The notes below the pieces were generated by a model. It worked only from the letters and a program-made list of their open reading frames with translations, made no database searches and was not told the DNA's origin. A stretch of DNA of 64,000 nt from Bacteroidota bacterium (GTDB lineage: Bacteria; Bacteroidota; Bacteroidia; Chitinophagales; Saprospiraceae), in assembly GCA_020160935.1 (NCBI GenBank), contig JAIUPL010000006.1:124001-188000 (forward strand). The letters are read 5' to 3'. The position numbers were made by a program, and so were the translations under genes. Positions 1 through 64,000 of this stretch are shown here, piece after piece. The first letter of the stretch is position 1; each line of letters begins with the position of its first letter.

Positions 1-126
1 CACGGGCACGCCCAGAGACTGGAAAATGCGACATACGGTGCTTTTGCCACTGCCGATGCCGCCAGTGACGCCCACACGCAAACAAGTAGAAGGTGTATTA
101 TTCAAAATGTTGTAACGGATTGACAC
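1..126 (-). CDS. coaE: Dephospho-CoA kinase, N-terminal part (cut by window start)
   Basis: The 42 visible residues contain [20 protein letters not shown], the Walker A P-loop (GGIGSGKS) at the N-terminus of CoaE, which phosphorylates dephospho-CoA with ATP in the last step of coenzyme A synthesis. The rest of the gene lies outside the window. In this frame the first codon after a stop is GTG at 124-126, and a TTG (Leu-8) is the other possible start. The frame opens 3 nt after the stop of the lycopene cyclase gene, so the two are probably co-transcribed. The family call rests on the P-loop context alone but is typical. Confidence 0.85.
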
Positions 127-129
127 TCC

Positions 130-1359
130 CTAAACACCATAGCCTCGAACCCAATTGGCTGCCTGCCGTCCCGCCGCTTTCAAAAAGGGCAGGGTAGGAG
201 GGGCCATCACGAGGCGTAGCACTTCTGCAAAAGTAGCATCCTCGTCCAAAAAACGAAAAACGTGCGGCGCGTCCAGTTTACGAAACAGTTGCGAAAACAA
301 CACATCTCCCGGCACGAGGTGGTCTCTCAGTACCCGCAACATGATGGAATCCAGCATTCTGAAACCCGTTTGCGACGAGAAAATTTCGGATGCAGGCGTT
401 CCGGTTTTTTCCCAGGCATCCACAAATGCTTTCATTTTCCGCTGCGTGCGTTTGAATGCATATCCGCTGGATGGCTTTACAAACCCGCCGACCGTTCCGA
501 TGGAAATAACGCGGCCATCAGCAATAGATTTGGCCGGAAAATCGGACATCGGAATAACGCCAAATTCTGTTTCTTCTATGGAAAAATGCTTGATATTCAG
601 GTGTTTGTAAAGGTAGTTTCGAATTTCCTCATCGTACTCTTCCGCCGGGCAAAGGGCGCTGGAAAAAACCGTGAATTCCACCAGTGCGCGGCGTGTGGTG
701 AGTGGCAGCACATACATAAACCGTGTTTCACCTTTTTGATCGATGCGATAATCCATAAAAGTGGCCGTATCTGCATCAAACACCGGTTCAGGCGTTTCGA
801 TCACCCAGCCTTTGAAATGTTGAAGCATCCAGGTGTAGTGCGGGTCTTTGGGTGCATCGGAAATGCGGCTCAGCGGAGGCTCTGGAAAATGCGTATCGGC
901 AGGTGGAAGCAAGGGCAGGCTGGTGAGGGCTGAGTTGAACACATAATTTCCCTGAAAACTGCCCCGGGTGGTATGCACTATTCCTGTATGCGCTTCAATA
1001 GAAGTGACGGGTGCGATAAGCCGTTGAATACCAGTGTGTTGTGAAATGCGTTCATGGGCATACCTGTAAAAATCAATGCCGCGCACCATGTGGTACCGAT
1101 AAGGGGTAATACGCATCGGAATTTCCGCAGAATGGCTGAAAAAACGACAATTGTTCCAGGTTTTGTGTGTCACGGGCGGAATGGGTTCTTCGTCTTTTGC
1201 CCAAAAACACCAGGTACGATCGTTTTTTATCTTCTCTTCCCGGTCGATCAGCAGGATTTTGAGTTGCCTGAAAAATGGCCGTGCTGCCATTTCCATAGCC
1301 AGCGTAAGGCCTGCCAGTCCGGCCCCCGCAATCACCACATCGAATTTTTCCGTTTGCAT
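130..1359 (-). CDS. crtY: Lycopene cyclase (CrtY family)
   Basis: A 409-residue flavoprotein-like enzyme expected to convert lycopene to beta-carotene at the membrane. It starts with a Rossmann dinucleotide-binding motif (VVIAGAGLAGLTLAMEMA) and carries NDRTWCFW, the family motif shortly after the first strand, and a glycine-rich second half (GTVGGFVKPSSGYAF) typical of bacterial CrtY. The ATG at 1357-1359 (MQTEKFD) is preferred to an in-frame TTG 12 nt upstream. No other carotenoid gene is visible nearby, so crtB/crtI must lie elsewhere. The 3 nt gap to coaE suggests a shared transcript. It implies a carotenoid-pigmented cell. Confidence 0.9.
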   Translation of the reverse strand: MQTEKFDVVIAGAGLAGLTLAMEMAARPFFRQLKILLIDREEKIKNDRTWCFWAKDEEPIPPVTHKTWNNCRFFSHSAEIPMRITPYRYHMVRGIDFYRYAHERISQHTGIQRLIAPVTSIEAHTGIVHTTRGSFQGNYVFNSALTSLPLLPPADTHFPEPPLSRISDAPKDPHYTWMLQHFKGWVIETPEPVFDADTATFMDYRIDQKGETRFMYVLPLTTRRALVEFTVFSSALCPAEEYDEEIRNYLYKHLNIKHFSIEETEFGVIPMSDFPAKSIADGRVISIGTVGGFVKPSSGYAFKRTQRKMKAFVDAWEKTGTPASEIFSSQTGFRMLDSIMLRVLRDHLVPGDVLFSQLFRKLDAPHVFRFLDEDATFAEVLRLVMAPPTLPFLKAAGRQAANWVRGYGV

Positions 1360-1658
1360 ATCACAGGGCAAAATGAGAATATGGAAATTTGGTTCAATAC
1401 GAACCGAAAAATTTCGACTTTTGCAGAAAGATAAGGGCGTGTTTTAATTTAGGTACTGAGGGCAACTGAAATCAAAACACACTCTTAAGACAAAGCATTA
1501 AGGTTTTGTTACGGAGATAGATGACTGATAATAAACAACAAAGCCGTTTCGTCCCTGGAAAATCCTTGTTATTTTCTGCAACCTTTTGAAAATGGCATAC
1601 GTCCGATGGACGCTCATTCACTTGCACCTTTAACCTAACCAAAACAATCACCTCACCT

Positions 1659-2720
1659 GTGAAACACTTTCTTAAACTTTCCTGCTATTTACTCTTTCTG
1701 GCCGGCTCTCTGAGCAGTTGTATGAAAAGCGCCTCGCTGACGGTGCTCCAACCGGCCCAAATGACCTTGCCCGAACACATTTCCACCGTAGCCGTGGTGG
1801 ACCGCAGCAAACCCTCCAATGGCTGGCTCAATGTGCTGGAAGGCCTGGTGACCGGCGAAGCCATCGGCCAGGACCGCCGCAGCCGCGAAGAAGCCGTTCG
1901 TGGCCTGACCGATGCGCTCACCCGTACTCCACGATTTACTGTAAAAAATACCGGTATCGAAATGGAAGGCAGCAAAGCCGGCAACAACCTGCCTGCGCCG
2001 CTGGCCTGGAAAGAAGTGGAGCGCATTTGTTCCGAATATGGCGCCCATGCCGTCGTTACCATCGAATCTTTCGACTCCGACAACTCCAACAGCGCCCGCC
2101 GCGTGGAAACCAAACGCAAGGACAAAAACGGCAAACAATACATCGACGTGAGTTACGAGGCGCGCCAGCGCACTGGTGTGCGCATCGGCTGGCGTTTGTA
2201 CGATCCGCGCACGAAAATCATCATCGACGAGTACACTACCGACGATTACCTTGAAAAAACGGCCAATGGAACCACCGAGCGCGCAGCCCTCGGCAACTTG
2301 CCTTCGCAGGTGTCTGTTACCCGCACAGTAGCATTCAATGTCGGGCATGAATACGGCGCACGCATCGCACCGCTGTATGTGCAGGTGTCGCGCCAGTATT
2401 ACGGCAAAGCCAAGGGTTACAAAGAAGATTTCAAACAGGCTGCCCGCTACCTGAAAGGCCGCGAATACGAACGCGCCACGGCTATCTGGAAAAAAATAGA
2501 AGCCACTGCCAAAGACAACAAAAAAGCGGCCGGTAGAGCGGCTTACAACATGGCAGTCGCTTCCGAACTGAACGGTAACCTCGATCTGGCACTCGAATGG
2601 GCACAAAAAGCCTGGAGTGATTACGGCAATAAAAAAGCACGTAATTACATTTCAGTGATAGAAATGCGGCAAAACGATGTACGAAAAGTGGAGTCGCAAA
2701 TGCCGAAGAAAAAAGTTTGA
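1659..2720 (+). CDS. DUF6340-like outer-envelope lipoprotein
   Basis: A 353-residue protein starting at GTG, with a lipoprotein signal peptide ending LAGSLSSC (lipobox Cys at about residue 21). The body (AVVDRSKPS, LTDALTRTPRFTV, AHAVVTIESFDSD, GWRLYDPRTKIIIDEY) resembles the Bacteroidota lipoprotein family DUF6340. The C-terminal third is helical and TPR-like (KGREYERATAIWKKIEA, AAYNMAVASELNGNLDLALEWAQKA). Function is unknown; the TPR end suggests protein contact. It overlaps or abuts the next gene and probably heads an operon with the two membrane proteins that follow. Confidence 0.75.
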   Translation: MKHFLKLSCYLLFLAGSLSSCMKSASLTVLQPAQMTLPEHISTVAVVDRSKPSNGWLNVLEGLVTGEAIGQDRRSREEAVRGLTDALTRTPRFTVKNTGIEMEGSKAGNNLPAPLAWKEVERICSEYGAHAVVTIESFDSDNSNSARRVETKRKDKNGKQYIDVSYEARQRTGVRIGWRLYDPRTKIIIDEYTTDDYLEKTANGTTERAALGNLPSQVSVTRTVAFNVGHEYGARIAPLYVQVSRQYYGKAKGYKEDFKQAARYLKGREYERATAIWKKIEATAKDNKKAAGRAAYNMAVASELNGNLDLALEWAQKAWSDYGNKKARNYISVIEMRQNDVRKVESQMPKKKV

Positions 2721-2731
2721 CGCACACAAGC

Positions 2732-4327
2732 ATGGAGCAAGCCGAATTCCAACAATTGGGCTTTCAGGAAAAAGGACTTACTGAAGAAGAAGTAAAACAA
2801 CGGTTTATCCCTTTTCTGAAAGATTTTTACCGCAATCGCTACGAGCCACTGCCTAACACGATGGAGGTAGAACTCGACAATGTGAGCAGCAGCGGGCTCG
2901 TAGCCGATGGTAAACTGACTTTCCGCAAGGAAGACGGTTCGCTCTTTGTGTGTACCTATGAAGCCACTTCCAAGGACAAGTCGGCCGAGGTGAAATACCA
3001 GTTGAACATCGATTATTTCCTTTGGGACTGTACGGCTTTTGCAGCCGTCATCGCAGCAGGTGTATATGCAGGCAGTTTTGTGTACAACCGCCTGTGGCTC
3101 ATTGCTTTACAATGGGCCGGAAACGTTGGCTTGCTGCTGGGCATTGGCATTATTGGCTTTTTTGCCTGGCACTTTTCCATGCAAAAATGGCGGAAATACC
3201 GCTACATCTTTGCCATTCAGCAGTTTCGGCAGTATTTCGCCGACGAACAATGGGTGGCCCTGGCGGAAGACGTTTTTCCGGGCCCAAGCGACCCTTATTT
3301 GCTGGAACTGCGCAATCAGTGTGTGTACAACGGCATTGGCCTGGCCATCGTGCCGTTCGAAGGGAATGTGCGAAAAATAAACGACCCTTCGCGCCTGGGC
3401 ATTTACGGAAAAGACCGAAAAATGGCCGACTGGGTGACGCGCAGCCAATGGTACCAAACCATAACCACCACGGCCGCACCGTTGAAAAACCTGCGCCAGA
3501 AAGCGCCGGATTCGGTGACCGTGATATGGAATAAAATCACCCGACCTTTCCACTACCTGATTTTTGATCCGCTGAAAAAATACGTCGGGGGCGCATTACG
3601 CAAACCCTACAACCAGACGGCAACGGCCTACACACGCTTTATGAGTTCGCAGGTGATGCAGAAACTCATTGTCTTGCTGGCATTTCTGATTGTAGCGCCC
3701 TTATTCTGGAAAGTAATCAGTTTCAGAAAAGAAGACATTGCGGATATAGAAGAATTGCAAGAATGGCGGGCCGGAAAAAATCCGGAGGATCAGTACGGTT
3801 ATGTCATCGACGGTGAGGCTATTCCTTTTAATGGCGAATCGAGAGGTGTACCCAAACAGTACCCTGTTTCTTCGCGTGTTCAGGCTGTGAGCGAGGACGA
3901 GGAGGTCGCCACGATTAATCTTTCAGGCGATGACGACGAAGAGGAAACGCCGCCGCCGGCGAAAAAAACGACTACTACCCAAAAGACCGTCGCATCCAAC
4001 GCTAAAAAAGCGCCTGCTACCACCAGGGCGGTCGCACCCGACGCCTGTAGCCTTTTAAAAGGCAGGGCCGGCTGGATATTGCAGGAAAATGCTTTTTCCA
4101 GCAAAGAACTCGCGACTGCGCGTGTAGCGGCGCTGGCTAAAAAGAACATTGCTGCACGAGCGCTGGCCCAAAGTTGTATTACAGCAGGCAAGGCCGGTTG
4201 GATCGTCTGGTTGGGAGAAGTGCAGACAATCGAGTCCACTGCCCGGAACGCCGCTGCTACCCAACAAAAAAACCTGCGCAAGGCGGGTTTTGCAAATGCG
4301 AAGGTGGTCATCAAACCTTTGAAGTGA
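2732..4327 (+). CDS. Membrane protein with possible C-terminal SPOR-like domain
   Basis: A 531-residue protein I cannot assign to a named family. It has a soluble N-terminal part of about 90 residues, two adjacent hydrophobic segments (about 90-115 and 120-145), a middle cytosolic region, a third hydrophobic segment near 305-325 (LIVLLAFLIVAPLFW), then a charged low-complexity linker with an acidic run and PPPAKK. The last 90 residues contain a motif repeated in loose form (GRAGWILQENAFSSKELA and KAGWIVWLGEVQTIESTA...KAGFANAKVV) resembling a SPOR peptidoglycan-binding fold. ATG at 2732 is chosen over TTG 2717, which would overlap the upstream stop. Its TGA overlaps the next ATG (TGATG). Confidence 0.7.
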   Translation: MEQAEFQQLGFQEKGLTEEEVKQRFIPFLKDFYRNRYEPLPNTMEVELDNVSSSGLVADGKLTFRKEDGSLFVCTYEATSKDKSAEVKYQLNIDYFLWDCTAFAAVIAAGVYAGSFVYNRLWLIALQWAGNVGLLLGIGIIGFFAWHFSMQKWRKYRYIFAIQQFRQYFADEQWVALAEDVFPGPSDPYLLELRNQCVYNGIGLAIVPFEGNVRKINDPSRLGIYGKDRKMADWVTRSQWYQTITTTAAPLKNLRQKAPDSVTVIWNKITRPFHYLIFDPLKKYVGGALRKPYNQTATAYTRFMSSQVMQKLIVLLAFLIVAPLFWKVISFRKEDIADIEELQEWRAGKNPEDQYGYVIDGEAIPFNGESRGVPKQYPVSSRVQAVSEDEEVATINLSGDDDEEETPPPAKKTTTTQKTVASNAKKAPATTRAVAPDACSLLKGRAGWILQENAFSSKELATARVAALAKKNIAARALAQSCITAGKAGWIVWLGEVQTIESTARNAAATQQKNLRKAGFANAKVVIKPLK

Positions 4328-5427
4328 TGAAAATCGGCGTCAATGCTACCGCTGACTGGCTGGTTCGTATCGTTTTGATCGGACTGGCTGCCTGTATGCT
4401 GTTCAGCGGCGGGTTGTGGCGACCCGGAGAGCGCAATTTTCCTGCCTTGCCGGTATGGGGCGAAGCCAGGGAGGGTGACACCTGGTGGTATGTCTGGGTC
4501 TTTGGGCTTTTTTGTGCTTTGCTGGTTGCCAGCGTTTCTCGTCCACGAGAAATGTACCTGTGGCTGCTGGCAGGTTTGTTGCTGTTCTTGTGTGTGCTGG
4601 ACCTGAATCGGCTGCAGCCCTGGACCTGGTTTTTTCTGCTGGCTATCGGGATCGTTGCAGCCGGAGCCACCTCATCCCTTATGGCTTTAAGGTGGCTGTT
4701 GGCAGCGGTGTATATCTGGGGTGGCGCCAACAAACTCACCCCTTATTTTGCTGAAGAAAATTTTCGATGGTTTTGCGAGGTGTTTGAGTCAACTGCCTTT
4801 CTGGGAAATTATCCGACACTGGGTTATGCAGTAGCCGTATTTGAAATGATTCTGGGCTTGTTGCTGGTTTTTCCACGTAGAAATGCCTGGTTGGGTTGGA
4901 TATTTATTGTTTTTCATGGCCTGATCATCCTTTCGCTGTTGGCAGCCCGCTGGAATTATGTGGTGATTCCCTGGAATGCTGCCATGGCTCTGCTGGCATT
5001 TTTTCTGCTGGCATCCGATGGGGAAAAAAAGCGCCCCAATCTGACACAGGCATTTCTTCTGTTGCTGGCTGGTTTTATGCCTTTGGCCTATTATTTTAAT
5101 GCCTGGCCCTACCAACTGTCCTGGCAATTGTACACCAATACGCAACCGGAAGCCGTTTTTTTTAGCGAAAAACCTTGTGAAAAAACAGGCGAAGTGTGGC
5201 AAAAAAAATCATTCGATGAAGGCCGCCGCCTTCTGGTCGACGACTGGTCTATCCAGGAACTGGGCGTGCCAATGTTTTACTCCGACCATACTTTCCGCCA
5301 GATTGGGCGTTATCTTTGCACCTGTTCGCCCGATTTTCTCCAAACCCGACTGATCATTTTGTACGTCGATCCCTGGAACAAAAACGCCGAACAAACTACT
5401 ATCTATTCCTGTGAGGAGATGAAATGA
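4327..5427 (+). CDS. Polytopic membrane protein, DoxX/HTTM-like
   Basis: A 366-residue protein with about eight hydrophobic helices across residues 10-270, followed by a periplasmic-type C-terminal domain of about 90 residues with several Cys (CEKTGEV, CTCSPDF, YSCEEMK). The segment around AAVYIWGGANKLTPYFAEENFRWF resembles the Lys-containing helix of DoxX or HTTM membrane proteins, but the match is weak and no active-site motif is visible. The start ATG lies inside the previous stop (TGATG), indicating translational coupling with the SPOR-like membrane protein; the longer in-frame extension upstream overlaps that gene and is rejected. Confidence 0.7.
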   Translation: MKIGVNATADWLVRIVLIGLAACMLFSGGLWRPGERNFPALPVWGEAREGDTWWYVWVFGLFCALLVASVSRPREMYLWLLAGLLLFLCVLDLNRLQPWTWFFLLAIGIVAAGATSSLMALRWLLAAVYIWGGANKLTPYFAEENFRWFCEVFESTAFLGNYPTLGYAVAVFEMILGLLLVFPRRNAWLGWIFIVFHGLIILSLLAARWNYVVIPWNAAMALLAFFLLASDGEKKRPNLTQAFLLLLAGFMPLAYYFNAWPYQLSWQLYTNTQPEAVFFSEKPCEKTGEVWQKKSFDEGRRLLVDDWSIQELGVPMFYSDHTFRQIGRYLCTCSPDFLQTRLIILYVDPWNKNAEQTTIYSCEEMK

Positions 5428-5455
5428 ATCCTCTGCGTCCATAATTACATACAAG

Positions 5456-6244
5456 TTGAAAAAATCATTGCTTTGGCGAATCACCCCACCGAATGGCGGG
5501 CCGGATTCCTATCTTTTCGGCACCATGCATGTGCGGGATTTGCGTGCATTTGAATGGTTGCCCCTTGCACAAGCGTGTATTGCGCAATGCGAGGCATTCG
5601 CAACGGAGTTTAATTTTGAGGAAATTGACCCCGTTGCCTTACAAGCCGCCTTGCAGTTGCCGGAAGGCCAGACACTGGATGTACTGCTGACGCCAGGCGC
5701 CTGGAATAACCTGGACCGCTATGCCCGGAAAAAACTGGGCGCCGAAGCCGCAGATTTCAGGCATCAGCACCCGATGTCGGTCAGCACGGCACTTTCTACT
5801 GCGTTTCTTTCGGAAGAAGCCTCACAATCGCTGGATGAAACCCTGTGGACATTTGCCCGAAGCCAGGGAAAAACGACCACAGGCGTCGAAACCTTTGCCG
5901 ACCAACTGCACACCCTGCGTGCCATTTCCCTCGAACAGCACATAAAAAGCCTGACCTGGCTGCTCAAAAATTTTAACCGGCAAAAACGCCGAATCAAAAA
6001 AATGCTCCAATGGTATGCCGCCGGCGACCTTCAGCCTTTGTACAAGGCAGCCAAAAAGGATGCAAAGGGTATGCGTAAAATCCTGATTTACCGCCGCAAC
6101 AAACACATGGCAAAGCGATTTGAAGAAATTTGCACCTCCCAATCCCTGTTTTGTGCAGTAGGCGCAGGCCATCTGGCCGGCGATAAAGGCATGCTCCGAC
6201 TGCTCAAAGCACGCGGATTTCAAATAAAAGCCATGCGGCCGTAA
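5456..6244 (+). CDS. TraB/GumN family protein
   Basis: A 262-residue protein of the TraB/GumN (Tiki-like, EreA/ChaN-like fold) family. Recognisable elements are the N-terminal GTMHVRD box, GVETFADQLHTL in the middle, RRNKHMAKRFEEI, and the C-terminal AVGAGHLAGDKGMLRLL. These are the conserved GxxH, ET and GxxH motifs of the fold, some members of which are metal-dependent proteases. Unlike many homologues it has no signal peptide, so it may act in the cytoplasm. Start is TTG at 5456, the only start before the conserved SLLWRI segment. Located 28 nt after the preceding membrane gene. Confidence 0.85.
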   Translation: MKKSLLWRITPPNGGPDSYLFGTMHVRDLRAFEWLPLAQACIAQCEAFATEFNFEEIDPVALQAALQLPEGQTLDVLLTPGAWNNLDRYARKKLGAEAADFRHQHPMSVSTALSTAFLSEEASQSLDETLWTFARSQGKTTTGVETFADQLHTLRAISLEQHIKSLTWLLKNFNRQKRRIKKMLQWYAAGDLQPLYKAAKKDAKGMRKILIYRRNKHMAKRFEEICTSQSLFCAVGAGHLAGDKGMLRLLKARGFQIKAMRP

Positions 6245-6264
6245 CTTTTTTTCAAAAATTTGTT

Positions 6265-6295
6265 TTGAAAACAGGGAAAAGTGTTGCTACCTTTG
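6265..6295 (+). promoter_or_regulatory. Bacteroidota-type promoter of rpmE2
   Basis: A TTG (6265-6267) is followed after 20 nt by TACCTTTG (6288-6295), matching the -33 TTG / -7 TAnnTTTG consensus. Expected leader length is about 45 nt. Confidence 0.65.
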
Positions 6296-6347
6296 CGCCT
6301 CCAATTGAGTAATACAGGATTACAACAAATTTTCAGCATAAAAAGTC

Positions 6348-6602
6348 ATGAAAAAAGATATTCACCCGTCCAGCTATCGCACCGTTGTGTTCAAAGACAT
6401 TTCTACGGACGAAGCGTTCCTCGGTAAGTCTTGCGCCAATTCGAAAGAAACCATCACATGGGAAGACGGTAACTCCTACCCGCTGATCAAAATGGAGATT
6501 TCGGCTTACAGCCACCCGTTCTTCACCGGTAAAATGAAATTCGTTGACACGGCCGGCCGTATCGACAAATTCAACAAGAAATTTGCCAAGTTTGCAAAGT
6601 AA
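6348..6602 (+). CDS. rpmE2: 50S ribosomal protein L31, type B
   Basis: An 84-residue ribosomal protein of the zinc-independent L31 type B class. It begins [17 protein letters not shown] and contains [29 protein letters not shown] and the basic C-terminal [11 protein letters not shown], all typical of the family. The zinc-binding CxxC of type A L31 is absent; the single Cys (SCANS) is common in Bacteroidota forms. It is expressed as a single gene: a consensus promoter precedes it and two hairpin terminators follow. Confidence 0.97.
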
Positions 6603-6606
6603 AACT

Positions 6607-6662
6607 CCGCCTCAGCGGTTTTTTTTAAAGTCCCGATAGGCTTCGTGCGTGTTGGGACTTTT
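6607..6662 (+). terminator. Two tandem intrinsic terminators after rpmE2
   Basis: The first hairpin is CCGC-CTCA-GCGG (6607-6618) followed by eight T. The second pairs AAAGTCCC (6627-6634) with GGGACTTT (6654-6661) and runs into a T tract. Double termination fits a highly expressed ribosomal gene. Confidence 0.8.
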
Positions 6663-6730
6663 TTATTTCTCAAATTTGCAGCGGCAATCGACTTGTTCTG
6701 AAAGCAACCAAATCATAACCACAGGCCAGC

Positions 6731-7942
6731 ATGCTCAATATTATTCTTTTTGACTCCGATGCTCGCAGCCACCTGCAACCACTGACCAGTACCCGACCCA
6801 TGGGCGAACTTCGCCTGGGGATGCTTTCTCTTCGTGAGAAATGGGAACGCCGCTTGCGTGGGAGTGTTTCTTATATTACACAAGAGTATTTGCAGGAAAA
6901 ATACCCTATTCATATCGAGGAAGAAAACCTCGTTGTCAATAGCGGCATTATTCCGACCGAGCAGTTGTGCCGCCGTATCGACGAGATCGGTATGGGCGAA
7001 GCCTTGCTATATCAGGGTGAACTGGTGGCAGCCCGCCTGAATGGATCTCAATTTGAAGCCCTGATTGAAGACGAAGAGGTGCGCGAACTAATGGGCAAGG
7101 AGGTGGAAAGTCACATCCAGATCATCAGTCTTCAGCACTTATGGGAAATGACCCGCTTGAATGCTTCTGCTATTCAGGATGACTTCCAGTTGCTCACCTC
7201 CGGCAAAAAGAGCCAGCCAGTTTCTCCTACCAACCGCATTATTGGCCCTACCCAGAATGTTTTTGTGGAAGAGGGCGTGCAGATGGAATGCTGCATTCTG
7301 AATGCCCACGACGGGCCAATTTACATCGGAAAGGATGCAGTGGTCATGGAAGGCTGCATGTTTCGTGGGCCGATAGCCATCGGAGCGGGTTCGATCGTGA
7401 AGATGGGTTCCAAATTCTATGGGCCGGTTTCCATCGGCCATGGATGCCGGGTAGGCGGCGAAATCGTTCGCTCGATCATGTACCCCAATTCCAACAAAGC
7501 GCACGACGGTTATCTCGGCGATTCCGTAGTGGGGGAGTGGTGCAACCTCGGCGCAGCCACCAACAATTCCAACCTGAAAAACAACTATTCGGAAGTAAAA
7601 CTCTGGGACTACGATACCCAGCGATTTGAAAAAACCGGCGAAACATTTGTCGGGCTCATCATGGGCGACCATGCCAAATGCGGTATCAATACTATGTTCA
7701 ATACCGGAACCGTAGTGGGCGTATTTGCCAATGTGTTTGGCGCCGGATATCAGCGCAATTTTATTCCCGATTTTAGTTGGGGCGGCCCCGACAAAGGTTA
7801 TCGCACCTACAAATTCTCGGAAGCCTGCGAAACAGCCGAGATTGTTATGTCGCGTCGCAACCAGCCCTTTACCGACTACGATAAAGCCATCCTGTATCAT
7901 GTGTACGATCATGCAGCGGGATTCAGAACTTGGGAGAAATAA
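6731..7942 (+). CDS. GlmU-like sugar-nucleotidyltransferase / acetyltransferase (alt_bact_glmU)
   Basis: A 403-residue protein of the Bacteroidota GlmU family (TIGR03991 type), predicted to join UDP-GlcNAc pyrophosphorylase and glucosamine-1-phosphate acetyltransferase activities for cell-wall precursor supply. The N-terminal half is a divergent nucleotidyltransferase domain (LTSTRPMGELRLGMLSLREKW; the RP..LR motif replaces the usual LxGGxGTR). The C-terminal half is a left-handed beta-helix of hexapeptide repeats (PIYIGKDAVVMEGCMFRGP, AIGAGSIVKMGSKFYGPVSIGHG) ending in a GAATNNSNLKNNYSEVK turn. Its stop codon TAA (7940-7942) already lies in the repeat element that follows. Confidence 0.9.
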   Translation: MLNIILFDSDARSHLQPLTSTRPMGELRLGMLSLREKWERRLRGSVSYITQEYLQEKYPIHIEEENLVVNSGIIPTEQLCRRIDEIGMGEALLYQGELVAARLNGSQFEALIEDEEVRELMGKEVESHIQIISLQHLWEMTRLNASAIQDDFQLLTSGKKSQPVSPTNRIIGPTQNVFVEEGVQMECCILNAHDGPIYIGKDAVVMEGCMFRGPIAIGAGSIVKMGSKFYGPVSIGHGCRVGGEIVRSIMYPNSNKAHDGYLGDSVVGEWCNLGAATNNSNLKNNYSEVKLWDYDTQRFEKTGETFVGLIMGDHAKCGINTMFNTGTVVGVFANVFGAGYQRNFIPDFSWGGPDKGYRTYKFSEACETAEIVMSRRNQPFTDYDKAILYHVYDHAAGFRTWEK

Positions 7943-8108
7943 AGGTTGATGAGGGTTGATAAAGGTTGATGAGGGTTGATATTTAGCCACTCGATGAGAG
8001 AAAAATCACCCCTTACCCTGAGCCGCCACTTATCAACCCTCATCAACCTTTATCAACCCTCATCAACCTTTATCAACCCTCATCAACCTTTATCAACCCT
8101 CATCAACC
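7941..8108. repeat. Decamer-built palindromic element, copy 1
   Basis: The left arm (7941-7980) is four decamers alternating AAAGGTTGAT and GAGGGTTGAT. The right arm (8031-8108) is about eight reverse-complement decamers. The centre starts with ATATTTAGCCACTCGA (7981-7996), which has lost its inner complementary arm. The same decamers and nearly the same core occur at 54390-54565 in intact form. It fills almost the whole gap between the GlmU-like gene and purM. Confidence 0.9.
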
Positions 8109-8124
8109 AAAAAAGCATCCACTC

Positions 8125-9309
8125 ATGAACCTAAAATACGAGCTGCGCGGGGTATCAGCCTCCAAAGATGAAGTGCATGCAGCCATCCAGCACCTGGACA
8201 AAGGCTTGTATCCCAATGCATTTTGCAAAATATTGCCCGACCTGGCAGCAGGAAGTGCGCGCCATTGCAACCTCCTGCATGCCGATACTGCCGGAACAAA
8301 AACGAGCCTGGCTTATCTGTACTGGCGCGAAACTGGCGACTTGTCAGTTTGGGCTGGCGTGGCCCAGGATGCCATCGTTATGAACCTCGACGACATGGCG
8401 TGCGTGGGCTGTACCAACAATATTCTGCTCAGCAGCACCATTGGGCGCAACAAAACATTGATCCCGGGAGAGGTCATTGCAGCAGTGATTCGTGGCACGT
8501 CCGATTTTGTAGAAAATATGAGCCGACACGGTGTACATATACATCAGGCAGGCGGCGAAACGGCAGACGTAGGTGACATCGTGCGTACCATTGATGTCGG
8601 TTTTACGGCATTTGCGCGCATGAAACGCAGCGATGTACTGGTAAATAATATCCGCCCGGGGGATGTCATTGTCGGACTTGCTTCTTTCGGGCAGTCCACC
8701 TACGAAAACACCTACAATGGCGGCATGGGTAGCAATGGCCTCACCGCTGCCCGACACGATGTGTTGTCAAAATTATACGCAGAGAAATACCCGGAAAGTT
8801 ATGACCCCCGTTTGCCAGATTCGGTAGTATATACTGGAAATCAGCAACTTACGAATTTGGTGGAAGTGCCCGGCGCCCAGGGGCCACAACAAATTCCAGT
8901 GGGCAAACTCATACTTTCTCCAACCAGAACCTACCTTCCGGTGTTACAGGAAGTGCTGCGCTTGCATCGGAAGAAAATTCACGGCCTGATACACGTAACG
9001 GGCGGCGGACAAACGAAAGTGCTTAAATTTGTCAAAGATGTACACATCGTCAAAGACAATCTATTTGAACTGCCACCGTTATTCCGCCTGATTCAGCAAA
9101 GCAGTGGCACCGAGTGGCGCGAGATGTATCAGGTATTCAATATGGGCCATCGAATGGAAATTTACGTATCGCCCAAAAATGCCGATGCCATACTGGCCAT
9201 TGCTGAAAAATACGGTATCGACGCCCGAATTCTTGGTCGTGTAAAAAGGGCCCAGGGAGAACGGGTAACCGTAAAATCGCCACAGGGCAAATTTGAATAC
9301 GAAGGTTAA
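8125..9309 (+). CDS. purM: Phosphoribosylformylglycinamidine cyclo-ligase (AIR synthase)
   Basis: A 394-residue PurM of the longer Bacteroidota type, forming aminoimidazole ribonucleotide from FGAM with ATP in purine synthesis. Visible landmarks are HADTAGTKTSLAYLYWRETGD near the N-terminus, DAIVMNLDDMACVGC, the HQAGGETADVGDIV nucleotide-binding segment, SFGQSTYENTYNGGMGSNGLTAARH, the GLIHVTGGGQTKVLKF motif and FNMGHRMEIYV near the C-terminus. The canonical protein is about 345 residues; the difference is an insertion in the second half. No promoter is recognisable in the repeat-filled leader, so read-through from the upstream gene is possible. Confidence 0.95.
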   Translation: MNLKYELRGVSASKDEVHAAIQHLDKGLYPNAFCKILPDLAAGSARHCNLLHADTAGTKTSLAYLYWRETGDLSVWAGVAQDAIVMNLDDMACVGCTNNILLSSTIGRNKTLIPGEVIAAVIRGTSDFVENMSRHGVHIHQAGGETADVGDIVRTIDVGFTAFARMKRSDVLVNNIRPGDVIVGLASFGQSTYENTYNGGMGSNGLTAARHDVLSKLYAEKYPESYDPRLPDSVVYTGNQQLTNLVEVPGAQGPQQIPVGKLILSPTRTYLPVLQEVLRLHRKKIHGLIHVTGGGQTKVLKFVKDVHIVKDNLFELPPLFRLIQQSSGTEWREMYQVFNMGHRMEIYVSPKNADAILAIAEKYGIDARILGRVKRAQGERVTVKSPQGKFEYEG

Positions 9310-9338
9310 ATGACAATATTCTAGAACACAATATAGCC

Positions 9339-9866
9339 ATGAGAAAGCACTTGCTTTTTGCACTCGTTTCGCTTGTTTTTCTCTCTTGCAAGCCAACCCC
9401 GGCCGATCTGGAAAAGAAACTCGTCGACCTGGACAAGGAAATCGGCGGCGCCAAAGCACCCAATAAAGAAAAGGCTGCTCAATTCATCCAGACTTCCGAA
9501 GAACTCGCAGCACTCGTACAATCTTCCGATCAGGAAAAATACGTCAATGTTTTGCTCAAGGCGGCTGGACTGGCCAAGGCCGTTGACAACCCAACAAAAG
9601 CCATCGAATTGTATAGCAAGGTATCGGAAGGATTGCCACAACACGCCAAGGCGCCCTCTGCACTGTTCATGCAGGCTTTTATCTACGAAAACGATATGGG
9701 GGAGATGCAAAAAGCCAAAACGACTTACGAATCTTTCCTGCAACGTTATCCTGGCGACCCTGACTTTGCTGATGATGCCCAAAACGCATTGAAAATGCTG
9801 GGCAAATCGCCGGAGGAAATCGTCAAGGAGTTTGAAAAAATGCAACAAGAGGTTAAAACGCAGTAA
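9339..9866 (+). CDS. TPR-containing lipoprotein
   Basis: A 175-residue protein with a short signal peptide ending in the lipobox LVFLSC (Cys at about 17). The mature part is helical and acidic, with TPR-like units around NPTKAIELYSKVSEGLPQHAKAPSALFMQAFIYENDMGEMQKAKTTYESFLQRYPGD. The repeat style matches the YfiO/Tol-Pal-associated class of small TPR lipoproteins, but no specific function can be assigned. Its TAA shares one base with the ATG of the next gene, so the two are translated from one message. Confidence 0.8.
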   Translation: MRKHLLFALVSLVFLSCKPTPADLEKKLVDLDKEIGGAKAPNKEKAAQFIQTSEELAALVQSSDQEKYVNVLLKAAGLAKAVDNPTKAIELYSKVSEGLPQHAKAPSALFMQAFIYENDMGEMQKAKTTYESFLQRYPGDPDFADDAQNALKMLGKSPEEIVKEFEKMQQEVKTQ

Positions 9867-10732
9867 TGAGTCCGTTCGGGCAACAACTCGAAACCTTTAT
9901 TCAGTCTGCCGATCCCGGGTGTCGGCTGCGCCTGGCTCCCACGCCTTCCGGTTATTTACATGCCGGTAATGCCCTGAATTTCATTTTTAACTGGATGCTT
10001 GCGCGCCGCAACAACGGCCGCTTGTTGCTGCGAATCGACGACCTCGATGCAGACCGAAAACGTTCTGCTTTCGTACAGGACGTGTTTGACAGTCTCCACT
10101 GGCTCGAACTGGATTGGGAAGAAGGGCCGCGCGATGAATCGGATTTTGAACAAAACTGGTCGCAACACCTCCGACTTTCCCTTTACCACTCAGAACTGCA
10201 AAAACTGCGCGAAACCGGACTGCTATTTGCCTGTCGAAAATCACGCAGCGACCTGGCGCCGTTTGGAGGCCAGTATCCGGAAACCTTTCGCGAGCAGGGA
10301 CTTTCACTCGACGACCCGGATGTCGCCTGGCGCATTAGAACGCCTGAAGGCTTTCCAATGCCCGATTTTATTGTGCGCCGCCGCGATGGTTTACCGGCCT
10401 ACCAGATAGCCAGCATGGCCGATGATGTGCATTTTGGCATTACATATGCCATCAGGGGCAACGACCTGGAAGCATCTACGCAGGCGCAAAGGTTTCTGGC
10501 TTCCTGTACAGGAAATGATATGTTCTTGAATATCAAATTTTTACACCATCCTTTGATCCTGGATACTGAAGGCGAAAAACTGTCCAAATCCGCAGGAGCC
10601 GCTTCCTTGCAGGCGATGCGAGCGGCCGGCATTTCACCTGAAATGGTACTAAGGCAGGCGGCTGATTTGCTGGGTTTACCGTCGGAGACAATAAAAACTG
10701 TTCAAAACCTGTTGAATTTTTTTCGAGGGTAA
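9866..10732 (+). CDS. Glutamyl-Q tRNA(Asp) synthetase-like protein
   Basis: A 288-residue truncated class I synthetase resembling GluQ, which glutamylates queuosine in tRNA(Asp). It has the catalytic core only: RLAPTPSGYLHAGNALNF (HIGH-type motif as HAGN), LLLRIDDLDADRKR, YQIASMADDVHFGITYAIRGNDL, and the KMSKS-type loop EKLSKSAG. The anticodon-binding domain of GluRS is missing, as in GluQ. Canonical GluQ binds zinc through several Cys in the middle; here only one Cys is present in that region (ACRKSRSD), so the zinc site appears lost. Its ATG overlaps the stop of the lipoprotein gene by one base. Confidence 0.8.
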   Translation: MSPFGQQLETFIQSADPGCRLRLAPTPSGYLHAGNALNFIFNWMLARRNNGRLLLRIDDLDADRKRSAFVQDVFDSLHWLELDWEEGPRDESDFEQNWSQHLRLSLYHSELQKLRETGLLFACRKSRSDLAPFGGQYPETFREQGLSLDDPDVAWRIRTPEGFPMPDFIVRRRDGLPAYQIASMADDVHFGITYAIRGNDLEASTQAQRFLASCTGNDMFLNIKFLHHPLILDTEGEKLSKSAGAASLQAMRAAGISPEMVLRQAADLLGLPSETIKTVQNLLNFFRG

Positions 10733-10893
10733 GAGCATGTTCGGGATTTTTTTGCCAGGCCTGAAAAGCGGCTTTTTTGCGCGTTTTTCACCTTTTTTCA
10801 CTTACATAGTCACCACTATGTGCATAAAAAAACGCGTAGAACGTACAAAAAATCCATCTTTTCAGAAGCAGGCAAAAAATCCCAAACATGCTC
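10733..10893. repeat. 161-bp imperfect palindrome between the GluQ-like gene and argS
   Basis: It begins right after the stop codon. The outer arms pair GAGCATGTT (10733) plus GGGATTTTTTTGCC with GGCAAAAAATCCC plus AACATGCTC (to 10893). Further inside, CTGAAAAG pairs with CTTTTCAG, GCGCGTTTTT with AAAAAAACGCG, and the tip is ACATAGT-cacc-ACTATGT (10804-10821). The whole block can fold as one long hairpin. Confidence 0.8.
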
Positions 10894-10900
10894 TAAAACG

Positions 10901-10925
10901 TTGGAGGGAAAAACTGCTACTTTTG
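10901..10925 (+). promoter_or_regulatory. Probable argS promoter
   Basis: TACTTTTG (10918-10925) matches the TAnnTTTG box exactly. A TTG at 10901-10903 is closer than usual (14 nt). The leader to the ATG at 10943 would be about 12 nt, which argues against the in-frame upstream start at 10820. Confidence 0.6.
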
Positions 10926-10942
10926 CGCCTCACTTTTTTCCT

Positions 10943-12796
10943 ATGCCCAATATTGTTTCCATTATCCAGGATGCTGTAGCGGCGGCTGTAACTGAATTGT
11001 ACGCCGAGCCCGTCGATGCCGCCAAGGTCCAGGTAAATTCCACACCGCCGGATTTTACCGGCGACTATTCCGTGGTGATTTTTCCCTTTGCCAAAATTGC
11101 AAAAAAAGCGCCCGATGCTGCCGCACAGGAAATTGGCGCGGCACTTCAGGCGCGTGTGTCCGAAATTCGCGCTTTCAATGTCGTAAAGGGTTTTTTGAAC
11201 CTTGAAATCAGCGATGCATACTGGCAACAGTTTCTGCAGGATACCGCTTCCGATCCTTCCTTTGGTCGCCAACCCAAAAACGGGAAAAAAGTGATGGTGG
11301 AGTTTTCTTCCCCCAACACCAACAAACCATTGCACCTCGGGCATATCCGTAATATTCTCCTGGGCTGGTCGTGCACGCAATTGCTGGAAGCAGCGGGCTA
11401 TGAAGTTGTGAAAACACAAATCATCAACGACCGTGGCGTGGCTATATGCAAAAGCATGGTGTCGTGGAAAAACTTCGGCGAAGGAAAAACGCCCGCCAGC
11501 GAAGGCATTAAAAGCGACCATTTCGTGGGGGATTACTACGTTTTGTTCGAGCAAAAAACAAAGGCAGAATACGAAGCCTGGCAACAAAGCGAGGCCGGGC
11601 AAGCCCTGCTAGCAGAAAAACAGAAACCAGGGCAAACGCCGGAAGCCTTTTTTAAGGATTTCAAAAACAAGTGGTTCAATGAATATTCCCAACTGGGCAG
11701 CGAAGTGCGAGATATGCTGCTGAAGTGGGAAAACCACGACCCGGAGACCATCGCGTTATGGAAAAAGATGAATGACTGGGTATATGAGGGTTTTGACAAA
11801 ACCTACAATGCCCTGGGCGTTTCATTCGATAAACTCTACTACGAAAGTGATACCTACCTGCTGGGTAAGGACATCGTGGAAGAAGGCCTTTCAAAAAACG
11901 TTTTTTTCAAAAAAGAAGACGGCTCGGTGTGGATCGACCTGACCGATGCCGGACACGACCAAAAAGTGGTGTTGCGCGCCGACGGCACATCTGTGTACAT
12001 TACTCAGGATATGGGAACGGCTCAGATGCGGCACCGCGAACTGGGTTGCGAACGTTATATTTACGTAGTAGCCGACGAGCAGAACTATCATTTTCAGGTA
12101 TTGTTTGAAGCCTTGAAAAGGTTGGGCGAACCGTACGCAAATGGGCTGTATCACCTTTCCTATGGCCTGGTAGAACTGCCTACCGGCAGGATGAAAACCC
12201 GGGAAGGAACGGTAGTTGACGCTGACGACCTCATTGCAGAAGTGCTGCGGATTGCTACCGAGCAAGCGGCCGAACGCAATGAAATTGACAATGCCTCTCA
12301 GACGGAACAGGCCGAAAACCTGCGAAAAATTGGCATGGGCGCCCTCAAATTCTTCATCATCAAGGTGCACCCGCGCAAAAAAATGATCTTCAATCCGGAA
12401 GAATCTGTCGACCTGCAAGGTCAGACAGGCCCTTACATTCAATACAGTTATGTTCGGATTCACAGGATGATGCTGCGCGTTCAAAACGATCATATCGACC
12501 TTTCCAAAGCCGTAGAATACTCCGGTATACAAGCGCAGGAAAAGGACTTGCTCGTTGCATTGCACCAGTACCCCTCAGTGGTGGAAGAAGCCGCACAGGC
12601 ATACGATCCTTCTCTGGTGGCCAACTACTGCTATGCCCTGGCTAAAAGTTATCACCGCTTCTACCACGAACTGAGCGTGCTGAATGCCGAAACGGAACCC
12701 GCCAAAGCATTTCGCCTGCAACTCAGCCAGACTGTGGGACAGGTACTGGCATCTGGAATGGCGTTGCTGGGTGTGGAAATGCCAGACAGGATGTAG
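10943..12796 (+). CDS. argS: Arginyl-tRNA synthetase
   Basis: A 617-residue class Ia synthetase that charges tRNA(Arg). It has the N-terminal Add-1 domain, the HIGH-type signature SSPNTNKPLHLGHIRNILLG, and the family's degenerate KMSKS loop (GRMKTREGTVV). The DALR anticodon-binding domain is at the C-terminus (YCYALAKSYHRFYHELSVL ending MALLGVEMPDRM). The ATG at 10943 (MPNIVSIIQDAV) is chosen because the longer frame would start upstream of the promoter box and inside a palindrome. It is followed 45 nt later by glnS. Confidence 0.97.
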   Translation: MPNIVSIIQDAVAAAVTELYAEPVDAAKVQVNSTPPDFTGDYSVVIFPFAKIAKKAPDAAAQEIGAALQARVSEIRAFNVVKGFLNLEISDAYWQQFLQDTASDPSFGRQPKNGKKVMVEFSSPNTNKPLHLGHIRNILLGWSCTQLLEAAGYEVVKTQIINDRGVAICKSMVSWKNFGEGKTPASEGIKSDHFVGDYYVLFEQKTKAEYEAWQQSEAGQALLAEKQKPGQTPEAFFKDFKNKWFNEYSQLGSEVRDMLLKWENHDPETIALWKKMNDWVYEGFDKTYNALGVSFDKLYYESDTYLLGKDIVEEGLSKNVFFKKEDGSVWIDLTDAGHDQKVVLRADGTSVYITQDMGTAQMRHRELGCERYIYVVADEQNYHFQVLFEALKRLGEPYANGLYHLSYGLVELPTGRMKTREGTVVDADDLIAEVLRIATEQAAERNEIDNASQTEQAENLRKIGMGALKFFIIKVHPRKKMIFNPEESVDLQGQTGPYIQYSYVRIHRMMLRVQNDHIDLSKAVEYSGIQAQEKDLLVALHQYPSVVEEAAQAYDPSLVANYCYALAKSYHRFYHELSVLNAETEPAKAFRLQLSQTVGQVLASGMALLGVEMPDRM

Positions 12797-12841
12797 AGAG
12801 GTGAGAGGTGAGAGGCCACAAAACCATTAAAAATTACGATT

Positions 12842-14521
12842 ATGAGCACAACGAATAATATAAGCAACGAACCTCTGAATTTTATAGAGGAAATCATAGA
12901 AGCCGACCTGGCTTCGGGTAAATTCAAAACGATCGCAACCCGATTCCCACCCGAACCAAACGGCTATCTCCATATTGGTCATGCCAAAAGCATTTGCCTC
13001 AATTTTGGTCTCGCATTGAAATATGGCGGCAAAACCAATCTGCGCTACGACGATACCAACCCTGTAACGGAAGACACAGAATACGTAGACAGTATTTTGG
13101 GCGACGTGCGCTGGCTTGGATTCGAACCTGCTCAGGTATTGTACGCATCCGATTACTTCGATCAATTGTACGAATGGGCCAAAGTGCTGATTGGCAAGGG
13201 CCGTGCTTATGTCGATTTTTCGACACCCGAAGAAGTGGCTGCTCAAAAAGGTACGCCTACCACGCCTGGCATTCCAAATTCATACCGCGATACTTCGCCG
13301 GAAGAAAATCTGGCACTGTTCGAACGTATGAAAAACGGTGAATTTCCGGACGGGCATTGTACCCTGCGCGCTAAAATTGACCTGGCATCTCCCAATATGC
13401 ACATGCGCGATCCTTATTTGTACCGAATCAAACATGCGCACCACCACCGCACAGGCGATAAATGGTGCATTTACCCCATGTACGACTGGGCACACGGTCA
13501 GAGCGACAGTATGGAGCAAATTACGCACTCCATTTGCACACTTGAATTTATTCCGCACCGCGAATTGTACGAGTGGTGCATTCGCGAACTGGACATATTC
13601 CCTTCCCGGCAGTACGAGTTTGCGCGGCTGAATCTTTCCTATACCGTTATGAGCAAACGCAAACTCAAACAACTGGTAGAAGAAAATTACGTGAGCGGCT
13701 GGGACGACCCTCGCATGCCCACCATCAGTGGCTTCCGACGCCGCGGATACACCCCGGAAAGTATCCGTGAGTTTGCCAACCGGATTGGTATTGCCAAACG
13801 CGACAACGTAATTGAAATGTCGCTGCTGGAATTTTGTATCCGGGAAGACCTGAACAAACGTGCCCTGCGCCGCTTTGCCGTTTTGAAACCGCTGAAAGTT
13901 GTAATTACGAACTACCCGGAAGGTGAAACACTTTGGCTCGAATCGGAAAACAACCCGGAAGATCCCAATGCTGGCAATCGCGAGTTGCCATTTTCACGCG
14001 AGATATACATTGAGCAGGACGATTTTATGGAAACACCGCCGCCCAAGTATTTCCGCCTGAAACCCGGAGGCATGGTGCGCCTGAAATCGGCCTTTATCAT
14101 CCAATGTGATTCAGTAGTAAAGGATTCCAATGGCGAAGTGACGGAAGTACATTGCACGTATATTCCCGAAAGTCGCTCCGGACAGGACACTTCAGGCCTG
14201 AAGGTACAGGGCGTTATTCACTGGCTTTCGGCCAACCATGCCCGGCGCGCCGAAGTGCGGCTCTACGACCGACTGTTCCAGGTAGAAGACCCTGCGGCAG
14301 AAGAAGATTTCAAATCTACTATAAATCCTCATTCGCTGGATGTGTTAGAGAATGCCATGATTGAACCTGCCCTGGCAGAGGTGGAAAGTGGTGAAAAATT
14401 CCAGTTTACACGATTGGGATATTTTTGTGTAGACGAGGACAGTACGCCTGAAAAGCCGGTTTTTAACCGTACCGTTACCTTGAAAGACGCATGGCAAAAA
14501 GAAGTCAAAAAACAGGGTTGA
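12842..14521 (+). CDS. glnS: Glutaminyl-tRNA synthetase
   Basis: A 559-residue class Ib synthetase that charges tRNA(Gln). It shows TRFPPEPNGYLHIGHAKSIC (HIGH motif), the tRNA acceptor-binding stretch YDWAHGQSDSMEQITHSICTLEF, the KMSKS-type loop YTVMSKRKLKQLV, and two C-terminal beta-barrel anticodon domains (VHWLS-type segment VIHWLSANHARRAEVRLYDRLF). A direct GlnRS means Gln-tRNA need not be made through GatCAB. The 45-nt gap from argS holds a short GAGAGGT direct repeat and no terminator, so both are likely co-transcribed. Confidence 0.97.
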   Translation: MSTTNNISNEPLNFIEEIIEADLASGKFKTIATRFPPEPNGYLHIGHAKSICLNFGLALKYGGKTNLRYDDTNPVTEDTEYVDSILGDVRWLGFEPAQVLYASDYFDQLYEWAKVLIGKGRAYVDFSTPEEVAAQKGTPTTPGIPNSYRDTSPEENLALFERMKNGEFPDGHCTLRAKIDLASPNMHMRDPYLYRIKHAHHHRTGDKWCIYPMYDWAHGQSDSMEQITHSICTLEFIPHRELYEWCIRELDIFPSRQYEFARLNLSYTVMSKRKLKQLVEENYVSGWDDPRMPTISGFRRRGYTPESIREFANRIGIAKRDNVIEMSLLEFCIREDLNKRALRRFAVLKPLKVVITNYPEGETLWLESENNPEDPNAGNRELPFSREIYIEQDDFMETPPPKYFRLKPGGMVRLKSAFIIQCDSVVKDSNGEVTEVHCTYIPESRSGQDTSGLKVQGVIHWLSANHARRAEVRLYDRLFQVEDPAAEEDFKSTINPHSLDVLENAMIEPALAEVESGEKFQFTRLGYFCVDEDSTPEKPVFNRTVTLKDAWQKEVKKQG

Positions 14522-14564
14522 GGTTTTAACACACTCTTCTGACGTTATTTCAGGCAGAAAATTT

Positions 14565-14572
14565 TAGGTTTG
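14565..14572 (+). promoter_or_regulatory. Candidate -7 box upstream of the T9SS protein at 14.7 kb
   Basis: TAGGTTTG matches TAnnTTTG and would give a leader of about 130 nt. A weaker box (TATCTTTA near 14671) lies closer to the start codon. Either could drive the gene. Confidence 0.4.
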
Positions 14573-14709
14573 CACCCTCAAAAGCCAACTATTGCAAACA
14601 CTCCATGAAAATATAGGCAAAATTTCGTCATTTCGAAGGTTTCTCTTCAAGGGCGCCGTTTTAACCTGTTATCTTTACCGTCATTTAAGACTAAAAACTT
14701 GTTTTGATC

Positions 14710-16545
14710 ATGAAGCAAATTACTACCAGCCTTCTGGCCTTCTGTGCCTTCTTTGCGCTTCTCGGCACTACGCAAGGCCAGGTTTTCTACCAACAACTTT
14801 TTGATGGCCCGGGCCTTCCTACCGGATGGACAACTACCGACCCTTCGGGTAATGGTGTGCTCTGGGAAAGATGCGACGACCCGTCTACTGACTGCCACGC
14901 CGACCTGGGTTACGATCTGTTCGCTGGCTCCGACAAAGACAATGGTTTTATGGTGTTGAATTCTGACGGCGCAGAACAGTTGGCTACTCCACACCAGAGC
15001 CGCCTCAACTCTGCTGCTATCGACTGCTCTGGCAAAAGCGAGGTGTATATCACGTTTGAGCACCAGATTGGTGTATACGACTACGACGCCGATGACAATG
15101 CCAAATTGTTTGTCAGCAACAATGGTACGACCTGGACACCATACCAACTGTTTGAAGGTATTACAGGCAGCACGACTGCCAATCGTTTCTCCGACAACCC
15201 GACGCTTACATTCCTGGATATCTCCAGCGTGGCTGCCAACCAGTCTACGGTTTACCTCCGTTGGGAATGGGTAGGTAACTACGAATACTGGTGGACACTC
15301 GACAAGGTTGAACTGACTACTATCAACCCTGCACCTGCCAATGACCTGACAGTTGCCGGTTTCTTCTACCCAGTTTCCAGTTATGCTACGCCAGCATCAC
15401 AAATTGCTGTCGACACTTTCGGTTTTTCCGCGTACATCACCAACAGCGGTACTGCGCTGCAGAACAACGTAAAAGTGTATGCATACGTACTGGAATATGA
15501 TGCAACCAGCGGTCAGTTGATCGGCGTTATTCACACGGACAGTGTATCCATTCCTGCCCTGGCTGATGGAGTTGACAGTTTCCTGATGGACATCCCTGGC
15601 CAATTTGTTCCTGATCTGCCAGTTGGCTTGTACGCCGTTGCTTACGAAGTTGTTGCAGATGCTCCGGATGAAATTACTACAGACAATTTCGATGGTGATT
15701 TCTTCGAGGTAACCGACCTGCTTTTCGCAAAAGAAAATGGCCCACAAACGGCATCACGTCCTGCTTCGGGCGGTGACTATGCAGTAGGTAACTACTACCG
15801 CATGGGCGACTATGATGAGACCTTTGATAAATTCAGTGCGCTGGGCGCTACGATTTGTTACGCGGTGGATCCTCCGCTGACACCTGGCGACGTGAATGTA
15901 GAAGTCAACCTGTATCGCATCAATGATGATGTACTGGAAGATTTCTCCAACTTTGAAGATGATGGTTCAAGCATGACTCTGATCGCTACCGGTTCTTTGG
16001 ACGCACCGGACAATGCTGAAAACTATGACCTGCAGGACGTAGAAATTTACGACTTCAACACTGCTGAAGTTGGTACTGAACTGGAGCCAAATGGCCGCTA
16101 TATCCTGTCTGCTGGTTACGCTAATGAAAGCGCTGACGCATTCCAGGCTACCAACAGCAATGTAAATCACCCGGGTATTTCCACCATTCTTTACATCGGT
16201 GGCACATGGGGTGGTAACTATGTTGGCGACCCGAACCCGGTAATTCGCATGAATCTTGAACTGACTGTTGCAACTGACGAAAAACCGTTGGTAGAAACGG
16301 CTCTGACAGTTTCTCCGAACCCGACCAGCGATTTTGTAAACCTGAAAGTGAAATTCGATGAGCCAACCAACGCTACTGTTACGCTGGCTAACATCGATGG
16401 CCGCGTGATCCGTACGGAAAATCGCAAAGGTATGCTCGACGAAACGGTAACGTATCAGACGAAAGACCTGGCTGCTGGAACCTACCTGGCTCGTATCGCT
16501 ACGGCTAAAGGTACCCGCACCCTGAAATTCGTTGTTCAGCACTAA
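14710..16545 (+). CDS. Secreted protein with T9SS type A sorting domain
   Basis: A 611-residue exported protein. A Sec signal peptide (MKQITTSLLAFCAFFALLGTT) is followed by a MAM/choice-of-anchor-J-like jellyroll domain (QQLFDGPGLPTGWTTTDP, residues about 25-200). A CARDB-like beta-sandwich comes next (ASQIAVDTFGFSAYITNSGTA), then a module shared with the two PA-domain proteins at 40.7 and 42.7 kb. The end is a type A sorting domain (VSPNPTSDFVNLKV to GTRTLKFVVQH). It is expected to cross the outer membrane by the type IX system and stay on the surface. ATG 14710 is chosen over TTG 14704. No enzymatic motif is visible. Confidence 0.85.
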   Translation: MKQITTSLLAFCAFFALLGTTQGQVFYQQLFDGPGLPTGWTTTDPSGNGVLWERCDDPSTDCHADLGYDLFAGSDKDNGFMVLNSDGAEQLATPHQSRLNSAAIDCSGKSEVYITFEHQIGVYDYDADDNAKLFVSNNGTTWTPYQLFEGITGSTTANRFSDNPTLTFLDISSVAANQSTVYLRWEWVGNYEYWWTLDKVELTTINPAPANDLTVAGFFYPVSSYATPASQIAVDTFGFSAYITNSGTALQNNVKVYAYVLEYDATSGQLIGVIHTDSVSIPALADGVDSFLMDIPGQFVPDLPVGLYAVAYEVVADAPDEITTDNFDGDFFEVTDLLFAKENGPQTASRPASGGDYAVGNYYRMGDYDETFDKFSALGATICYAVDPPLTPGDVNVEVNLYRINDDVLEDFSNFEDDGSSMTLIATGSLDAPDNAENYDLQDVEIYDFNTAEVGTELEPNGRYILSAGYANESADAFQATNSNVNHPGISTILYIGGTWGGNYVGDPNPVIRMNLELTVATDEKPLVETALTVSPNPTSDFVNLKVKFDEPTNATVTLANIDGRVIRTENRKGMLDETVTYQTKDLAAGTYLARIATAKGTRTLKFVVQH

Positions 16546-16568
16546 TTCAACGAATACCCGAATAATTG

Positions 16569-16609
16569 GCGGGTTGAATCGGTTAGCCGGTTCAACCCGC
16601 TATTTTTTT
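16569..16609. terminator. Bidirectional terminator between convergent genes
   Basis: GCGGGTTGAA (16569-16578) pairs with TTCAACCCGC (16591-16600), followed by TATTTTTTTA. The stop codon of the minus-strand glycosyltransferase (16600-16602) overlaps the end of the stem. Confidence 0.8.
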
Positions 16610-17718
16610 ATTCCTTTTAAAGCATCTGCCCAGATTTGCAGGAGCGTGCGTTGTTCCTTCTCCCAATTCCATACATCTCGGGCCTGCAGGCAATTATTTC
16701 GAAGCGAATCGTATAAAATTTTGTTATTCAATACATTGCGTAGTTGCTGTGTCAGTGCTTCCTCGGATAGTTCAGGAAGTAAAACAGCCACAGGATATTC
16801 ATTTTGCAAGGCCCGGTATTCAGGGAAATCCATGGTGAGTACGGGCACACAGGATTGGATGTAGTCAAAATATTTATTAGCCAGAGAATAGAAATACGAT
16901 AAGCCTTTATTTTCAAGGAGGTTGATTCCCATCCATGCCTGTTCTGTATAGGCCACCAGGTCTTTAGGTTTTACATAGCCTAAAAATTTTACCCGCTCCG
17001 CAGTGCCGGAAGACACAGCCAATTCCCGGAGTTGTACAGACAAGTCCCCCTCTCCAGCCAGCCAGAGTTCCAGTTCCGGCAGGTGTTTTAATGCTGCTAT
17101 TGCCGTTTCTATACCTCGCCCTTCATTGAGTGCACCCTGATACAGCAGGATATAGGGTTGTTGGTGAGACCGTAATACCGGCTGTTTTTTCACTGCGGGT
17201 ACATTTCTCACCACTTTAAAAGGAATGCCGTATTTGGTTGTGAAAATATCGGCCAGTCCGGGGCCAACAGTGTAGGCATATTTATAAAATGGCAAACAAA
17301 TTCGCTCCAGCACACTCCAGCATTTTCTCACAAAATTCCGCCCCTGCAATTCAGGAACTTCTGTGAAGTATTCATGTGCATCGAATACGCGGCGTTTCCG
17401 CCGGATAAGTGTCGCCAGGCAACCCGCACCCAATGTATCCAGATCGACAGAACACACGGCATCGTAAGAGGCGAAAAGCAGGTATCCAAGCAAACGCAGG
17501 TTATACTCGGCATAAAATGCAAATCCCTTGTTGAAGAAGCAACGAAACCGCTTTTGCTGGAAAATTTCCTGCTCTAGTCTGATAGAATTGGTAAGATGGC
17601 GCCCAACAAGGGTCACTTGGTACCCATGATCAGCCAGGGTACGACAAATTCGCTGCATGCGTTGGTCGTAACTCAGGTCATTGGTAACAGTAAAAATGAT
17701 ATGTGGAACGGTTGGCAA
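16600..17718 (-). CDS. Glycosyltransferase family 4 (GT-B fold)
   Basis: A 372-residue GT-B glycosyltransferase. The N-terminal domain opens with HIIFTVTNDLSYDQRMQRICRTLADHGYQVTLVGR, a pattern common in Bacteroidota GT4 enzymes. The C-terminal donor-binding domain includes YILLYQGALNEGRGIETAIAALKHLPELELWLAGEGD and a late acidic stretch (FPEYRALQNEYPVAVLLPE). It probably builds surface or capsular polysaccharide. No other glycan gene is adjacent, so its pathway cannot be told. It stands alone and converges with the T9SS protein at 14.7 kb. Confidence 0.88.
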   Translation of the reverse strand: MPTVPHIIFTVTNDLSYDQRMQRICRTLADHGYQVTLVGRHLTNSIRLEQEIFQQKRFRCFFNKGFAFYAEYNLRLLGYLLFASYDAVCSVDLDTLGAGCLATLIRRKRRVFDAHEYFTEVPELQGRNFVRKCWSVLERICLPFYKYAYTVGPGLADIFTTKYGIPFKVVRNVPAVKKQPVLRSHQQPYILLYQGALNEGRGIETAIAALKHLPELELWLAGEGDLSVQLRELAVSSGTAERVKFLGYVKPKDLVAYTEQAWMGINLLENKGLSYFYSLANKYFDYIQSCVPVLTMDFPEYRALQNEYPVAVLLPELSEEALTQQLRNVLNNKILYDSLRNNCLQARDVWNWEKEQRTLLQIWADALKGIKK

Positions 17719-17783
17719 GGCTATTGTTTTTGATAAAGGTATGGTGGCTTGCCCAACTCACGGGTTGTATGCTACAAACAAAA

Positions 17784-17817
17784 ATCCCGAACTTTCCACT
17801 AGAGAAAAGTTCGGGAT
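17784..17817 (-). terminator. Terminator of the DUF1573 gene
   Basis: ATCCCGAACTTT (17784-17795) pairs with AAAGTTCGGGAT (17806-17817). Read on the minus strand the stem is followed by TTTTTG. The stem sequence is nearly the same as in the terminator at 27713. Confidence 0.8.
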
Positions 17818-17845
17818 AATTTTATATTGAAAAGGGTAGTGTGAT

Positions 17846-18409
17846 TTAGTTCACACCTTTGGCAGCAGGCTGCTCTTTACCTTTTACTTCCCCCATGATT
17901 TCGAGGAATGTTTCGGTTGGAGTGGTATTAGCCGTTACCGTTACTTTTTTGCTCTGGCGACCTGGCTTGCCCTTGGAGTTGAATTCTACCTTGATTTCAG
18001 CAGATGCGCCCGGTGCGACAGGCTCTTTTGGCCAGGTAGGCACTGTGCAACCACAGGAACCTTTGGCATTGGTAATCAGGAGCGGCTCGTTTCCGGTGTT
18101 TTTAAATTTGAAAATGTGTTTTACCACTTCACCTTCATTAACGGTACCGAAATCGAATTTGTCGTTTTCGTACTGGATGGTAGTAGCCGGGCCACTTGGA
18201 GCCAATGTGCTATTTACATTGGTACCCGGAATATTGCCGGATGCGTTGCCAACAGTAGCATCAGCAGACATAGAGGCCGCAGCAGATTCGCGAATTTTTT
18301 CGTTTTCCGATTTGAACCAGTTTTTGAAACCGCCACCAAAAAGGTTGGCAATCAGGAGCAGTGCCAATACGACCAGAAGGCCAACCTGGATTTGCTTATT
18401 TCTTTCCAT
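17846..18409 (-). CDS. DUF1573 domain protein, membrane-anchored
   Basis: A 187-residue protein with one N-terminal transmembrane helix (QVGLLVVLALLLIANLF, residues 7-23), a Ser/Ala/Asn-rich linker, and one DUF1573 Ig-like domain (about 80-180). That domain shows FDFGTVNEGEVVKHIFKFKN, ITNAKGSCGCTVPTWPKEPVAPGASAEI and FNSKGKPGRQSKKVTV. The CGCT motif is the family hallmark. The domain probably sits in the periplasm. Function is unknown, although it is widespread in Bacteroidota. It is followed by its own terminator and lies just after the giant surface protein gene on the same strand. Confidence 0.9.
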   Translation of the reverse strand: MERNKQIQVGLLVVLALLLIANLFGGGFKNWFKSENEKIRESAAASMSADATVGNASGNIPGTNVNSTLAPSGPATTIQYENDKFDFGTVNEGEVVKHIFKFKNTGNEPLLITNAKGSCGCTVPTWPKEPVAPGASAEIKVEFNSKGKPGRQSKKVTVTANTTPTETFLEIMGEVKGKEQPAAKGVN

Positions 18410-18541
18410 TGTTAAAGAATGAACGGGTGAGTGAAATGATTTTAATGAATGTAGTAGAATGTCTTGCCCGCAAAATTACACTCGTAATGCATGCCGACTA
18501 CCTGCTTCATTTTGGTTTGCAAATGTTTAACACCACTTGGC

Positions 18542-21500
18542 TTATCGAATTAAGGTGGTGTTGCCACGCAGAATTTCCCTGATTCCATCCATATATTCAA
18601 CTTCCAGTACCCAAACGTACACGCCAGGATCCATCGGTTGTCCTTTAAAATTGCCATCCCAGCCTTTTTCCGTATCATTCGGAACGAAGTCGCCGGTTTC
18701 ATATATCAACTCGCCCCAGCGATCGTACAAGCGGAATGAAAGCACATGTGCAGATATCTGACCATGTACCAGCAGTCGGTCGTTGTTGTTGTCGCCATTG
18801 GGTGTAAATCCGGTTGGAACAAAGATGCGTCTTGGCTTTTCAACTGTAATGCGTACCCGATCCTGTGCCGGACAGCCGAGTGAGTCGATCACTGTGATCT
18901 CGAAGTAGTTTTCATAGTGCAGGTCATACACCGATGGGTTGTTACAATCCAGGCAACTCAGCCAGGTGCTGTCTTCCAGGCTCCATTGATAACGGACGTT
19001 GCCCAAAGCATTGCTTACAATAGCCAGCAATTGTGTATCGCGGCCCAGTTCAATCGTGAAATCGGGCCCCAGATCGACTTGTACTGCTTCACGCTCGAAA
19101 ATTGTCACCGGCGACAATTCCACTGTACAACCATTTCTATCTACAACCTTCGGAACATATATCCCGGCACCAAGTCCGATTTGGCTGGGCGAGCCATTCC
19201 ACGGATTGTTGTCGAGTGCGTACATATATGGAGGCGTTCCTCCTTCAGGTGTGATGACAATTAGTCCGTCTTTTCCGCCGTGGCATTTGGGGTCGGTCGA
19301 CTCGGTAAGGCCGGTCACTTTGGTTGTCGGTTCATGTACCAGAACTGAATCTGTCCGGCTGCAACCATGACTATCCGTAATTTGCACTGCGATGACGCCT
19401 GCAGGAATATCGTTTGCCTCCTGCGTTGTTTGTCCGTTTTGCCACTGGTATTGATACGGTCCGACCCCGCCGGAAGGCCGTGCAACGACCTTGCCGGTGC
19501 TTTCTCCGAAACACTTCACATCTGTGGGAAGCAATTCCGATGTGAGTAGTGAGGGTTCTCCGATAGTAATGCTGGATGTCGCCGGGCAATTATTGGAGTC
19601 CGTAACAGTCACACGATATGTACCCGCTGTCAGGTTAATTGCCAGCGAATCGGTTTGACCGGCCCCGCCGGTATTCCAGAAGTAGGTGTAAGGAGGTTGC
19701 CCACCCGATCCATCTGCAGCAGCCCAGCCTGTATTTCCGGCAAAGCATTTTACGTCGTCGTGCGCCACTACCTGCGCCATGAGCATTTCCGGATTGCCGA
19801 CTGTAACAGTTTGTTCGTCGGTACATCCCTGCGCGTCTGTAATAGTGACCGTATAGGAAAGTGTTGCCTTCAATCCTGTTGCAATCCTGGTTGTCTGTGG
19901 CGGATTTGTACTCCATAAATAACTGAACGTATTCACATTCGCAGAATCTGCGGCGTAGAACACACGCGTTACAAGGCCAATACCGTCATCGCCTGCATTA
20001 CAACTCGGATTACGCGCCTCTGCATAGCCAAACAACTCACCTTTCTGGGCAATAAATGTTTGTGCCTGCTGCTGGCAGTTGTTGGCATCTGTTACGGTTA
20101 CAAAGTAATCGGAGGACGACAGACCTGTAATAGAAGCATTGGTTTCGCCATTAATATTCCAGAAGTAGTTGTAAGGCGTTGTGCCGCCTGTTGCAACGAC
20201 CGTGGCTTTGCCATCGGATGCAAGGAAACAAATCGTATCCGAAACTGGAGGTAAGGCAAGGGACAATGCTGTGGCAGGTTCGTTCACCTCTACGACATTC
20301 GTTTTGACACAACCGGTGGCGTCCGTCACGGTAGCAATGTAAGTGCCTGCAAACAAATTGCTGATATTCAAGCCATTAGCCGTAAATCCACTCGGGCCGC
20401 TCCAAAGAATACTATAACCGGGATTTCCTCCCTGCGCAGTCAGCGATATGGCGCCGTTGTTTTCGCCTTTACAAAGAACGGCTACTGGAACAGATGCCAA
20501 AACGATTTCGGTGGGTTCACTGATCGTGGCTTGTAAAGTTTGTGTACAACCATTGGCATCCGTCACGGTAGCCGAGTAGGTGCCGGCAGGGCGGTTAACC
20601 AGGTTGGCGCCAGACTGTCCGGCACTCCATTGGTAGGAGTATGGGCTTGTTCCACCGGCAGTTTGAGTAATAACCTGCCCGGTAGAGTTTCCAAAACAGG
20701 AAGCAGGCTGTGATGTGCCTGTAAATTGAATGGCAGCAGGCTCTCCGATGAGTGTACTAGCCGTAGCCGTGCAGCCTTTCTGGTCTGTTACGGTTACGGT
20801 GTACGTTCCGGCATTCAGGTTGGCGGCCGTTGCTACATTCTGTACAGGAATGGTGCTCCAGGAATATGAATAAGATCCATTACTGCCCGATGCTGTTGCA
20901 ACAGCACTGCCGTTGGCGCCCTGGTTGCAGGATGCATCTGTTGGATCGAGTGTTACCAGCAATTGGGTCGGTGATGCCACACTGGCTGATTGCTGCGTAA
21001 TGCAACCGTTGGCATCCGTCACAGTAACGGTAAATATTTGCGAAGGCAGGTTGGTCGCAGTCTGGGTAGTTTGTTGCCCTGTGTCGTTCCATTTGTAATT
21101 ATATGGCCCTGTACCTCCGGATGGTGTTGCAAGCGCCGTGCCATCGCTACTGCCCAGGCAATTGGTAGGTGTTGTCGTAACAGAAGTAGTGAGTTGTGCA
21201 GGTTCTGATACGAAAGCACTGGAAGTTTCCGTACAACCATTGAAATCTGTAACGGTAACCGAGTAGTTGCCCGCCATTACACTGCTGTTCAATTGTGTGA
21301 GGATATTGTTATCCCACTGGTAGGTGTAGGGAGATTGGCCACCAGAAACAAGCGCTGCAACGGAGCCACTCGGGAGATTGAAGCAAGTAGCCGGTGAGGC
21401 AACCGTGTTTACGATGAGGTCGCTCGGTTGTGTCAATGTCGCTGACGCTGTTGCTGTACATCCGTTGGCATCTGTAACAGTAACGGAATAAGTACCTGCA

Positions 21501-24016
21501 GCAAGGTTGGATGCGGTTGCGCTGTTTTGACCTGCCGGGTCATTCCAGTGATAACTCAGGAGGCCGGTGCCACCTGCAGCATTGGAATTCAAAATGGCAT
21601 TGTTGCTGCCAAAACATTTTACGGGTTGCTGAACGGCAATAGTATTGGTTAGTTGTGGCGGCCCTGGCACGGTCACATTCATGGAAGCAGAGCAATTGGA
21701 ATTGTCTGTAACAACCAGGGTGTAGTTACCGGCTTGTAATGACTGGAAGTTGCCATTCGTATTGTTCAGGGCGCCCAGGCTGTATTGGTAAGGCGGGTTG
21801 GCGCCGTCGGGGGTCACTACCACCGACCCTTGAGGCAATCCGAAACAATTGACGCCATTCACGGCGAGTGTTGAAGTGGGTGATTCACAGTTGACACAGG
21901 TGGCCGAACCAATATTCGCCGAACAATTGTAGAGGCTGGATATTCCTCTTACCTGAATATCGACGCTTGAACTTGGAATCAAATTGTTTACGAAATGGTC
22001 GTTCAGTCCGCTGGCAGGTATCCAGCCGGCGCCGCCGACATTTACTTCATAACTATCCGCACCGGGCACATCTGCCCAGTTGAATGTAATGCTGCTGCTG
22101 CTGGAACTGCCGCATGTAACTGTTGGCGCAGGAAGAGCAGGAATAACATTCAGCGTTACGGTATCTGTCACGCTGCATCCATATGAGTCGGTAGCCAGTA
22201 CAGTATAGGTGGTGTTTTGAGTCGGTGTTGCCATGGTAATCGGGCAAGTAACACAACTCAGACCGGCAGCGGGAGACCACACATAGTCAACTTTGTAGGA
22301 AGGTTCAAATGTGATGGTCCAGTCTTGTAAAGTGCCCGTAAAGCCATTAGAATCGTCTGTCACCTGCAATTTCCATACACCATTGGTAGGGTAGTCGCCA
22401 TCCCAAAGGTCCGTCCAGGGGCCTTCGGGCAGCCAGGAATCTGTAAATGGCGCAGCGAGAGCCGGTGCAAAGGGGCCAGGAGCGCTGATTATCTCGGTGG
22501 CCACCGGGGTAAAGCACGTGTTGGTATAGTTGTTTCCATCTGCCCCGTTATCCGTGGTTAGTTCCAGAAACTGGCCGCCCGGAGAAAGCAGGTAAACATC
22601 CAGGTCATCGACCCAGGGGTGTATGGCATTGAAACAAACAGAGCGAATCACACCGTCGCCCAGCGTCACCGGCTGTACGCCAAATACGGTGATGGGAGAT
22701 GTAACGGGTGCATTGGTCGGAGAAATATTGTAAACCGTGTTGTTCGTAAAAGTTGGTGGCTGTGGCAGCGGAATAGGCACCGTACCATTCAGGTCGAGCG
22801 CTTGAGCGCCGGCGCAAATAGTAGTATCTGCCCGCAATTGTGGTGCAATAAGGCCGTTGTCGCGCAGGTATATATAAATGGTGTCGCGGTTGCAGGGGTC
22901 GCGTTGCACATCCACAGCAATGTATTCCACAGATTCCGGTGAATTATCTTCAAATGCAACAATGGGCACATCGATACCTGTTTCGCCGGCAGGAATGTTC
23001 AAGCCTGGAGGAATCAACTGATAATCGGTGCCATTGGTAGCAGTACCCCATACGTGATAGTCTATCGGGAAATTGTGGGCAGCCGCTACGGGCAGTTTAA
23101 AGGACAACATCCCTTCTGCGCAGCCTTCCGTGACAGTACCATCGAGGCTACGGGTGCTGAGTTCTACTTTCAGCGAACCTGTTCCAAAACTTTTTGCTTC
23201 GAGGAATACCCCGGAATCGTAGATGCCATCGCTTACGTCGGCGATGGCCAGTTTGATGGTGTATTGTTCACAGGGCGTTACGATGGCCTGTGCGATAAAA
23301 ACGTCCGTAAAACCGTCGTATACAGGTTGGAAATTCGACCCGTTGTTGTTGTTATAATACTGCGCATTAAGCGGTCCGCAGTTGTAAATCGGGTTGGCAG
23401 GGTGTACGTTATTGATCGCAACCGGAAGATTGGTATTGGGCACACGCGCAATATTCTGGTTGTTGTACACACCACCGGCCGGATTGGGCCCACTGATAAA
23501 AAAGCCAAATACGTCATTGAACGAACTACAGGCGAATTCCGGGTACTCTTCCGATGCGAAACAATACCTGAAGCGCAAGGTGTCCGACGTTGGAATGAAG
23601 GTGATAGAGTAAACCGCAACGTCATTCAACCCTGCTGTGGCTGTAGCAGCGAGGCTAGCATCCGTGGCTGTACTCGGATTGTCGAATGAAGAAAAATCAT
23701 TGCCCTGTTCATCAGCGCCCAGTGCAGAGCCATTCGTGGTGGCTACACCCGTTGTCATCACAATACCACGTTCGATCCCGATGGCTGTATTGCCTCCGGT
23801 AAAATAACCCACCGCTGCATTCGTACCATTATACGTGATGTTGGTTACTTCTACGCCTTCTCCAAGAAAAATATTGGAGATCAGGTTTTGCGGGGTGAAA
23901 GGCGCTGTATTGGCACCAGTTACCTGTAAAACTTGTGCTTGTGCACAAACAGTAAAGGCAAAAAGAAAAGAGGCTGCCGGCAGCAACCGATAGGAAAAGT
24001 AGTGTTTTAAGTTCAT
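18542..24016 (-). CDS. Giant SprB-repeat surface protein with gliding-associated C-terminal domain
   Basis: A 1,824-residue exported protein. After a signal peptide come a choice-of-anchor L domain (about 30-285; SNIFLGEGVEVTNITYNG, RYCFASEEYPEF), a Calx-beta-like domain (300-390), a proprotein-convertase P-domain (440-575; DDLDVYLLSPGGQ, GVWKLQVTD), an Ig-like and an FN3-like domain. Twelve SprB-type repeats of about 75 residues follow (pattern CFG...G...GG..PY.Y.W...G.Y.VTVTD..GC). A PKD-like domain precedes the T9SS type B tail (VPTGFTPNGDNNNDRL to LRGNTTLIR). SprB of Flavobacterium johnsoniae is a mobile gliding adhesin; by analogy this is an adhesin or surface fibre. Confidence 0.92.
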   Translation of the reverse strand: MNLKHYFSYRLLPAASFLFAFTVCAQAQVLQVTGANTAPFTPQNLISNIFLGEGVEVTNITYNGTNAAVGYFTGGNTAIGIERGIVMTTGVATTNGSALGADEQGNDFSSFDNPSTATDASLAATATAGLNDVAVYSITFIPTSDTLRFRYCFASEEYPEFACSSFNDVFGFFISGPNPAGGVYNNQNIARVPNTNLPVAINNVHPANPIYNCGPLNAQYYNNNNGSNFQPVYDGFTDVFIAQAIVTPCEQYTIKLAIADVSDGIYDSGVFLEAKSFGTGSLKVELSTRSLDGTVTEGCAEGMLSFKLPVAAAHNFPIDYHVWGTATNGTDYQLIPPGLNIPAGETGIDVPIVAFEDNSPESVEYIAVDVQRDPCNRDTIYIYLRDNGLIAPQLRADTTICAGAQALDLNGTVPIPLPQPPTFTNNTVYNISPTNAPVTSPITVFGVQPVTLGDGVIRSVCFNAIHPWVDDLDVYLLSPGGQFLELTTDNGADGNNYTNTCFTPVATEIISAPGPFAPALAAPFTDSWLPEGPWTDLWDGDYPTNGVWKLQVTDDSNGFTGTLQDWTITFEPSYKVDYVWSPAAGLSCVTCPITMATPTQNTTYTVLATDSYGCSVTDTVTLNVIPALPAPTVTCGSSSSSSITFNWADVPGADSYEVNVGGAGWIPASGLNDHFVNNLIPSSSVDIQVRGISSLYNCSANIGSATCVNCESPTSTLAVNGVNCFGLPQGSVVVTPDGANPPYQYSLGALNNTNGNFQSLQAGNYTLVVTDNSNCSASMNVTVPGPPQLTNTIAVQQPVKCFGSNNAILNSNAAGGTGLLSYHWNDPAGQNSATASNLAAGTYSVTVTDANGCTATASATLTQPSDLIVNTVASPATCFNLPSGSVAALVSGGQSPYTYQWDNNILTQLNSSVMAGNYSVTVTDFNGCTETSSAFVSEPAQLTTSVTTTPTNCLGSSDGTALATPSGGTGPYNYKWNDTGQQTTQTATNLPSQIFTVTVTDANGCITQQSASVASPTQLLVTLDPTDASCNQGANGSAVATASGSNGSYSYSWSTIPVQNVATAANLNAGTYTVTVTDQKGCTATASTLIGEPAAIQFTGTSQPASCFGNSTGQVITQTAGGTSPYSYQWSAGQSGANLVNRPAGTYSATVTDANGCTQTLQATISEPTEIVLASVPVAVLCKGENNGAISLTAQGGNPGYSILWSGPSGFTANGLNISNLFAGTYIATVTDATGCVKTNVVEVNEPATALSLALPPVSDTICFLASDGKATVVATGGTTPYNYFWNINGETNASITGLSSSDYFVTVTDANNCQQQAQTFIAQKGELFGYAEARNPSCNAGDDGIGLVTRVFYAADSANVNTFSYLWSTNPPQTTRIATGLKATLSYTVTITDAQGCTDEQTVTVGNPEMLMAQVVAHDDVKCFAGNTGWAAADGSGGQPPYTYFWNTGGAGQTDSLAINLTAGTYRVTVTDSNNCPATSSITIGEPSLLTSELLPTDVKCFGESTGKVVARPSGGVGPYQYQWQNGQTTQEANDIPAGVIAVQITDSHGCSRTDSVLVHEPTTKVTGLTESTDPKCHGGKDGLIVITPEGGTPPYMYALDNNPWNGSPSQIGLGAGIYVPKVVDRNGCTVELSPVTIFEREAVQVDLGPDFTIELGRDTQLLAIVSNALGNVRYQWSLEDSTWLSCLDCNNPSVYDLHYENYFEITVIDSLGCPAQDRVRITVEKPRRIFVPTGFTPNGDNNNDRLLVHGQISAHVLSFRLYDRWGELIYETGDFVPNDTEKGWDGNFKGQPMDPGVYVWVLEVEYMDGIREILRGNTTLIR

Positions 24017-24459
24017 CCGGTGGTAAGTGATTGGTTAATGCCCTGATTACTTTTTCAGGAGATTATATGTTTTCGAGAGAAAACGGAAGGTTCAGTACGG
24101 ATTTGGCCGGAAGAGCGGATTATCAAATTATTAATTGCACGGCGAAAAGTAGCACTTTATTCGCATGTGTTTTCATATTCACTCCGGTAAAAAATTTTGT
24201 ACCCGAAAAATTGCAACCTGCTGTCACCTGTTCTCGAAACTTCGAGAACAGATTCCGGAATGCCGCCAATCGCTGCTTCACCTGAAAAGAAGTTGTCATG
24301 ATTTTTTCTTTATTCCCCCAATCAATGCCTCATGTCCCCTAAAAACCGACTTTAATCTAATTTTATCATCCATTGCAGGTAGTCTTTGTTTCATTTGCCG
24401 GTTGAGTAAACCACCATGATGATTATTGTTTTCATTTCCCCAGCCATTAATTTCCTACC
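24017..24459. other. 443-bp divergent intergenic region with an operator-like palindrome
   Basis: It separates the giant surface protein (minus) from sppA (plus). On the minus strand TACTTTTC (24144-24151) fits a -7 box with a leader of about 120 nt. On the plus strand TAGTCTTTG near 24379 is a weaker box for sppA. A 22-bp palindrome, TGTTCTCGAA-AC-TTCGAGAACA, lies at 24229-24250, and no coding frame is convincing here. Confidence 0.6.
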
Positions 24460-26247
24460 ATGAGTCAATTCTTTAAGTTTCTATTCGCTTCCTGCCTTGG
24501 TACTGCTTTGGCGCTGATCCTGTTGTTTTTCATAGGAGTGAGCACACTGGTCGGTATCGCCGGTAGCGCCTCTGAAAAACCAGCGGCATCTGTAAAACCC
24601 AATTCCGTTCTGGAACTGAAGTTCAACAACCTGATTCCTGAAAAAACCAATAACCTTCCACTGGACCCCTTCGACATCGAAAAAGAAGATGTGCTGGGCC
24701 TGAGCGATATGGTACTCGCCATTCAAAAAGCAAAGGAAGACCCGGATATCAAAGGCATATACATGAATGCTTCATTTATTCAGGCTGGTAAGGCGACTTC
24801 TTCCGTTTTGCGCGCAGCACTGGATGATTTCAGGTCTTCCGGCAAATTCATCGTTTCCTACGCCAATTACTACACGCAGAATGCCTATTACCTGTCATCC
24901 GTATCGGACAGTGTGCTTCTGAATCCGGTTGGTGCGGTCGACTTCAGAGGGCTGTCGTCCATGATCGCTTATTACAAGGGTTTGCTCGACAAACTGGATG
25001 TGCAAATGAAAATTTTCTATGCGGGCAAGTTCAAAAGTGCTACAGAACCGTTGCGTATGGAGAAGATGAGCGACGAAAACAGGTTGCAGGTAAGAGAATA
25101 CCTCAAGGCGTTGAACGATATTATGATGCATGATGTAGCGGCAAGCCGACATATCCCGGAGGCCGAACTGCGCACCATTGCCGATAATTTTGATGGCAGG
25201 GATGCCCGAAAGGCCCTGGAGGTACACTTGATCGACCGTATTGCTTATGAAGACGAAGCATTCGACCTGATGAAAAACAAGATTGGTTTGAACAAAAAAG
25301 ATAAACTGAACCGTATCGATATCGAGGACTATTTCCGGTCGAAAGTAAAAAAGGTAGACCTCAGCAGTAAAGACAAAATTGCCGTGGTATATGCAGAAGG
25401 TACCATTCGCGACGGCGTAAAAGGCGACGCTGGCGACATTTATGATGGTCAGTATGTGAAATTGCTTCGCAAAATCCGTCAGGACGATCACATCAAAGCG
25501 ATTGTTCTGCGCATCAACTCGCCGGGTGGCAGCGTACTGGCCAGCGAAAACATTTACCGCGAAGTTCAACTGTGCAAGGAAGCCGGCAAACCGGTAGTTG
25601 TGAGCATGGGTGACCTGGCTGCGTCGGGCGGATATTACATCGCCTGCTTGGCCGACAGCATTTTTGCGGAGCCTAATACTATTACCGGCTCTATCGGGGT
25701 GTTTGGTACCATTCCGATGCTGGACAAGACCATGAAAGAAAAACTGGGTATTACTTATGACACCGTTCAAACCGGAAAACATTCGGCATTCGGTACACCT
25801 TTTATCCAGTTTTCTCCGGAAGAGGATCGCATGATTCAGGAACAAATCGACCGTACCTACGAAGATTTTCTGCAAAAAGTAGCCACGGGCAGGCATAAAA
25901 CCCGCGATCAGGTGCATGAAATCGCACAAGGTCGGGTTTGGCCGGGCAGCAAAGCAAAAGAAATTGGCCTGGTAGACGATATGGGCGGCCTCGACCGTGC
26001 TTTGGCTTCGGCAGCCAAACTGGCCGGTATTGAAAAATACCGCACTACTGAATATCCGCGTACCCTCACTGGAATCGAGCAACTGATCGATAAATTTACC
26101 AAAAACAAAGATGACGATCAGGGCATAAAAGCCGCAATTATTCGCTCGGAACTGGGTGAAATGTACCCCGTGTACAAAAGTTTGCAGGAAATGCGGCGTA
26201 TGAAGGGCATTCAGGCGCGTTTGCCTTATGAATTGATATTTAATTGA
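24460..26247 (+). CDS. sppA: Signal peptide peptidase SppA, long (67K) type
   Basis: A 595-residue inner-membrane serine protease that degrades cleaved signal peptides. It has one N-terminal transmembrane helix (residues 11-33) and two tandem ClpP-like domains. The predicted general base is Lys-192 in FYAGKFKSATEP and the nucleophile is Ser-389 in DLAASGGYYIACLADSIF, matching the Lys/Ser dyad split between the two repeats in Escherichia coli SppA. RINSPGGSVLASENIYREV and NTITGSIGVFG flank the site. It is monocistronic, with a terminator after the stop. Confidence 0.96.
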   Translation: MSQFFKFLFASCLGTALALILLFFIGVSTLVGIAGSASEKPAASVKPNSVLELKFNNLIPEKTNNLPLDPFDIEKEDVLGLSDMVLAIQKAKEDPDIKGIYMNASFIQAGKATSSVLRAALDDFRSSGKFIVSYANYYTQNAYYLSSVSDSVLLNPVGAVDFRGLSSMIAYYKGLLDKLDVQMKIFYAGKFKSATEPLRMEKMSDENRLQVREYLKALNDIMMHDVAASRHIPEAELRTIADNFDGRDARKALEVHLIDRIAYEDEAFDLMKNKIGLNKKDKLNRIDIEDYFRSKVKKVDLSSKDKIAVVYAEGTIRDGVKGDAGDIYDGQYVKLLRKIRQDDHIKAIVLRINSPGGSVLASENIYREVQLCKEAGKPVVVSMGDLAASGGYYIACLADSIFAEPNTITGSIGVFGTIPMLDKTMKEKLGITYDTVQTGKHSAFGTPFIQFSPEEDRMIQEQIDRTYEDFLQKVATGRHKTRDQVHEIAQGRVWPGSKAKEIGLVDDMGGLDRALASAAKLAGIEKYRTTEYPRTLTGIEQLIDKFTKNKDDDQGIKAAIIRSELGEMYPVYKSLQEMRRMKGIQARLPYELIFN

Positions 26248-26270
26248 TTATCCCCGTTACGGGTGTCATT

Positions 26271-26306
26271 AAACCTTATAGGTTTCCAAAACCTGTAAGG
26301 TTTTTT
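26271..26306 (+). terminator. Terminator of sppA
   Basis: AAACCTTATAGGTT (26271-26284) pairs with AACCTGTAAGGTTT (26290-26303), followed by a run of T. Confidence 0.8.
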
Positions 26307-26491
26307 GCATGTAAGACCATGTGACTAAATTATTTTTCTGCGTTTTGTGCATATGTATGTCTCTTTGCATCCTGTATAGAAACACACAGACAATGAGATG
26401 CGCAAAATGTCGTTATGAAGCCGAATTTAAAAGACGCGCTCTTGTGTCTAAAAATTCTCGGTTATTATCCTGAACCATGCAGGGGAACCAC

Positions 26492-26499
26492 TATTTTTG
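26492..26499 (+). promoter_or_regulatory. -7 box for the small envelope protein pair
   Basis: TATTTTTG matches TAnnTTTG, about 40 nt upstream of the ATG at 26539. The rest of the 290-bp gap after sppA holds only the sppA terminator. Confidence 0.6.
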
Positions 26500-26538
26500 C
26501 GCATATTTTTTTAAACCAATCACAAACGATTTTTTGAC

Positions 26539-26790
26539 ATGAAAAAAACTGTTTTGGGTATTCTTGCCGGAGGCCTTTTCACGCTTTCCATGGCTTCCTG
26601 CGGCGAAAAACTGCTCACACCTGAACAAGTACAAGCCGAAGTAACGGCAGGTTTTGACGCCGGCAAAGCGGCTGTAGAAACCGAAGTCAACAGCAAGTGC
26701 GACGCTGATTTTGAAACACGTGTAACGGAAAAAGTAAACATGCTCGACCAGGCTGCCCAGGCTGCTGAAATGGCTGAGCCTACGAAGTAA
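26539..26790 (+). CDS. Small lipoprotein, paralogue of the next gene
   Basis: An 83-residue precursor with signal peptide and lipobox (LFTLSMASC, Cys at about 21). The mature part of about 60 residues is one acidic amphipathic helix (TPEQVQAEVTAGFDAGKAAVETEVNSKCDADFETRV) with a second Cys. The stretch EVNSKCDADFETRVTEK resembles ELTANCDARVEAEAQTR in the next gene, so the two are probably paralogues from a local duplication. I do not recognise the family. It is driven by the box at 26492 and followed 51 nt later by its partner. Confidence 0.75.
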   Translation: MKKTVLGILAGGLFTLSMASCGEKLLTPEQVQAEVTAGFDAGKAAVETEVNSKCDADFETRVTEKVNMLDQAAQAAEMAEPTK

Positions 26791-26841
26791 TGTTGTTTTT
26801 TCTTCCTTCCATTACCATCACACAAAAACAAATCATTTCCA

Positions 26842-27306
26842 ATGAATAAGAAATTGATCCTCGCCGGCGCTGCTGCCGTTGTTGGTTTTTTTGCTCTGAC
26901 TGCTTTTGATGGCAAAACACTGGAGCAACAAAAAGCAGAAATCGCTCAAATGGTGACTGCCAAACTGGATGCTTATCGCTCCGAACTGACTGCCAATTGC
27001 GACGCACGCGTTGAAGCAGAAGCACAAACTCGCTATGCAGCAGTAGTGGCTGCCCGCGAAGAAGAAGCAGCGAAAGCCGCTAAACCTGGTGCAAAACCCA
27101 CCAAAAAAGGTACAAAAGGCACAACTGCCAAGCCGCTGCCACCTGCCAAAGCACCCGGCAAACCAGCCGAAGATGCTGCAAAAGGTCGTATGCAGGGCGA
27201 ATCGGGTAAAGCCAATGAAGATGCTGCAAAAACCCGCATGCAAGGCCAGCCTAACAAACAAGACGAACAAAAAGCAAAATCGCGTATGCAGGGTGGTGGT
27301 AAATAA
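26842..27306 (+). CDS. Small exported protein with C-terminal AAKxRMQG repeats
   Basis: A 154-residue protein with an N-terminal hydrophobic helix (LILAGAAAVVGFFALTAF) that may be a signal peptide or anchor. A helical region follows (QQKAEIAQMVTAKLDAYRSEL), with the CDAR box shared with the preceding lipoprotein, then a basic Ala/Pro/Lys-rich linker. The last 50 residues are three near-identical 16-residue units ending KGRMQG, KTRMQG and KSRMQG. The basic tail could bind nucleic acid, LPS or peptidoglycan, but this is inference. I do not recognise the family. A hairpin terminator follows. Confidence 0.75.
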   Translation: MNKKLILAGAAAVVGFFALTAFDGKTLEQQKAEIAQMVTAKLDAYRSELTANCDARVEAEAQTRYAAVVAAREEEAAKAAKPGAKPTKKGTKGTTAKPLPPAKAPGKPAEDAAKGRMQGESGKANEDAAKTRMQGQPNKQDEQKAKSRMQGGGK

Positions 27307-27333
27307 ACCATTCGCTGCAATAGCAACAAGACG

Positions 27334-27373
27334 AATCCCTGGGTTTCTTATTGAAATCCGGGGATTTTTTTTG
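27334..27373 (+). terminator. Terminator after the small protein pair
   Basis: AATCCCTGGGTTTC (27334-27347) pairs with GAAATCCGGGGATT (27353-27366), allowing mismatches, and is followed by T8. Confidence 0.75.
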
Positions 27374-27436
27374 CGTAGACGATGTAACCACAATTTCTGT
27401 TTTGTGGGCAAGGGAGTAGATTTTTCCCCATAGGTC

Positions 27437-27639
27437 TTTCGTAGAGTAGTTTCCTGCGTAGAGTATTTTCCCGCAGAACTCGCAGATTTACCCGCAGAAC
27501 TCGCAGAACGTAGAGTACGCCTATTTCTTCAAAGCGATCAAAATGTGTACTCTACGGATACTCTACGTTCTGCGAGTTCTGCGGGTAAATCTGCGAGTTC
27601 TGCGGGAAAATACTCTACGCAGGAAAATACTCTACGAAA
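27437..27639. repeat. Large palindrome with 81-bp arms
   Basis: The arms at 27437-27517 and 27559-27639 are reverse complements with a single mismatch and surround a 41-bp loop. Each arm holds two copies of CCCGCAGAACTCGCAGA and three of CGTAGAGTA. It lies in the 473-bp convergent gap between the small protein pair and the EGF-like lipoprotein, between their two separate terminators. No gene is seen in it. Confidence 0.95.
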
Positions 27640-27704
27640 AACCTTCGCAATCTGCCGGAAACCAGTGTGTCTCCTGATTAAAAAAATCCACCCTGCCTTC
27701 GTAG

Positions 27705-27747
27705 CAAAAAAAATCCCGAACTTCTCACAGCGGAGAAATTCGGGATA
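27705..27747 (-). terminator. Terminator of the EGF-like lipoprotein gene
   Basis: ATCCCGAACTTCTC pairs with GAGAAATTCGGGAT (27713-27747). On the minus strand it ends in eight T. The ATCCCGAACTT stem is shared with the terminator at 17784. Confidence 0.85.
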
Positions 27748-27779
27748 AGTGTACAATCGGATTTTAGCCCGAATGTGAA

Positions 27780-28319
27780 TTAGTTTTTCACAAACACAGT
27801 ACCTGTGCAAACGGCATCCGGGTTAGCGCCCGTTTTGTCGTGTACAGTGTAGGTAATCGTCAGTTGTGCTTTACCAGTAGAAGAAGTGCCGATGCTGCCC
27901 GAGCCGCTTACTTCCAGGTCGCCACCGGAAACCGGAGTTTGCAGCGCGATCGTGAATTCGGTAGTGCTGCTCAGCGTTGCTTTAACCGGTACGCTGGCAA
28001 AAGAGCCATAGAAGTTGAAGATGTTGAACGAAGCAACATCAGAAGAGTTGTTGGAAACCGTGATGGTGTATGGCAGAGCGTTCGGGTCGGTGCTGCACTG
28101 TTCAGTAGTAGAGAATGTGCCAATCAGTTTTGCACGAACTTCCGTATTGCAGATACCGTCAGCATCGTATTCATAGCCCGGGTCGCAGTCGCAGGAACCG
28201 TCGTCGAGGCAAACACCGTTTCCACAGGTTTCAGGACACTTGTCGCCATTGCAAGCAGGCACCAGTGCGATGGTCATACCAAACAGCAGGGCCGAAAAGA
28301 GAAATAGTTTTTTGCTCAT
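27780..28319 (-). CDS. Lipoprotein with EGF-like cysteine motif
   Basis: A 179-residue precursor. The signal peptide ends at a lipobox-like TIALVPAC (Cys about 23). An EGF-like segment follows at 24-60 with six Cys (CPETCGNGVCLDDGSCDCDPGY and a further Cys at GICN). The remaining 120 residues are a Thr/Ser-rich beta domain (IGTFSTTEQCSTDPNALPYTITVSNNSS) resembling lipocalin-like or immunoglobulin-like Bacteroidota lipoproteins. Function is unknown. Its -7 box is at 28379-28386 and its terminator at 27713, so it is a single-gene unit. Confidence 0.8.
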   Translation of the reverse strand: MSKKLFLFSALLFGMTIALVPACNGDKCPETCGNGVCLDDGSCDCDPGYEYDADGICNTEVRAKLIGTFSTTEQCSTDPNALPYTITVSNNSSDVASFNIFNFYGSFASVPVKATLSSTTEFTIALQTPVSGGDLEVSGSGSIGTSSTGKAQLTITYTVHDKTGANPDAVCTGTVFVKN

Positions 28320-28378
28320 GTTCTAGGAAATTTTGTGTGAAATATAAACGTAATGAAGAAATTCATGATTTGGAGCCG

Positions 28379-28386
28379 CAAAAGTA
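28379..28386 (-). promoter_or_regulatory. -7 box of the EGF-like lipoprotein gene
   Basis: TACTTTTG on the minus strand matches TAnnTTTG and predicts a leader of about 53 nt. The rest of the 293-bp gap to the next gene shows nothing further. Confidence 0.6.
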
Positions 28387-28612
28387 ATGAAAATCGGAAC
28401 TAATGTTAGTGCCGTGCTGATTTTCTGACGAAATCTGTTGCGCACAAACACGCGTTTTCGAAGCGCAGTGTAGACGGATTTCTGTAGATCAGGTAACATC
28501 TTTGGCAGCAGAAAATGGCTATGTTTTTCGCGACCTTGAATAAACTTCTGAAATCGACTATTTCGTGTGTTGAATGTTCATGTTTTGAAAACATTTGCAA
28601 GTGTTCCTTTTG

Positions 28613-30805
28613 TCAAAAAACACACAACGCTTTTACGATAGTCTGCCCATTTGCCACACAACGCAGCACATAATGCCCTGCATGCATATCGGATGGCAAT
28701 TGTATTAATATACTTGAAGAAACGGCTGTTTGGTTTGTTTTCCACCTGATTTTTCCCTGCATATCCATACATTCAATATCTACGGGTTCATTAGAGTAGT
28801 TTTTGGAACCCTTCAATTCGATAAAACTACCAGCCAAGACTGGATTGGGAAAGATGCTGAATGTTTCATTTTCTGACAAATCCGAGGTGCCAATGGTATA
28901 GTCCACCTCAACGCATCCGGTGCTTGCGCAACCTGCTGCATCTGTCACTGTATAACAGTATTGCCCTGGAAGCAAGCCGGAAATCATTTGAGTGGTAGCA
29001 CCATTTTCCCAAAAAATAGCATAAGGTGAGTCGCCTCCGGAGATATCCACATCTATCCTGCCGTCTGCCGTGTTGGGTCCAGATGCAGGCGTTACCGTTG
29101 GAAAGGCGTCGGGTGCCCCGGGATGTTGTTGTATCACTACATTAACGCTTCCTATTGTTGCCTGACAACCATATATATCTGTCACCAATACACTTGGCGG
29201 GGTGAAATTGAGCGGATTGTCTACTGAAAAGGCGCAAGTGTCCGCATTAGAGATGACATTCCCGTTTTGAGTCCAGACAAAAATCGGAGAAACAGCATCT
29301 GTAGTAGCCGTCAGCACCACCTGAGCATGGGTGCTGAAACAGTCAACATAGACGGCAGCACCGGATACCGCAACCTGGGGTGCAACAAGATGACTGTTTA
29401 CCAATACCTGGGCACTTGCTGAACACGACTGGCCCGATTGTATTAATGTAGTCGTAAGAGTGTACAAATCGCCGGCGTTGATAGTCAGGCAGGCAGCATT
29501 GGATACAACCGTGCTGGATTTTCTCCATTCATATGTCATGCCAGGCTGTACGGCTACACAAAGCGTAAGGGTAGGGTGGATACAGGTAATATTTTCGGAA
29601 ACAGGAAGGTTGCTCAAAACAGCGCCCGGGTTCAAAACGGAGAGTGCCAGGGAGAATAAGGTATCGCAGGCGCTGCCGCCATCCACCAATACCTGATAAT
29701 TACCGGCAGCGCTAAATGTTTGTGTACCAAGTACATAGGAACTGCCTTGACAAATTGTTCTGCTAATTGATCGTTCCAAAATACTGCTTCCACCCACCTG
29801 CACTGTGTTACTGGCATGACAACCATAGGCATCCGTCACGGAGATATGCCAGGCGCCAGGCAGCGGTATGGATGCAATGGAATCTGGCTCACCCGTTTCC
29901 CATAAAAACTGGTAGGGCGGGTGGCCTCCACTAACCACAGCACTGGCAGAGCCGGGCGTGTTACCACAAACGACGCTTTGGACATTGGCAAAATTAATAA
30001 GAATCGGGGCTGGGGGGCTGACAGTCATCGTCTGCGACTGCGTATAACCGTTCACGCCGGATACAGTAACTGTGTAAGTGCCCGAGCTCAGTTCGTACAA
30101 CGTATGAAAATTGTTATTGACGTTAGACCACTGATAAAACAGGTTGCTTTGGTTGCCATACACTGTTACACCGGCAATACCGGTGCTGTCGCCCGGGCAT
30201 TTTTCGTTGACCAATTGGGTAGTGACTACTGTGAACGGAGGAGCCGAGGCGCCCCCATACGTGAAGGTCAACTTGTAATTCTGGCCATTGTTGTTCTGTA
30301 TCATAGTGGTTTCCGGGATAAAATCGTTTCCCAGCGTATCCACCTGAGCCAGGTAGTAAATTTCAAGGGTATATATTTTGCCGGCAGTGAGTCCTGCAAC
30401 GAGGTTGACATTGGAAAACTGGCTTCGGTAACGCGCTGTATATGGCCCTACCAGCGTATTGTAGTTTTCTGGCATATTGAGTGAACTCCAACTTCCGGAT
30501 GGCATGCCCTGTTCATAAACGCGATAATATAGCGCCACGCCGGTAACGTTGTTATCACAACTTTCCCAGGTGATCGCCGTTGCTTTGGCAAGGTTCAGTG
30601 ACTGGATATTGCCGAGGTTCAGGCCCGGGAAATTTTTGCCATACGAACATTCGGCTACATTGAAACTGTCGAGGGTGTTGTTGATGCGTAAATGTATGCC
30701 GGTAGAACACTCGCCAATAAAACTGTACCCACAGGCAAGGGTCAGGCGGGGTAGTAGTTGGAATACAATCAAAAAAACAGCAAGAAAGAGTCGGTGTATC
30801 GGCAT
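28613..30805 (-). CDS. Secreted protein with SprB-like repeats and T9SS type A tail
   Basis: A 730-residue exported protein. After a signal peptide (FLAVFLIVFQLLPRLTLA) lies an FN3-like domain (NLAKATAITWESCDNNVTGVALYYRVYEQG), a jellyroll region, and two SprB-like repeats (PGDSTGIAGVTVYGNQSNLFYQW... and GNTPGSASAVVSGGHPPYQFLWETG...). PKD or Ig-like segments and a third SprB-like unit (GPNTADGRIDVDISGGDSPYAIFW) follow. It ends in a type A sorting domain (FSIFPNPVLAGSFIEL to VKALCVF). The final Cys-Val-Phe is unusual for such tails. It is probably a surface adhesin or matrix protein, and no catalytic motif is visible. Confidence 0.85.
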   Translation of the reverse strand: MPIHRLFLAVFLIVFQLLPRLTLACGYSFIGECSTGIHLRINNTLDSFNVAECSYGKNFPGLNLGNIQSLNLAKATAITWESCDNNVTGVALYYRVYEQGMPSGSWSSLNMPENYNTLVGPYTARYRSQFSNVNLVAGLTAGKIYTLEIYYLAQVDTLGNDFIPETTMIQNNNGQNYKLTFTYGGASAPPFTVVTTQLVNEKCPGDSTGIAGVTVYGNQSNLFYQWSNVNNNFHTLYELSSGTYTVTVSGVNGYTQSQTMTVSPPAPILINFANVQSVVCGNTPGSASAVVSGGHPPYQFLWETGEPDSIASIPLPGAWHISVTDAYGCHASNTVQVGGSSILERSISRTICQGSSYVLGTQTFSAAGNYQVLVDGGSACDTLFSLALSVLNPGAVLSNLPVSENITCIHPTLTLCVAVQPGMTYEWRKSSTVVSNAACLTINAGDLYTLTTTLIQSGQSCSASAQVLVNSHLVAPQVAVSGAAVYVDCFSTHAQVVLTATTDAVSPIFVWTQNGNVISNADTCAFSVDNPLNFTPPSVLVTDIYGCQATIGSVNVVIQQHPGAPDAFPTVTPASGPNTADGRIDVDISGGDSPYAIFWENGATTQMISGLLPGQYCYTVTDAAGCASTGCVEVDYTIGTSDLSENETFSIFPNPVLAGSFIELKGSKNYSNEPVDIECMDMQGKIRWKTNQTAVSSSILIQLPSDMHAGHYVLRCVANGQTIVKALCVF

Positions 30806-30896
30806 GGGTTTTAAGAAATATGTTCAATGGATGATCATGTAAAATTATCTGCTTCCGCTTGAAATATGTTTCGGAAGAGTAAAAACTTGTCGCAGT

Positions 30897-30929
30897 TTGC
30901 CACAAATGAGCAACATCGCACTACCTTTC
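30897..30929 (+). promoter_or_regulatory. Promoter of the alpha/beta hydrolase gene
   Basis: TTG (30897-30899) and TACCTTTC (30922-30929, one mismatch to TAnnTTTG) are 22 nt apart. If used, translation must start at 30948. Confidence 0.5.
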
Positions 30930-30947
30930 GCTGCAATTCAAGCAAAA

Positions 30948-31607
30948 ATGATTCCAATACAACATCACCATATTCGGGTAGAGCGTACGGCTCATTTTTA
31001 TACGATGGGCGAACCCGGAAGCCACATTCGTCAGTTCTGGCTGGTTTGCCACGGCTATGCACAACTGGCCGACGAGTTTCTCAAGGACTTTGAACTGTTG
31101 AACAACGGACAAACACTGGTCGTCGCGCCGGAAGGTATGAATCATTTTTACCGCAAAGGTTTTTCCGGCCCTGTGGTAGCCAACTGGATGACAAGGCATT
31201 ATCGTCAGGATGAAATAGATGACTATGCCGAATATCTTCAGCGCTTGTACGATCATTATGTGCCATTGCTGCCGCCGGATGTGCGAATCGTTTTGCTGGG
31301 TTTTTCGCAAGGCACGGCTACTGTTTGTCGCTGGCTGATGGCCCGTGAACCCCGTTTTCACGACCTGCTCCTGTGGGCCGGCTTGCCACCAGAAGACCTT
31401 GATTATCAGGAGAAAAAAGACTATTTGTCCGATAAAAACCTGTATTTGCTTTACGGCACTTCTGACCCCTTCCTGACGCCCGATCGCATTTCTTTGCTGC
31501 ATGAAGTAGAGGAAAAAAACGGAATTGATTTCGACGAACAAGCGTTCGAGGGCGGGCACGAAATTCCGCCTACCGTACTGCATGATTTTTTGAAGAAGTA
31601 CAACTAG
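30948..31607 (+). CDS. Alpha/beta hydrolase (carboxylesterase/phospholipase type)
   Basis: A 219-residue cytosolic hydrolase of the esterase/dienelactone hydrolase class. The predicted triad is Ser-120 in LLGFSQGTATVC, Asp-173 in YGTSDPFL and His-204 in FEGGHEIPP. An oxyanion-type CHGY lies at residues 34-37. The substrate is unknown. The start ATG 30948 is chosen because a probable -7 box (TACCTTTC, 30922-30929) with TTG at 30897 lies between it and the longer in-frame TTG start. The gene is divergent from the 730-residue T9SS protein gene. Confidence 0.85.
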   Translation: MIPIQHHHIRVERTAHFYTMGEPGSHIRQFWLVCHGYAQLADEFLKDFELLNNGQTLVVAPEGMNHFYRKGFSGPVVANWMTRHYRQDEIDDYAEYLQRLYDHYVPLLPPDVRIVLLGFSQGTATVCRWLMAREPRFHDLLLWAGLPPEDLDYQEKKDYLSDKNLYLLYGTSDPFLTPDRISLLHEVEEKNGIDFDEQAFEGGHEIPPTVLHDFLKKYN

Positions 31608-31701
31608 ACAACATTCTTAAACGGAATTTGCCGAATACAAGGCATACTCTATACCTTCGCCGCTCAACTGAAATTGACCAATAAACGATACGTTGTCCGA
31701 C

Positions 31702-34200
31702 ATGGATTTTAAAAAATTTATCCCGCACCTGATCGCTATTGCCCTGCTGATGTTGGTATCAGCCGTATTTTTTGCACCCAATGCCTTTAGTGGCAAAGTG
31801 CTGCCACAGTCGGATAACGACAAAGCGCGCGGAATGCAAACGGAAATTCAGGATTACCTGAAAAAAGAAGGTAAATCTCCCTTGTGGACAAATAGTGCTT
31901 TTGGCGGGATGCCCGCTTTCCAGATATATGCACCGGTAAAAGGAAACCTGACCACACCCATCTACAAAACCCTGTTTTTGTGGACGGACATCACGACTAT
32001 CTGGGCGCAGATTTTTGTGGCCATGTTTTGTATGTACTTCTTCCTCAGTGTGTTGAAGTTGGACTGGCGGGTGGCTGTTTTTGGTGCAGTGGCATTCGGT
32101 ATCACCTCCTACAATGTGGATATTCTGGAGGCCGGACACTCCACAAAAATGGCTGCTTTGGCGCTGGCGCCGGGGGTTTTTGCAGGACTGGCACTTGCTT
32201 TTAACGGGAGAATAATACTTGGATCGGCCATTACTGCCCTGTTTATCGCCATGCAGTTGAATGCTAACCACGTGCAGATTACTTACTACACATTGTTGCT
32301 GGCTGGCATCTACTTCCTCACTCAATTCATTGATGCATTTCGCCATAAAGCCTTTGCCAGTTGGGGCAAAGCGCTGGTAGCCACCGGCCTTGCCATTGCC
32401 ATCGGATTTGCCTGCAACCTCTCGCGCATCTGGCCTACCTACGAATATGGTCAGGAAACAATCCGTGGCAAATCCGAACTGAGCCAGAAATCCTCTAAAG
32501 GAGACGGGCTCGACAAAGACTACCTGTTTGGCTGGAGTTACGGCGTTTGTGAGTCGATGACGCTCTTGGTACCACATGCTTCGGGTGGTGGTTCCAATGA
32601 GTCTTTCCGCAATACAGAACTATACAAAACCCTTTCCCGGAAGTACAGTCAGCAAATGAGCCCGCAGCAGGCGGCTCAGCAAACAGCCGGACTCATGTAC
32701 GCAGGCGATCAGCCATTTGTCGGTACGGCCATTTACTTTGGCGCCATTGTTTGTTTCCTGTTCTTCCTCGGCGCTTTTCTGGCACAAGGCAGCAGCAAAT
32801 GGTGGATGCTGGCTGGTGGACTTTTCATGGTTTCGCTGGCCTGGGGAAAAAACTTTTTCCTCAACTATGTCCTGTACGATTACTTGCCCATGTTCAACAA
32901 GTTCCGTGCAGTGTCCATGGCGCTGGGAATGGGGCAATTGTGTTTTGCTGCGCTGGCAGCCATTGGGTTACAGAAATTATGCGATCCTGATATTGCGCTC
33001 GACCGTAAAAAACGCGCGCTGACGATTGCCACAGGCGCTACGGTGCTGCTCACGCTGATGGCATTCGTATGCGCTCCCGATGCAGGCCCCAACGACAGCG
33101 CGCTGGCGCAACTGCCCGATCTGATGAGTGCGCTGCAAAAAGACCGTGCATCGCTGATTCGTGGAGATGTGTTCCGCTCGCTGGGCTTTGTACTAGCCGC
33201 AGCAGGCTTGATCTGGCTGTACCTGCAAGGCAGAATGAAGGCTGGTCTGACGGTTATTCTGGTGGCATTACTCTCGCTGGCCGATCACTGGCTGGTATGC
33301 GCCCGCACGATTTCGTCCGATAAATACGAAAGTAAACGGGCGGCTACGGCTCCACCTCAGCCGGAAGCATTTGACCTCAAAATCAAACAGGATACAGATC
33401 CAAATTATCGCGTGCTCGACCTGTCGCGTGGCGGTATTCCGTTCAACGCCACTACTTCCTATTTCCACAAAAGCCTGAGCGGCTATCACGCTGCCAAACT
33501 CCAGCGTTTTCAGGAAGTGGTGGATACTTTCCTGACCAAAGACATTGCCAGCAACCTGCATATTGTAGGCATGCTGAATGGCAAATACATTATTAGTCAA
33601 AAAGGAGATGTTATTCCCAACCCGGACGTGTGCGGCAATGCCTGGTTTGTCAAACATTTTGACGTAGTGCCTACGGCGGATGCAGAATTCAATGCATTAC
33701 ACAAACTCAATCCGAAAGACACGGCGGTGGTGCAACAGGCATTTGCAACTTCTCTGCAAGGCCTTCAAATTCAGACAGATAGCAGCAACTTCATTCGCCT
33801 GAGCCATTACCATCCCGACAAGATGGAATACGAATACTCGGCAAAAACGGAGCAACTGGCCGTTTTCTCTGAAATTTACTATCCTGCTGAAAAAGGCTGG
33901 AAATGCTACCTGAACGGTCAGCCTGCGCCTGATTTTATCAAAGCCGACTACCTGCTGCGCGCCATGCGCCTGCCTGCCGGACAAAACATGAAACTGGAAA
34001 TGCGCTTCGAACCGAAGTCGTACTATCTGGGTGAAAAAATTGCCATGGGAGCGTCTTTGCTCACGTTGTTGCTGCTGGTGGGAGGATTGTTCTGGTTTTA
34101 TCGGAATGGCGCCGTAGAAGATCCGAATCGCCTTGCTGAAAATGAGCCTCCTGCTCCTGCCAAGCCTGTGGCGCCGGCAAAACCGGGCAAGAAGAAGTAA
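31702..34200 (+). CDS. YfhO-like polytopic membrane protein
   Basis: An 832-residue protein of the YfhO family (GT-C-like membrane glycosyltransferase superfamily). It has about a dozen hydrophobic helices, an early PQSDNDKARGMQTEIQDYL loop, WTNSAFGGMPAFQIYAP, a large extracytoplasmic domain (about 560-780; IYYPAEKGWKCYLNGQPA) and a last helix near 790. The C-terminus is a Pro/Ala/Lys tail. YfhO proteins modify lipoteichoic acid in Firmicutes; the role in Bacteroidota is not established. ATG 31702 is preferred to TTG 31693. A palindrome follows. Confidence 0.88.
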   Translation: MDFKKFIPHLIAIALLMLVSAVFFAPNAFSGKVLPQSDNDKARGMQTEIQDYLKKEGKSPLWTNSAFGGMPAFQIYAPVKGNLTTPIYKTLFLWTDITTIWAQIFVAMFCMYFFLSVLKLDWRVAVFGAVAFGITSYNVDILEAGHSTKMAALALAPGVFAGLALAFNGRIILGSAITALFIAMQLNANHVQITYYTLLLAGIYFLTQFIDAFRHKAFASWGKALVATGLAIAIGFACNLSRIWPTYEYGQETIRGKSELSQKSSKGDGLDKDYLFGWSYGVCESMTLLVPHASGGGSNESFRNTELYKTLSRKYSQQMSPQQAAQQTAGLMYAGDQPFVGTAIYFGAIVCFLFFLGAFLAQGSSKWWMLAGGLFMVSLAWGKNFFLNYVLYDYLPMFNKFRAVSMALGMGQLCFAALAAIGLQKLCDPDIALDRKKRALTIATGATVLLTLMAFVCAPDAGPNDSALAQLPDLMSALQKDRASLIRGDVFRSLGFVLAAAGLIWLYLQGRMKAGLTVILVALLSLADHWLVCARTISSDKYESKRAATAPPQPEAFDLKIKQDTDPNYRVLDLSRGGIPFNATTSYFHKSLSGYHAAKLQRFQEVVDTFLTKDIASNLHIVGMLNGKYIISQKGDVIPNPDVCGNAWFVKHFDVVPTADAEFNALHKLNPKDTAVVQQAFATSLQGLQIQTDSSNFIRLSHYHPDKMEYEYSAKTEQLAVFSEIYYPAEKGWKCYLNGQPAPDFIKADYLLRAMRLPAGQNMKLEMRFEPKSYYLGEKIAMGASLLTLLLLVGGLFWFYRNGAVEDPNRLAENEPPAPAKPVAPAKPGKKK

Positions 34201-34219
34201 AATATTGCCTTTGCTTTGT

Positions 34220-34325
34220 CCACTCTACGCTTTGTGCCCTTTGTGAAACCTTGGTGTCCGTTGTGGTTAAATTTTTTTCCACGAAGAACACAAAGGTTTC
34301 ACAAAGGGCACAAAGCGTAGAGTGG
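34220..34325. repeat. Palindrome between convergent genes (33-bp perfect arms)
   Basis: The arms 34220-34252 and 34293-34325 are perfect reverse complements (CCACTCTACGCTTTGTGCCC outward). They extend inward with mismatches (CCTTGGTGTCCGTTGTGG against CCACGAAGAACACAAAGG) to an AT-rich loop. Inside each arm CTTTGTG is repeated. It ends 8 bp before the stop of the minus-strand gene. Confidence 0.93.
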
Positions 34326-34332
34326 TACGAGT

Positions 34333-34638
34333 TCAGACCTCTCTGAAATACATCAGTATCGCCCCAAAAGCCGTAATCAGCAACAGCAAAATGCTGGCCA
34401 TTCGGATGGAATAGCGCATGTGGCGCACAAATCCTTCAATTTCGTTTTTGAATTGCGGGTAACGCGGCAGGATTTCCTTTTCCAGTTTTTCCCGGTTGAA
34501 AATATGGGCTGCACCAAATTCTACTTTGTTGCGAACCAGCACGCCGTACAACTTGAATACTTTCGCCCGAAAGTACAGGTTGACAAACAGCATGGCCACG
34601 AACAAGCCAATCACGATAGAAATAAGCAGGATATACAT
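34333..34638 (-). CDS. Small membrane protein, two helices
   Basis: A 101-residue protein with transmembrane segments at about 2-22 (YILLISIVIGLFVAMLFVNLY) and 80-97 (MASILLLLITAFGAILMYF), and a basic amphipathic middle (FNREKLEKEILPRYPQFKNEIEGFVRHMR). I do not recognise the family. It starts 20 nt after the stop of the VWA gene on the same strand, so the two are probably co-transcribed and may act together. Confidence 0.7.
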   Translation of the reverse strand: MYILLISIVIGLFVAMLFVNLYFRAKVFKLYGVLVRNKVEFGAAHIFNREKLEKEILPRYPQFKNEIEGFVRHMRYSIRMASILLLLITAFGAILMYFREV

Positions 34639-34658
34639 AGCGCAAAGGTAAAAGAACC

Positions 34659-35747
34659 CTACTTCCGTTTTTTCTTTTTGTAATTTTCCAACACAAAGGA
34701 CCCCAGACCCTCCAGCGAGGAGTAAAACGCTTTTCCTTTGTTCGTTTCCGTAAATGCCTCCACAAAACGCACCAGATAGGGGTCGCGGGCAATCATAAAT
34801 GTCGTGATCGGCACATCCAGTTTTTTGCAGCGCATGGCCAGGTTGAGACAGCGGTTGACGATTTTACGATCGAGTCCGAAGGAGTTTTTGTAGTAACGTT
34901 TGCCAATTTTCAGGCAGGTCGGTTTGCCATCCGTTATCATGAAAATCTGCTTGTTCGGGTTGCGGCGCTTCTTCAGGATGTCGAGGGCCAGTTCGAGACC
35001 CGCTACAGTGTTGGTGTGGTATTCACCCACTTGCAGATACGGAACGTCTTTCAATTCGATGGGCCAGGCATCATCACCGAAAACCAGGATGTCGAGGGTG
35101 TCTTTCGGATACCTGGTTTGTATAAATTCAGCCAGGGCAAGCGCCACTTTTTTGGCGGGTGTAATCCGATCTTCTCCGTACAAAATCATGGAGTGCGAAA
35201 TGTCGATCATCAGAACAGACGACATTTGGCTTTGGAAGTATGTTTCATGTACTTCCAGGTCATCCTGTGTCAGGTTGAACTCTTCAATGCCATGGTTGAT
35301 GTAGGCATTTTTCAGCGAGTTGGAAACCGCGAGGTTTTCCAGGCTGTCGCCAAATTCGTAGGGTTTTACATCGGAAGTGAATTCGTCGCCGCGGCCGATA
35401 GTAGAGGTGTTGTGCCGACCGCTTTTTGCTTTTTTTAGTTCCCCGAAAATATCGTCGAGGCTTTTTTGCCGAAGGCTGATTTCCAGTTTGGACGTTGGGC
35501 CCATGCCTCCTTGTCCGTCGCCATCGCGGCGGATGTACCCGCGTTCTTCCAGGTCGCGGATAAAATCGCCCATGCCGTAATCTTCGGTGGTGAGTTTGTA
35601 TTCCCGGTCCAGTTCATTGAGCCATGCCAGCGCTTCCGACACATCGCCGGAAGTGTACAACATCAACTCCTGGAATATTTTGAACAGCCGGTCGAAAGTG
35701 CTCTGATCAGGATCGGGCTTGTACTCGGAGAATCGAAATCCTTTCAT
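34659..35747 (-). CDS. von Willebrand factor A domain protein
   Basis: A 362-residue cytosolic protein. The N-terminal 180 residues are helical and charged (MKGFRFSEYKPDPDQSTFDRLFKIFQELM; YGMGDFIRDLEERGYIRRDGDG). The C-terminal VWA domain carries a MIDAS motif DISHS in SVLMIDISHSMILYG, FGDDAWPIEL, and a third-strand MITDGKPT. Proteins of this layout often pair with MoxR-type AAA ATPases, but none is nearby. The start at 35747 is chosen because the longer TTG start (35775-35777) lies inside TAAACTTTG, which looks like the -7 box. It is probably co-transcribed with the small membrane protein. Confidence 0.85.
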   Translation of the reverse strand: MKGFRFSEYKPDPDQSTFDRLFKIFQELMLYTSGDVSEALAWLNELDREYKLTTEDYGMGDFIRDLEERGYIRRDGDGQGGMGPTSKLEISLRQKSLDDIFGELKKAKSGRHNTSTIGRGDEFTSDVKPYEFGDSLENLAVSNSLKNAYINHGIEEFNLTQDDLEVHETYFQSQMSSVLMIDISHSMILYGEDRITPAKKVALALAEFIQTRYPKDTLDILVFGDDAWPIELKDVPYLQVGEYHTNTVAGLELALDILKKRRNPNKQIFMITDGKPTCLKIGKRYYKNSFGLDRKIVNRCLNLAMRCKKLDVPITTFMIARDPYLVRFVEAFTETNKGKAFYSSLEGLGSFVLENYKKKKRK

Positions 35748-35789
35748 ATAGGCACATAAACCAAACTTGAGCGGCAAAGTTTAAAATGA

Positions 35790-36839
35790 TTACTCGCTGA
35801 CCAGTTTTACACTTTCCTGCGAACTTCTGCCCGCCACCAGGTCGATAATTTGTTCGCTCGTACCGTCGTGAATGGAAACCTTGGCACTATTCGGTTCGGC
35901 TTTCCCAAAATCATCGGCATACACGGTCAGGTAATGCACTTTCCCGGGTGGAAGTTGAATGTCGAATTCCTGTGGTTTTAGTCGCAAGTACACTCGATTG
36001 ATTACCTTGACTTCATCCATGTAAACAGAAATGATGTCGCCATCTTCCACCTGACTGTCCCAGACTTTGATTTTGATGGTGCGGTTTTTCACTTTCAGTT
36101 CATCGCCGACATGTACTTTTCGACCTCCGATCATTGCTGGCGGTGGTGGATCGGGGGTTACTTGTACCTCTTTTTTGGGAGGTTTTGGGCTTTTTGTAAT
36201 TACTTCAGGAGCTGGTTTGGGTTCTTTTTCCTTTTCCTTGTCACAGGGCAACATGGCAGTGCCTCCAAAACGGATGCTAAACCCGGGGCCTTTAGAGGTT
36301 ACATTGCTGATCAGTATAACATACTTTTCACCTTTACTCACTTTAAGTGGCGCCAACCAGGCATTATCTCCTGGGTCGCTGCATCCGGCATTTTCGCTAT
36401 CGTCGGTTTCGCCCCATTTCAGGCCGGTTTCGCCCATGCAGGGGCTGCTCAAACCGAGTGATTCAGAATCGCCGGCTGCCATGCAGCGCACCACTTTTTT
36501 TGTTGAACAGTCTCCCGATGCAGATAAGCGGTACACCACCCAGTCGATGTCATCTGTAATGCGGTGTGGTGTAATAGCGAAAGTGAGTTGGCCGCTTTTG
36601 GCGACTTCAAATTTTATCCAGGTGGAATTTTCTTCTGCCTGTCCGGCATTTTCACTATTCAGGAAACAGGTCATCATGTCTGCTTCCGTTCGATCGCGTC
36701 CTTCACCGGATGCATGATCGATGTGGTAGGCTTTTTTTTCGCAGATTTCCATGGCCGTTATACAATCTGCATGTGCTTGAGCCTTTGCGTACGACTGTAC
36801 AAGAAAGGTGGCCAGGAGTATCAAAAATCGTTTTCTCAT
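35790..36839 (-). CDS. Secreted protein with Cys-rich N-domain
   Basis: A 349-residue exported protein of unknown function. Signal peptide MRKRFLILLATFLVQSYAKA is followed by a Cys-containing beta domain (about 25-205) resembling the PPC/CUB-like domain seen in many Bacteroidota surface proteins (STWIKFEVAKSGQLTFAITP, DIDWVVYRLSASGDCST, NAWLAPLKVSKGEKYVILISN). A Lys/Pro/Glu-rich linker (205-240) leads to a C-terminal beta domain (KVHVGDELKVKNRTIKIKVWD; LPPGKVHYLTVYADDFG). There is no sorting tail, so it probably stays in the periplasm. It lies 155 nt downstream of the DUF1501 gene. Confidence 0.75.
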   Translation of the reverse strand: MRKRFLILLATFLVQSYAKAQAHADCITAMEICEKKAYHIDHASGEGRDRTEADMMTCFLNSENAGQAEENSTWIKFEVAKSGQLTFAITPHRITDDIDWVVYRLSASGDCSTKKVVRCMAAGDSESLGLSSPCMGETGLKWGETDDSENAGCSDPGDNAWLAPLKVSKGEKYVILISNVTSKGPGFSIRFGGTAMLPCDKEKEKEPKPAPEVITKSPKPPKKEVQVTPDPPPPAMIGGRKVHVGDELKVKNRTIKIKVWDSQVEDGDIISVYMDEVKVINRVYLRLKPQEFDIQLPPGKVHYLTVYADDFGKAEPNSAKVSIHDGTSEQIIDLVAGRSSQESVKLVSE

Positions 36840-36935
36840 GTCAATGGATACCTATGGTCGATGTGTTTTTCCAACAACAAACGAAATGAATCGGCGAATA
36901 TGTCATTGGAAGGCAGCAAATTTCGATAAAATGCA

Positions 36936-36967
36936 GGATGCCGGGCAGCAACGGCCGCCCGGCATCC
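36936..36967 (-). terminator. Hairpin after the DUF1501 gene
   Basis: GGATGCCGGGC (36936-36946) pairs with GCCCGGCATCC (36957-36967), an 11-bp GC-rich stem. On the minus strand a weak T tract follows (TGCATTTTATC). Confidence 0.65.
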
Positions 36968-36994
36968 ACAAAAAACAAAAATTTTACGGTTTGT

Positions 36995-38653
36995 TCAACG
37001 CACAACGTTCAATTTTACCACTTCGGCAGCGCCGTTGAACTTGCTTTCCAGGCGCACAAAATAATGGCCTGGTGGTAGTGGTGATACGTCGAGATAGTAC
37101 ATGTTTGTTCCAGGTTGAATCTGGATATTCGTGCCAGTCACCAGGGTTCCGCCCAGACTGTGCAGGGTCAGGCGCGCATCGAAAGTCGTGTCGCTCTGAA
37201 ACGTTACTTCTGCGCTTATGCGCGCCGGATTGGGATAGACCGACAATTTTCTGGCCTTCTGATTTGGATCGAATATCGATACCGTGCCACCGATGTAACA
37301 ATCTGGCGAAACCAGTGCCACACTGTCTACGACAGGCAGTTTGGAGTAACCCTGAAACATGGTTTGTTCGAGTACGTAGTTGTTGGCGCCCAGCCAGTCT
37401 TGCAACAGCGTAGCAAATACCTGGCGGTAGTCGTTTTGTACGCCTTGCAACTGGTTGTCATTGGTCAGGTTGGCGAGGTTTACATTGTCGCCCTGTACAC
37501 CCGCCTGAATGTTTTTGCCAAAGAGAAACATGGGGGCCAGCGTACCGTGGTCGGAGCCCAGCGAACCGTTTTCACGGGCGCAGCGGCCAAATTCAGAAAA
37601 AGTACAACCCACTACCTGGTCGGCAAGGTCCATTTGATCGAGGTCGTCAAAAAAGGCCTTCACCGAATCAGCCATATCCTGGAGCAGGTCGGCGTGGTCG
37701 CCTGAAGAAGGGTTGTTTTCTACGATTTGCGAACCATGTGTATCAAAACCGCCCATTGAGCAGAGGTACATTTTGGTTTTGCAACCTCCTTTGATCAGGC
37801 GAGCGATGGTTTTCAACTGATCGGCGAGAGAGGTGTCGGGGTAAGTTGTAAGCGAATTGCTGCCTGCATTGAAAACCTCGCTGATGCGTTCGGCATATTC
37901 ATTTACACTTTGTTCTACCCCCTGGATGTATTCGATTTCATGGCCGTAATCCGAGTTGGGTACATTGACTAGCGGCGCTCCACCAATCGTTTGAATCAGG
38001 GAGTAAAAACCGGCAGCATCCTGACCACTCAGATTGATCACATTCTGGTGTTCTGTTTCGGTGTGAAAACCCAGTGAAGGACTGGAATCGCCCAATTGAA
38101 TTCCGAGCGGATCGGGGTGTTCCGTTGTCGGTGATCCCAATACTTCCGGGTACATGGCCTGAAGTGAGCGCCCCATCCATCCAGTGTTCAGGGCGCTACC
38201 ATCCGGTGTGCTGTCGCCACCTGAAAGCCAGAGATCGGTTCCGGTGAAGTGCGACTGATTCATGTCTTCATAGCCTGCTGCCTGAACAATAGAAGCCCAA
38301 CCCTGATCGTACATCTGTTTGAGTGCGAGCATTTTAGGGTGAATACCTACCTGTTTGGGAATCGGAAGCGTAGAGTCAAGAGTGATGTATTTTTCAGTGC
38401 CGGTATCCGGAATTTTGATCGTTGGGCGAAGGTTGGCATACAGGTCGTACTGGTTGATAGGAATTACAGCGTTCAGGCCGTCATTACCTCCTTTCAATTG
38501 GATGAGTACGAGCACGCGGTCTTCTACACCTTCACAAGCCGACATGATGCGTGCAATTTTACTATTGGCAAATGGCCGCATGGCGTGGCCGTTCACTACG
38601 AAGGAACTAACGCCTGCCGCAGGAAATATTTTGAGAAAATTTCTTCTTTTCAT
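36995..38653 (-). CDS. DUF1501 protein with Tat signal and T9SS type A tail
   Basis: A 552-residue protein of the DUF1501 family, which belongs to the alkaline phosphatase/sulfatase superfamily. The N-terminus MKRRNFLKIFPAAGVSSFVV is a twin-arginine signal (RRNFLK). Family motifs include RVLVLIQLKGGNDGLNAVIP, GYEDMNQSHFTGTDLWLSGG, YLCSMGGFDTHGSQ and GCTFSEFGRCARENGSLGSDHGTLAPMFLFG. The end (LSVYPNPARISAEVTF to VVKLNVVR) is a type A T9SS sorting domain, so a folded Tat substrate appears to be sent across the outer membrane. It follows the DUF1800 gene by 68 nt; the pair is common in bacteria and of unknown function. Confidence 0.9.
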   Translation of the reverse strand: MKRRNFLKIFPAAGVSSFVVNGHAMRPFANSKIARIMSACEGVEDRVLVLIQLKGGNDGLNAVIPINQYDLYANLRPTIKIPDTGTEKYITLDSTLPIPKQVGIHPKMLALKQMYDQGWASIVQAAGYEDMNQSHFTGTDLWLSGGDSTPDGSALNTGWMGRSLQAMYPEVLGSPTTEHPDPLGIQLGDSSPSLGFHTETEHQNVINLSGQDAAGFYSLIQTIGGAPLVNVPNSDYGHEIEYIQGVEQSVNEYAERISEVFNAGSNSLTTYPDTSLADQLKTIARLIKGGCKTKMYLCSMGGFDTHGSQIVENNPSSGDHADLLQDMADSVKAFFDDLDQMDLADQVVGCTFSEFGRCARENGSLGSDHGTLAPMFLFGKNIQAGVQGDNVNLANLTNDNQLQGVQNDYRQVFATLLQDWLGANNYVLEQTMFQGYSKLPVVDSVALVSPDCYIGGTVSIFDPNQKARKLSVYPNPARISAEVTFQSDTTFDARLTLHSLGGTLVTGTNIQIQPGTNMYYLDVSPLPPGHYFVRLESKFNGAAEVVKLNVVR

Positions 38654-38721
38654 TTTTCAAGAATGATTGAGCGGATGAAAAAAGGTGTTTCACCGGCTTA
38701 TGCCGGCCGAAAACACGGGAC

Positions 38722-40374
38722 TTAGCAGGTTTGATACTCAGGCGAAAACATGATTGCCTGTATCAGGCGGTCGAGCGCGAGTGATACTTCCGTCGCATTT
38801 CCGCTTGAAATGTAAGCCTGCCATTCATACGTCCAGTCTGCAGGTGGCAGCCCGTCCAGAAAAACGTCTATATAAAAGTAATTGAATCGATCGGAGTCGG
38901 CTTCTTCAGGAAGCAGGAATTCCAGCAAGTCCTGTACGAGCACATATGGGTCCGAAGGATCGAGCGATATACCGCTATTCCGTACCCAGTCAGCAGTATT
39001 GAGTTTTACACCTATGCTCTGGTTGATAGCCCCCCCAATTTGCCTGGTGCCGGTTAGGAGCATAGCCGGCCATTTGTAACGAGCAATGATGGTGCTGGAA
39101 TTGAACCAGAGCCTGTGATAAATGGGCTCCTGGTAAAATGCCGGATACCCTGCCACATCGGAAGGGTTGAAAATGGGCAGATTGGCTGCTCCAAGTGCCC
39201 TTTCGACCAATGCTGCCGAATAAAAAAGCATGTAGTGTGCAGCATTCTGGGTCATTGGATCCGGAATGGTTACGTCGAAGAAAGACAGTGCTTGCAGGGT
39301 CAGATCCAGCGGTGATTTGATGATGCCTCCAATGATTTCGTCGCTATTATCAGAATCGTCTACGTCGTAGAAGTGTTCACTTTGAAGTAATTGTTCGAGT
39401 ACGGGTTTGATTTCATAGTTATTGGAAATCAATGTGCTGGCAAGTGGCCCGATGATGTCATTTTCAATTTCATCTGTCACATTGCGGTTTACAAAATACC
39501 GGTAGAGGCGGCGACACAGGTTTTTGGCAGTTTCAGGCTGTGCAAAGATCATATCAACGAATGCTCCCAGTTCTGCCCACATGCCATTGATGGAAGGATT
39601 TGCTTCTCCGGCAATTACAGTACCCTGAAAATGTGCTGAAAAGGTTTTGTTGCCCGGGGCGTGCTGAGCAGGATTGACTCCTCCGCGTGGAATTCCAGTT
39701 TCAGTATCTACTTCATCGCGGTTGGGCCTGATCCTGAAGCCCGTCAGCACTTTGGCTGCTTCTACAATATCGTCCTCTGTGTAGTTGGTATAATCGCCCG
39801 GGCCGATTTGCGGGCCCTTTCCTATGGTAAACAATTCGAAAAACTCGCGAGCAAAGTTCTCATTCGGGTTGTTTTTCGTGTTCTGTGTGTTATTGAGGTA
39901 CCGAAGCATGGCATTGTCGGTAACCAGTTTGGTGGCCAGTTTTTTGAAATTGCCGAGAGCGCCCCAACGCATGAGCGACAGATAGTCGAAATAGTGCTGG
40001 TTGTTGGAGGCCGAAATGGCGACGGCCATGAATTGGTGGAAAAACAGCGTCATTTTGTGTGCAATGCCCTGGTCGTGCAAGGCTTCATTCAGCCACCAGC
40101 CCATCACATAACGCCTTAGTACAAAATCCTCGGCGGGATAACTGGCAACTGGTGTACCGGGCAATGGTAAAATCCAGGTAGCATTGCTCGTGCCGTAAAC
40201 GGGTTGTTCCAAATTGAGGGGATACGAAGTAAGCAGGGAAGGCAGGGCCTGGGAGGCAGTTTGGTCGGCTATTTCAAGCAGTTTCGCTTTGGTATAACGA
40301 AACGAAGTGCGACGCAGCAAATGTGCAGCACGCCGACGACCCAATGCACCTTGCAAGGGATTCAAGGAAGCCAT
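38722..40374 (-). CDS. DUF1800 family protein
   Basis: A 550-residue DUF1800 protein, partner of DUF1501 in many genomes. Conserved segments include LGRRRAAHLLRRTSFRYTKAKL, MTLFFHQFMAVAISASNNQHYFDYLSLMR, NPNENFAREFFELFTIGKGPQIG, YTEDDIVEAAKVLTGFRI and FAQPETAKNLCRRLYRYFVNRN. The start at 40374 (MASLNPLQGALGRRR) is chosen because the family begins here. The frame stays open 85 codons further upstream into low-similarity sequence, which I treat as leader. No signal peptide is seen at this start, which is unusual if the partner is exported. Operon with the DUF1501 gene. Confidence 0.88.
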   Translation of the reverse strand: MASLNPLQGALGRRRAAHLLRRTSFRYTKAKLLEIADQTASQALPSLLTSYPLNLEQPVYGTSNATWILPLPGTPVASYPAEDFVLRRYVMGWWLNEALHDQGIAHKMTLFFHQFMAVAISASNNQHYFDYLSLMRWGALGNFKKLATKLVTDNAMLRYLNNTQNTKNNPNENFAREFFELFTIGKGPQIGPGDYTNYTEDDIVEAAKVLTGFRIRPNRDEVDTETGIPRGGVNPAQHAPGNKTFSAHFQGTVIAGEANPSINGMWAELGAFVDMIFAQPETAKNLCRRLYRYFVNRNVTDEIENDIIGPLASTLISNNYEIKPVLEQLLQSEHFYDVDDSDNSDEIIGGIIKSPLDLTLQALSFFDVTIPDPMTQNAAHYMLFYSAALVERALGAANLPIFNPSDVAGYPAFYQEPIYHRLWFNSSTIIARYKWPAMLLTGTRQIGGAINQSIGVKLNTADWVRNSGISLDPSDPYVLVQDLLEFLLPEEADSDRFNYFYIDVFLDGLPPADWTYEWQAYISSGNATEVSLALDRLIQAIMFSPEYQTC

Positions 40375-40716
40375 CTTGGAAGATTTGTTTAGTGAAAAAA
40401 TCGGTTTGCGCGGCTGTTTGAGGGCGGGTTGTTCAGCGGAATGCTGCGGCAATAACTGCTGGTTTGACCGAAGGATTAAAAGAGGGTTTAACGCGACGAT
40501 TAAATTTTTATTTAGAGTCTGTTTTGTTAAATTTTCTGGAGAAACCATTGCCGACAAACAGGGCTTTAATTCTGTTGAACAGCCGGGAAAAAACGCAGTT
40601 GGTCGTTTTCGCTTGTCAAACGCAGACAAACATGCCTGAAAACAGGCAAATGATTGAGTCTGTATTGATATTTTTGGGCTGAGAACTTACTCAAACAATA
40701 AACAAAAATTTAGGTT
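40375..40716. other. Divergent region between DUF1800 and the first PA-domain gene
   Basis: On the plus strand TATTTTTG (40669-40676) is a consensus -7 box for the gene at 40717. A small palindrome TGCCTG-AAAA-CAGGCA (40633-40648) lies 20 bp upstream of it and could be an operator. The minus side holds the long untranslated leader of DUF1800, with no clear promoter. Confidence 0.5.
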
Positions 40717-42489
40717 ATGAAACAAAAATCACCACACCTGTGTGGGCGGGTATTCCTTGCCCTTTCACTTCTTTTTCTAACACAACAAGCCTTTTCACAG
40801 ACCGGTTCTGCAAATTCCAGCGTTACCATTACGGTCACGGTGGCCGGAACTCCGACTGATTTTACGGAGGGCCCCTGCGGATTCGGCACCTCTTCTTTCG
40901 GTGCGTATCCAGTGATGGATGTTTGCGGCCCTGCAGCCTGGGCACGCGATATGGTTGGGCAGGATTCCATTCTCTGTGATTCTGTTGCTGCGGGTTCATT
41001 GAATGGTAAAGTTGCACTCGTACGCAGGGGCGGCTGCGCTGCGCCCAATACCACCTCCGGGAATTTCGTAGTAAAAGCACGCAAAGCCCAACAAGCAGGT
41101 GCAGTAGCCGTTTTAGTAGCCAATAACTCGGGTACGGCATCTCAAGATGATTGTTTTACCATGGGCATGACCGGTGCGGACCCCAATGTTACGGTGCCGA
41201 CCTTTTTCATTTGCCGCTCTATGGCTACCTTCATTGATAATGCTATCAACAGTGGTCAATCAGTAGAAATCTGTATTCATCCACCCAATGTATTTATCGA
41301 CAGTATTTACTACCCGGTTCAAAACGTGGTGACGCCTGTTTCACAGATTGGGACTGATACGTTTGGTTTTTTTGCCTTCCTTACCAACGTGCGGGGTACT
41401 GACCTGACGAATGTATCGTTGAAGGCTGCCGTTAAGAACGCTGATGGAGTTGAATTGTATTCTACCACCTTGAATATACCCGTGCTGGCGGGTAGCGTGT
41501 CCGACAGCGCTTTCGTATTGCCAGGCACATTTGCCCCGGAGTTGCCAATCGGCGATTACACAATAGAATATTCCACGGAAAGTGATCCGGTTGCCGGAGG
41601 TGTTTACAGGGATAGAGATTCAGATGTATTCCATGTGAGCGAAAACCTTTTTTCCAAGGATGACGTTGCCAATATCGGTTTGCAACCTGCTCCGGTGCCG
41701 GACAATGGATGGGGTATAGGCAATATCTATGTAATGTCAACTGGTACGCTGGATCATTTTATGGTGAGTACTGCTCAGGTGAGGAATACGGGTACAACAG
41801 AGTGGCCGGCGAATAAAATGAATGCTGAACTCTTCCTGTTTCGGGTTCGGGATGATGTGGCTTCTGATTATTCCAATTTTGAAGATGCTGATTTTCTGAC
41901 ACCCAGTTTTGAAATCAAGGGAACCGGGGCCTTTATTGCTCCTTCAGACGCTACCCCGTATCAGGTACACAATGTATCCCTCCTGAATCTGGAAACGGCA
42001 GAAGTAGGGATTCCGGTCGAGAACGGCTCCCACTATGTATTGGCAATTTTTTATTCAGATAGCAGCCGCTTTGGATTTAATGCCTTTCAACAGGGCATAG
42101 AAGTAGCAGGCCCTCAGGGGCTTGGCACCATCACATACGGGGATAAATGGTATTTGGGCGGATTTTCAGGGCATCCCAGCGCTGTACTGAGAATGTTCAT
42201 AGACCTTGTAACTACTACGGACGAAAAACCTTTGCCTGATACGTACCTGAAAATTTTTCCTAACCCGGTGAAAGATGTACTCAACCTTGGACTGAACCTG
42301 GAAAAACCCACGGATATAACGGTCACCCTGGCAGAAATAAGCGGCCGGACGATCCGGATCGAAGATAAAAAAGGGATTACAAACGAGACATTGACCTACC
42401 AGTTGCCACAATTGAGTACCGGTACCTATCTGGCAAGGATCGCAACACCGGAAGGCACACTCACAAAAAAATTCATAATTCAAAGATAA
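40717..42489 (+). CDS. PA-domain surface protein with T9SS type A tail (first of tandem pair)
   Basis: A 590-residue exported protein. A signal peptide ending near QQAFSQ is followed by a protease-associated (PA) domain at about 30-190 (GKVALVRRGGCAAPNTTSGNFVVKARKAQQAGAVAVLVANN; VTVPTFFICRSMATFI). A CARDB-like module comes next (VVTPVSQIGTDTFGFFAFLTNVRGTDLTNV), then a jellyroll region and a sorting domain (LKIFPNPVKDVLNLGLNLEKP to TLTKKFIIQR). No protease domain is present, so the PA domain may serve binding. It is a tandem duplicate of the next gene, and its C-terminal half is shared with the protein at 14.7 kb. Confidence 0.88.
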   Translation: MKQKSPHLCGRVFLALSLLFLTQQAFSQTGSANSSVTITVTVAGTPTDFTEGPCGFGTSSFGAYPVMDVCGPAAWARDMVGQDSILCDSVAAGSLNGKVALVRRGGCAAPNTTSGNFVVKARKAQQAGAVAVLVANNSGTASQDDCFTMGMTGADPNVTVPTFFICRSMATFIDNAINSGQSVEICIHPPNVFIDSIYYPVQNVVTPVSQIGTDTFGFFAFLTNVRGTDLTNVSLKAAVKNADGVELYSTTLNIPVLAGSVSDSAFVLPGTFAPELPIGDYTIEYSTESDPVAGGVYRDRDSDVFHVSENLFSKDDVANIGLQPAPVPDNGWGIGNIYVMSTGTLDHFMVSTAQVRNTGTTEWPANKMNAELFLFRVRDDVASDYSNFEDADFLTPSFEIKGTGAFIAPSDATPYQVHNVSLLNLETAEVGIPVENGSHYVLAIFYSDSSRFGFNAFQQGIEVAGPQGLGTITYGDKWYLGGFSGHPSAVLRMFIDLVTTTDEKPLPDTYLKIFPNPVKDVLNLGLNLEKPTDITVTLAEISGRTIRIEDKKGITNETLTYQLPQLSTGTYLARIATPEGTLTKKFIIQR

Positions 42490-42530
42490 TTCATTGATAA
42501 CCAATTTTTTGTAGAGTCTTTCTTCTTCGA

Positions 42531-42563
42531 GGGCAGATGTTTTTACAACATCTGCCCTTTTTT
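42531..42563 (+). terminator. Terminator between the two PA-domain genes
   Basis: GGGCAGATGTT (42531-42541) pairs with AACATCTGCCC (42547-42557), followed by six T. It implies separate transcription of the tandem copies. Confidence 0.85.
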
Positions 42564-42601
42564 GTCATAATATCCAGCCTTAAAAAAGAAGTATATACAG
42601 T

Positions 42602-42609
42602 TATATTTG
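42602..42609 (+). promoter_or_regulatory. -7 box of the second PA-domain gene
   Basis: TATATTTG matches TAnnTTTG 42 nt before the ATG, after the preceding terminator. Confidence 0.6.
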
Positions 42610-42650
42610 CCGCAACATCATTTTTTAATAGTTAACCAGATCAATCTAGT

Positions 42651-44432
42651 ATGAAGAAATTTTCACCACTCTTCCTGGGTGGGCTACTCTTTTTTGCCCT
42701 CCTTCAATTGATTCCCCTGCAAAACATACATGCACAGTCGTCCAGATCGGGCGTTACTATCCGTGTCACAGTCAATGGTACTCCTACAGATTTCACAGAA
42801 GGTACCTGCGGCTTCGGTTATGCCTTGTTCGGCGGCTTTCCAAGCGAAGAACTTTGTGCTCCGATTGCCTGGGCGCACGATGTTATTGGCCAGGACTCTA
42901 TCGTATGCGACTCTATTCCGGTTGGTTCATTGACTGGAAAAATTGGCCTGGTTCGCCGGGGCGGTTGCACAGTTGCAGCGAATGGTGCTTTTGCGGCCAA
43001 ATCGTTTAATGCACAACGCGCGGGCGCACTCGCCGTTTTTGTTGCCAACAACTCTTCTGTAGCGACACAAACTGATTGCAGCATCCAGACGGCTGGTGGC
43101 ACCTCGTCCACCGTAACGGTTCCTGTATTTTTCCTGAGCCGGCAAATGACCAACTTTATCAATACGGCCATCACAGGCGGCCAAACTGTTGAAGTTTGCA
43201 TTTTGCCACCCACTGTGTTGATTAACAGCGCTTTCTATCCCGCTCAGAACGTTCAGACTCCGGCTTCGCAGATTGCTACAGACACGATGGGCTTTTCTGC
43301 CAATATTACGAATACCAGAGGTGTCGAACTGACGAACGTGGTGGTGAGTGCAAAAGTTGAATCCGCCGCAGGTGCAGAACTTTACTCTACGTCTTTGACA
43401 ATTCCAACGCTGGCTGCCGATGTTTCCGACAGTTTGTTCCAGTTGCCAGGCTTGTTCGTACCCAATTTGCCAGTCGGAGACTATGTATTCCATTATTCTA
43501 CTACGAGCGATCCGGACGGTCAGTACAGCATCCGGCATGATTTCCGCGATGGATTCAAGGTAACCAACAACCTTTTTGCTAAAGATGACAATGTCGGTAC
43601 TCATGAAAATATCACAGCCCTGCGCCCTGGTACACTCCCTGATGCAGGCTGGGCAGTCGGCAACCTGTATGTAATGTCATCGGGCGCTCAGGACGATTAT
43701 GTTGTCAGAACAGTTGAGTTTTCGCACGCTGTGAATGCTGGTACTGTTCCGATTAACGAAGTAGGCGCAGACATGTTCCTTTTCAAAGTGAATGACGACG
43801 TAGCCGCAGACTGGAATCTGTTTGAAGGCACCGACTTCCTTTCTCCAAGTTTTGAATGGATTGGTACAGGTAGTTACGAGGCTCCTGCCAATGCAGCAAA
43901 CTTCCAGTTGCAGCAAGTGGAACTTATCGACCTGGTGAATGCTTTACCAGGCGTACCTGTGGCAGCAGGCGATACGTACGTTTTGGCTGCTTTTTACCCT
44001 GATAGCAACAACGTAGTATTCAATACGTTCGATTTTGACGTTGAAGCGGCAGGACCGGAAGGCATTAATACACTTTCGTATTCAACCCAGTGGTTCCTGG
44101 GTGGTTTTTCCAGCGGCTGCTGCGCCATTTTGCGCATGTACATCGACCTTGCAACGATCACCGACGAGCACCAACTGCCGGAAGCATCCATGCAAGTGTT
44201 CCCGAACCCGATCAAAGATGTACTCAATCTGGGCGTGAGCCTGGATAAGCCTACTGATATCACCATCACTATTGCTGAAATCAGTGGTCGTACGATCCGT
44301 ATCGAGGACAAACAAGGTGTTACGAATGAAACGTTGACGTACCAGTTGCCGCAACTCGCTTCCGGCACCTACCTCGCTCGTCTTGCTACGAAAGAGGGTA
44401 CGCTGACGAAGAAATTTGTAGTTCAGAAATAA
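42651..44432 (+). CDS. PA-domain surface protein with T9SS type A tail (second of tandem pair)
   Basis: A 593-residue paralogue of the preceding gene over its whole length. It keeps the signal peptide (ALLQLIPLQNIHAQ), PA domain (GKIGLVRRGGCTVAANGAFAAKSFNAQRAGALAVFVANN; TVPVFFLSRQMTNFI), CARDB-like module and sorting domain (MQVFPNPIKDVLNLGVSLDKP to TLTKKFVVQK). The sorting domains of both copies and of the 14.7-kb protein share IxGRTIRIEDxxGxTNETLTYQLPQL-type wording, pointing to recent duplication or conversion. It has its own promoter. Its TAA lies in the first bases of the palindrome that follows. Confidence 0.88.
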   Translation: MKKFSPLFLGGLLFFALLQLIPLQNIHAQSSRSGVTIRVTVNGTPTDFTEGTCGFGYALFGGFPSEELCAPIAWAHDVIGQDSIVCDSIPVGSLTGKIGLVRRGGCTVAANGAFAAKSFNAQRAGALAVFVANNSSVATQTDCSIQTAGGTSSTVTVPVFFLSRQMTNFINTAITGGQTVEVCILPPTVLINSAFYPAQNVQTPASQIATDTMGFSANITNTRGVELTNVVVSAKVESAAGAELYSTSLTIPTLAADVSDSLFQLPGLFVPNLPVGDYVFHYSTTSDPDGQYSIRHDFRDGFKVTNNLFAKDDNVGTHENITALRPGTLPDAGWAVGNLYVMSSGAQDDYVVRTVEFSHAVNAGTVPINEVGADMFLFKVNDDVAADWNLFEGTDFLSPSFEWIGTGSYEAPANAANFQLQQVELIDLVNALPGVPVAAGDTYVLAAFYPDSNNVVFNTFDFDVEAAGPEGINTLSYSTQWFLGGFSSGCCAILRMYIDLATITDEHQLPEASMQVFPNPIKDVLNLGVSLDKPTDITITIAEISGRTIRIEDKQGVTNETLTYQLPQLASGTYLARLATKEGTLTKKFVVQK

Positions 44433-44581
44433 GAACACGGATTTCGCGGATAAAAAGGGCGGATTACACGGATTAGATAGGAATTAGGGGAGGCATTCGT
44501 TCATATTAGAATCGAATTTCCCTGTAATACCCATCCAATCCGTGTAATCCGCCCTTTTTTATCCGCGAAATCCGTGTTCTT
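44431..44581. repeat. Palindrome overlapping two convergent stop regions
   Basis: The left arm (44431-44474) and right arm (44537-44581) are complementary over 44 bp with one extra T. They contain variants of a 14-16-bp unit (ACGGATTTCGCGGAT, GCGGATTACACGGAT). A further unit, ACGGATTACGCGGAT in reverse, continues into the last codons of the minus-strand cytochrome gene (HGLRG-stop). Confidence 0.93.
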
Positions 44582-44583
44582 TT

Positions 44584-45624
44584 TTATCCGCGTAATCCGT
44601 GTATCCATTCCCGAATCAGCGCCACCCCTTCCTCATGTACCAGTTGCCGACCCAGTTCGGGCATACGAATACCCGGGTCGGTGTGTTCCATGCGGTAGAG
44701 CAGGATGCTCTCGGAAGGCTTGCCCGGCACGATGCCATATTTCCGGTTGCCGCTGCCGCGCCCGGCGGCCACGGGCGGTTTGCCTACTCCGAGATGTTCG
44801 AGGTCGGTTTCTTCTGCATTTAAAAACATGCCGCTCGTGCTGGCCGGGCCATGCGGGTTATGGCAGTGTGCACAGTTGGCGTCCAGATAGGCGCGTGCCG
44901 ATGCATCCAGACTGATCTCCCGTTGCCGATAATCAGCCAGGTGAAATGCTTTTTCGGGATCAAATGAAGCAGGAAGGCCCTCCATTTGGCCTTGTTGCTG
45001 AAAGATTTGTAGTTGATTGCGGTTGCCAGCCAGGGTGCGGTCTAGTTGCTTTTGCGTGACGCCAATAGGCGTAAATTGCCCATCGTAGGAATGGCAGCCT
45101 TTGCATTGGTTGACGTTGGGCACAACATATTCCAGATTAATTTTTTTCCCGCCAGCATCGATCCAGGATACCGGAAATGATGCGCCTGCCACTTCCAGTG
45201 TGGCATCGGTTTGTTCGTTATTCCATATATATGTAAGTGCTTTCCAGCCTTTTACTTCTTTTAAAAGTAGCCGGGTTTCTACGATACGTCGCCCTTTTTC
45301 GGGGTGCGCTGCTTCCAACGGGTAGTAGAAATTTTTAATGATAGTGGCGCCTTCCGGGAACTGAAATGCACCGCTTTCCCGGTACTGCAATCGAGCGTCG
45401 GAAGGAAGGTAAATAAACCTTGATTTTTCAGCATAATCACTGAAAAGGGGCGCATTCACTTCATACAGGAATACGCCTTCGGCAGGTTGGAGATTTTGCA
45501 AGGCGCCTGAGAAATAACCGTATTCGCTTAGCAAGGTTTTAGGCGCTTTTTCGGGCAAAATATTGGCCGAAAGCATAAAAATGCCCATTGCAAACAAGCC
45601 AAAAATCTTAAAAGGCGCAGTCAT
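44584..45624 (-). CDS. Dihaem c-type cytochrome-like protein (TIGR03806/SO2930 family)
   Basis: A 346-residue exported protein with a signal peptide (FKIFGLFAMGIFMLSANILP). It has two haem-binding motifs, CKGCH (in NVNQCKGCHSYDG) and CAHCH (in DANCAHCHNPHGPAST). Family stretches are LSEYGYFSGALQNLQPAEGVFLYEVNAPLFSDYAEKSRFIYLP and FPEGATIIKNFYYPLE. The start at 45624 overlaps the upstream stop by 17 nt; the longer frame enters the beta-helix gene. TIGR03806 proteins regularly pair with TIGR03805 beta-helix proteins, as here; the joint function is unknown. The last codons fall in the palindrome described above. Confidence 0.88.
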   Translation of the reverse strand: MTAPFKIFGLFAMGIFMLSANILPEKAPKTLLSEYGYFSGALQNLQPAEGVFLYEVNAPLFSDYAEKSRFIYLPSDARLQYRESGAFQFPEGATIIKNFYYPLEAAHPEKGRRIVETRLLLKEVKGWKALTYIWNNEQTDATLEVAGASFPVSWIDAGGKKINLEYVVPNVNQCKGCHSYDGQFTPIGVTQKQLDRTLAGNRNQLQIFQQQGQMEGLPASFDPEKAFHLADYRQREISLDASARAYLDANCAHCHNPHGPASTSGMFLNAEETDLEHLGVGKPPVAAGRGSGNRKYGIVPGKPSESILLYRMEHTDPGIRMPELGRQLVHEEGVALIREWIHGLRG

Positions 45625-46792
45625 AAGGCGTTTTGTCTTTTGAAATTTTTCCCTTGAAAAGTCCAAGTTTATCCGCCCGAATATTGGCGAAAGTGCCGTT
45701 CTCGTTCGGACCAATACAAATTTTGTATTCGGGTTTGATATGGCCCTGGGCATCTTTCCAATCAGGGTTTTCTATGCCGTCGTACAGGATATGAGGCACT
45801 TTTTTGCCAAATTTCCACCAGAAAATAAACCCGAGTTTACTTTTCCAGGTAGGCATCCTTTTGCCTTCCGAGTAGATGTTGTCGTGAATGTACACCCGGG
45901 AAGGATAGGGGTTGTACTGTTTGTCTTTGATCGGGTTTTCGCTGATAAAATAACTAACAATGGCGGTGGAAGCCGTTTTGTTTTCCCAGATTTTGTTTTG
46001 ATATACTTCCACATCATTGGTTGCAAGAATCATGACACCCGTTCCCGGGGGCACTTTGCCTACGATATTGCCCTTGGGAGCGAAATTTTTGAAATTGTTG
46101 CGACCTATCAGGTTGTCGTACACCTTCACGTGGCCGCCCTGCTTTTTGGGCAGGTCGGGTAAGTCGAAAACCAGAATACCGCCTGTATTGGCGAATGCCT
46201 GGTTTTTCCATACCCAGGCGTGGGTCGTATTCTCGATTTCAATACCGGCCACATTATTTTTGGCCACACATGCTGTCACCCATACGCTATCCGACTGTCC
46301 TACATAAATACCTGCATCGGAAGCGCCGATGGCTGTGCAGCGTTCGATGCGAACGGTTTGACATTGAACAGGATACAGCGCATAGGAGCCATTAGACGCC
46401 TTGGGTGGGCCGGTCCAGCGTGCCGTAATGTCCCGAAATTCGAGGCCTTTTACACCTTGAGCCTTGATCAGGTCGCCTTTGGAGTCTTCTACCGTAAATT
46501 GCTCTAAAACAATGTTTTGCGCATTGGTAATCTTGAGCCCCTCGGCGCCCTGTGTTTGTTTTTTGAAGGTCAGAATGGTTTTGTCCTGCCCGGCCCCACG
46601 GAGGGTGATATTGTTTTTGCCATCCAGCGACAAGGTGCCGCCGATTTCGATGGTTCCGGCAGGCAGGTTGATCGTTTCGCCGTCTTCTGCCAGGATTAAC
46701 TGCGTCTGGATTTTTTTCTCCACATCACTTTGAGCAAAAACGGTAGCCTGCATCAGACTAAGGAATACTGTCAGCAGAAAAATAGGTTTCAT
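45608..46792 (-). CDS. Parallel beta-helix protein (TIGR03805 type)
   Basis: A 394-residue exported right-handed beta-helix protein. Signal peptide MKPIFLLTVFLSLMQATVFAQ is followed by the pectate-lyase-like rungs (ILAEDGETINLPAGTIEIGGTLSLDGKNNITLRGAG, CTAIGASDAGIYVGQSDSVWVTACVAKNNVAGIEIENTTHAWVWKN, NTGGILVFDLPDLP). The pattern suits polysaccharide binding or lysis, but no catalytic residues can be assigned. The start at 46792 is chosen for its signal peptide; M10 of the longer frame (46819) is less likely. It overlaps the cytochrome gene by 17 nt and is the first gene of that pair. Confidence 0.88.
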   Translation of the reverse strand: MKPIFLLTVFLSLMQATVFAQSDVEKKIQTQLILAEDGETINLPAGTIEIGGTLSLDGKNNITLRGAGQDKTILTFKKQTQGAEGLKITNAQNIVLEQFTVEDSKGDLIKAQGVKGLEFRDITARWTGPPKASNGSYALYPVQCQTVRIERCTAIGASDAGIYVGQSDSVWVTACVAKNNVAGIEIENTTHAWVWKNQAFANTGGILVFDLPDLPKKQGGHVKVYDNLIGRNNFKNFAPKGNIVGKVPPGTGVMILATNDVEVYQNKIWENKTASTAIVSYFISENPIKDKQYNPYPSRVYIHDNIYSEGKRMPTWKSKLGFIFWWKFGKKVPHILYDGIENPDWKDAQGHIKPEYKICIGPNENGTFANIRADKLGLFKGKISKDKTPYDCAF

Positions 46793-46821
46793 TACTTTGG
46801 CGCAAAATTTTAGGAACATTG

Positions 46822-47610
46822 ATGATTCATTGTGAAAATTGCTCAAACAGTTTTGAAGGGAAGTTCTGCAATCAGTGCGGACAAAAAGCCACTGTAAAAC
46901 GCATTACGCTGAAATCTGTATTTGCAGAACTGATAAAAAAAATCACGATCTGGGACAAAGGTTTGATGTATACGACCGTACAGTTAATGACTGGCCCCGG
47001 AAGAATGGCGTATGCCTACATCCAGGGGCGGCGTGTCAATTTTACTAAACCCTTGACCTATATTTTGCTCACTGTCACAGCATCCATGTACTTTTTTCCC
47101 AAAAAAGACTTCGAACAGGTCATGAATGCCGGTGCAAAAAAGCAGGCCACTGTTTTTCAGTCTGCAGACTGGTTATTCTCCAATATGGGCATCATATACC
47201 TTTTTCTTTTGCCCTTTTTGGCCTGGGTTTCCAGGTGGTTCAACCGCAAAAGTCGGTTCAATTTTGCCGAACAGTTTGTATTTTACGCCTATCTCATGGC
47301 AGGCTGCACGATTGTCATTATTCCCTTTACTTGTGTGCTCAACATCATGGATGTAAACACCATTGGAGTGAATCCGCTAACTATTCTGGAGTACATCTGC
47401 TGGTTGCTGTTTTTTGCCTGGGGATATGTACAGTTTTATGGAAAACAAAAAAGTTACTGGGGTGGTATTCAGGGTTTACTCGTGCTGTTTATTTCCTATA
47501 TCCTGTACATTTTTGCCTTTGGCCTGATTTTTACAATAGCCATGATCATCGACCGTATTTTCCACCTCAACCTGTTTACACTGCCTAATACCGCTTTACC
47601 GACTCAATAA
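46822..47610 (+). CDS. DUF3667 membrane protein with zinc ribbon
   Basis: A 262-residue protein. The N-terminus holds a zinc-ribbon pair (CENCSNSFEGKFCNQCGQ) and then the DUF3667 signature (KRITLKSVFAELIKKITIWDKGLMYTTVQLMTGPGRMAYAYIQGRRVNFTKPLTYILL). Four to five transmembrane helices follow (about 75-95, 115-135, 150-175, 190-210, 225-250). Function is unknown. The start ATG 46822 lies only 29 bp from the start of the divergent beta-helix gene. The final 26 bp overlap the 3' end of the convergent GT2 gene. Confidence 0.88.
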   Translation: MIHCENCSNSFEGKFCNQCGQKATVKRITLKSVFAELIKKITIWDKGLMYTTVQLMTGPGRMAYAYIQGRRVNFTKPLTYILLTVTASMYFFPKKDFEQVMNAGAKKQATVFQSADWLFSNMGIIYLFLLPFLAWVSRWFNRKSRFNFAEQFVFYAYLMAGCTIVIIPFTCVLNIMDVNTIGVNPLTILEYICWLLFFAWGYVQFYGKQKSYWGGIQGLLVLFISYILYIFAFGLIFTIAMIIDRIFHLNLFTLPNTALPTQ

Positions 47611-48550
47611 TATACAGCGGCCTGTTTTTGATTTCACTGTAAATATTGGACAGGTAAATCGACATGATGTACAAATTCAGGCAGGTTATGGCAAAAAATA
47701 CTGAAATCAGCACTACCAGGAATGCCCATCCGGACAGCGACTCCACGTGATCGCCAAACACGTCGATGTTGGTGAGTTTTACCTTTACGGCATTGAATAC
47801 CGCCACGGCGGCAACAATCACTGAAAACAGAAAAATCCACAGCAGCATCGATCTTAGAAATGTAGTGAAGGAAGTGACGGCCACAAGCGCTGTCCGAAAC
47901 TGTTCGCCAAACGAGGTTTCCGCTTCCGGGTGCAAGGGTACCTCCGTCGGGATAAATGCCGTTTGATAGCCCACCAAAGCATAATTGGCTTTCAGATACC
48001 GGCTGTTTTCGCGCAAACGCAACAATGAATTGAGCGCCCTGCGGCTTATCAGGCGGGTGTGATGCGCCCATGGATCGATCCTCAATTGAGAATACCTTTT
48101 TAAAATGAAGTAAAAAATCCTGTACAACAGGCGTTGTGCCCAAGGCAGCCTGCGCTCCCGGGCACGCAGGTACACCACATCGTAGCCCTGTTGGCTCCGC
48201 TCCCAAAGTTGGGTAATAACCTGCGGCTGATCGGCAAAATCGAATTCAAACACCGCTGTGTAATCTCCATTTGCCCGATCAAGACCTGCCAGCAAAGCGT
48301 TGTCGCGGCTAACTGGCGTGCTCAGGTTGAGCATAAAAATGTTCTTGCGCAGGTCTTCCGGCAAAGGTTTGATGGCTTCATCAATTTCTGTAACCGGGCA
48401 ATGATTATTGACCAGAACAAACTCATAATCACTGAATTGCGCTGACAATTCGCCATGTAAGCCACTGAGCCAGGCCTTCAACTGTGCGACCTGACGTGGC
48501 GATTGTATTACTGTAATGACCGAAATAAAAGAGTGCCTGATACTACTCAT
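47585..48550 (-). CDS. Glycosyltransferase family 2 with C-terminal membrane helices
   Basis: A 321-residue GT2 enzyme of the DPM1/GtrB-like layout. The GT-A domain comes first: SVITVIQSP, DYEFVLVNNHCP, VSRDNALLAGLDRANGDYTAVFEFDFADQPQVI (DxD-like DFDFAD as EFDFAD), and a basic loop. Two C-terminal transmembrane helices follow (about 230-255 and 275-300). It probably transfers a sugar to a lipid carrier. ATG 48550 overlaps the DUF423 stop (ATGA), the sign of a coupled operon; the longer frame lies inside that gene. The 3' end overlaps the DUF3667 gene by 26 bp. Confidence 0.88.
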   Translation of the reverse strand: MSSIRHSFISVITVIQSPRQVAQLKAWLSGLHGELSAQFSDYEFVLVNNHCPVTEIDEAIKPLPEDLRKNIFMLNLSTPVSRDNALLAGLDRANGDYTAVFEFDFADQPQVITQLWERSQQGYDVVYLRARERRLPWAQRLLYRIFYFILKRYSQLRIDPWAHHTRLISRRALNSLLRLRENSRYLKANYALVGYQTAFIPTEVPLHPEAETSFGEQFRTALVAVTSFTTFLRSMLLWIFLFSVIVAAVAVFNAVKVKLTNIDVFGDHVESLSGWAFLVVLISVFFAITCLNLYIMSIYLSNIYSEIKNRPLYIIESVKRY

Positions 48551-48951
48551 GCTTTTTGGCTTAAGAAAAGGCTTACCCAGCCTGCTATAAAACTTAGCCC
48601 ACCCAATGGCGTAATCGGGCCTACCCACGCGATTGGAAAGGCAATCATATCGCGGCATGCCAGCAAGTACAAGGAGCCCGAAAACGCAACAATACCGGCC
48701 AGAAAAAACCAGCCGGCTCGATGGAGCCAGGAATTGTCCGGAGTATGCCGGAGTTGGATGGCAACAACCAGCAGGGCCAACACGTGTACAAACTGGTAGT
48801 GAACGCCTTTTTCAAAGATCTCGATTTGATAGGCTGTCAGGTGTGGTTTGAGTCCGTGTGCGCCAAATGCACCGATGGCAACGGTGAGCGCTCCCATGAG
48901 TGCCGCCAGGCGAAAAAACTTTTTATCACTAAAATTCATGTTGAAAAACAT
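48547..48951 (-). CDS. DUF423 (YgdD-like) membrane protein
   Basis: A 134-residue protein with four transmembrane helices and the DUF423 motifs LMGALTVAIGAFGAHGLK, FEKGVHYQFVHVLALL and GSLYLLACRDMIAFPIAWVGPITPLGG. Function is unknown; the family is common in Gram-negative bacteria. Start could be Met-1 (48951) or Met-5 (48939), and the latter is closer to the family. It overlaps the GT2 start by 4 nt. Confidence 0.9.
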   Translation of the reverse strand: MFFNMNFSDKKFFRLAALMGALTVAIGAFGAHGLKPHLTAYQIEIFEKGVHYQFVHVLALLVVAIQLRHTPDNSWLHRAGWFFLAGIVAFSGSLYLLACRDMIAFPIAWVGPITPLGGLSFIAGWVSLFLSQKA

Positions 48952-49040
48952 TGATAATCAAACACTTGTGATTCGATAGGGTAGGGGGTGTTTGGAAAAA
49001 GTGCCGAAAAATCGGCTATTTCGCCACCAAAATCTCTTCC

Positions 49041-51653
49041 ATGGCTCATTTTTTTTCTGGAAAACCAATCATCCTCCTCTCTGCGGCACTGGCATTGTTG
49101 ATCGCAGCCGCATTGTATTTTTTTATTTCAGCCCAATCGGGGCCCTGGCATGCCATCCCGGAAGCCATGCCTTTGGTCATGGAGTTCAACAGCCCGCTAC
49201 AGGCAGAACAATTGATAGCCGCGAGCGATCGACTTGGATGGGAGGCCGTGCTGGAATCCGATATTTTCAGGGCGAACCGGGAAGATATGGATTTGATGAA
49301 ATCCCTGTTTGGGGCCCAGGCAGGTTTTGTGTGGGCGATGCAAAAAGGACGCTTGTTGGCCGCATACTCCCTTCAGGAAGCCGATAGCCTACACGGTCTG
49401 TATATCACCGAACCTGGCAAAACCTTTCATCTGGAAACGGCCCTGGCGCAGAATCCACGGACGCAGAAATATTTTCCGGCCACTTTCCACAACCATACCC
49501 TGTACACTGTCTGGTTTTCAAAGACAGACCGTATTGTAATGTGCCAACTGGATAATTTACTTCTTTTTTCGCGTTTTTCGTATCTCGTGGAAGAGGCTAT
49601 AACTCAAACGGAAAGCCGCAGTTCCTGGTGGGTCAACCGACGCTACGAAAATGAGTTAAACCCGGGCGCAGCATTTCGTTTTTTCCTTCGCCCGGAAACC
49701 TTTGCTCAGGCTATCCGTAGTAAAATAAACCCTGCACTTGACCACGTACCAGATCTTATTGGCGCCAATGTGGAATGGTTGGGCCTTTCCTGGGATGGAC
49801 TTCAGGTACACATGATGGCAGAGACAAAGGGATACCTGAAAAGGGTACATTCATTTGGTACAGCAGCCCCTGAAAACCTGTTTTCTGTAATCCCCGATCA
49901 TGCTGCCTTGATGGGCTGGCTGGGTTTTGAAGACACTGCAGCGTTTTCACAAACCATGGAAGGTGAAGATGCTGCCGACTTCCAGACGTACATACTCCCT
50001 TGGCTGGGATCAGGTATCGCATTTACATTAACGGAGCCGCGTTCTCCAGGATTCGCAGATGACGAACTGTTCTTTTTTCAGGTGGCTGATAGCGCACAGG
50101 CAATGCTGCGATTGCAGGATTTTGGGAAAAAACAGGGGCTGATTCGCCATGATTCGTACCAGATGTTTGATGTTTTAGAGTTTGTCAGCCCTTCTTTGCT
50201 TGCACCTGTACTGGAGAGAAAAACGACATTTAAAACGCCTGCCTGTACGATGCTGGGCGACTATATTGTGTTTGCACCCAATCGTTCTGCACTGGAGGTT
50301 TGTATCGACAAGTATATTGTAAATCAGACACTTGCAAACAATCTTGACTTCGCCCAAATGTGGAATAAACTTCCACAGGATGCAAACAATGGAATAATGG
50401 TATTGAATAATCATTTTTTTATTTTACTCAGCCAAAATTTTCTCAACAACATTTCCTTTTCTAGCAACAAGAACATCCTTGAAAAAATAGGCGATTCAGG
50501 TTTCAATGGAGCGGTTTTGAGCATGCCTGAGCCCGGGAAACTGCTGATTCAAACAGCAAGGCATCAATCGGAGCAGCGGGCGGCGCAAACCGGTATTCTT
50601 TGGAAAACACCTCTGGAATCGGCCGTCTCTGCTGCGCCGAATCTTGTTTCAACCTCGTCTGGCGATTTTCTTTTTGTCCAGGACAATCAGCACCGATTGT
50701 ATTGCCTGGACGAGGGTGGGGTAGTGCTGTGGAGAAGGCAAATGGAAGGACCTCTGCTTTCAGCCGTGCAATCGGTAGGCAACCCCGGACAAACCGCCCC
50801 GAATTTTGTGTTCAATACAAAAGCCCATATCTGGCTGATCGATGAAAAAGGCCAGGATGTGGGGCGTTTTCCGATAGCCTTGCGTTCGCCGGCTACCAAC
50901 GGAATACTGGCGGTCGATTTCGATAAAAACTTGAAATTCAATTACTTCGTCGCATGCGAAAACGGGAACCTATACGGATTTGATCAGACGGGTAGCGCGC
51001 TGCCAGGCTGGAATCCCAACAAGGATGCCGGAAAAATTGTACATCCTATGCTTCATTTTCAGGAAGATGGAAAGGATTTTCTGGTGGTGCTAAACAATAC
51101 CGCTCGACTCAAGGTATTCGGACGGAACGGACAAACCCGTTTCAATGACGTAGTGCTGGCAGGGCGATTTGCGAGTCCACCTCAGGTTGATTTAGGGGCC
51201 AAATCTGCCCGGATAGCCTGTTTTAACACGCAGGGAAAGGTTTTCGTTTGTAATACATCCGGTAGTGTGTCAAGTGCTCAGGTTGGAAGCGCTGAATCAA
51301 AATCACTCGGATTGTTGATGCCGCTGGCAGAGGGAGAAAAAGCAGGTTTTGCTGTTTTGCAAGGCCGGCGCCTGCGAACAAAAGTATATCAGGGCAACAC
51401 CTTGAAAAGTGGTTTCGATCTTGAACTGCCCGTAGCACAAGACACAGTTTTCGAAGTAGGTGGTAATAATATCGGGTTGTTGGCCGGGAATAAACAGCAA
51501 ATTTATCTGGTTGATAATCAAGGGAATATGCGCTCCGATTTTCCGCTTGCAGGTACCAGTCCTTTCCTGTTAAAGCCGCTTCGTGCTGGAAGTCGAGAAT
51601 CTGTCTTGATTGTTGCAAATAACAATCAGTTATATGCCTATTCCATTCGCTGA
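49041..51653 (+). CDS. Membrane-anchored DUF3352-like / PQQ-type beta-propeller protein
   Basis: An 870-residue protein with one N-terminal transmembrane helix (IILLSAALALLIAAALYFF), so the bulk lies in the periplasm. Residues about 40-510 resemble DUF3352-type proteins (PEAMPLVMEFNSPLQAEQLI; MLGDYIVFAPNRSALEVCIDKYI). Residues about 520-870 form a seven-blade PQQ-like propeller (GDFLFVQDNQHRLYCLDEGGVVLWRRQMEGP, NGNLYGFDQTGSALPGWN, NNNQLYAYSIR). No cofactor or catalytic residues are evident. Function is unknown. The promoter of the next gene overlaps its stop codon. Confidence 0.8.
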   Translation: MAHFFSGKPIILLSAALALLIAAALYFFISAQSGPWHAIPEAMPLVMEFNSPLQAEQLIAASDRLGWEAVLESDIFRANREDMDLMKSLFGAQAGFVWAMQKGRLLAAYSLQEADSLHGLYITEPGKTFHLETALAQNPRTQKYFPATFHNHTLYTVWFSKTDRIVMCQLDNLLLFSRFSYLVEEAITQTESRSSWWVNRRYENELNPGAAFRFFLRPETFAQAIRSKINPALDHVPDLIGANVEWLGLSWDGLQVHMMAETKGYLKRVHSFGTAAPENLFSVIPDHAALMGWLGFEDTAAFSQTMEGEDAADFQTYILPWLGSGIAFTLTEPRSPGFADDELFFFQVADSAQAMLRLQDFGKKQGLIRHDSYQMFDVLEFVSPSLLAPVLERKTTFKTPACTMLGDYIVFAPNRSALEVCIDKYIVNQTLANNLDFAQMWNKLPQDANNGIMVLNNHFFILLSQNFLNNISFSSNKNILEKIGDSGFNGAVLSMPEPGKLLIQTARHQSEQRAAQTGILWKTPLESAVSAAPNLVSTSSGDFLFVQDNQHRLYCLDEGGVVLWRRQMEGPLLSAVQSVGNPGQTAPNFVFNTKAHIWLIDEKGQDVGRFPIALRSPATNGILAVDFDKNLKFNYFVACENGNLYGFDQTGSALPGWNPNKDAGKIVHPMLHFQEDGKDFLVVLNNTARLKVFGRNGQTRFNDVVLAGRFASPPQVDLGAKSARIACFNTQGKVFVCNTSGSVSSAQVGSAESKSLGLLMPLAEGEKAGFAVLQGRRLRTKVYQGNTLKSGFDLELPVAQDTVFEVGGNNIGLLAGNKQQIYLVDNQGNMRSDFPLAGTSPFLLKPLRAGSRESVLIVANNNQLYAYSIR

Positions 51654-51658
51654 GTAGG

Positions 51659-51666
51659 TACCTTTG
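51659..51666 (+). promoter_or_regulatory. -7 box that fixes the start of the E1 fusion gene
   Basis: TACCTTTG matches the consensus. It lies 46 nt before ATG 51712 and includes the TTG that would otherwise be a longer start, so that longer start is excluded. Confidence 0.6.
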
Positions 51667-51711
51667 CGCGCTTCATGGCTTCTTCGATCAGATCAATTTT
51701 ACCACCACCGT

Positions 51712-53811
51712 ATGCCGACGACTGCCCAGTCCATTAAAATCAAAAAAAACGACGCCCCACACCATCCTTCCGTATCAAAACCTATATTGGAAAAATCTTT
51801 TCGTCTGATGGCTACTGCCAAATCCATGACGGAATTGTATGAAGCAAATTTCAAGTTGGTTAGTAAGTATGTCCACGCGACATCCCGTGGCCATGAGGCT
51901 ATTCAGATTGCTCTTGGAATGCAATTGCTTCCCCAGGATTATGTGTATCCATACTACCGCGACGACAGTATGTTGCTCGCAATGGGGCTTCGACCCTACG
52001 AGTTGATGCTGCAGTTGCTGGCAAAACGCGATGACCCATTTTCCGGAGGCAGGTCTTATTACTGCCATCCATCGCTTAAAGAGCCTGATTTTCCAAAAAT
52101 CCCGCACCAAAGCAGCGCTACTGGTATGCAGGCTATTCCTGCCACGGGCGCGGCGATGGGGATGTGGTACCGTGAGCAAATAAAACGCGACCGGCAAATG
52201 CCATTGGTGGTGTGTTCGCTGGGTGATGCTGCGGTGACGGAAGGCGAAATCGCCGAGGCTTTTCAAATGGCTGTGTTAAAGAAACTGCCCGTTTTGTACC
52301 TTGTACAGGATAATGGCTGGGATATTTCTGCAAATGCCATGGAAACCCGTGTCGCCAACGCCGCTGAATATGCCAAGGGATTCCCAGGACTGGAATCGGT
52401 GAGCATTGAAGGCAATGATTTTGAAGCCTGCTGGACAACTGTTCTGGATGTATTGAGCAAAATACGCCGCGAGCGCCGGCCTTTTCTCCTGCATGCCCGT
52501 GTGCCTTTGCTCAACCACCACACCTCCGGCGTTCGGAAAGAATGGTACCGGGATGACCTGAAAGAACACGAATCGCGCGACCCCTATCCGCGCCTCCGTA
52601 AACTTTTACTGGACCATGGTTTTAGCGAAAAAGCCGTGAAAGCCATGGAGAAGGAGGCTGCAGAACTGGTTGCTGCGGATTTTAACGAGGCGCGCCAGGC
52701 AGAAGACCCGCGCCCGGAAGATTTGTTTACCGGCGCATTTGCACCTACGCCTGTTACAGAAGAAAAAGGAGATAGAAGCCCGGCAAATGGTGAATCAAAA
52801 GTAATGGTGGATTGTGCCTTGTTCGCCATTGAAGAACTGATGCGCAAGCATCCTGAATGCCTGTTGTATGGGCAAGATGTGGGCAGCCGTTTGGGCGGCG
52901 TTTTTCGGGAGGCGGCAACACTGGCAACCAAATTTGGAGATCACAGGGTTTTTAATACTCCTATTCAGGAGGCATTTATTATCGGCAGTACGGCAGGGAT
53001 GAGCGCTGTGGGACTAAAACCCATAGTGGAAGTGCAATTTGCAGATTATATATGGCCCGGGCTGAATCAGTTGTTTACAGAAGTAGCGCGTAGTTGTTAT
53101 TTAAGCAATGGAAAATGGCCGGTTAGTTGTATCATCCGGGTGCCCATCGGCGCATATGGCAGCGGAGGGCCCTATCATAGCAGCAGCGTGGAAACGGTCG
53201 TTGCCAATATTCGCGGGATCAAAATTGCATATCCCAGCAATGGTGCAGACTTGAAAGGCTTGCTAAAAGCAGCATATTACGATCCGAATCCGGTTGTTAT
53301 TTTCGAGCACAAGGGATTGTATTGGTCAAAAGTACCAGGCACAGAATCAGCCAGGTGCATTGAACCGGCGGAAGATTACGTACTGCCGTTCGGAAAAGCA
53401 GGAATAGCCCTGGAGGCTTCTGCAGAGAATATTCAACGTGGCCTGTCAATGGGTATTGTTACCTACGGCATGGGTGTACACTGGGCGCTGAATGCTGCTA
53501 CGCTTTATCCGGGCAGAGTAGAAATTCTGGATTTGCGCACCCTGTATCCGCTCGATGAAAATGCCATGTACCATCTGGCGCGCCGACACGGGCGCATACT
53601 GGTTGTGACAGAGGAGCAAGTGAACAATTCTTTTGCGCAAACCCTTGCAGCCCGGATTCAGGAACATTGTTTTGAATTGCTGGATGCTCCTGTACGCACC
53701 ATCGGCGCTGAAAATATGCCCGCAGTACCACTCAACAGTGTCCTGGAGCAAACGATGATTCCTTCCATTGAAAAGGTGGGAGCGGCAATCGGGAAGTTGC
53801 TGGAGTATTGA
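51712..53811 (+). CDS. Fused 2-oxo acid dehydrogenase E1 alpha-beta
   Basis: A 699-residue thiamine diphosphate enzyme joining E1 alpha (about 25-345) and E1 beta (about 375-699) of a branched-chain or pyruvate dehydrogenase complex. The alpha part has GHEAIQIALGMQL, YPYYRDDSMLLAMG and the ThDP motif CSLGDAAVTEGEIAEAFQMAVLKKLPVLYLVQDN. The beta part has LYGQDVGSRLGGVFREA, FNTPIQEAFIIGSTAGMSAVGLKPIVEVQFADYIWP and IRVPIGAYGSGGPYHSSSVE. A Pro/Glu-rich linker joins them. No E2 or E3 gene is adjacent. Such fused E1s are common in Bacteroidota. Confidence 0.92.
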   Translation: MPTTAQSIKIKKNDAPHHPSVSKPILEKSFRLMATAKSMTELYEANFKLVSKYVHATSRGHEAIQIALGMQLLPQDYVYPYYRDDSMLLAMGLRPYELMLQLLAKRDDPFSGGRSYYCHPSLKEPDFPKIPHQSSATGMQAIPATGAAMGMWYREQIKRDRQMPLVVCSLGDAAVTEGEIAEAFQMAVLKKLPVLYLVQDNGWDISANAMETRVANAAEYAKGFPGLESVSIEGNDFEACWTTVLDVLSKIRRERRPFLLHARVPLLNHHTSGVRKEWYRDDLKEHESRDPYPRLRKLLLDHGFSEKAVKAMEKEAAELVAADFNEARQAEDPRPEDLFTGAFAPTPVTEEKGDRSPANGESKVMVDCALFAIEELMRKHPECLLYGQDVGSRLGGVFREAATLATKFGDHRVFNTPIQEAFIIGSTAGMSAVGLKPIVEVQFADYIWPGLNQLFTEVARSCYLSNGKWPVSCIIRVPIGAYGSGGPYHSSSVETVVANIRGIKIAYPSNGADLKGLLKAAYYDPNPVVIFEHKGLYWSKVPGTESARCIEPAEDYVLPFGKAGIALEASAENIQRGLSMGIVTYGMGVHWALNAATLYPGRVEILDLRTLYPLDENAMYHLARRHGRILVVTEEQVNNSFAQTLAARIQEHCFELLDAPVRTIGAENMPAVPLNSVLEQTMIPSIEKVGAAIGKLLEY

Positions 53812-53814
53812 TTT

Positions 53815-53930
53815 TGGGTGGTGTTTTTGTGTTTTAGTGTTTTGGAATTACGTTGCTCTTGGCATTTAGTATTCATAATGCCGAGAGCGAAGCACCTCCA
53901 AAACACAAAAACACTAAAACACCAAAACCC
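53815..53930. repeat. Palindrome of GTGTTTTWG units
   Basis: The left arm (53819-53847) contains GTGTTTTTG, GTGTTTTAG and GTGTTTTGG. The right arm (53897-53923) holds the reverse complements in swapped order. An inner stem GCTCTTGGCATT/AATGCCGAGAGC closes the loop. The stop codon of the OsmC gene (53930-53932) abuts the right arm. Confidence 0.85.
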
Positions 53931-54376
53931 TAAAACCCAAGTTTAGCATTCAATTCGATCGGAACGGCCGACAGTGCTTTGCTAACCGGGCAGCCTGCTT
54001 TTGCTGCATTCGCATGTTCCTGAAATTGCGCCTCATCCAGGCCAGGTACGCTGGCTTCCAGATCGAGGGTAATTTTCTGAAATGCCCAGCCTCCGCCACT
54101 GTTATCCATATCGATCGTAGCAGAGCAGCGGAGTTCGGTGGGTGTGAAACCTGCACCGCTCAGGCGGAAACTCAATGCCATGATATAACAACCCGCATGT
54201 GCCGCCGCAATCAACTCTTCTGGGTTGGTGCCTGCTTTTCCATCTTCATTCTGGAAGCGTTTTAGTGCAGAGTAAGGGGTGTCTTGTAATACGCCGGAAG
54301 GTCCGTCGAGTTTGCCAGAGCCTTCCGCTCCGGTTCCTTGCCAAACAGCAGATGCTGTACGTTTGAAATGTGCCAT
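53930..54376 (-). CDS. OsmC/Ohr family peroxiredoxin
   Basis: A 148-residue thiol peroxidase that reduces organic hydroperoxides. It shows the two conserved cysteines, Cys-63 in AAHAGCYIMALSF and Cys-129 in KAGCPVSKALSAVP, with GTNPEELIAAAHAGC matching the OsmC core. The start ATG 54376 (MAHFKRTASAVW) is the family start. The frame stays open upstream for 44 codons through the repeat element (giving NPHQPSST repeats), which is an accident of the decamer. It lies downstream of the MFS gene on the same strand, with the element between them. Confidence 0.92.
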   Translation of the reverse strand: MAHFKRTASAVWQGTGAEGSGKLDGPSGVLQDTPYSALKRFQNEDGKAGTNPEELIAAAHAGCYIMALSFRLSGAGFTPTELRCSATIDMDNSGGGWAFQKITLDLEASVPGLDEAQFQEHANAAKAGCPVSKALSAVPIELNAKLGF

Positions 54377-54389
54377 TCGTGTGAAAAAA

Positions 54390-54565
54390 GAGGGTTGGTG
54401 AATGTTGATGTTGATGAGGGTTGATGAGGGTTGATGAGGGTTGATAAAGGTTGATGAGGGTTGATGAGGGTTGATATTCAGCCACTCGAATAAGATCGAT
54501 TGCTTCATTTTTCGAGTGGCTGAATATCAACCCTCATCAACCTTTATCAACCCTCATCAACCCCT
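54390..54565. repeat. Decamer-built palindromic element, copy 2 (intact core)
   Basis: The left arm (54390-54473) repeats TTGATGAGGG with one TTGATAAAGG. The core is an inverted repeat: ATATTCAGCCACTCGA (54474-54489) against TCGAGTGGCTGAATAT (54512-54527). The right arm (54528-54565) carries CAACCCTCAT and CAACCTTTAT units. It shares units and core with 7941-8108. It occupies the MFS-osmC gap, 6 bp from the MFS stop. Confidence 0.92.
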
Positions 54566-54570
54566 AACCA

Positions 54571-55809
54571 TCAGATTTCTTCAATATAATCCAAATCCGT
54601 ATGAAATGTTTCTTTCATGCCGAACAATGCCAAAAAAGCGATCGCCAGGCATACTGCACCAACGATATAACCGGCAGAAATAACACTTCCGGTAACGGCG
54701 GCGCTTTTGAGGTATTTAAAAGATTCGTTGATCGGTACTTGCATACCCCGTGCAAAATTGGGTACCGAGGTAGCCACGGTGGAACGCAGATTGGTACCGA
54801 ATTGTTCAGCACCGATGGTTACAAATATTACCCAGAAACCGACAGAAATGCCCAGCACGAAATGGCTGGCATAAAACATAGCCGGACTGCTGAATGGCAA
54901 GGCGAGATAGGCCAGTACGGCCAGTACGTCGAGTGTCAGAAAAATGGCCATGACTTTTATCCGGCTTTTCAGGTACTGGCTCAGAAGCCCGGATGCGAGA
55001 TCGCCGAGAATCAGACCGGTATAGCACAGCGCGATCGCGTTACCGGCCAGGATGCCATCCAGTCCTTTTGCTTTTCCAAATTCAGGTGAAAAAAACACCA
55101 ATACACCCACCACGAACCAGGTGGAGGTGCCGATAAAAATGCAACGCATAAAACGCGAAAACCGGCTCCAGTTGGTAAACAAGGCGAAGAAATTGCCCCG
55201 GCTGATATGACTCTGTTCCTGTACGGTTTTAAAAATGCCGGATTCCGCTACACTGATTCGGATGACCAGAAGCAAAATTCCTAATGCGCCACCAATAAAA
55301 AAACAATTGCGCCAGTCGAAAAACTTGTCAATGGCCCATGCCAGAAGCGCCCCGGAAAGGCCAATGGTGGCTACGACCATTGTTCCAATACCCCTTTTAT
55401 GTTTGGGCAACACTTCTGCCACCAGGGTAATGCCTGCGCCCAATTCGCCAGCCAGGCCAACACCGGCCAAAAATCGATACAGCGCGTAATCCGTAAATCC
55501 TGTGGCGAAGCCGTTCAGAATATTTGCCAGGGAGTACAGGGCAATGGAAAAATACAACACTTTTACCCGCCCTTTTTTGTCGCCCAGCACGCCCCAAAGA
55601 ATACCACCCACCAGCATACCGAACATCTGCCAGTTTTGCAGGGAAAGGCCCTTGTCTGTCAAATCCTGCCCGGAATACCCAAGGGCTGTGAGGCTTTTTA
55701 CCCGTACAAAACCAAACAGAAGCAGATCATAAATATCCACAAAGTAACCCAGTGCGGCTACGATGACAGCCGCGTTGAATATGCGGTCAGTTAGATTGTT
55801 CTCTTTCAT
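54571..55809 (-). CDS. MFS transporter (metabolite:H+ symporter-like)
   Basis: A 412-residue transporter with twelve predicted helices. It has the MFS motif in loop 2-3 (GGILWGVLGDKKGRVKVLY) and loop 4-5 (YRFLAGVGLAGELGAGITLVAEVLPKHKRG), typical of the sugar-porter/MHS branch that imports organic acids or osmolytes with protons. The central loop is short and the C-terminus ends LDYIEEI. The substrate cannot be told. A likely -7 box (AACCTTTG near 55835, minus strand) precedes it. It is followed on the same strand by osmC. Confidence 0.9.
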   Translation of the reverse strand: MKENNLTDRIFNAAVIVAALGYFVDIYDLLLFGFVRVKSLTALGYSGQDLTDKGLSLQNWQMFGMLVGGILWGVLGDKKGRVKVLYFSIALYSLANILNGFATGFTDYALYRFLAGVGLAGELGAGITLVAEVLPKHKRGIGTMVVATIGLSGALLAWAIDKFFDWRNCFFIGGALGILLLVIRISVAESGIFKTVQEQSHISRGNFFALFTNWSRFSRFMRCIFIGTSTWFVVGVLVFFSPEFGKAKGLDGILAGNAIALCYTGLILGDLASGLLSQYLKSRIKVMAIFLTLDVLAVLAYLALPFSSPAMFYASHFVLGISVGFWVIFVTIGAEQFGTNLRSTVATSVPNFARGMQVPINESFKYLKSAAVTGSVISAGYIVGAVCLAIAFLALFGMKETFHTDLDYIEEI

Positions 55810-55912
55810 TCAATTTGCAAGATGGTGGAACGATGGTCGCAAAGGTTGTAAACTGTGGCGATATTCCAAAACCCCAAATAACAAGGCGTTTTCTGGACGT
55901 AATTTGACCAAT

Positions 55913-55947
55913 AAAAAAGCGTAGAGCATGATTCATGCTCTACGCCT
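55913..55947 (-). terminator. Terminator of the M16 peptidase gene
   Basis: A 27-nt near-perfect palindrome (GCGTAGAGCATGA-TTCATGCTCTACGC on the plus strand) whose minus-strand end is followed by TTTTTTA. Confidence 0.85.
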
Positions 55948-55974
55948 CTCTCATATCTCACACCGCTCTACTCT

Positions 55975-58746
55975 TTAGGGTTTTACTTTCTTGCTTACCA
56001 CATTGCCATCTGCATCGATCTGGATTACTTCCATTCCCAGTTGTTGGAGACCGGGAAGGGTTTTTTCTGCATCACCAGACAGGAACCAGCCCAGTTTGTT
56101 GGGTTGAACGATCGTTTTTGCTACATTTTGCACGTCCTGCAGACCCAGTTTTTGAACGCGATCGGAATATGTTTTCCAGTAATCATCTTTCAAACCGTAT
56201 TTCACGATGTTGCGCGCACTGTTGTTTACAGCAAAATTGGTTTCCCACATACCGGCCATACCAAGCACCGTGTTCTGCTTGGTTTTGTCAAACTCCTGCT
56301 GCGTCATGGGTTTGTCGCCAACAAAGGAATTGACCTCCTTTACAACCTCCTGAACACTCTCCTTCGTTTTGTCGGTTTGAACGGAAGTAAATACCAAATA
56401 AGGGCGTTGGCCACGTGTGTTCTGAATAAAAGAACCGGCTCCATACGTCCAGTGTTTGTCTTCCCGAATATTCAGGTTGATACGGCTGGTGAAATCTCCG
56501 CCCAGTACATTGTTCATTTGTTCGATAGCAGCCTCGTCCATTTGCCCGTATGGCTTGGTCAGGTAGCCGGAAACGATCATGGTTTGTTCGCTTTCCGGGC
56601 GGTCGATCAGGAAAATTTTATTGGACGCATCTGTATTTTTCACTTCAGGAATCACCTTTTTAGGTACTTCTCCTTTTTGCCAGGCGCCAAAACGTTTTTC
56701 CAGTTTTTCTACCAGTTCCGGCATGGTAATATCGCCGGTTACTACAATGGTTGCATTGTTTGGGCGCAGCCAGCGCGTGTAAAAGCCTTGCACATCACTA
56801 ACTGCCAGCGTTTTTACCACATCGGCTTCGCCGGTGCCAGTCATCGGCATTCCATATGGGTGGTCTTTACCATACAGGAACTCCGGCATCACACGCATGA
56901 CCATGCTTTGAGGCTGCTTTTTCTCATTGGCGATCTGGTTGAGTTGCTGATCCTGCAGGCGTTTGAAGTCTTTTTCCGGGAAAGACGGATTCAGCAGTAC
57001 ATCTGCCATCAAGTCGAGGCTTGGATCGAGGCTCTGTTTCAGTGCGCTCAGCGTGACGTAGGAATAATCCAGGTCGCTGCTGGCATTCAGGCCGGCGCCG
57101 AGCAATTGCAGTTTCTCGCTGATCTGGAGGCTGTTCAAAGATTTGGTGCCTTCCGGGAGCATACGCATGGCGAGGGATGCAAGGCCTGATTTTCCGCCAA
57201 ACTTGTCGGAACAGTAACCTGCATCAAACATCATGCTGGCTACTACCGTAGGGCTTTCTGTGCGACGCGTGAGTACGACTTTCATGCCGTTTTTAAGCGT
57301 AGCGCGTTGTATTTCAGGAAATTGAGCATTTACTCGTTTGTCTACATCAGGTACTTTCGAACGGTCAACATCCGTTCCGGTTACGCTGTATTCCGGGAAT
57401 GGGGTGCACACAAGGGTGAAACTTCCATCGCTGAGCCATTTTTTTCCGGCTTCGTGGATGTTTTTTGCAGTGGTTTCCTGATACCAGCGCAATGATTTTT
57501 TGTAGTAATCTGCACTGCCGCCATACACTTCATTGATGGCCAGGAGGTCGCTTTTACCTCCAAAACCACCAATACGCTCCAGGCCTTTGATCGTGTTGGC
57601 AAAATATGCTGCTTTTACACGATTTACTTCTTCATCGGTTGGGCCGTTGGCGAGGAATTCGTTCAACACCTCGTGAATGGTGTTTTCAACTTCCTCTGCT
57701 GTTTTTCCGGTTTTTACATTGGCAGTGATGGTGAAATTACCGGCAATTTCATAGGGATTGACGTAAGCGAAAATGGAGGTGCAGGTTTGTTTTTCGTACA
57801 CCAGTTTTTTGTAAAGACGGCTGTTTTTACCAGACGACAGTACATCGCTGAGCAGATCGAGCCAAACCAGTTCCTGGGAGCCCCATTGCGGAATGTTCCA
57901 GTTGATGTTAATCTGCGTTTGGGGTACCCGGTCCTGGAATTCGCCACGTGTATTACCAAAGCGTTTTGGAATGTTTACCGTTGGACGGGCTACAGTCGGG
58001 CCGGAAGGTATGTTGCCAAAGTTTTTCAGCACCTTTTCATACGCTACTTCCGGTGTGATATCTCCGGCAATCACAATGACTGCATTGGCTGCACCGTAAT
58101 AGGATTTAAACCATTCCTGTACATCCTGCAGGGATGCAGCATTCAAGTCGGACATTTCACCAATAACCGTGTGCCCGTAAGGGTGGTACGGTGGAAACAT
58201 TTCCTTTTGCATAATATCATAACCCTGTGCGTAGGGCTCATTATCGCCCTGGCGCTTTTCATTTTGCACCACGCCTCGTTGCTCGTCAAGTTTGGCCTGG
58301 TCGATGGCGCCCAGCAAGTGGCCCATGCGGTCGCTTTCCAGCCAGAGCACCTGATCGAGCGCGCCCACCGGGATATTCTGGAAGTAATTGGTGCGGTCTT
58401 CATTGGTCGTTCCGTTCAGATCTGTCGCGCCAATGGCTTCCAGTGCCTGAAAATAATCGGTATTGAAGTGCTCCGAGCCATTGAACATGAGGTGTTCGAA
58501 CAAGTGAGCAAAACCCGATTTGCCGGGTTTTTCATTTTTTGAACCTACATGATACCAGATGTTGACGGCCACGATTGGCGCCTTGTGGTCTTCATGCACG
58601 ATCAGCCGCAATCCATTTGGAAGCGTAAATTTGGTGTAAGGCACTTCAATCGTATTCGGATCATATACCGGATACTCCTGTGCATTGACAGAGTTGATGC
58701 TTACAAAGAGAGATAAAAACAGTAGAAAGGCAAACGCTCGTTGCAT
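55975..58746 (-). CDS. M16 family zinc metallopeptidase, two-domain
   Basis: A 923-residue exported peptidase of the pitrilysin/insulinase family. Signal peptide MQRAFAFLLFLSLFVSINSVNA is followed by an active M16 domain with the inverted zinc motif H81-L-F-E84-H85 (GFAHLFEHLMFNGSEHFNTD), then a second inactive M16 repeat (GLASLAMRMLPEGTKSLNS), each with its M16_C half. The start at 58746 is chosen because upstream residues are not family-like and overlap the VOC gene. It probably degrades peptides in the periplasm or outer membrane. It is terminated by the hairpin at 55913. Confidence 0.93.
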   Translation of the reverse strand: MQRAFAFLLFLSLFVSINSVNAQEYPVYDPNTIEVPYTKFTLPNGLRLIVHEDHKAPIVAVNIWYHVGSKNEKPGKSGFAHLFEHLMFNGSEHFNTDYFQALEAIGATDLNGTTNEDRTNYFQNIPVGALDQVLWLESDRMGHLLGAIDQAKLDEQRGVVQNEKRQGDNEPYAQGYDIMQKEMFPPYHPYGHTVIGEMSDLNAASLQDVQEWFKSYYGAANAVIVIAGDITPEVAYEKVLKNFGNIPSGPTVARPTVNIPKRFGNTRGEFQDRVPQTQININWNIPQWGSQELVWLDLLSDVLSSGKNSRLYKKLVYEKQTCTSIFAYVNPYEIAGNFTITANVKTGKTAEEVENTIHEVLNEFLANGPTDEEVNRVKAAYFANTIKGLERIGGFGGKSDLLAINEVYGGSADYYKKSLRWYQETTAKNIHEAGKKWLSDGSFTLVCTPFPEYSVTGTDVDRSKVPDVDKRVNAQFPEIQRATLKNGMKVVLTRRTESPTVVASMMFDAGYCSDKFGGKSGLASLAMRMLPEGTKSLNSLQISEKLQLLGAGLNASSDLDYSYVTLSALKQSLDPSLDLMADVLLNPSFPEKDFKRLQDQQLNQIANEKKQPQSMVMRVMPEFLYGKDHPYGMPMTGTGEADVVKTLAVSDVQGFYTRWLRPNNATIVVTGDITMPELVEKLEKRFGAWQKGEVPKKVIPEVKNTDASNKIFLIDRPESEQTMIVSGYLTKPYGQMDEAAIEQMNNVLGGDFTSRINLNIREDKHWTYGAGSFIQNTRGQRPYLVFTSVQTDKTKESVQEVVKEVNSFVGDKPMTQQEFDKTKQNTVLGMAGMWETNFAVNNSARNIVKYGLKDDYWKTYSDRVQKLGLQDVQNVAKTIVQPNKLGWFLSGDAEKTLPGLQQLGMEVIQIDADGNVVSKKVKP

Positions 58747-58874
58747 ACCTGTGTGAATAATTTTGGTGAGCAAATAATCTGAAGCGTCGAAACGCCCGCC
58801 AAGGTTTGTTATTTCACACTGTATACTCAAAAGAGTTGGATAAAAGAATGCAGAATTGCTATAAACGGCAAATC

Positions 58875-59249
58875 TCACTTGCCGGGCTGCTCCCATAGTT
58901 CGATTTTGTTGCCATCCGGGTCGAGTACCCATGCAAATTTTCCATATTCCATTTCCATTGGATCACCGATCAATTCTACTCCTTCGGCTTTCAGCGCTAT
59001 TACCAATGCATCCAGATTTTCCACCCTCAGGTTGAGCATGAACGAGGTAGTAGACGGCGCGAAATAGTCGCTCTCCTGTTTGAAAAAACTCAACAAGTTG
59101 TAGGCATCAGGGCTTGGGTCGTCTTTAAAATTAAATTGTGCTCCCCATGACTCCATTGAAATGCCCAGGTGTGTGGCATACCATTGCCGGCTGCGCTCTA
59201 CATCTTTGCAACGCAAAAATATGCCGCCGATACCAATTACTCTTTTCAT
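58875..59249 (-). CDS. VOC family (glyoxalase-like) protein
   Basis: A 124-residue single VOC module: VIGIGGIFLRCKDVERSRQWYATHLGI at the start, and FAWVLDPDGNKIELWEQ at the end with the conserved metal-site Glu. The substrate is unknown, and the first metal ligand position is not a clear His, so catalysis is uncertain. ATG 59249 is the family start; the longer frame runs back through the terminator hairpin at 59279. It sits 128 nt upstream of the M16 gene start. Confidence 0.88.
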   Translation of the reverse strand: MKRVIGIGGIFLRCKDVERSRQWYATHLGISMESWGAQFNFKDDPSPDAYNLLSFFKQESDYFAPSTTSFMLNLRVENLDALVIALKAEGVELIGDPMEMEYGKFAWVLDPDGNKIELWEQPGK

Positions 59250-59273
59250 GTATAATCTTGTTTTTAGATGGAC

Positions 59274-59310
59274 AAAAAGAGCCGCTTGCGAGATACTCGC
59301 AAGCGGCTCC
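59274..59310 (-). terminator. Terminator of the DUF5362 genes
   Basis: GAGCCGCTTGCGAG (59279-59292) pairs with CTCGCAAGCGGCTC (59297-59310); read on the minus strand it is followed by T5. Confidence 0.88.
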
Positions 59311-59326
59311 GCGAAAAAAGATCGAC

Positions 59327-59806
59327 TCAATAATTGGCGCCGGTATCTGTCATTCGTCCAACGAAGATCAATACCGCAACCAACATGATAAGGTAAAGTG
59401 CTATGAAAGTGATGGTCATAATACCATATAGTCTGAAATGATTTCGCAAGTTGAGCCAGGCATTGGCAAATGCATTCTGGTCAGTAAAATTCAAGGCCCG
59501 GTTGATGCTGTTTGAAAACCGGAGGTGGTACAAAGCCAGGAAAAACACACATGCCAGCGCCCCGAGATACAACAACACAATGACCCAGGAGAAGGAACCG
59601 ATGAGAGAATTGACTGGCTCTGGAAGGGTTCCCATGGCTGCCATCATGCGCAAGGCTGGGATAATAGCCAGGGCCGACAACAGGTACAGCCCCGTAACAA
59701 TAAAGCCTAAAACGGCAAAAAACATAGCCCATTTGGAAGTGATACGCCAGTTGGTTTCCATGCCAGGCGTAACACGCAGATCACCATTATTGAAATTGGA
59801 TTCCAT
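59327..59806 (-). CDS. DUF5362-type membrane protein (second copy)
   Basis: A 159-residue protein with four transmembrane helices (about 27-50, 68-92, 125-150 with an amphipathic region between). It shows the DUF5362-like pattern of an N-terminal WRITSKWAMFFAVLGFI, a central LYHLRFSNSINRALNFTDQNAFANAWLNLRNHFRLYG and a last helix. It is a paralogue of the next upstream gene, 29 nt away. Function is unknown. Confidence 0.8.
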   Translation of the reverse strand: MESNFNNGDLRVTPGMETNWRITSKWAMFFAVLGFIVTGLYLLSALAIIPALRMMAAMGTLPEPVNSLIGSFSWVIVLLYLGALACVFFLALYHLRFSNSINRALNFTDQNAFANAWLNLRNHFRLYGIMTITFIALYLIMLVAVLIFVGRMTDTGANY

Positions 59807-59835
59807 ATTGAAATTGGAAATTGAGTTCTGAAAAT

Positions 59836-60300
59836 TTAGAAAGTGCTGCGCATATTGGTAAGCATCGCAATACCAAAAATGAGGAACAATACGTACAAGG
59901 CAATGACAACGATTACCAGAATGCCAATAAACTTGTAGAAGCGCTTCAGGTAATCAAACCCGTCTTCCAGTGCATTGTTGTCGCCAGTATTGATGGCTAG
60001 TTTCGTCAGCGTCGAAAATTTGTAATAATACCAGGCTGGGAAAAAAAGCAATGCGGCATACAAAAACAAAAGCACCACTACAACCATTCCTTCTGCAGTT
60101 CCGGAGTTGACGCTCATTAATCCGCCAAAGAACATGCCCAGCATCATAAATCCTAGCCCAATAAACATGAGTACTGCCAGGAACAGTGCCCAGTTGGCGG
60201 TTTGTTGCCAATATCGGCGAATATCGTCGGTAATTTTAAGACCCTCGTCGGAAGCATCTGCTCCGAGACCGGCATCGAGGGGTTGATTCAGGTCTTCCAT
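59836..60300 (-). CDS. DUF5362-type membrane protein (first copy)
   Basis: A 154-residue protein with the same layout as the downstream copy: TANWALFLAVLMFIGLGF, YYKFSTLTKLAINTGDNNALEDGFDYLKRFYKFIG and a last hydrophobic helix (ILVIVVIALYVLFLIFGIAML). The shared N..DNNALE/FTDQNAF motif marks the duplication. A TACCTTCG box near 60345 (minus) could be its promoter, with the divergent GNAT gene using TAATTTTG at 60384. The pair ends at the terminator at 59274. Confidence 0.82.
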   Translation of the reverse strand: MEDLNQPLDAGLGADASDEGLKITDDIRRYWQQTANWALFLAVLMFIGLGFMMLGMFFGGLMSVNSGTAEGMVVVVLLFLYAALLFFPAWYYYKFSTLTKLAINTGDNNALEDGFDYLKRFYKFIGILVIVVIALYVLFLIFGIAMLTNMRSTF

Positions 60301-60383
60301 GTAGATTGTTTTTCGTTAAAAAGTTTTTGATGTTGTGTAGCGAAGGTAAGCGCTGCCTTCTATTTTTAGATACTTTGTTGGTG

Positions 60384-60391
60384 TAATTTTG
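60384..60391 (+). promoter_or_regulatory. -7 box of the GNAT gene
   Basis: TAATTTTG matches TAnnTTTG about 20 nt before the ATG at 60412. Confidence 0.5.
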
Positions 60392-60411
60392 AACCTCCTA
60401 CCGAAACAAGG

Positions 60412-60864
60412 ATGACTACGATGAACATTGAAATACATTTAATTGCGTTTGGCACTCCGGAATATGATGAGGCCGTGCGTTTGCGGTACGATATATTACG
60501 TGCGCCGCTCGGGCTGACCTATACACCCGAACAACTGGCTGAAGAGTACAACCAAATTCACCTGGCCGGATTTGACAGCCAGGGTGTGCTGATTGCCTAC
60601 CTCAATCTTACCCCTGCTACAGAGGAGGTGGTCAAAATGCGGCAAGTAGCAGTGGCTTCCACATGGCAGGGTAAAGGTATTGGCAGCATGCTGGTAGCCG
60701 AATCTGAAAAAACAGCAAGCAGGCTGGGTTTTTCACTCATAACGCTCCATGCGCGGGAATCGGCCGTCCCGTTTTATGAACGATTGGGGTATGGCCTTGT
60801 AGGAGAACGATTTGAAGAGGTGACCATACCCCATTTTAAAATGGAAAAAACGCTCCGGATGTAA
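60412..60864 (+). CDS. GNAT family N-acetyltransferase
   Basis: A 150-residue single-domain acetyltransferase using acetyl-CoA. The core is VVKMRQVAVASTWQGKGIGSMLVAESEKTASRLGFSLITLHARESAVPFYERLGYGLVGE, containing the Q/RxxGxG/A pyrophosphate loop (QGKGIG) and the usual second half. The N-terminal IAFGTPEYDEAVRLRYDILRAPLGL and DSQGVLIAYLNL resemble ElaA/YitI-like GNATs. The acceptor is unknown. Met-4 (60421) is an alternative start. The stop TAA lies in the left arm of the palindrome that follows. Confidence 0.92.
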   Translation: MTTMNIEIHLIAFGTPEYDEAVRLRYDILRAPLGLTYTPEQLAEEYNQIHLAGFDSQGVLIAYLNLTPATEEVVKMRQVAVASTWQGKGIGSMLVAESEKTASRLGFSLITLHARESAVPFYERLGYGLVGERFEEVTIPHFKMEKTLRM

Positions 60865-60971
60865 GGGCGACCCTTGTGGTCGCCCCTATGGGGGTATACA
60901 GAGGGTGACCATGCAGAGGGCGACTACGCAGAGGGCGACCACGCAGAGGGCGACCACAAGGGTCGCCCTTA
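60862..60971. repeat. Palindrome with tandem 15-mers
   Basis: The arms TAAGGGCGACCCTTGTGG... (60862-60885) and its complement (60948-60971) are perfect over 24 bp. The loop holds four 15-mer units of CAGAGGGCGACCACG (60899-60957) with substitutions. It joins two convergent genes, and the GNAT stop codon is inside the left arm. Confidence 0.93.
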
Positions 60972-60990
60972 CGGATCTATGGGCAATCAT

Positions 60991-62004
60991 TCAGGAATGT
61001 GTTTCGCCTTCCAGAAATAATTTCAGCAGGTGTTGCAGGCGGGAGATTTCTGTCTGCCAGGCCTGATGCCCGCTGTCGGAAAGTATTTCACGGAAAATGG
61101 CGCCCGGTATTTTTTCCGCCAGATAGCGTTGTTCAGAAACAGGATACAAGTGATCGGAACTGATGCCAATGACCATCGTTCGGGCCTGAATTTCAGCCAA
61201 TGCCGCCGCCATACTGCCTCTTCCACGGCCGATATGGTGGGTGTCGGCCGATTTTGACAGTGCAACACAGGAAAAAGCATTCCATGAAGCAGTGCGTTGA
61301 AGGCTATTTTCGCGCTGAAAGGATGCTGCCTTGTGGTTGCCGGACAAGCCATCCTGTTCGTTAACCATGGACTCATAACTGAGATAACTGCTTTCCTGTA
61401 TCAGTAATAATGCTTCTGCAGCCCTTAGGCCTGCCATGCCGGCGTCCGGGTGGCTTTTTTTCCAGGTGATGTCCGATTCGATTGCCATACGGCGTGATTC
61501 GTTGATTGCAAGGACCCATGGCGACTGCCGCGCATTGGTTGCGACAAGTACCAGGTTTTCAATGACAGTGGGCTCTTTTACAGCCCATTCCAATGCTTGC
61601 TGACCGCCGCTTCCCGGCCCGATGAGCATGTGAATTCGTTCGATTTTCAATCGTTTCCTGAGTGATTCATACGCATCTACCTGATCGCGGATGGTAACAA
61701 GCGGGAAGTCGTGAAAATAAATAGCACGTCCTTTTGCCGGATTTTCAGACAAGGGTTGTGTACTCCCGTAACAAGAGCCCAATGCATTTGCGCAAATGAT
61801 AAAGTACTTGTCGGGGTTTAAAAAAGCATCGGGACCAAAAAGCCCGGGCCACCATTCCATTACATCCGAACTCGTGTGAAAAGGATGACAAACCCACACT
61901 ACAGGGTTGGATGGTTTTCCATATGTATGATAGGCAATGGCTGGATGACTGAGCGACTGCCCATTTTCGAGGGTGAATACAGCAGGAATACGAAATTGAT
62001 TCAT
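60991..62004 (-). CDS. MetX-like alpha/beta hydrolase with altered nucleophile elbow
   Basis: A 337-residue member of the homoserine O-acetyltransferase fold. Family landmarks are SHPAIAYHTYG, VVWVCHPFHTSSD, PDKYFIICANALGSCYGSTQP, RDQVDAYESL, and the late Asp (GISSDHLYP) and His (SDSGHQAWQTE). The nucleophile region reads MLIGPGSGGQQALEWA instead of GGSxGGxQALEW: the family Ser position is Gly and a Ser appears one residue later. Activity is therefore uncertain; it may be a divergent acyltransferase or a hydrolase. Other methionine genes are not nearby. Confidence 0.8.
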   Translation of the reverse strand: MNQFRIPAVFTLENGQSLSHPAIAYHTYGKPSNPVVWVCHPFHTSSDVMEWWPGLFGPDAFLNPDKYFIICANALGSCYGSTQPLSENPAKGRAIYFHDFPLVTIRDQVDAYESLRKRLKIERIHMLIGPGSGGQQALEWAVKEPTVIENLVLVATNARQSPWVLAINESRRMAIESDITWKKSHPDAGMAGLRAAEALLLIQESSYLSYESMVNEQDGLSGNHKAASFQRENSLQRTASWNAFSCVALSKSADTHHIGRGRGSMAAALAEIQARTMVIGISSDHLYPVSEQRYLAEKIPGAIFREILSDSGHQAWQTEISRLQHLLKLFLEGETHS

Positions 62005-62086
62005 TGGAAAAGACTATAAAATATACAGGATTCAGGCAAAAGAAATGTGAAAAAATCCTACCTGTTTCTGCAATCAGTTTAAAAAT

Positions 62087-62121
62087 AAAAGACCTTCCGG
62101 CACGGCGCCGAAAGGTCTTTT
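62087..62121 (-). terminator. Terminator downstream of the 41-codon minigene
   Basis: AAAAGACCTTCCGGC (62087-62101) pairs with GCCGAAAGGTCTTTT (62107-62121) with one mismatch, followed on the minus strand by TTATTTTT. It separates the minigene from the MetX-like gene. Confidence 0.8.
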
Positions 62122-62148
62122 ACACATTCGAAACAAGTTCAGTCATGA

Positions 62149-62274
62149 TTACCTGTTCGCGTGCATACACAAAACACCCTTTGGGCCCGCACCATTTTTG
62201 CAGGAGCATCGGTACACTGGATGGATATAATTTCCAAAAGTACCCGGGTTGATATTTGTGTAATTGATTTTCAT
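62149..62274 (-). CDS. Candidate minigene, 41 residues
   Basis: An ATG-to-TAA frame reading MKINYTNINPGTFGNYIHPV, then YRCSCKNGAGPKGVLCMHANR. It has three Cys (RCSCK and LCMH) and a basic end, hinting at a small metal-binding or nucleic-acid-binding protein. On the minus strand a TTTG (62308-62311) and GTTATTTG (62279-62286, partial TAnnTTTG match) form a promoter just ahead of the ATG, and a clear terminator follows the stop. The message would be almost leaderless. No family is recognised. The plus strand holds a shorter frame that lacks such signals. Confidence 0.5.
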   Translation of the reverse strand: MKINYTNINPGTFGNYIHPVYRCSCKNGAGPKGVLCMHANR

Positions 62275-62332
62275 GCCGCAAATAACTGAACTAATGGGCT
62301 TTTTTGCCAAATTTTGAGACGTTAAATAAAAG

Positions 62333-62448
62333 TTATGAGTTATGAGTTATGAGTTATGAGTTATGAGTTATACTCACACTGCTATCGGCTTTTTCATTAG
62401 AGTGGCCAATAGCAATGTGAGTATAACTCATAACTCATAACTCATAAC
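62333..62448. repeat. Palindrome of TTATGAG heptamers
   Basis: The left arm has five TTATGAG units (62333-62367) and an inner stem around ACTCACACTGCTATCGGC. The right arm has the complementary inner stem (GCCAATAGCAATGTGAGT) and three complementary heptamers to 62448. It ends 7 bp from the stop codon of the coiled-coil gene. Confidence 0.92.
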
Positions 62449-62454
62449 CCTCAT

Positions 62455-64000
62455 TCATTCTTTTTTCTTCAATTTCTCCGCTTCTTCTCTCAATTGTTTG
62501 AGTTGGGCTTCGGCTTTTTGAATGTCTGCCTGCAACTGAGCGAGTTTTTGATTTTCAGCAGCGATTGTTTGAGCCGTTTCGGTTTTGATTCGGTTAATCT
62601 CCTCTGCGCTCTGTGCTTTGATGTCGGCGATCGATTTCGCTTCATTTTCGCGGGTTTGAGCGATGGCTGCTGCGGCCTCCTGGCGGGCTTTTTGAACACC
62701 CTCTGCCGATTCTTTTTGGGCGAGACCTATCTCATCAGTCGATTTTTTGCGCGCTTCAGCGGTTTCGTTGGCATATTGGGTGCGTTTGTCATTGGCATCC
62801 TTGCGGGCTGCTGCGACTTCTTTTGCTGCATTTTCGCGGGCGGTCGTCACTTCCTGTCTGGAACGGTCTTGCGCATCGATCACTTCTTTGGCAAAAGCGG
62901 CCTTTTTATCGTCCGATTCTTTTTTGGCCAGCGAGATAGCCTCCAGTGCCTGTTGTTTGGCAGTGGCCACTTCTCTGGCAGCATTTTCACGGGCACTTGC
63001 TACAAGATTAGCCGATTCTTCGCGGGCTTTTCCGATGGCTTCGGCGCTGAGTTGTTTTTCGCGGGCAGCGTTTTCGCGCGCTGTTTTAACATCGTTTGCT
63101 GCCTGCTGATTGGCATTGGCGATTTCGGTAGCAGCCTTTTGCCGCGCATCTGCTACATCATTGGCAAGACGTTGCCGTTCTTTGGATGAATTTTCGCGGG
63201 CCAGGCGAATACTGTCGGCTTCGGCAGTTTTGATAGCCAGCAGTGCTTGCGAACTTTGCCGTTTGATCTCTGCTATGTTGTTGGCGCTTTCCTGTTGGGC
63301 GCGTACGGCGGCTTCTCGGGCTGCGGCTACCTCATTGGCGGCTTTTTCTTTGGCAGCAGCAATTTCCGCTGCGGCTCGTTCGCGGGAAGAGGCTACCTCG
63401 GTAGCAGAAATGGCTGCAGTTTCCTGTTGTTTTTTCTTTGCTTCTGCGATCGTGGCTGCAGCCTCCGCTTGTATTTGTTTTATTTTTTCATCTGAATTTT
63501 GCTTGGAGGTTGCTACTTCACCTGCATAGGTTTTCTGCGCCTGATCGGCTTTTTGATTGGCTTCCTGCACCTTCAAACGAGCCTCCTCTTGCGCTTTTGC
63601 CACTTCCTGCTGGCTGCGTTCGCGGGCTTTGACAACTTCATCAGCACTTTGTTGCTTGATTTTTGCTTCCTGATCTTTTGCCGCAGCAATCGATTTGGCC
63701 AGTTCCTGCTGGATACGGGTAATTTCTTCTTCCGCTTTTTTGCGCGAACTGGCTACTTCCGTGGCTATGCTGTCTCGCTGGGCTTTTGAACGGAGTTGAG
63801 AGTCTGCAATGGCCTTATTGGCTTCTTCCTGCACCTGCTGTACCGTTTGTGCTGCTTTTTGTTTGCTTTCAACCACTTGCTGAACAATGGCGGCTTTTTC
63901 GTCGTCGGCCTGTTTTTGCTGATTGGCTACTTCACTGCGGATACGGGTGATTTCCTCGGAGGCCCGTTTTTTGGCTTCCGCCACTTCTGTGGCGGAAAGT
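62455..64000 (-). CDS. Long Ala/Glu/Lys-rich coiled-coil protein (cut by window end)
   Basis: At least 515 residues, open at the window edge (GTG at 63984 is not a real start, since the frame continues ...LSATEVAEAKK). There is no Pro, Cys, Trp or His in the visible part. It shows recurring units such as ARENAAREVATA, SARENAAREVA and DAQDRSRQEVTT, with hydrophobic residues 11 or 18 residues apart (NLVASARENAAREVATAKQQALEAI). This suits a hendecad-type coiled coil of a long rod rather than an enzyme. The end is a highly charged AEAQLKQLREEAEKLKKKE. Function is unknown. Confidence 0.8.
   Translation of the reverse strand, partial: LSATEVAEAKKRASEEITRIRSEVANQQKQADDEKAAIVQQVVESKQKAAQTVQQVQEEANKAIADSQLRSKAQRDSIATEVASSRKKAEEEITRIQQELAKSIAAAKDQEAKIKQQSADEVVKARERSQQEVAKAQEEARLKVQEANQKADQAQKTYAGEVATSKQNSDEKIKQIQAEAAATIAEAKKKQQETAAISATEVASSRERAAAEIAAAKEKAANEVAAAREAAVRAQQESANNIAEIKRQSSQALLAIKTAEADSIRLARENSSKERQRLANDVADARQKAATEIANANQQAANDVKTARENAAREKQLSAEAIGKAREESANLVASARENAAREVATAKQQALEAISLAKKESDDKKAAFAKEVIDAQDRSRQEVTTARENAAKEVAAARKDANDKRTQYANETAEARKKSTDEIGLAQKESAEGVQKARQEAAAAIAQTRENEAKSIADIKAQSAEEINRIKTETAQTIAAENQKLAQLQADIQKAEAQLKQLREEAEKLKKKE

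Follow-up and report, generated by a model that had tools for sequence, protein, structure and literature searches.

Palindromes of many families, possibly REPIN-like, found mostly at the 3′ ends of genes in a Bacteroidota genome resembling Saprospiraceae

The window, a 64,000-nucleotide stretch of DNA from a Saprospiraceae-like Bacteroidota genome of 5.84 Mb, carries nine palindromes at gene ends. All nine were claimed in a preliminary description of the window, and each is present at its position. Five occupy convergent gaps and four codirectional gaps. They are listed without strand, and family sizes (n) were counted in an 864-kb sample of the genome.

7939–8108: palindrome with 10-bp words GGTTGATGAG/GGTTGATAAA on both arms; codirectional gap; includes the stop codon (7940–7942) of the gene at 6731–7942 (+)
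10732–10894: imperfect palindrome without tandem words, family start AGAGCRTGTTCGGGATTTTTT; codirectional gap; overlaps the stop (10730–10732) of the gene at 9866–10732 (+); n = 4
27432–27644: palindrome with 86-nt arms, 98% paired, laid out as 21-bp words CCCGCAGAACTCGCAGATTTA between CGTAGAGTA modules; convergent gap; n = 12
34220–34325: palindrome with 52-nt arms, 88% paired, CTTTGTG words; convergent gap between the stops at 34200 (+) and 34333 (−); n = 3
44427–44615: palindrome with CACGGATT/CGCGGATT words; convergent gap; includes the stop at 44430–44432 and overlaps the end of the gene at 44584–45588 (−); n = 3
53819–53928: palindrome with 8-bp words (GTGTTTTG/A/T) and core GCTCTTGGCATT; convergent gap; abuts the stop at 53930 (−); n = 9
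54410–54563: palindrome with 10-bp words as at 7939 and core ATTCAGCCACTCGAA; codirectional gap; n = 9
60861–60972: REP-like palindrome with 25-bp perfect ends GTAAGGGCGACC...GGTCGCCCTTAC and 15-bp tandem units inside; convergent gap; includes the stop at 60862–60864; no further member among the 140 palindromes of the 864 kb
62331–62448: palindrome with 7-bp words AGTTATG on both arms and core ACTCACACTGCTATCGGC; codirectional gap; n = 11

The arms of seven of the nine palindromes are 35–86 nt long and 83–100% complementary. The palindrome at 10732–10894 is weaker, with 74% pairing over 47 nt, and its ends pair at 95% over 21 bp. The RNA folding energy of every palindrome is below that of 30 shuffles each (z from −7.4 to −22.2). 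A known structured RNA family was rejected as an explanation, with no Rfam match at the gathering score within the window. The preliminary description had most of the palindromes made of mirrored tandem units, which holds only if one-sided arrays are counted: a repeat finder placed tandem units in both arms of four palindromes (7939, 27432, 54410, 62331) and on just one side of three (44427, 53819, 60861), the palindrome at 34220 is loosely periodic by eye, and the one at 10732 is not tandem. Its placement of stop codons in or next to the arms was correct, with overlap at 7940–7942, 10730–10732, 44430–44432 and 60862–60864 and an abutting stop at 53930. The word GGTTGATGAGGGTTGAT from the 7939 palindrome occurs 249 times in the genome and GTTATGAGTTATGAGTTATGAG from the 62331 palindrome 149 times; the reversed control of each occurs 0 times.

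The nine belong to a class found across the genome. Inverted repeats with arms of at least 20 bp that were at least 80% paired numbered 172 in 1.023 of the 5.84 Mb. The 864-kb sample held 140 palindromes (arm length quartiles of 35–60 nt) compared to 1, 1, 1, 0 and 1 in five shuffles, which rules out a chance origin. An assembly artefact is unlikely because orthologous gaps of other genomes also hold palindromes. None of the 172 is centred in a gene as called by a custom hexamer caller rather than a standard tool, and the proposed class with a shared layout and a gene 3′-end association is borne out. Among gaps of 60 bp or more, a palindrome is present in 61 of 88 convergent ones, 80 of 318 codirectional ones and 21 of 127 divergent ones. 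It is the convergent gaps that are strongly enriched (Fisher p = 4e-15 against divergent), and codirectional occupancy is only marginally above divergent (p = 0.06). Within codirectional gaps, 63 of 82 palindromes are closer to the stop than to the next start (63:19). The earlier statement that none lies between divergent genes is true of the window, but 21 of the 172 in the 1.023 Mb sit in divergent gaps.

The sample contains 18 multi-copy palindrome clusters, many of them with a central core and outer tandem words, and eight of the nine window palindromes belong to multi-copy families. The window sequences differ because many families exist. The preliminary description had reasoned from these differences that one mobile family cannot explain all; there is indeed more than one family, but differing sequences do not exclude mobility. 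Among the matches listed, 80 loci came from named Saprospiraceae and other Bacteroidota MAGs; the match lay away from the locus ends in 76, and 58 of these hold palindromes, which also makes an assembly artefact unlikely.

Comparison with relatives, which the preliminary description had proposed as a check for gain and loss, reveals both conservation and exchange. Thirty orthologous gaps of G000 (this genome) and its relative G028 hold a palindrome; it is present in both genomes at 17 and in one only at 13 (8 and 5). The two-genome gaps comprise 10 with the same family and seven below the similarity cut-off, four of these clearly different by eye. The orthologous G028 gaps carry the same family at 44427 and 54410, and the counterpart of 53819 has 67-nt arms that are 100% paired and consist of different words of the same family. 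The 60861 palindrome is absent from the orthologous gap in both G028 and G016, and the 62331 palindrome is absent in G028. In G016, the gap at 34220 holds a different palindrome family, the gap at 54410 a palindrome with other words and the gap at 62331 one with another core. Nesting was observed in single cases: at C24:5708 the G028 palindrome lies inside outer arms of another family, and G000 has another centre. Mean orthologue identity across 17 pairs in a forced alignment is 0.81 for the outer, 0.74 for the middle and 0.73 for the inner arm, 0.66 for the loop and 0.71 outside the palindrome. Palindromes are thus gained, lost and exchanged rapidly, and yet the two arms of each remain similar.

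Each family might be a non-autonomous mobile palindrome of the REPIN or MITE kind, dispersed by a Y1/RAYT-type or other transposase, with arms alike through the youth of the copies and the family at a site changing by repeated insertion and loss. Members of a family have words and cores in common, as well as loop sequence in the CGCAGA family (judged by eye), and near-copies of one G028 palindrome occupy two sites where this genome has other palindromes, both as expected of simple dispersal. The genome also has two PF01797 (Y1_Tnp) matches and is one of 47 with a match among 60 searched. However, the palindrome next to the Y1_Tnp match on C42 differs in sequence, and the repeat that holds a RAYT-like frame (C23:92.7 kb; no Pfam match) is a different, GC-rich one. 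Palindrome counts do not favour Y1_Tnp as the mover: 40 kb each of G011 and G035, which lack it, contain 1 and 0 palindromes, but G021 and G022, which have it, contain 1 and 2. For the four palindromes searched, plasmid spread was rejected as well: there was no plasmid match with those at 27432, 34220 and 60861, and with 62325–62455 five records (four Serratia, one Kovacikia) matched 20–24% of the query. Loss of SbcD as the cause does not discriminate; G000 has no SbcD match, and in most genomes of the genus, including G011 and G035, the match stays below threshold. Dispersal by itself is also at odds with the arms, which are more alike than the copies are: in 112 of 129 cases the two arms of a palindrome are closer to each other than to any other sampled locus (6 equal, 11 less), in a comparison that covered 17.5% of the genome and is tilted to the within-locus side by the 80% pairing threshold. 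Private mirrored sequence exists as well, as in a 31-mer of C14:204688 whose only occurrences in the whole genome are its own two arms. We regard dispersal alone as possible and somewhat doubtful. The local process named in the preliminary description, template switching, is consistent with the similarity of the arms, with private sequence being mirrored and with the lack of a G-U excess, but one-sided changes between orthologues (128) far exceed matched double changes (21). The 36 double changes in orthologue pairs, compared to 16.6 in slid controls, include 21 that keep Watson-Crick pairs; 17 of the 21 are concentrated at four loci (C23:178376 in G016; C24:5708, 20370 and 112838 in G028) that differ by whole modules, so replacement by another palindrome could also give matched changes, as dispersal would have it. 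Mirrored word order has a combined p of 3e-4 and is singly significant in only 5 of 34 loci. Mirroring of 51% of the 14-mers unique within the sample also fits template switching, but shared 14-mers are mirrored more often (71%), and one private 26-mer has no exact mirror copy. Template switching can, but need not, invert loops. Loop inversion as its sign was sought in 19 pairs and gave no clear case, with most loops unalignable either way.

Selection on RNA offers another account, in which 3′ hairpins that end or protect transcripts are kept by compensatory substitutions, the sequence being free and the structure retained. The 3′-end and convergent location, the low folding energies, the double changes that preserve pairing and the sites that retain a palindrome while its sequence changes are consistent with it. 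Nevertheless, the mismatch spectrum lends no support to the selection for strong 3′ hairpins put forward in the preliminary description: the transcript strand in codirectional gaps has no excess of G-U over A-C mismatches (GT 65, AC 78). Pairing in divergent gaps is at least as good (32/1030 non-Watson-Crick positions) as in codirectional gaps (218/3911). A run of at least five T directly follows the hairpin at only 7 of 214 feet, and this rarity does not support a role as intrinsic terminators. Selection on RNA is an unlikely explanation. Still further from likely is that the words are cassettes selected for stops in all frames from either gene to cap truncated genes. The inward stop density is 0.089, compared to 0.036 outward and 0.043 in intergenic sequence; at 30% of 294 arm ends every frame meets a stop within 30 nt (7–9% in shuffles), and 61 of 214 facing gene ends have their stop at least partly inside. 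The effect is strong when counted by copies and weak when counted by families, and the cassettes were rejected: only 12 of 18 families have more inward stops, singletons divide into 2 with more, 4 with fewer and 7 with equal numbers, a few abundant words drive the signal, and divergent gaps show it too.

The palindromes resemble hairpin repeats known from bacteria, in a more elaborate form. They are high-copy, intergenic and hairpin-forming, as are REPIN/REP sequences, which are described as extragenic doublets in high copy number, inverted and spaced 71 or 110 bp apart, that form a hairpin, with a pairing spacer that carries compensatory changes; we count the spacer as a likeness. REPs likewise lie mainly in convergent and unidirectional gaps, and their ends may provide stop codons. 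As differences, many arms here are tandem 7–21 bp words rather than GTAG/CGTC-tagged ends (by eye, up to 7 members per family; 60861 starts GTAA), one genome holds many families, palindromes nest and are exchanged at a kept site, and no RAYT was matched to the word families. The heptamer repeats in a study of Beggiatoaceae, which also covers cyanobacteria and Bacteroidetes (PMC4679880), are short intergenic tandem words, TAACTGA, numerous per genome and with stops in all frames, a likeness to the words here; they are direct repeats mostly toward start codons, whereas ours are mirrored, mostly at gene 3′ ends, and do not form direct unmirrored arrays. Bacteria in general are enriched in stem-loops downstream of stop codons and between convergent genes (PMC1590033, PMC13155455); the location is alike, and the 35–60 nt arms, multi-family repeats and seldom adjacent T-runs set the present palindromes apart. 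Work on quasipalindromes reports that template switching homogenises hairpin arms (PMC8604942) and creates hairpins (PMC8794818). The proposed copying of one arm onto the other, with matched multi-base changes, is the likeness to those cases (also PMC7202029); the differences are that here it would act on numerous palindromes at gene ends within a single genome, that no loop inversion was found and that most changes are one-sided. No description of mirrored tandem-word palindromes was found in the open-access literature searched.

Our preferred reading, to which we give a probability of roughly 0.45, is that these are REPIN-like gene-end palindromes of many families that spread, nest, are re-mirrored by template switching and probably act as 3′ hairpins. 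Gene 3′ ends in this clade would hold populations of such palindromes. Copies, presumably carried by a mover, would pass from one gene end to another and would sometimes land in the middle of a palindrome already there, which would give layered, modular arms. Between spreads, template switching during replication may copy arm onto arm within the hairpin and so mirror private changes, and slippage may alter the number of words. Selection would purge copies from genes and most divergent (promoter) gaps, leaving mainly those at 3′ ends, where they would probably form strong 3′ hairpins that protect mRNA ends or act as a barrier between convergent transcripts. A more elaborate version is unlikely, in which self-perfecting nested palindromes, moved by something distinct from RAYT, prefer the centres of existing ones, replace them symmetrically and have the junction transferred to the opposite arm by fold-back synthesis, so that in a clade of Bacteroidota the sites persist while the sequence is exchanged.

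If the preferred reading is right, each genome offers a natural set of several hundred palindromes, and comparing relatives would allow their gain, nesting, word expansion and arm mirroring to be traced. The findings also warn that differing sequences at one type of site may still be mobile families. The origin of REP-like elements and the maintenance of hairpins by template switching would then be directly testable.

All nine palindromes of the preliminary description are present in the window, starting at 7939, 10732, 27432, 34220, 44427, 53819, 54410, 60861 and 62331. Seven have arms of 35–86 nt that are 83–100% paired; palindrome 10732 is imperfect and 60861 has perfect ends of 25 bp. Folding z-scores of the nine range from -7.4 to -22.2. 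Stop codons lie in or next to the arms as described: those at 7940, 10730, 44430 and 60862 overlap palindromes and that at 53930 abuts one. The claim that most carry tandem units mirrored on the arms held in part, with repeat finding locating units on both arms of four palindromes and on a single side of three others.

The genome (G000; 5.84 Mb in 51 contigs) was sampled as contiguous stretches of five contigs, four picked for length (C14, C17, C21 and C23, which holds the window at 124001-188000) and C24 for synteny with a relative's genome, G028. Inverted repeats with arms of at least 20 bp, pairing of at least 80% and a span of at most 400 numbered 140 in 864 kb compared to 1, 1, 1, 0 and 1 in five dinucleotide shuffles. 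The count was 172 in 1.023 Mb, or ~980 per genome provided that the sample is representative. No called gene contains the center of any of the 172; 82 lie in codirectional gaps, 66 in convergent gaps, 21 in divergent gaps and 3 at edges. Among gaps of at least 60 bp, a palindrome is present in 61/88 convergent, 80/318 codirectional and 21/127 divergent ones. The convergent share differs from the divergent one at p = 4e-15 and from the codirectional one at p = 6e-14, and the latter two differ from each other at only p = 0.06. The even spread that the preliminary description took as evidence against a gene-end association was thus not seen in 1.023 Mb, and its statement that no palindrome lies between divergent genes fails beyond the window. 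Codirectional palindromes sit a median of 7 nt from the stop and 67.5 nt from the next start, with 63 closer to the stop and 19 closer to the start. A preference for convergent gaps and 3' ends is in itself common to bacterial stem-loops (PMC1590033 and PMC13155455) and to REPs (PMC3733652).

The 172 palindromes form 31 clusters, 18 with at least two members. Eight of the nine window palindromes belong to multi-copy families, and 60861 has no partner among 864 kb. One word occurs 249 times in G000 and a second 149 times, and the reversed control of each occurs 0 times. Many arms are layered, with outer tandem words followed by modules (e.g., CGTAGAGTACACC) or by a core that ends close to TTGGC. 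Composites of two word types occur (e.g., C21:126941, C24:127456 and C24:127900), and 46 of 204 arms tested (172 from G000, 32 from G028) match none of the words used for the comparison. At C14:212671-213145 (locus L021:12671-13145), perfect 54-bp outer arms surround an entire palindrome of the CGCAGA family, which has a repeat of ~26 bp of CGGATT word sequence on either side, perhaps a target duplication. Base composition is asymmetric about the palindrome center: 5' arms contain little C (A.24, C.14, G.31, T.30; 147 arms of the genome sample), and they are GT-rich in 115 and GT-poor in 23 of the 140 palindromes in 864 kb.

Orthologous gaps were compared between G000 and G028 (mean flank identity 88%; arms of at least 18 bp counted). 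At least one genome has a palindrome at 30 of 120 gap pairs: both at 17, G000 only at 8 and G028 only at 5. The two palindromes have at least 15% of 8-mers in common at 10 of the 17 gaps. Of the 7 below this cut-off, C24:20370 and C24:112838 have words in common by eye, C24:85790 is uncertain, and C23:151306, C24:11518, C24:18638 and C24:22920 look like different families. Remnants (at least six common 8-mers) are kept in 4 of the 13 one-sided cases. A second relative, G016, gave 24 gap pairs, 10 with a palindrome (both 4, all below the 8-mer cut-off; G000 only 2; G016 only 4). These comparisons indicate that at some gaps the sequence is exchanged without loss of the palindrome, and that at others palindromes come or go. 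G028 has two near-copies of one palindrome with an almost identical center of ~60 nt, at C24:5708 and C24:18638. The outer arms at C24:5708 belong to the family found in G000 at that site and stop at the same place on either side of a different center; only a short outer remnant of uncertain identity is seen at C24:18638. Of the differences that distinguish the near-copies, at least one is by eye matched on both arms and others are not.

Palindrome density is ~1.7 per 10 kb in G000, with 32 in 323 kb of G028 and 0–1.25 per 10 kb in ten other genomes (40 kb each; 4–5 kb for two), so the high density is not general among relatives. The commonest word also occurs in MAGs named Saprospiraceae, Bacteroidetes or Bacteroidota, among the pattern-scan matches listed. 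Among 395 genomes of the phylum, 15 (this one included) contain three tandem copies of a 7-bp word, GTTATGA. Its reversed control is present in 7 further genomes, and arrays of this kind are therefore not rare elsewhere. GTTATGA arrays elsewhere are mostly unmirrored (loci L224-L234 and L208-L222), have an inverted repeat nearby at 2/11 Bacteroidota and 1/15 viral-contig loci, and are also found on Serratia and Kovacikia plasmids. G000 has two matches to Y1_Tnp (PF01797), and Y1_Tnp presence does not clearly track palindrome density. A RAYT-like reading frame with an MPNHIH motif at L029:8632-9156 (C23, ~92.6-93.2 kb) seems truncated, sits inside a GC-rich inverted repeat of 333 nt and has no Pfam match. 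SbcD (TIGR00619) has no match in G000. Among 36 same-genus genomes, a full-length match above the cut-off is limited to four (G004, G008, G012 and G036), and G014 exceeds it only when neighboring matches are added.

Arm maintenance by template-switch mirroring is the favored reading, short of proof, at a probability of roughly 0.45. Template switching homogenizes arms and creates hairpins, as described in PMC8604942, PMC8794818 and PMC7202029. Among arms of at least 35, the two arms of a palindrome resemble each other more than they do the closest other sampled locus in 112 of 129 cases, equally in 6 and less in 11, a comparison tilted to the within-locus side by the 80% pairing needed for detection. 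Of 14-mers without another sampled copy, 51% are mirrored in the opposite arm, compared to 71% of shared 14-mers, and a fourfold increase in sample size reduced the mirrored share of private 14-mers from 53% to no less than 51%. Across the whole genome, one 31-mer is confined to the opposite arms of a single palindrome; a 26-mer in the second such test was found once, without an exact mirror. Word-order permutation gave a combined p of 3e-4, with only 5 of 34 loci reaching 0.05. In orthologue pairs with G028 and G016 (arm identity at least 0.6), 36 changes affect both sides versus 16.6 in slid controls, 21 of the 36 replacing one Watson-Crick pair with another, and 128 affect one side only. 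Template switching can also invert the loop; no inversion was seen in 19 pairs, in which most loops are unalignable in either orientation.

Four loci with whole modules different contribute 17 of the 21 pair-keeping double changes, and such changes are also expected from replacement by another palindrome. Because most matched double changes sit in these few loci, our estimate for template-switch mirroring was lowered and that for plain dispersal of palindrome families raised, though the latter is still rather unlikely. The same concentration lowered the estimate for self-perfecting nested gene-end palindromes with a mover distinct from RAYT, which we consider the more doubtful proposal. When codirectional palindromes are read on the transcript strand, G-T mismatches are not in excess of A-C mismatches (65 versus 78), and RNA-level selection has thus left no trace there.

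A run of five T occurs at only 7 of 214 gene-facing palindrome feet, and the palindromes are therefore not ordinary intrinsic terminators. Terminator-like hairpins accompany 18/78 codirectional gene ends with a palindrome versus 51/235 without (shuffled, 14/78 and 14/235), and 21/120 versus 16/52 convergent ends (shuffled, 12/120 and 6/52). Since they are rarer beside palindromes in convergent gaps, palindromes may partly replace terminators there. Stop density of the arms is 0.089 inward versus 0.036 outward, and all frames are stopped within 30 nt at 30% of 294 arm ends versus 7–9% in shuffles. The inward excess is present in only 12 of 18 families, and for this reason we do not claim selection for inward stops. 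Some REPs supply stop codons, and heptamers that stop all frames are described, in PMC3733652 and PMC4679880, respectively. The gene-end palindromes are a real and strong pattern, a multi-family, sometimes nested and fast-exchanging relative of REPINs, and would act as a 3' stabilizer or a transcription barrier.
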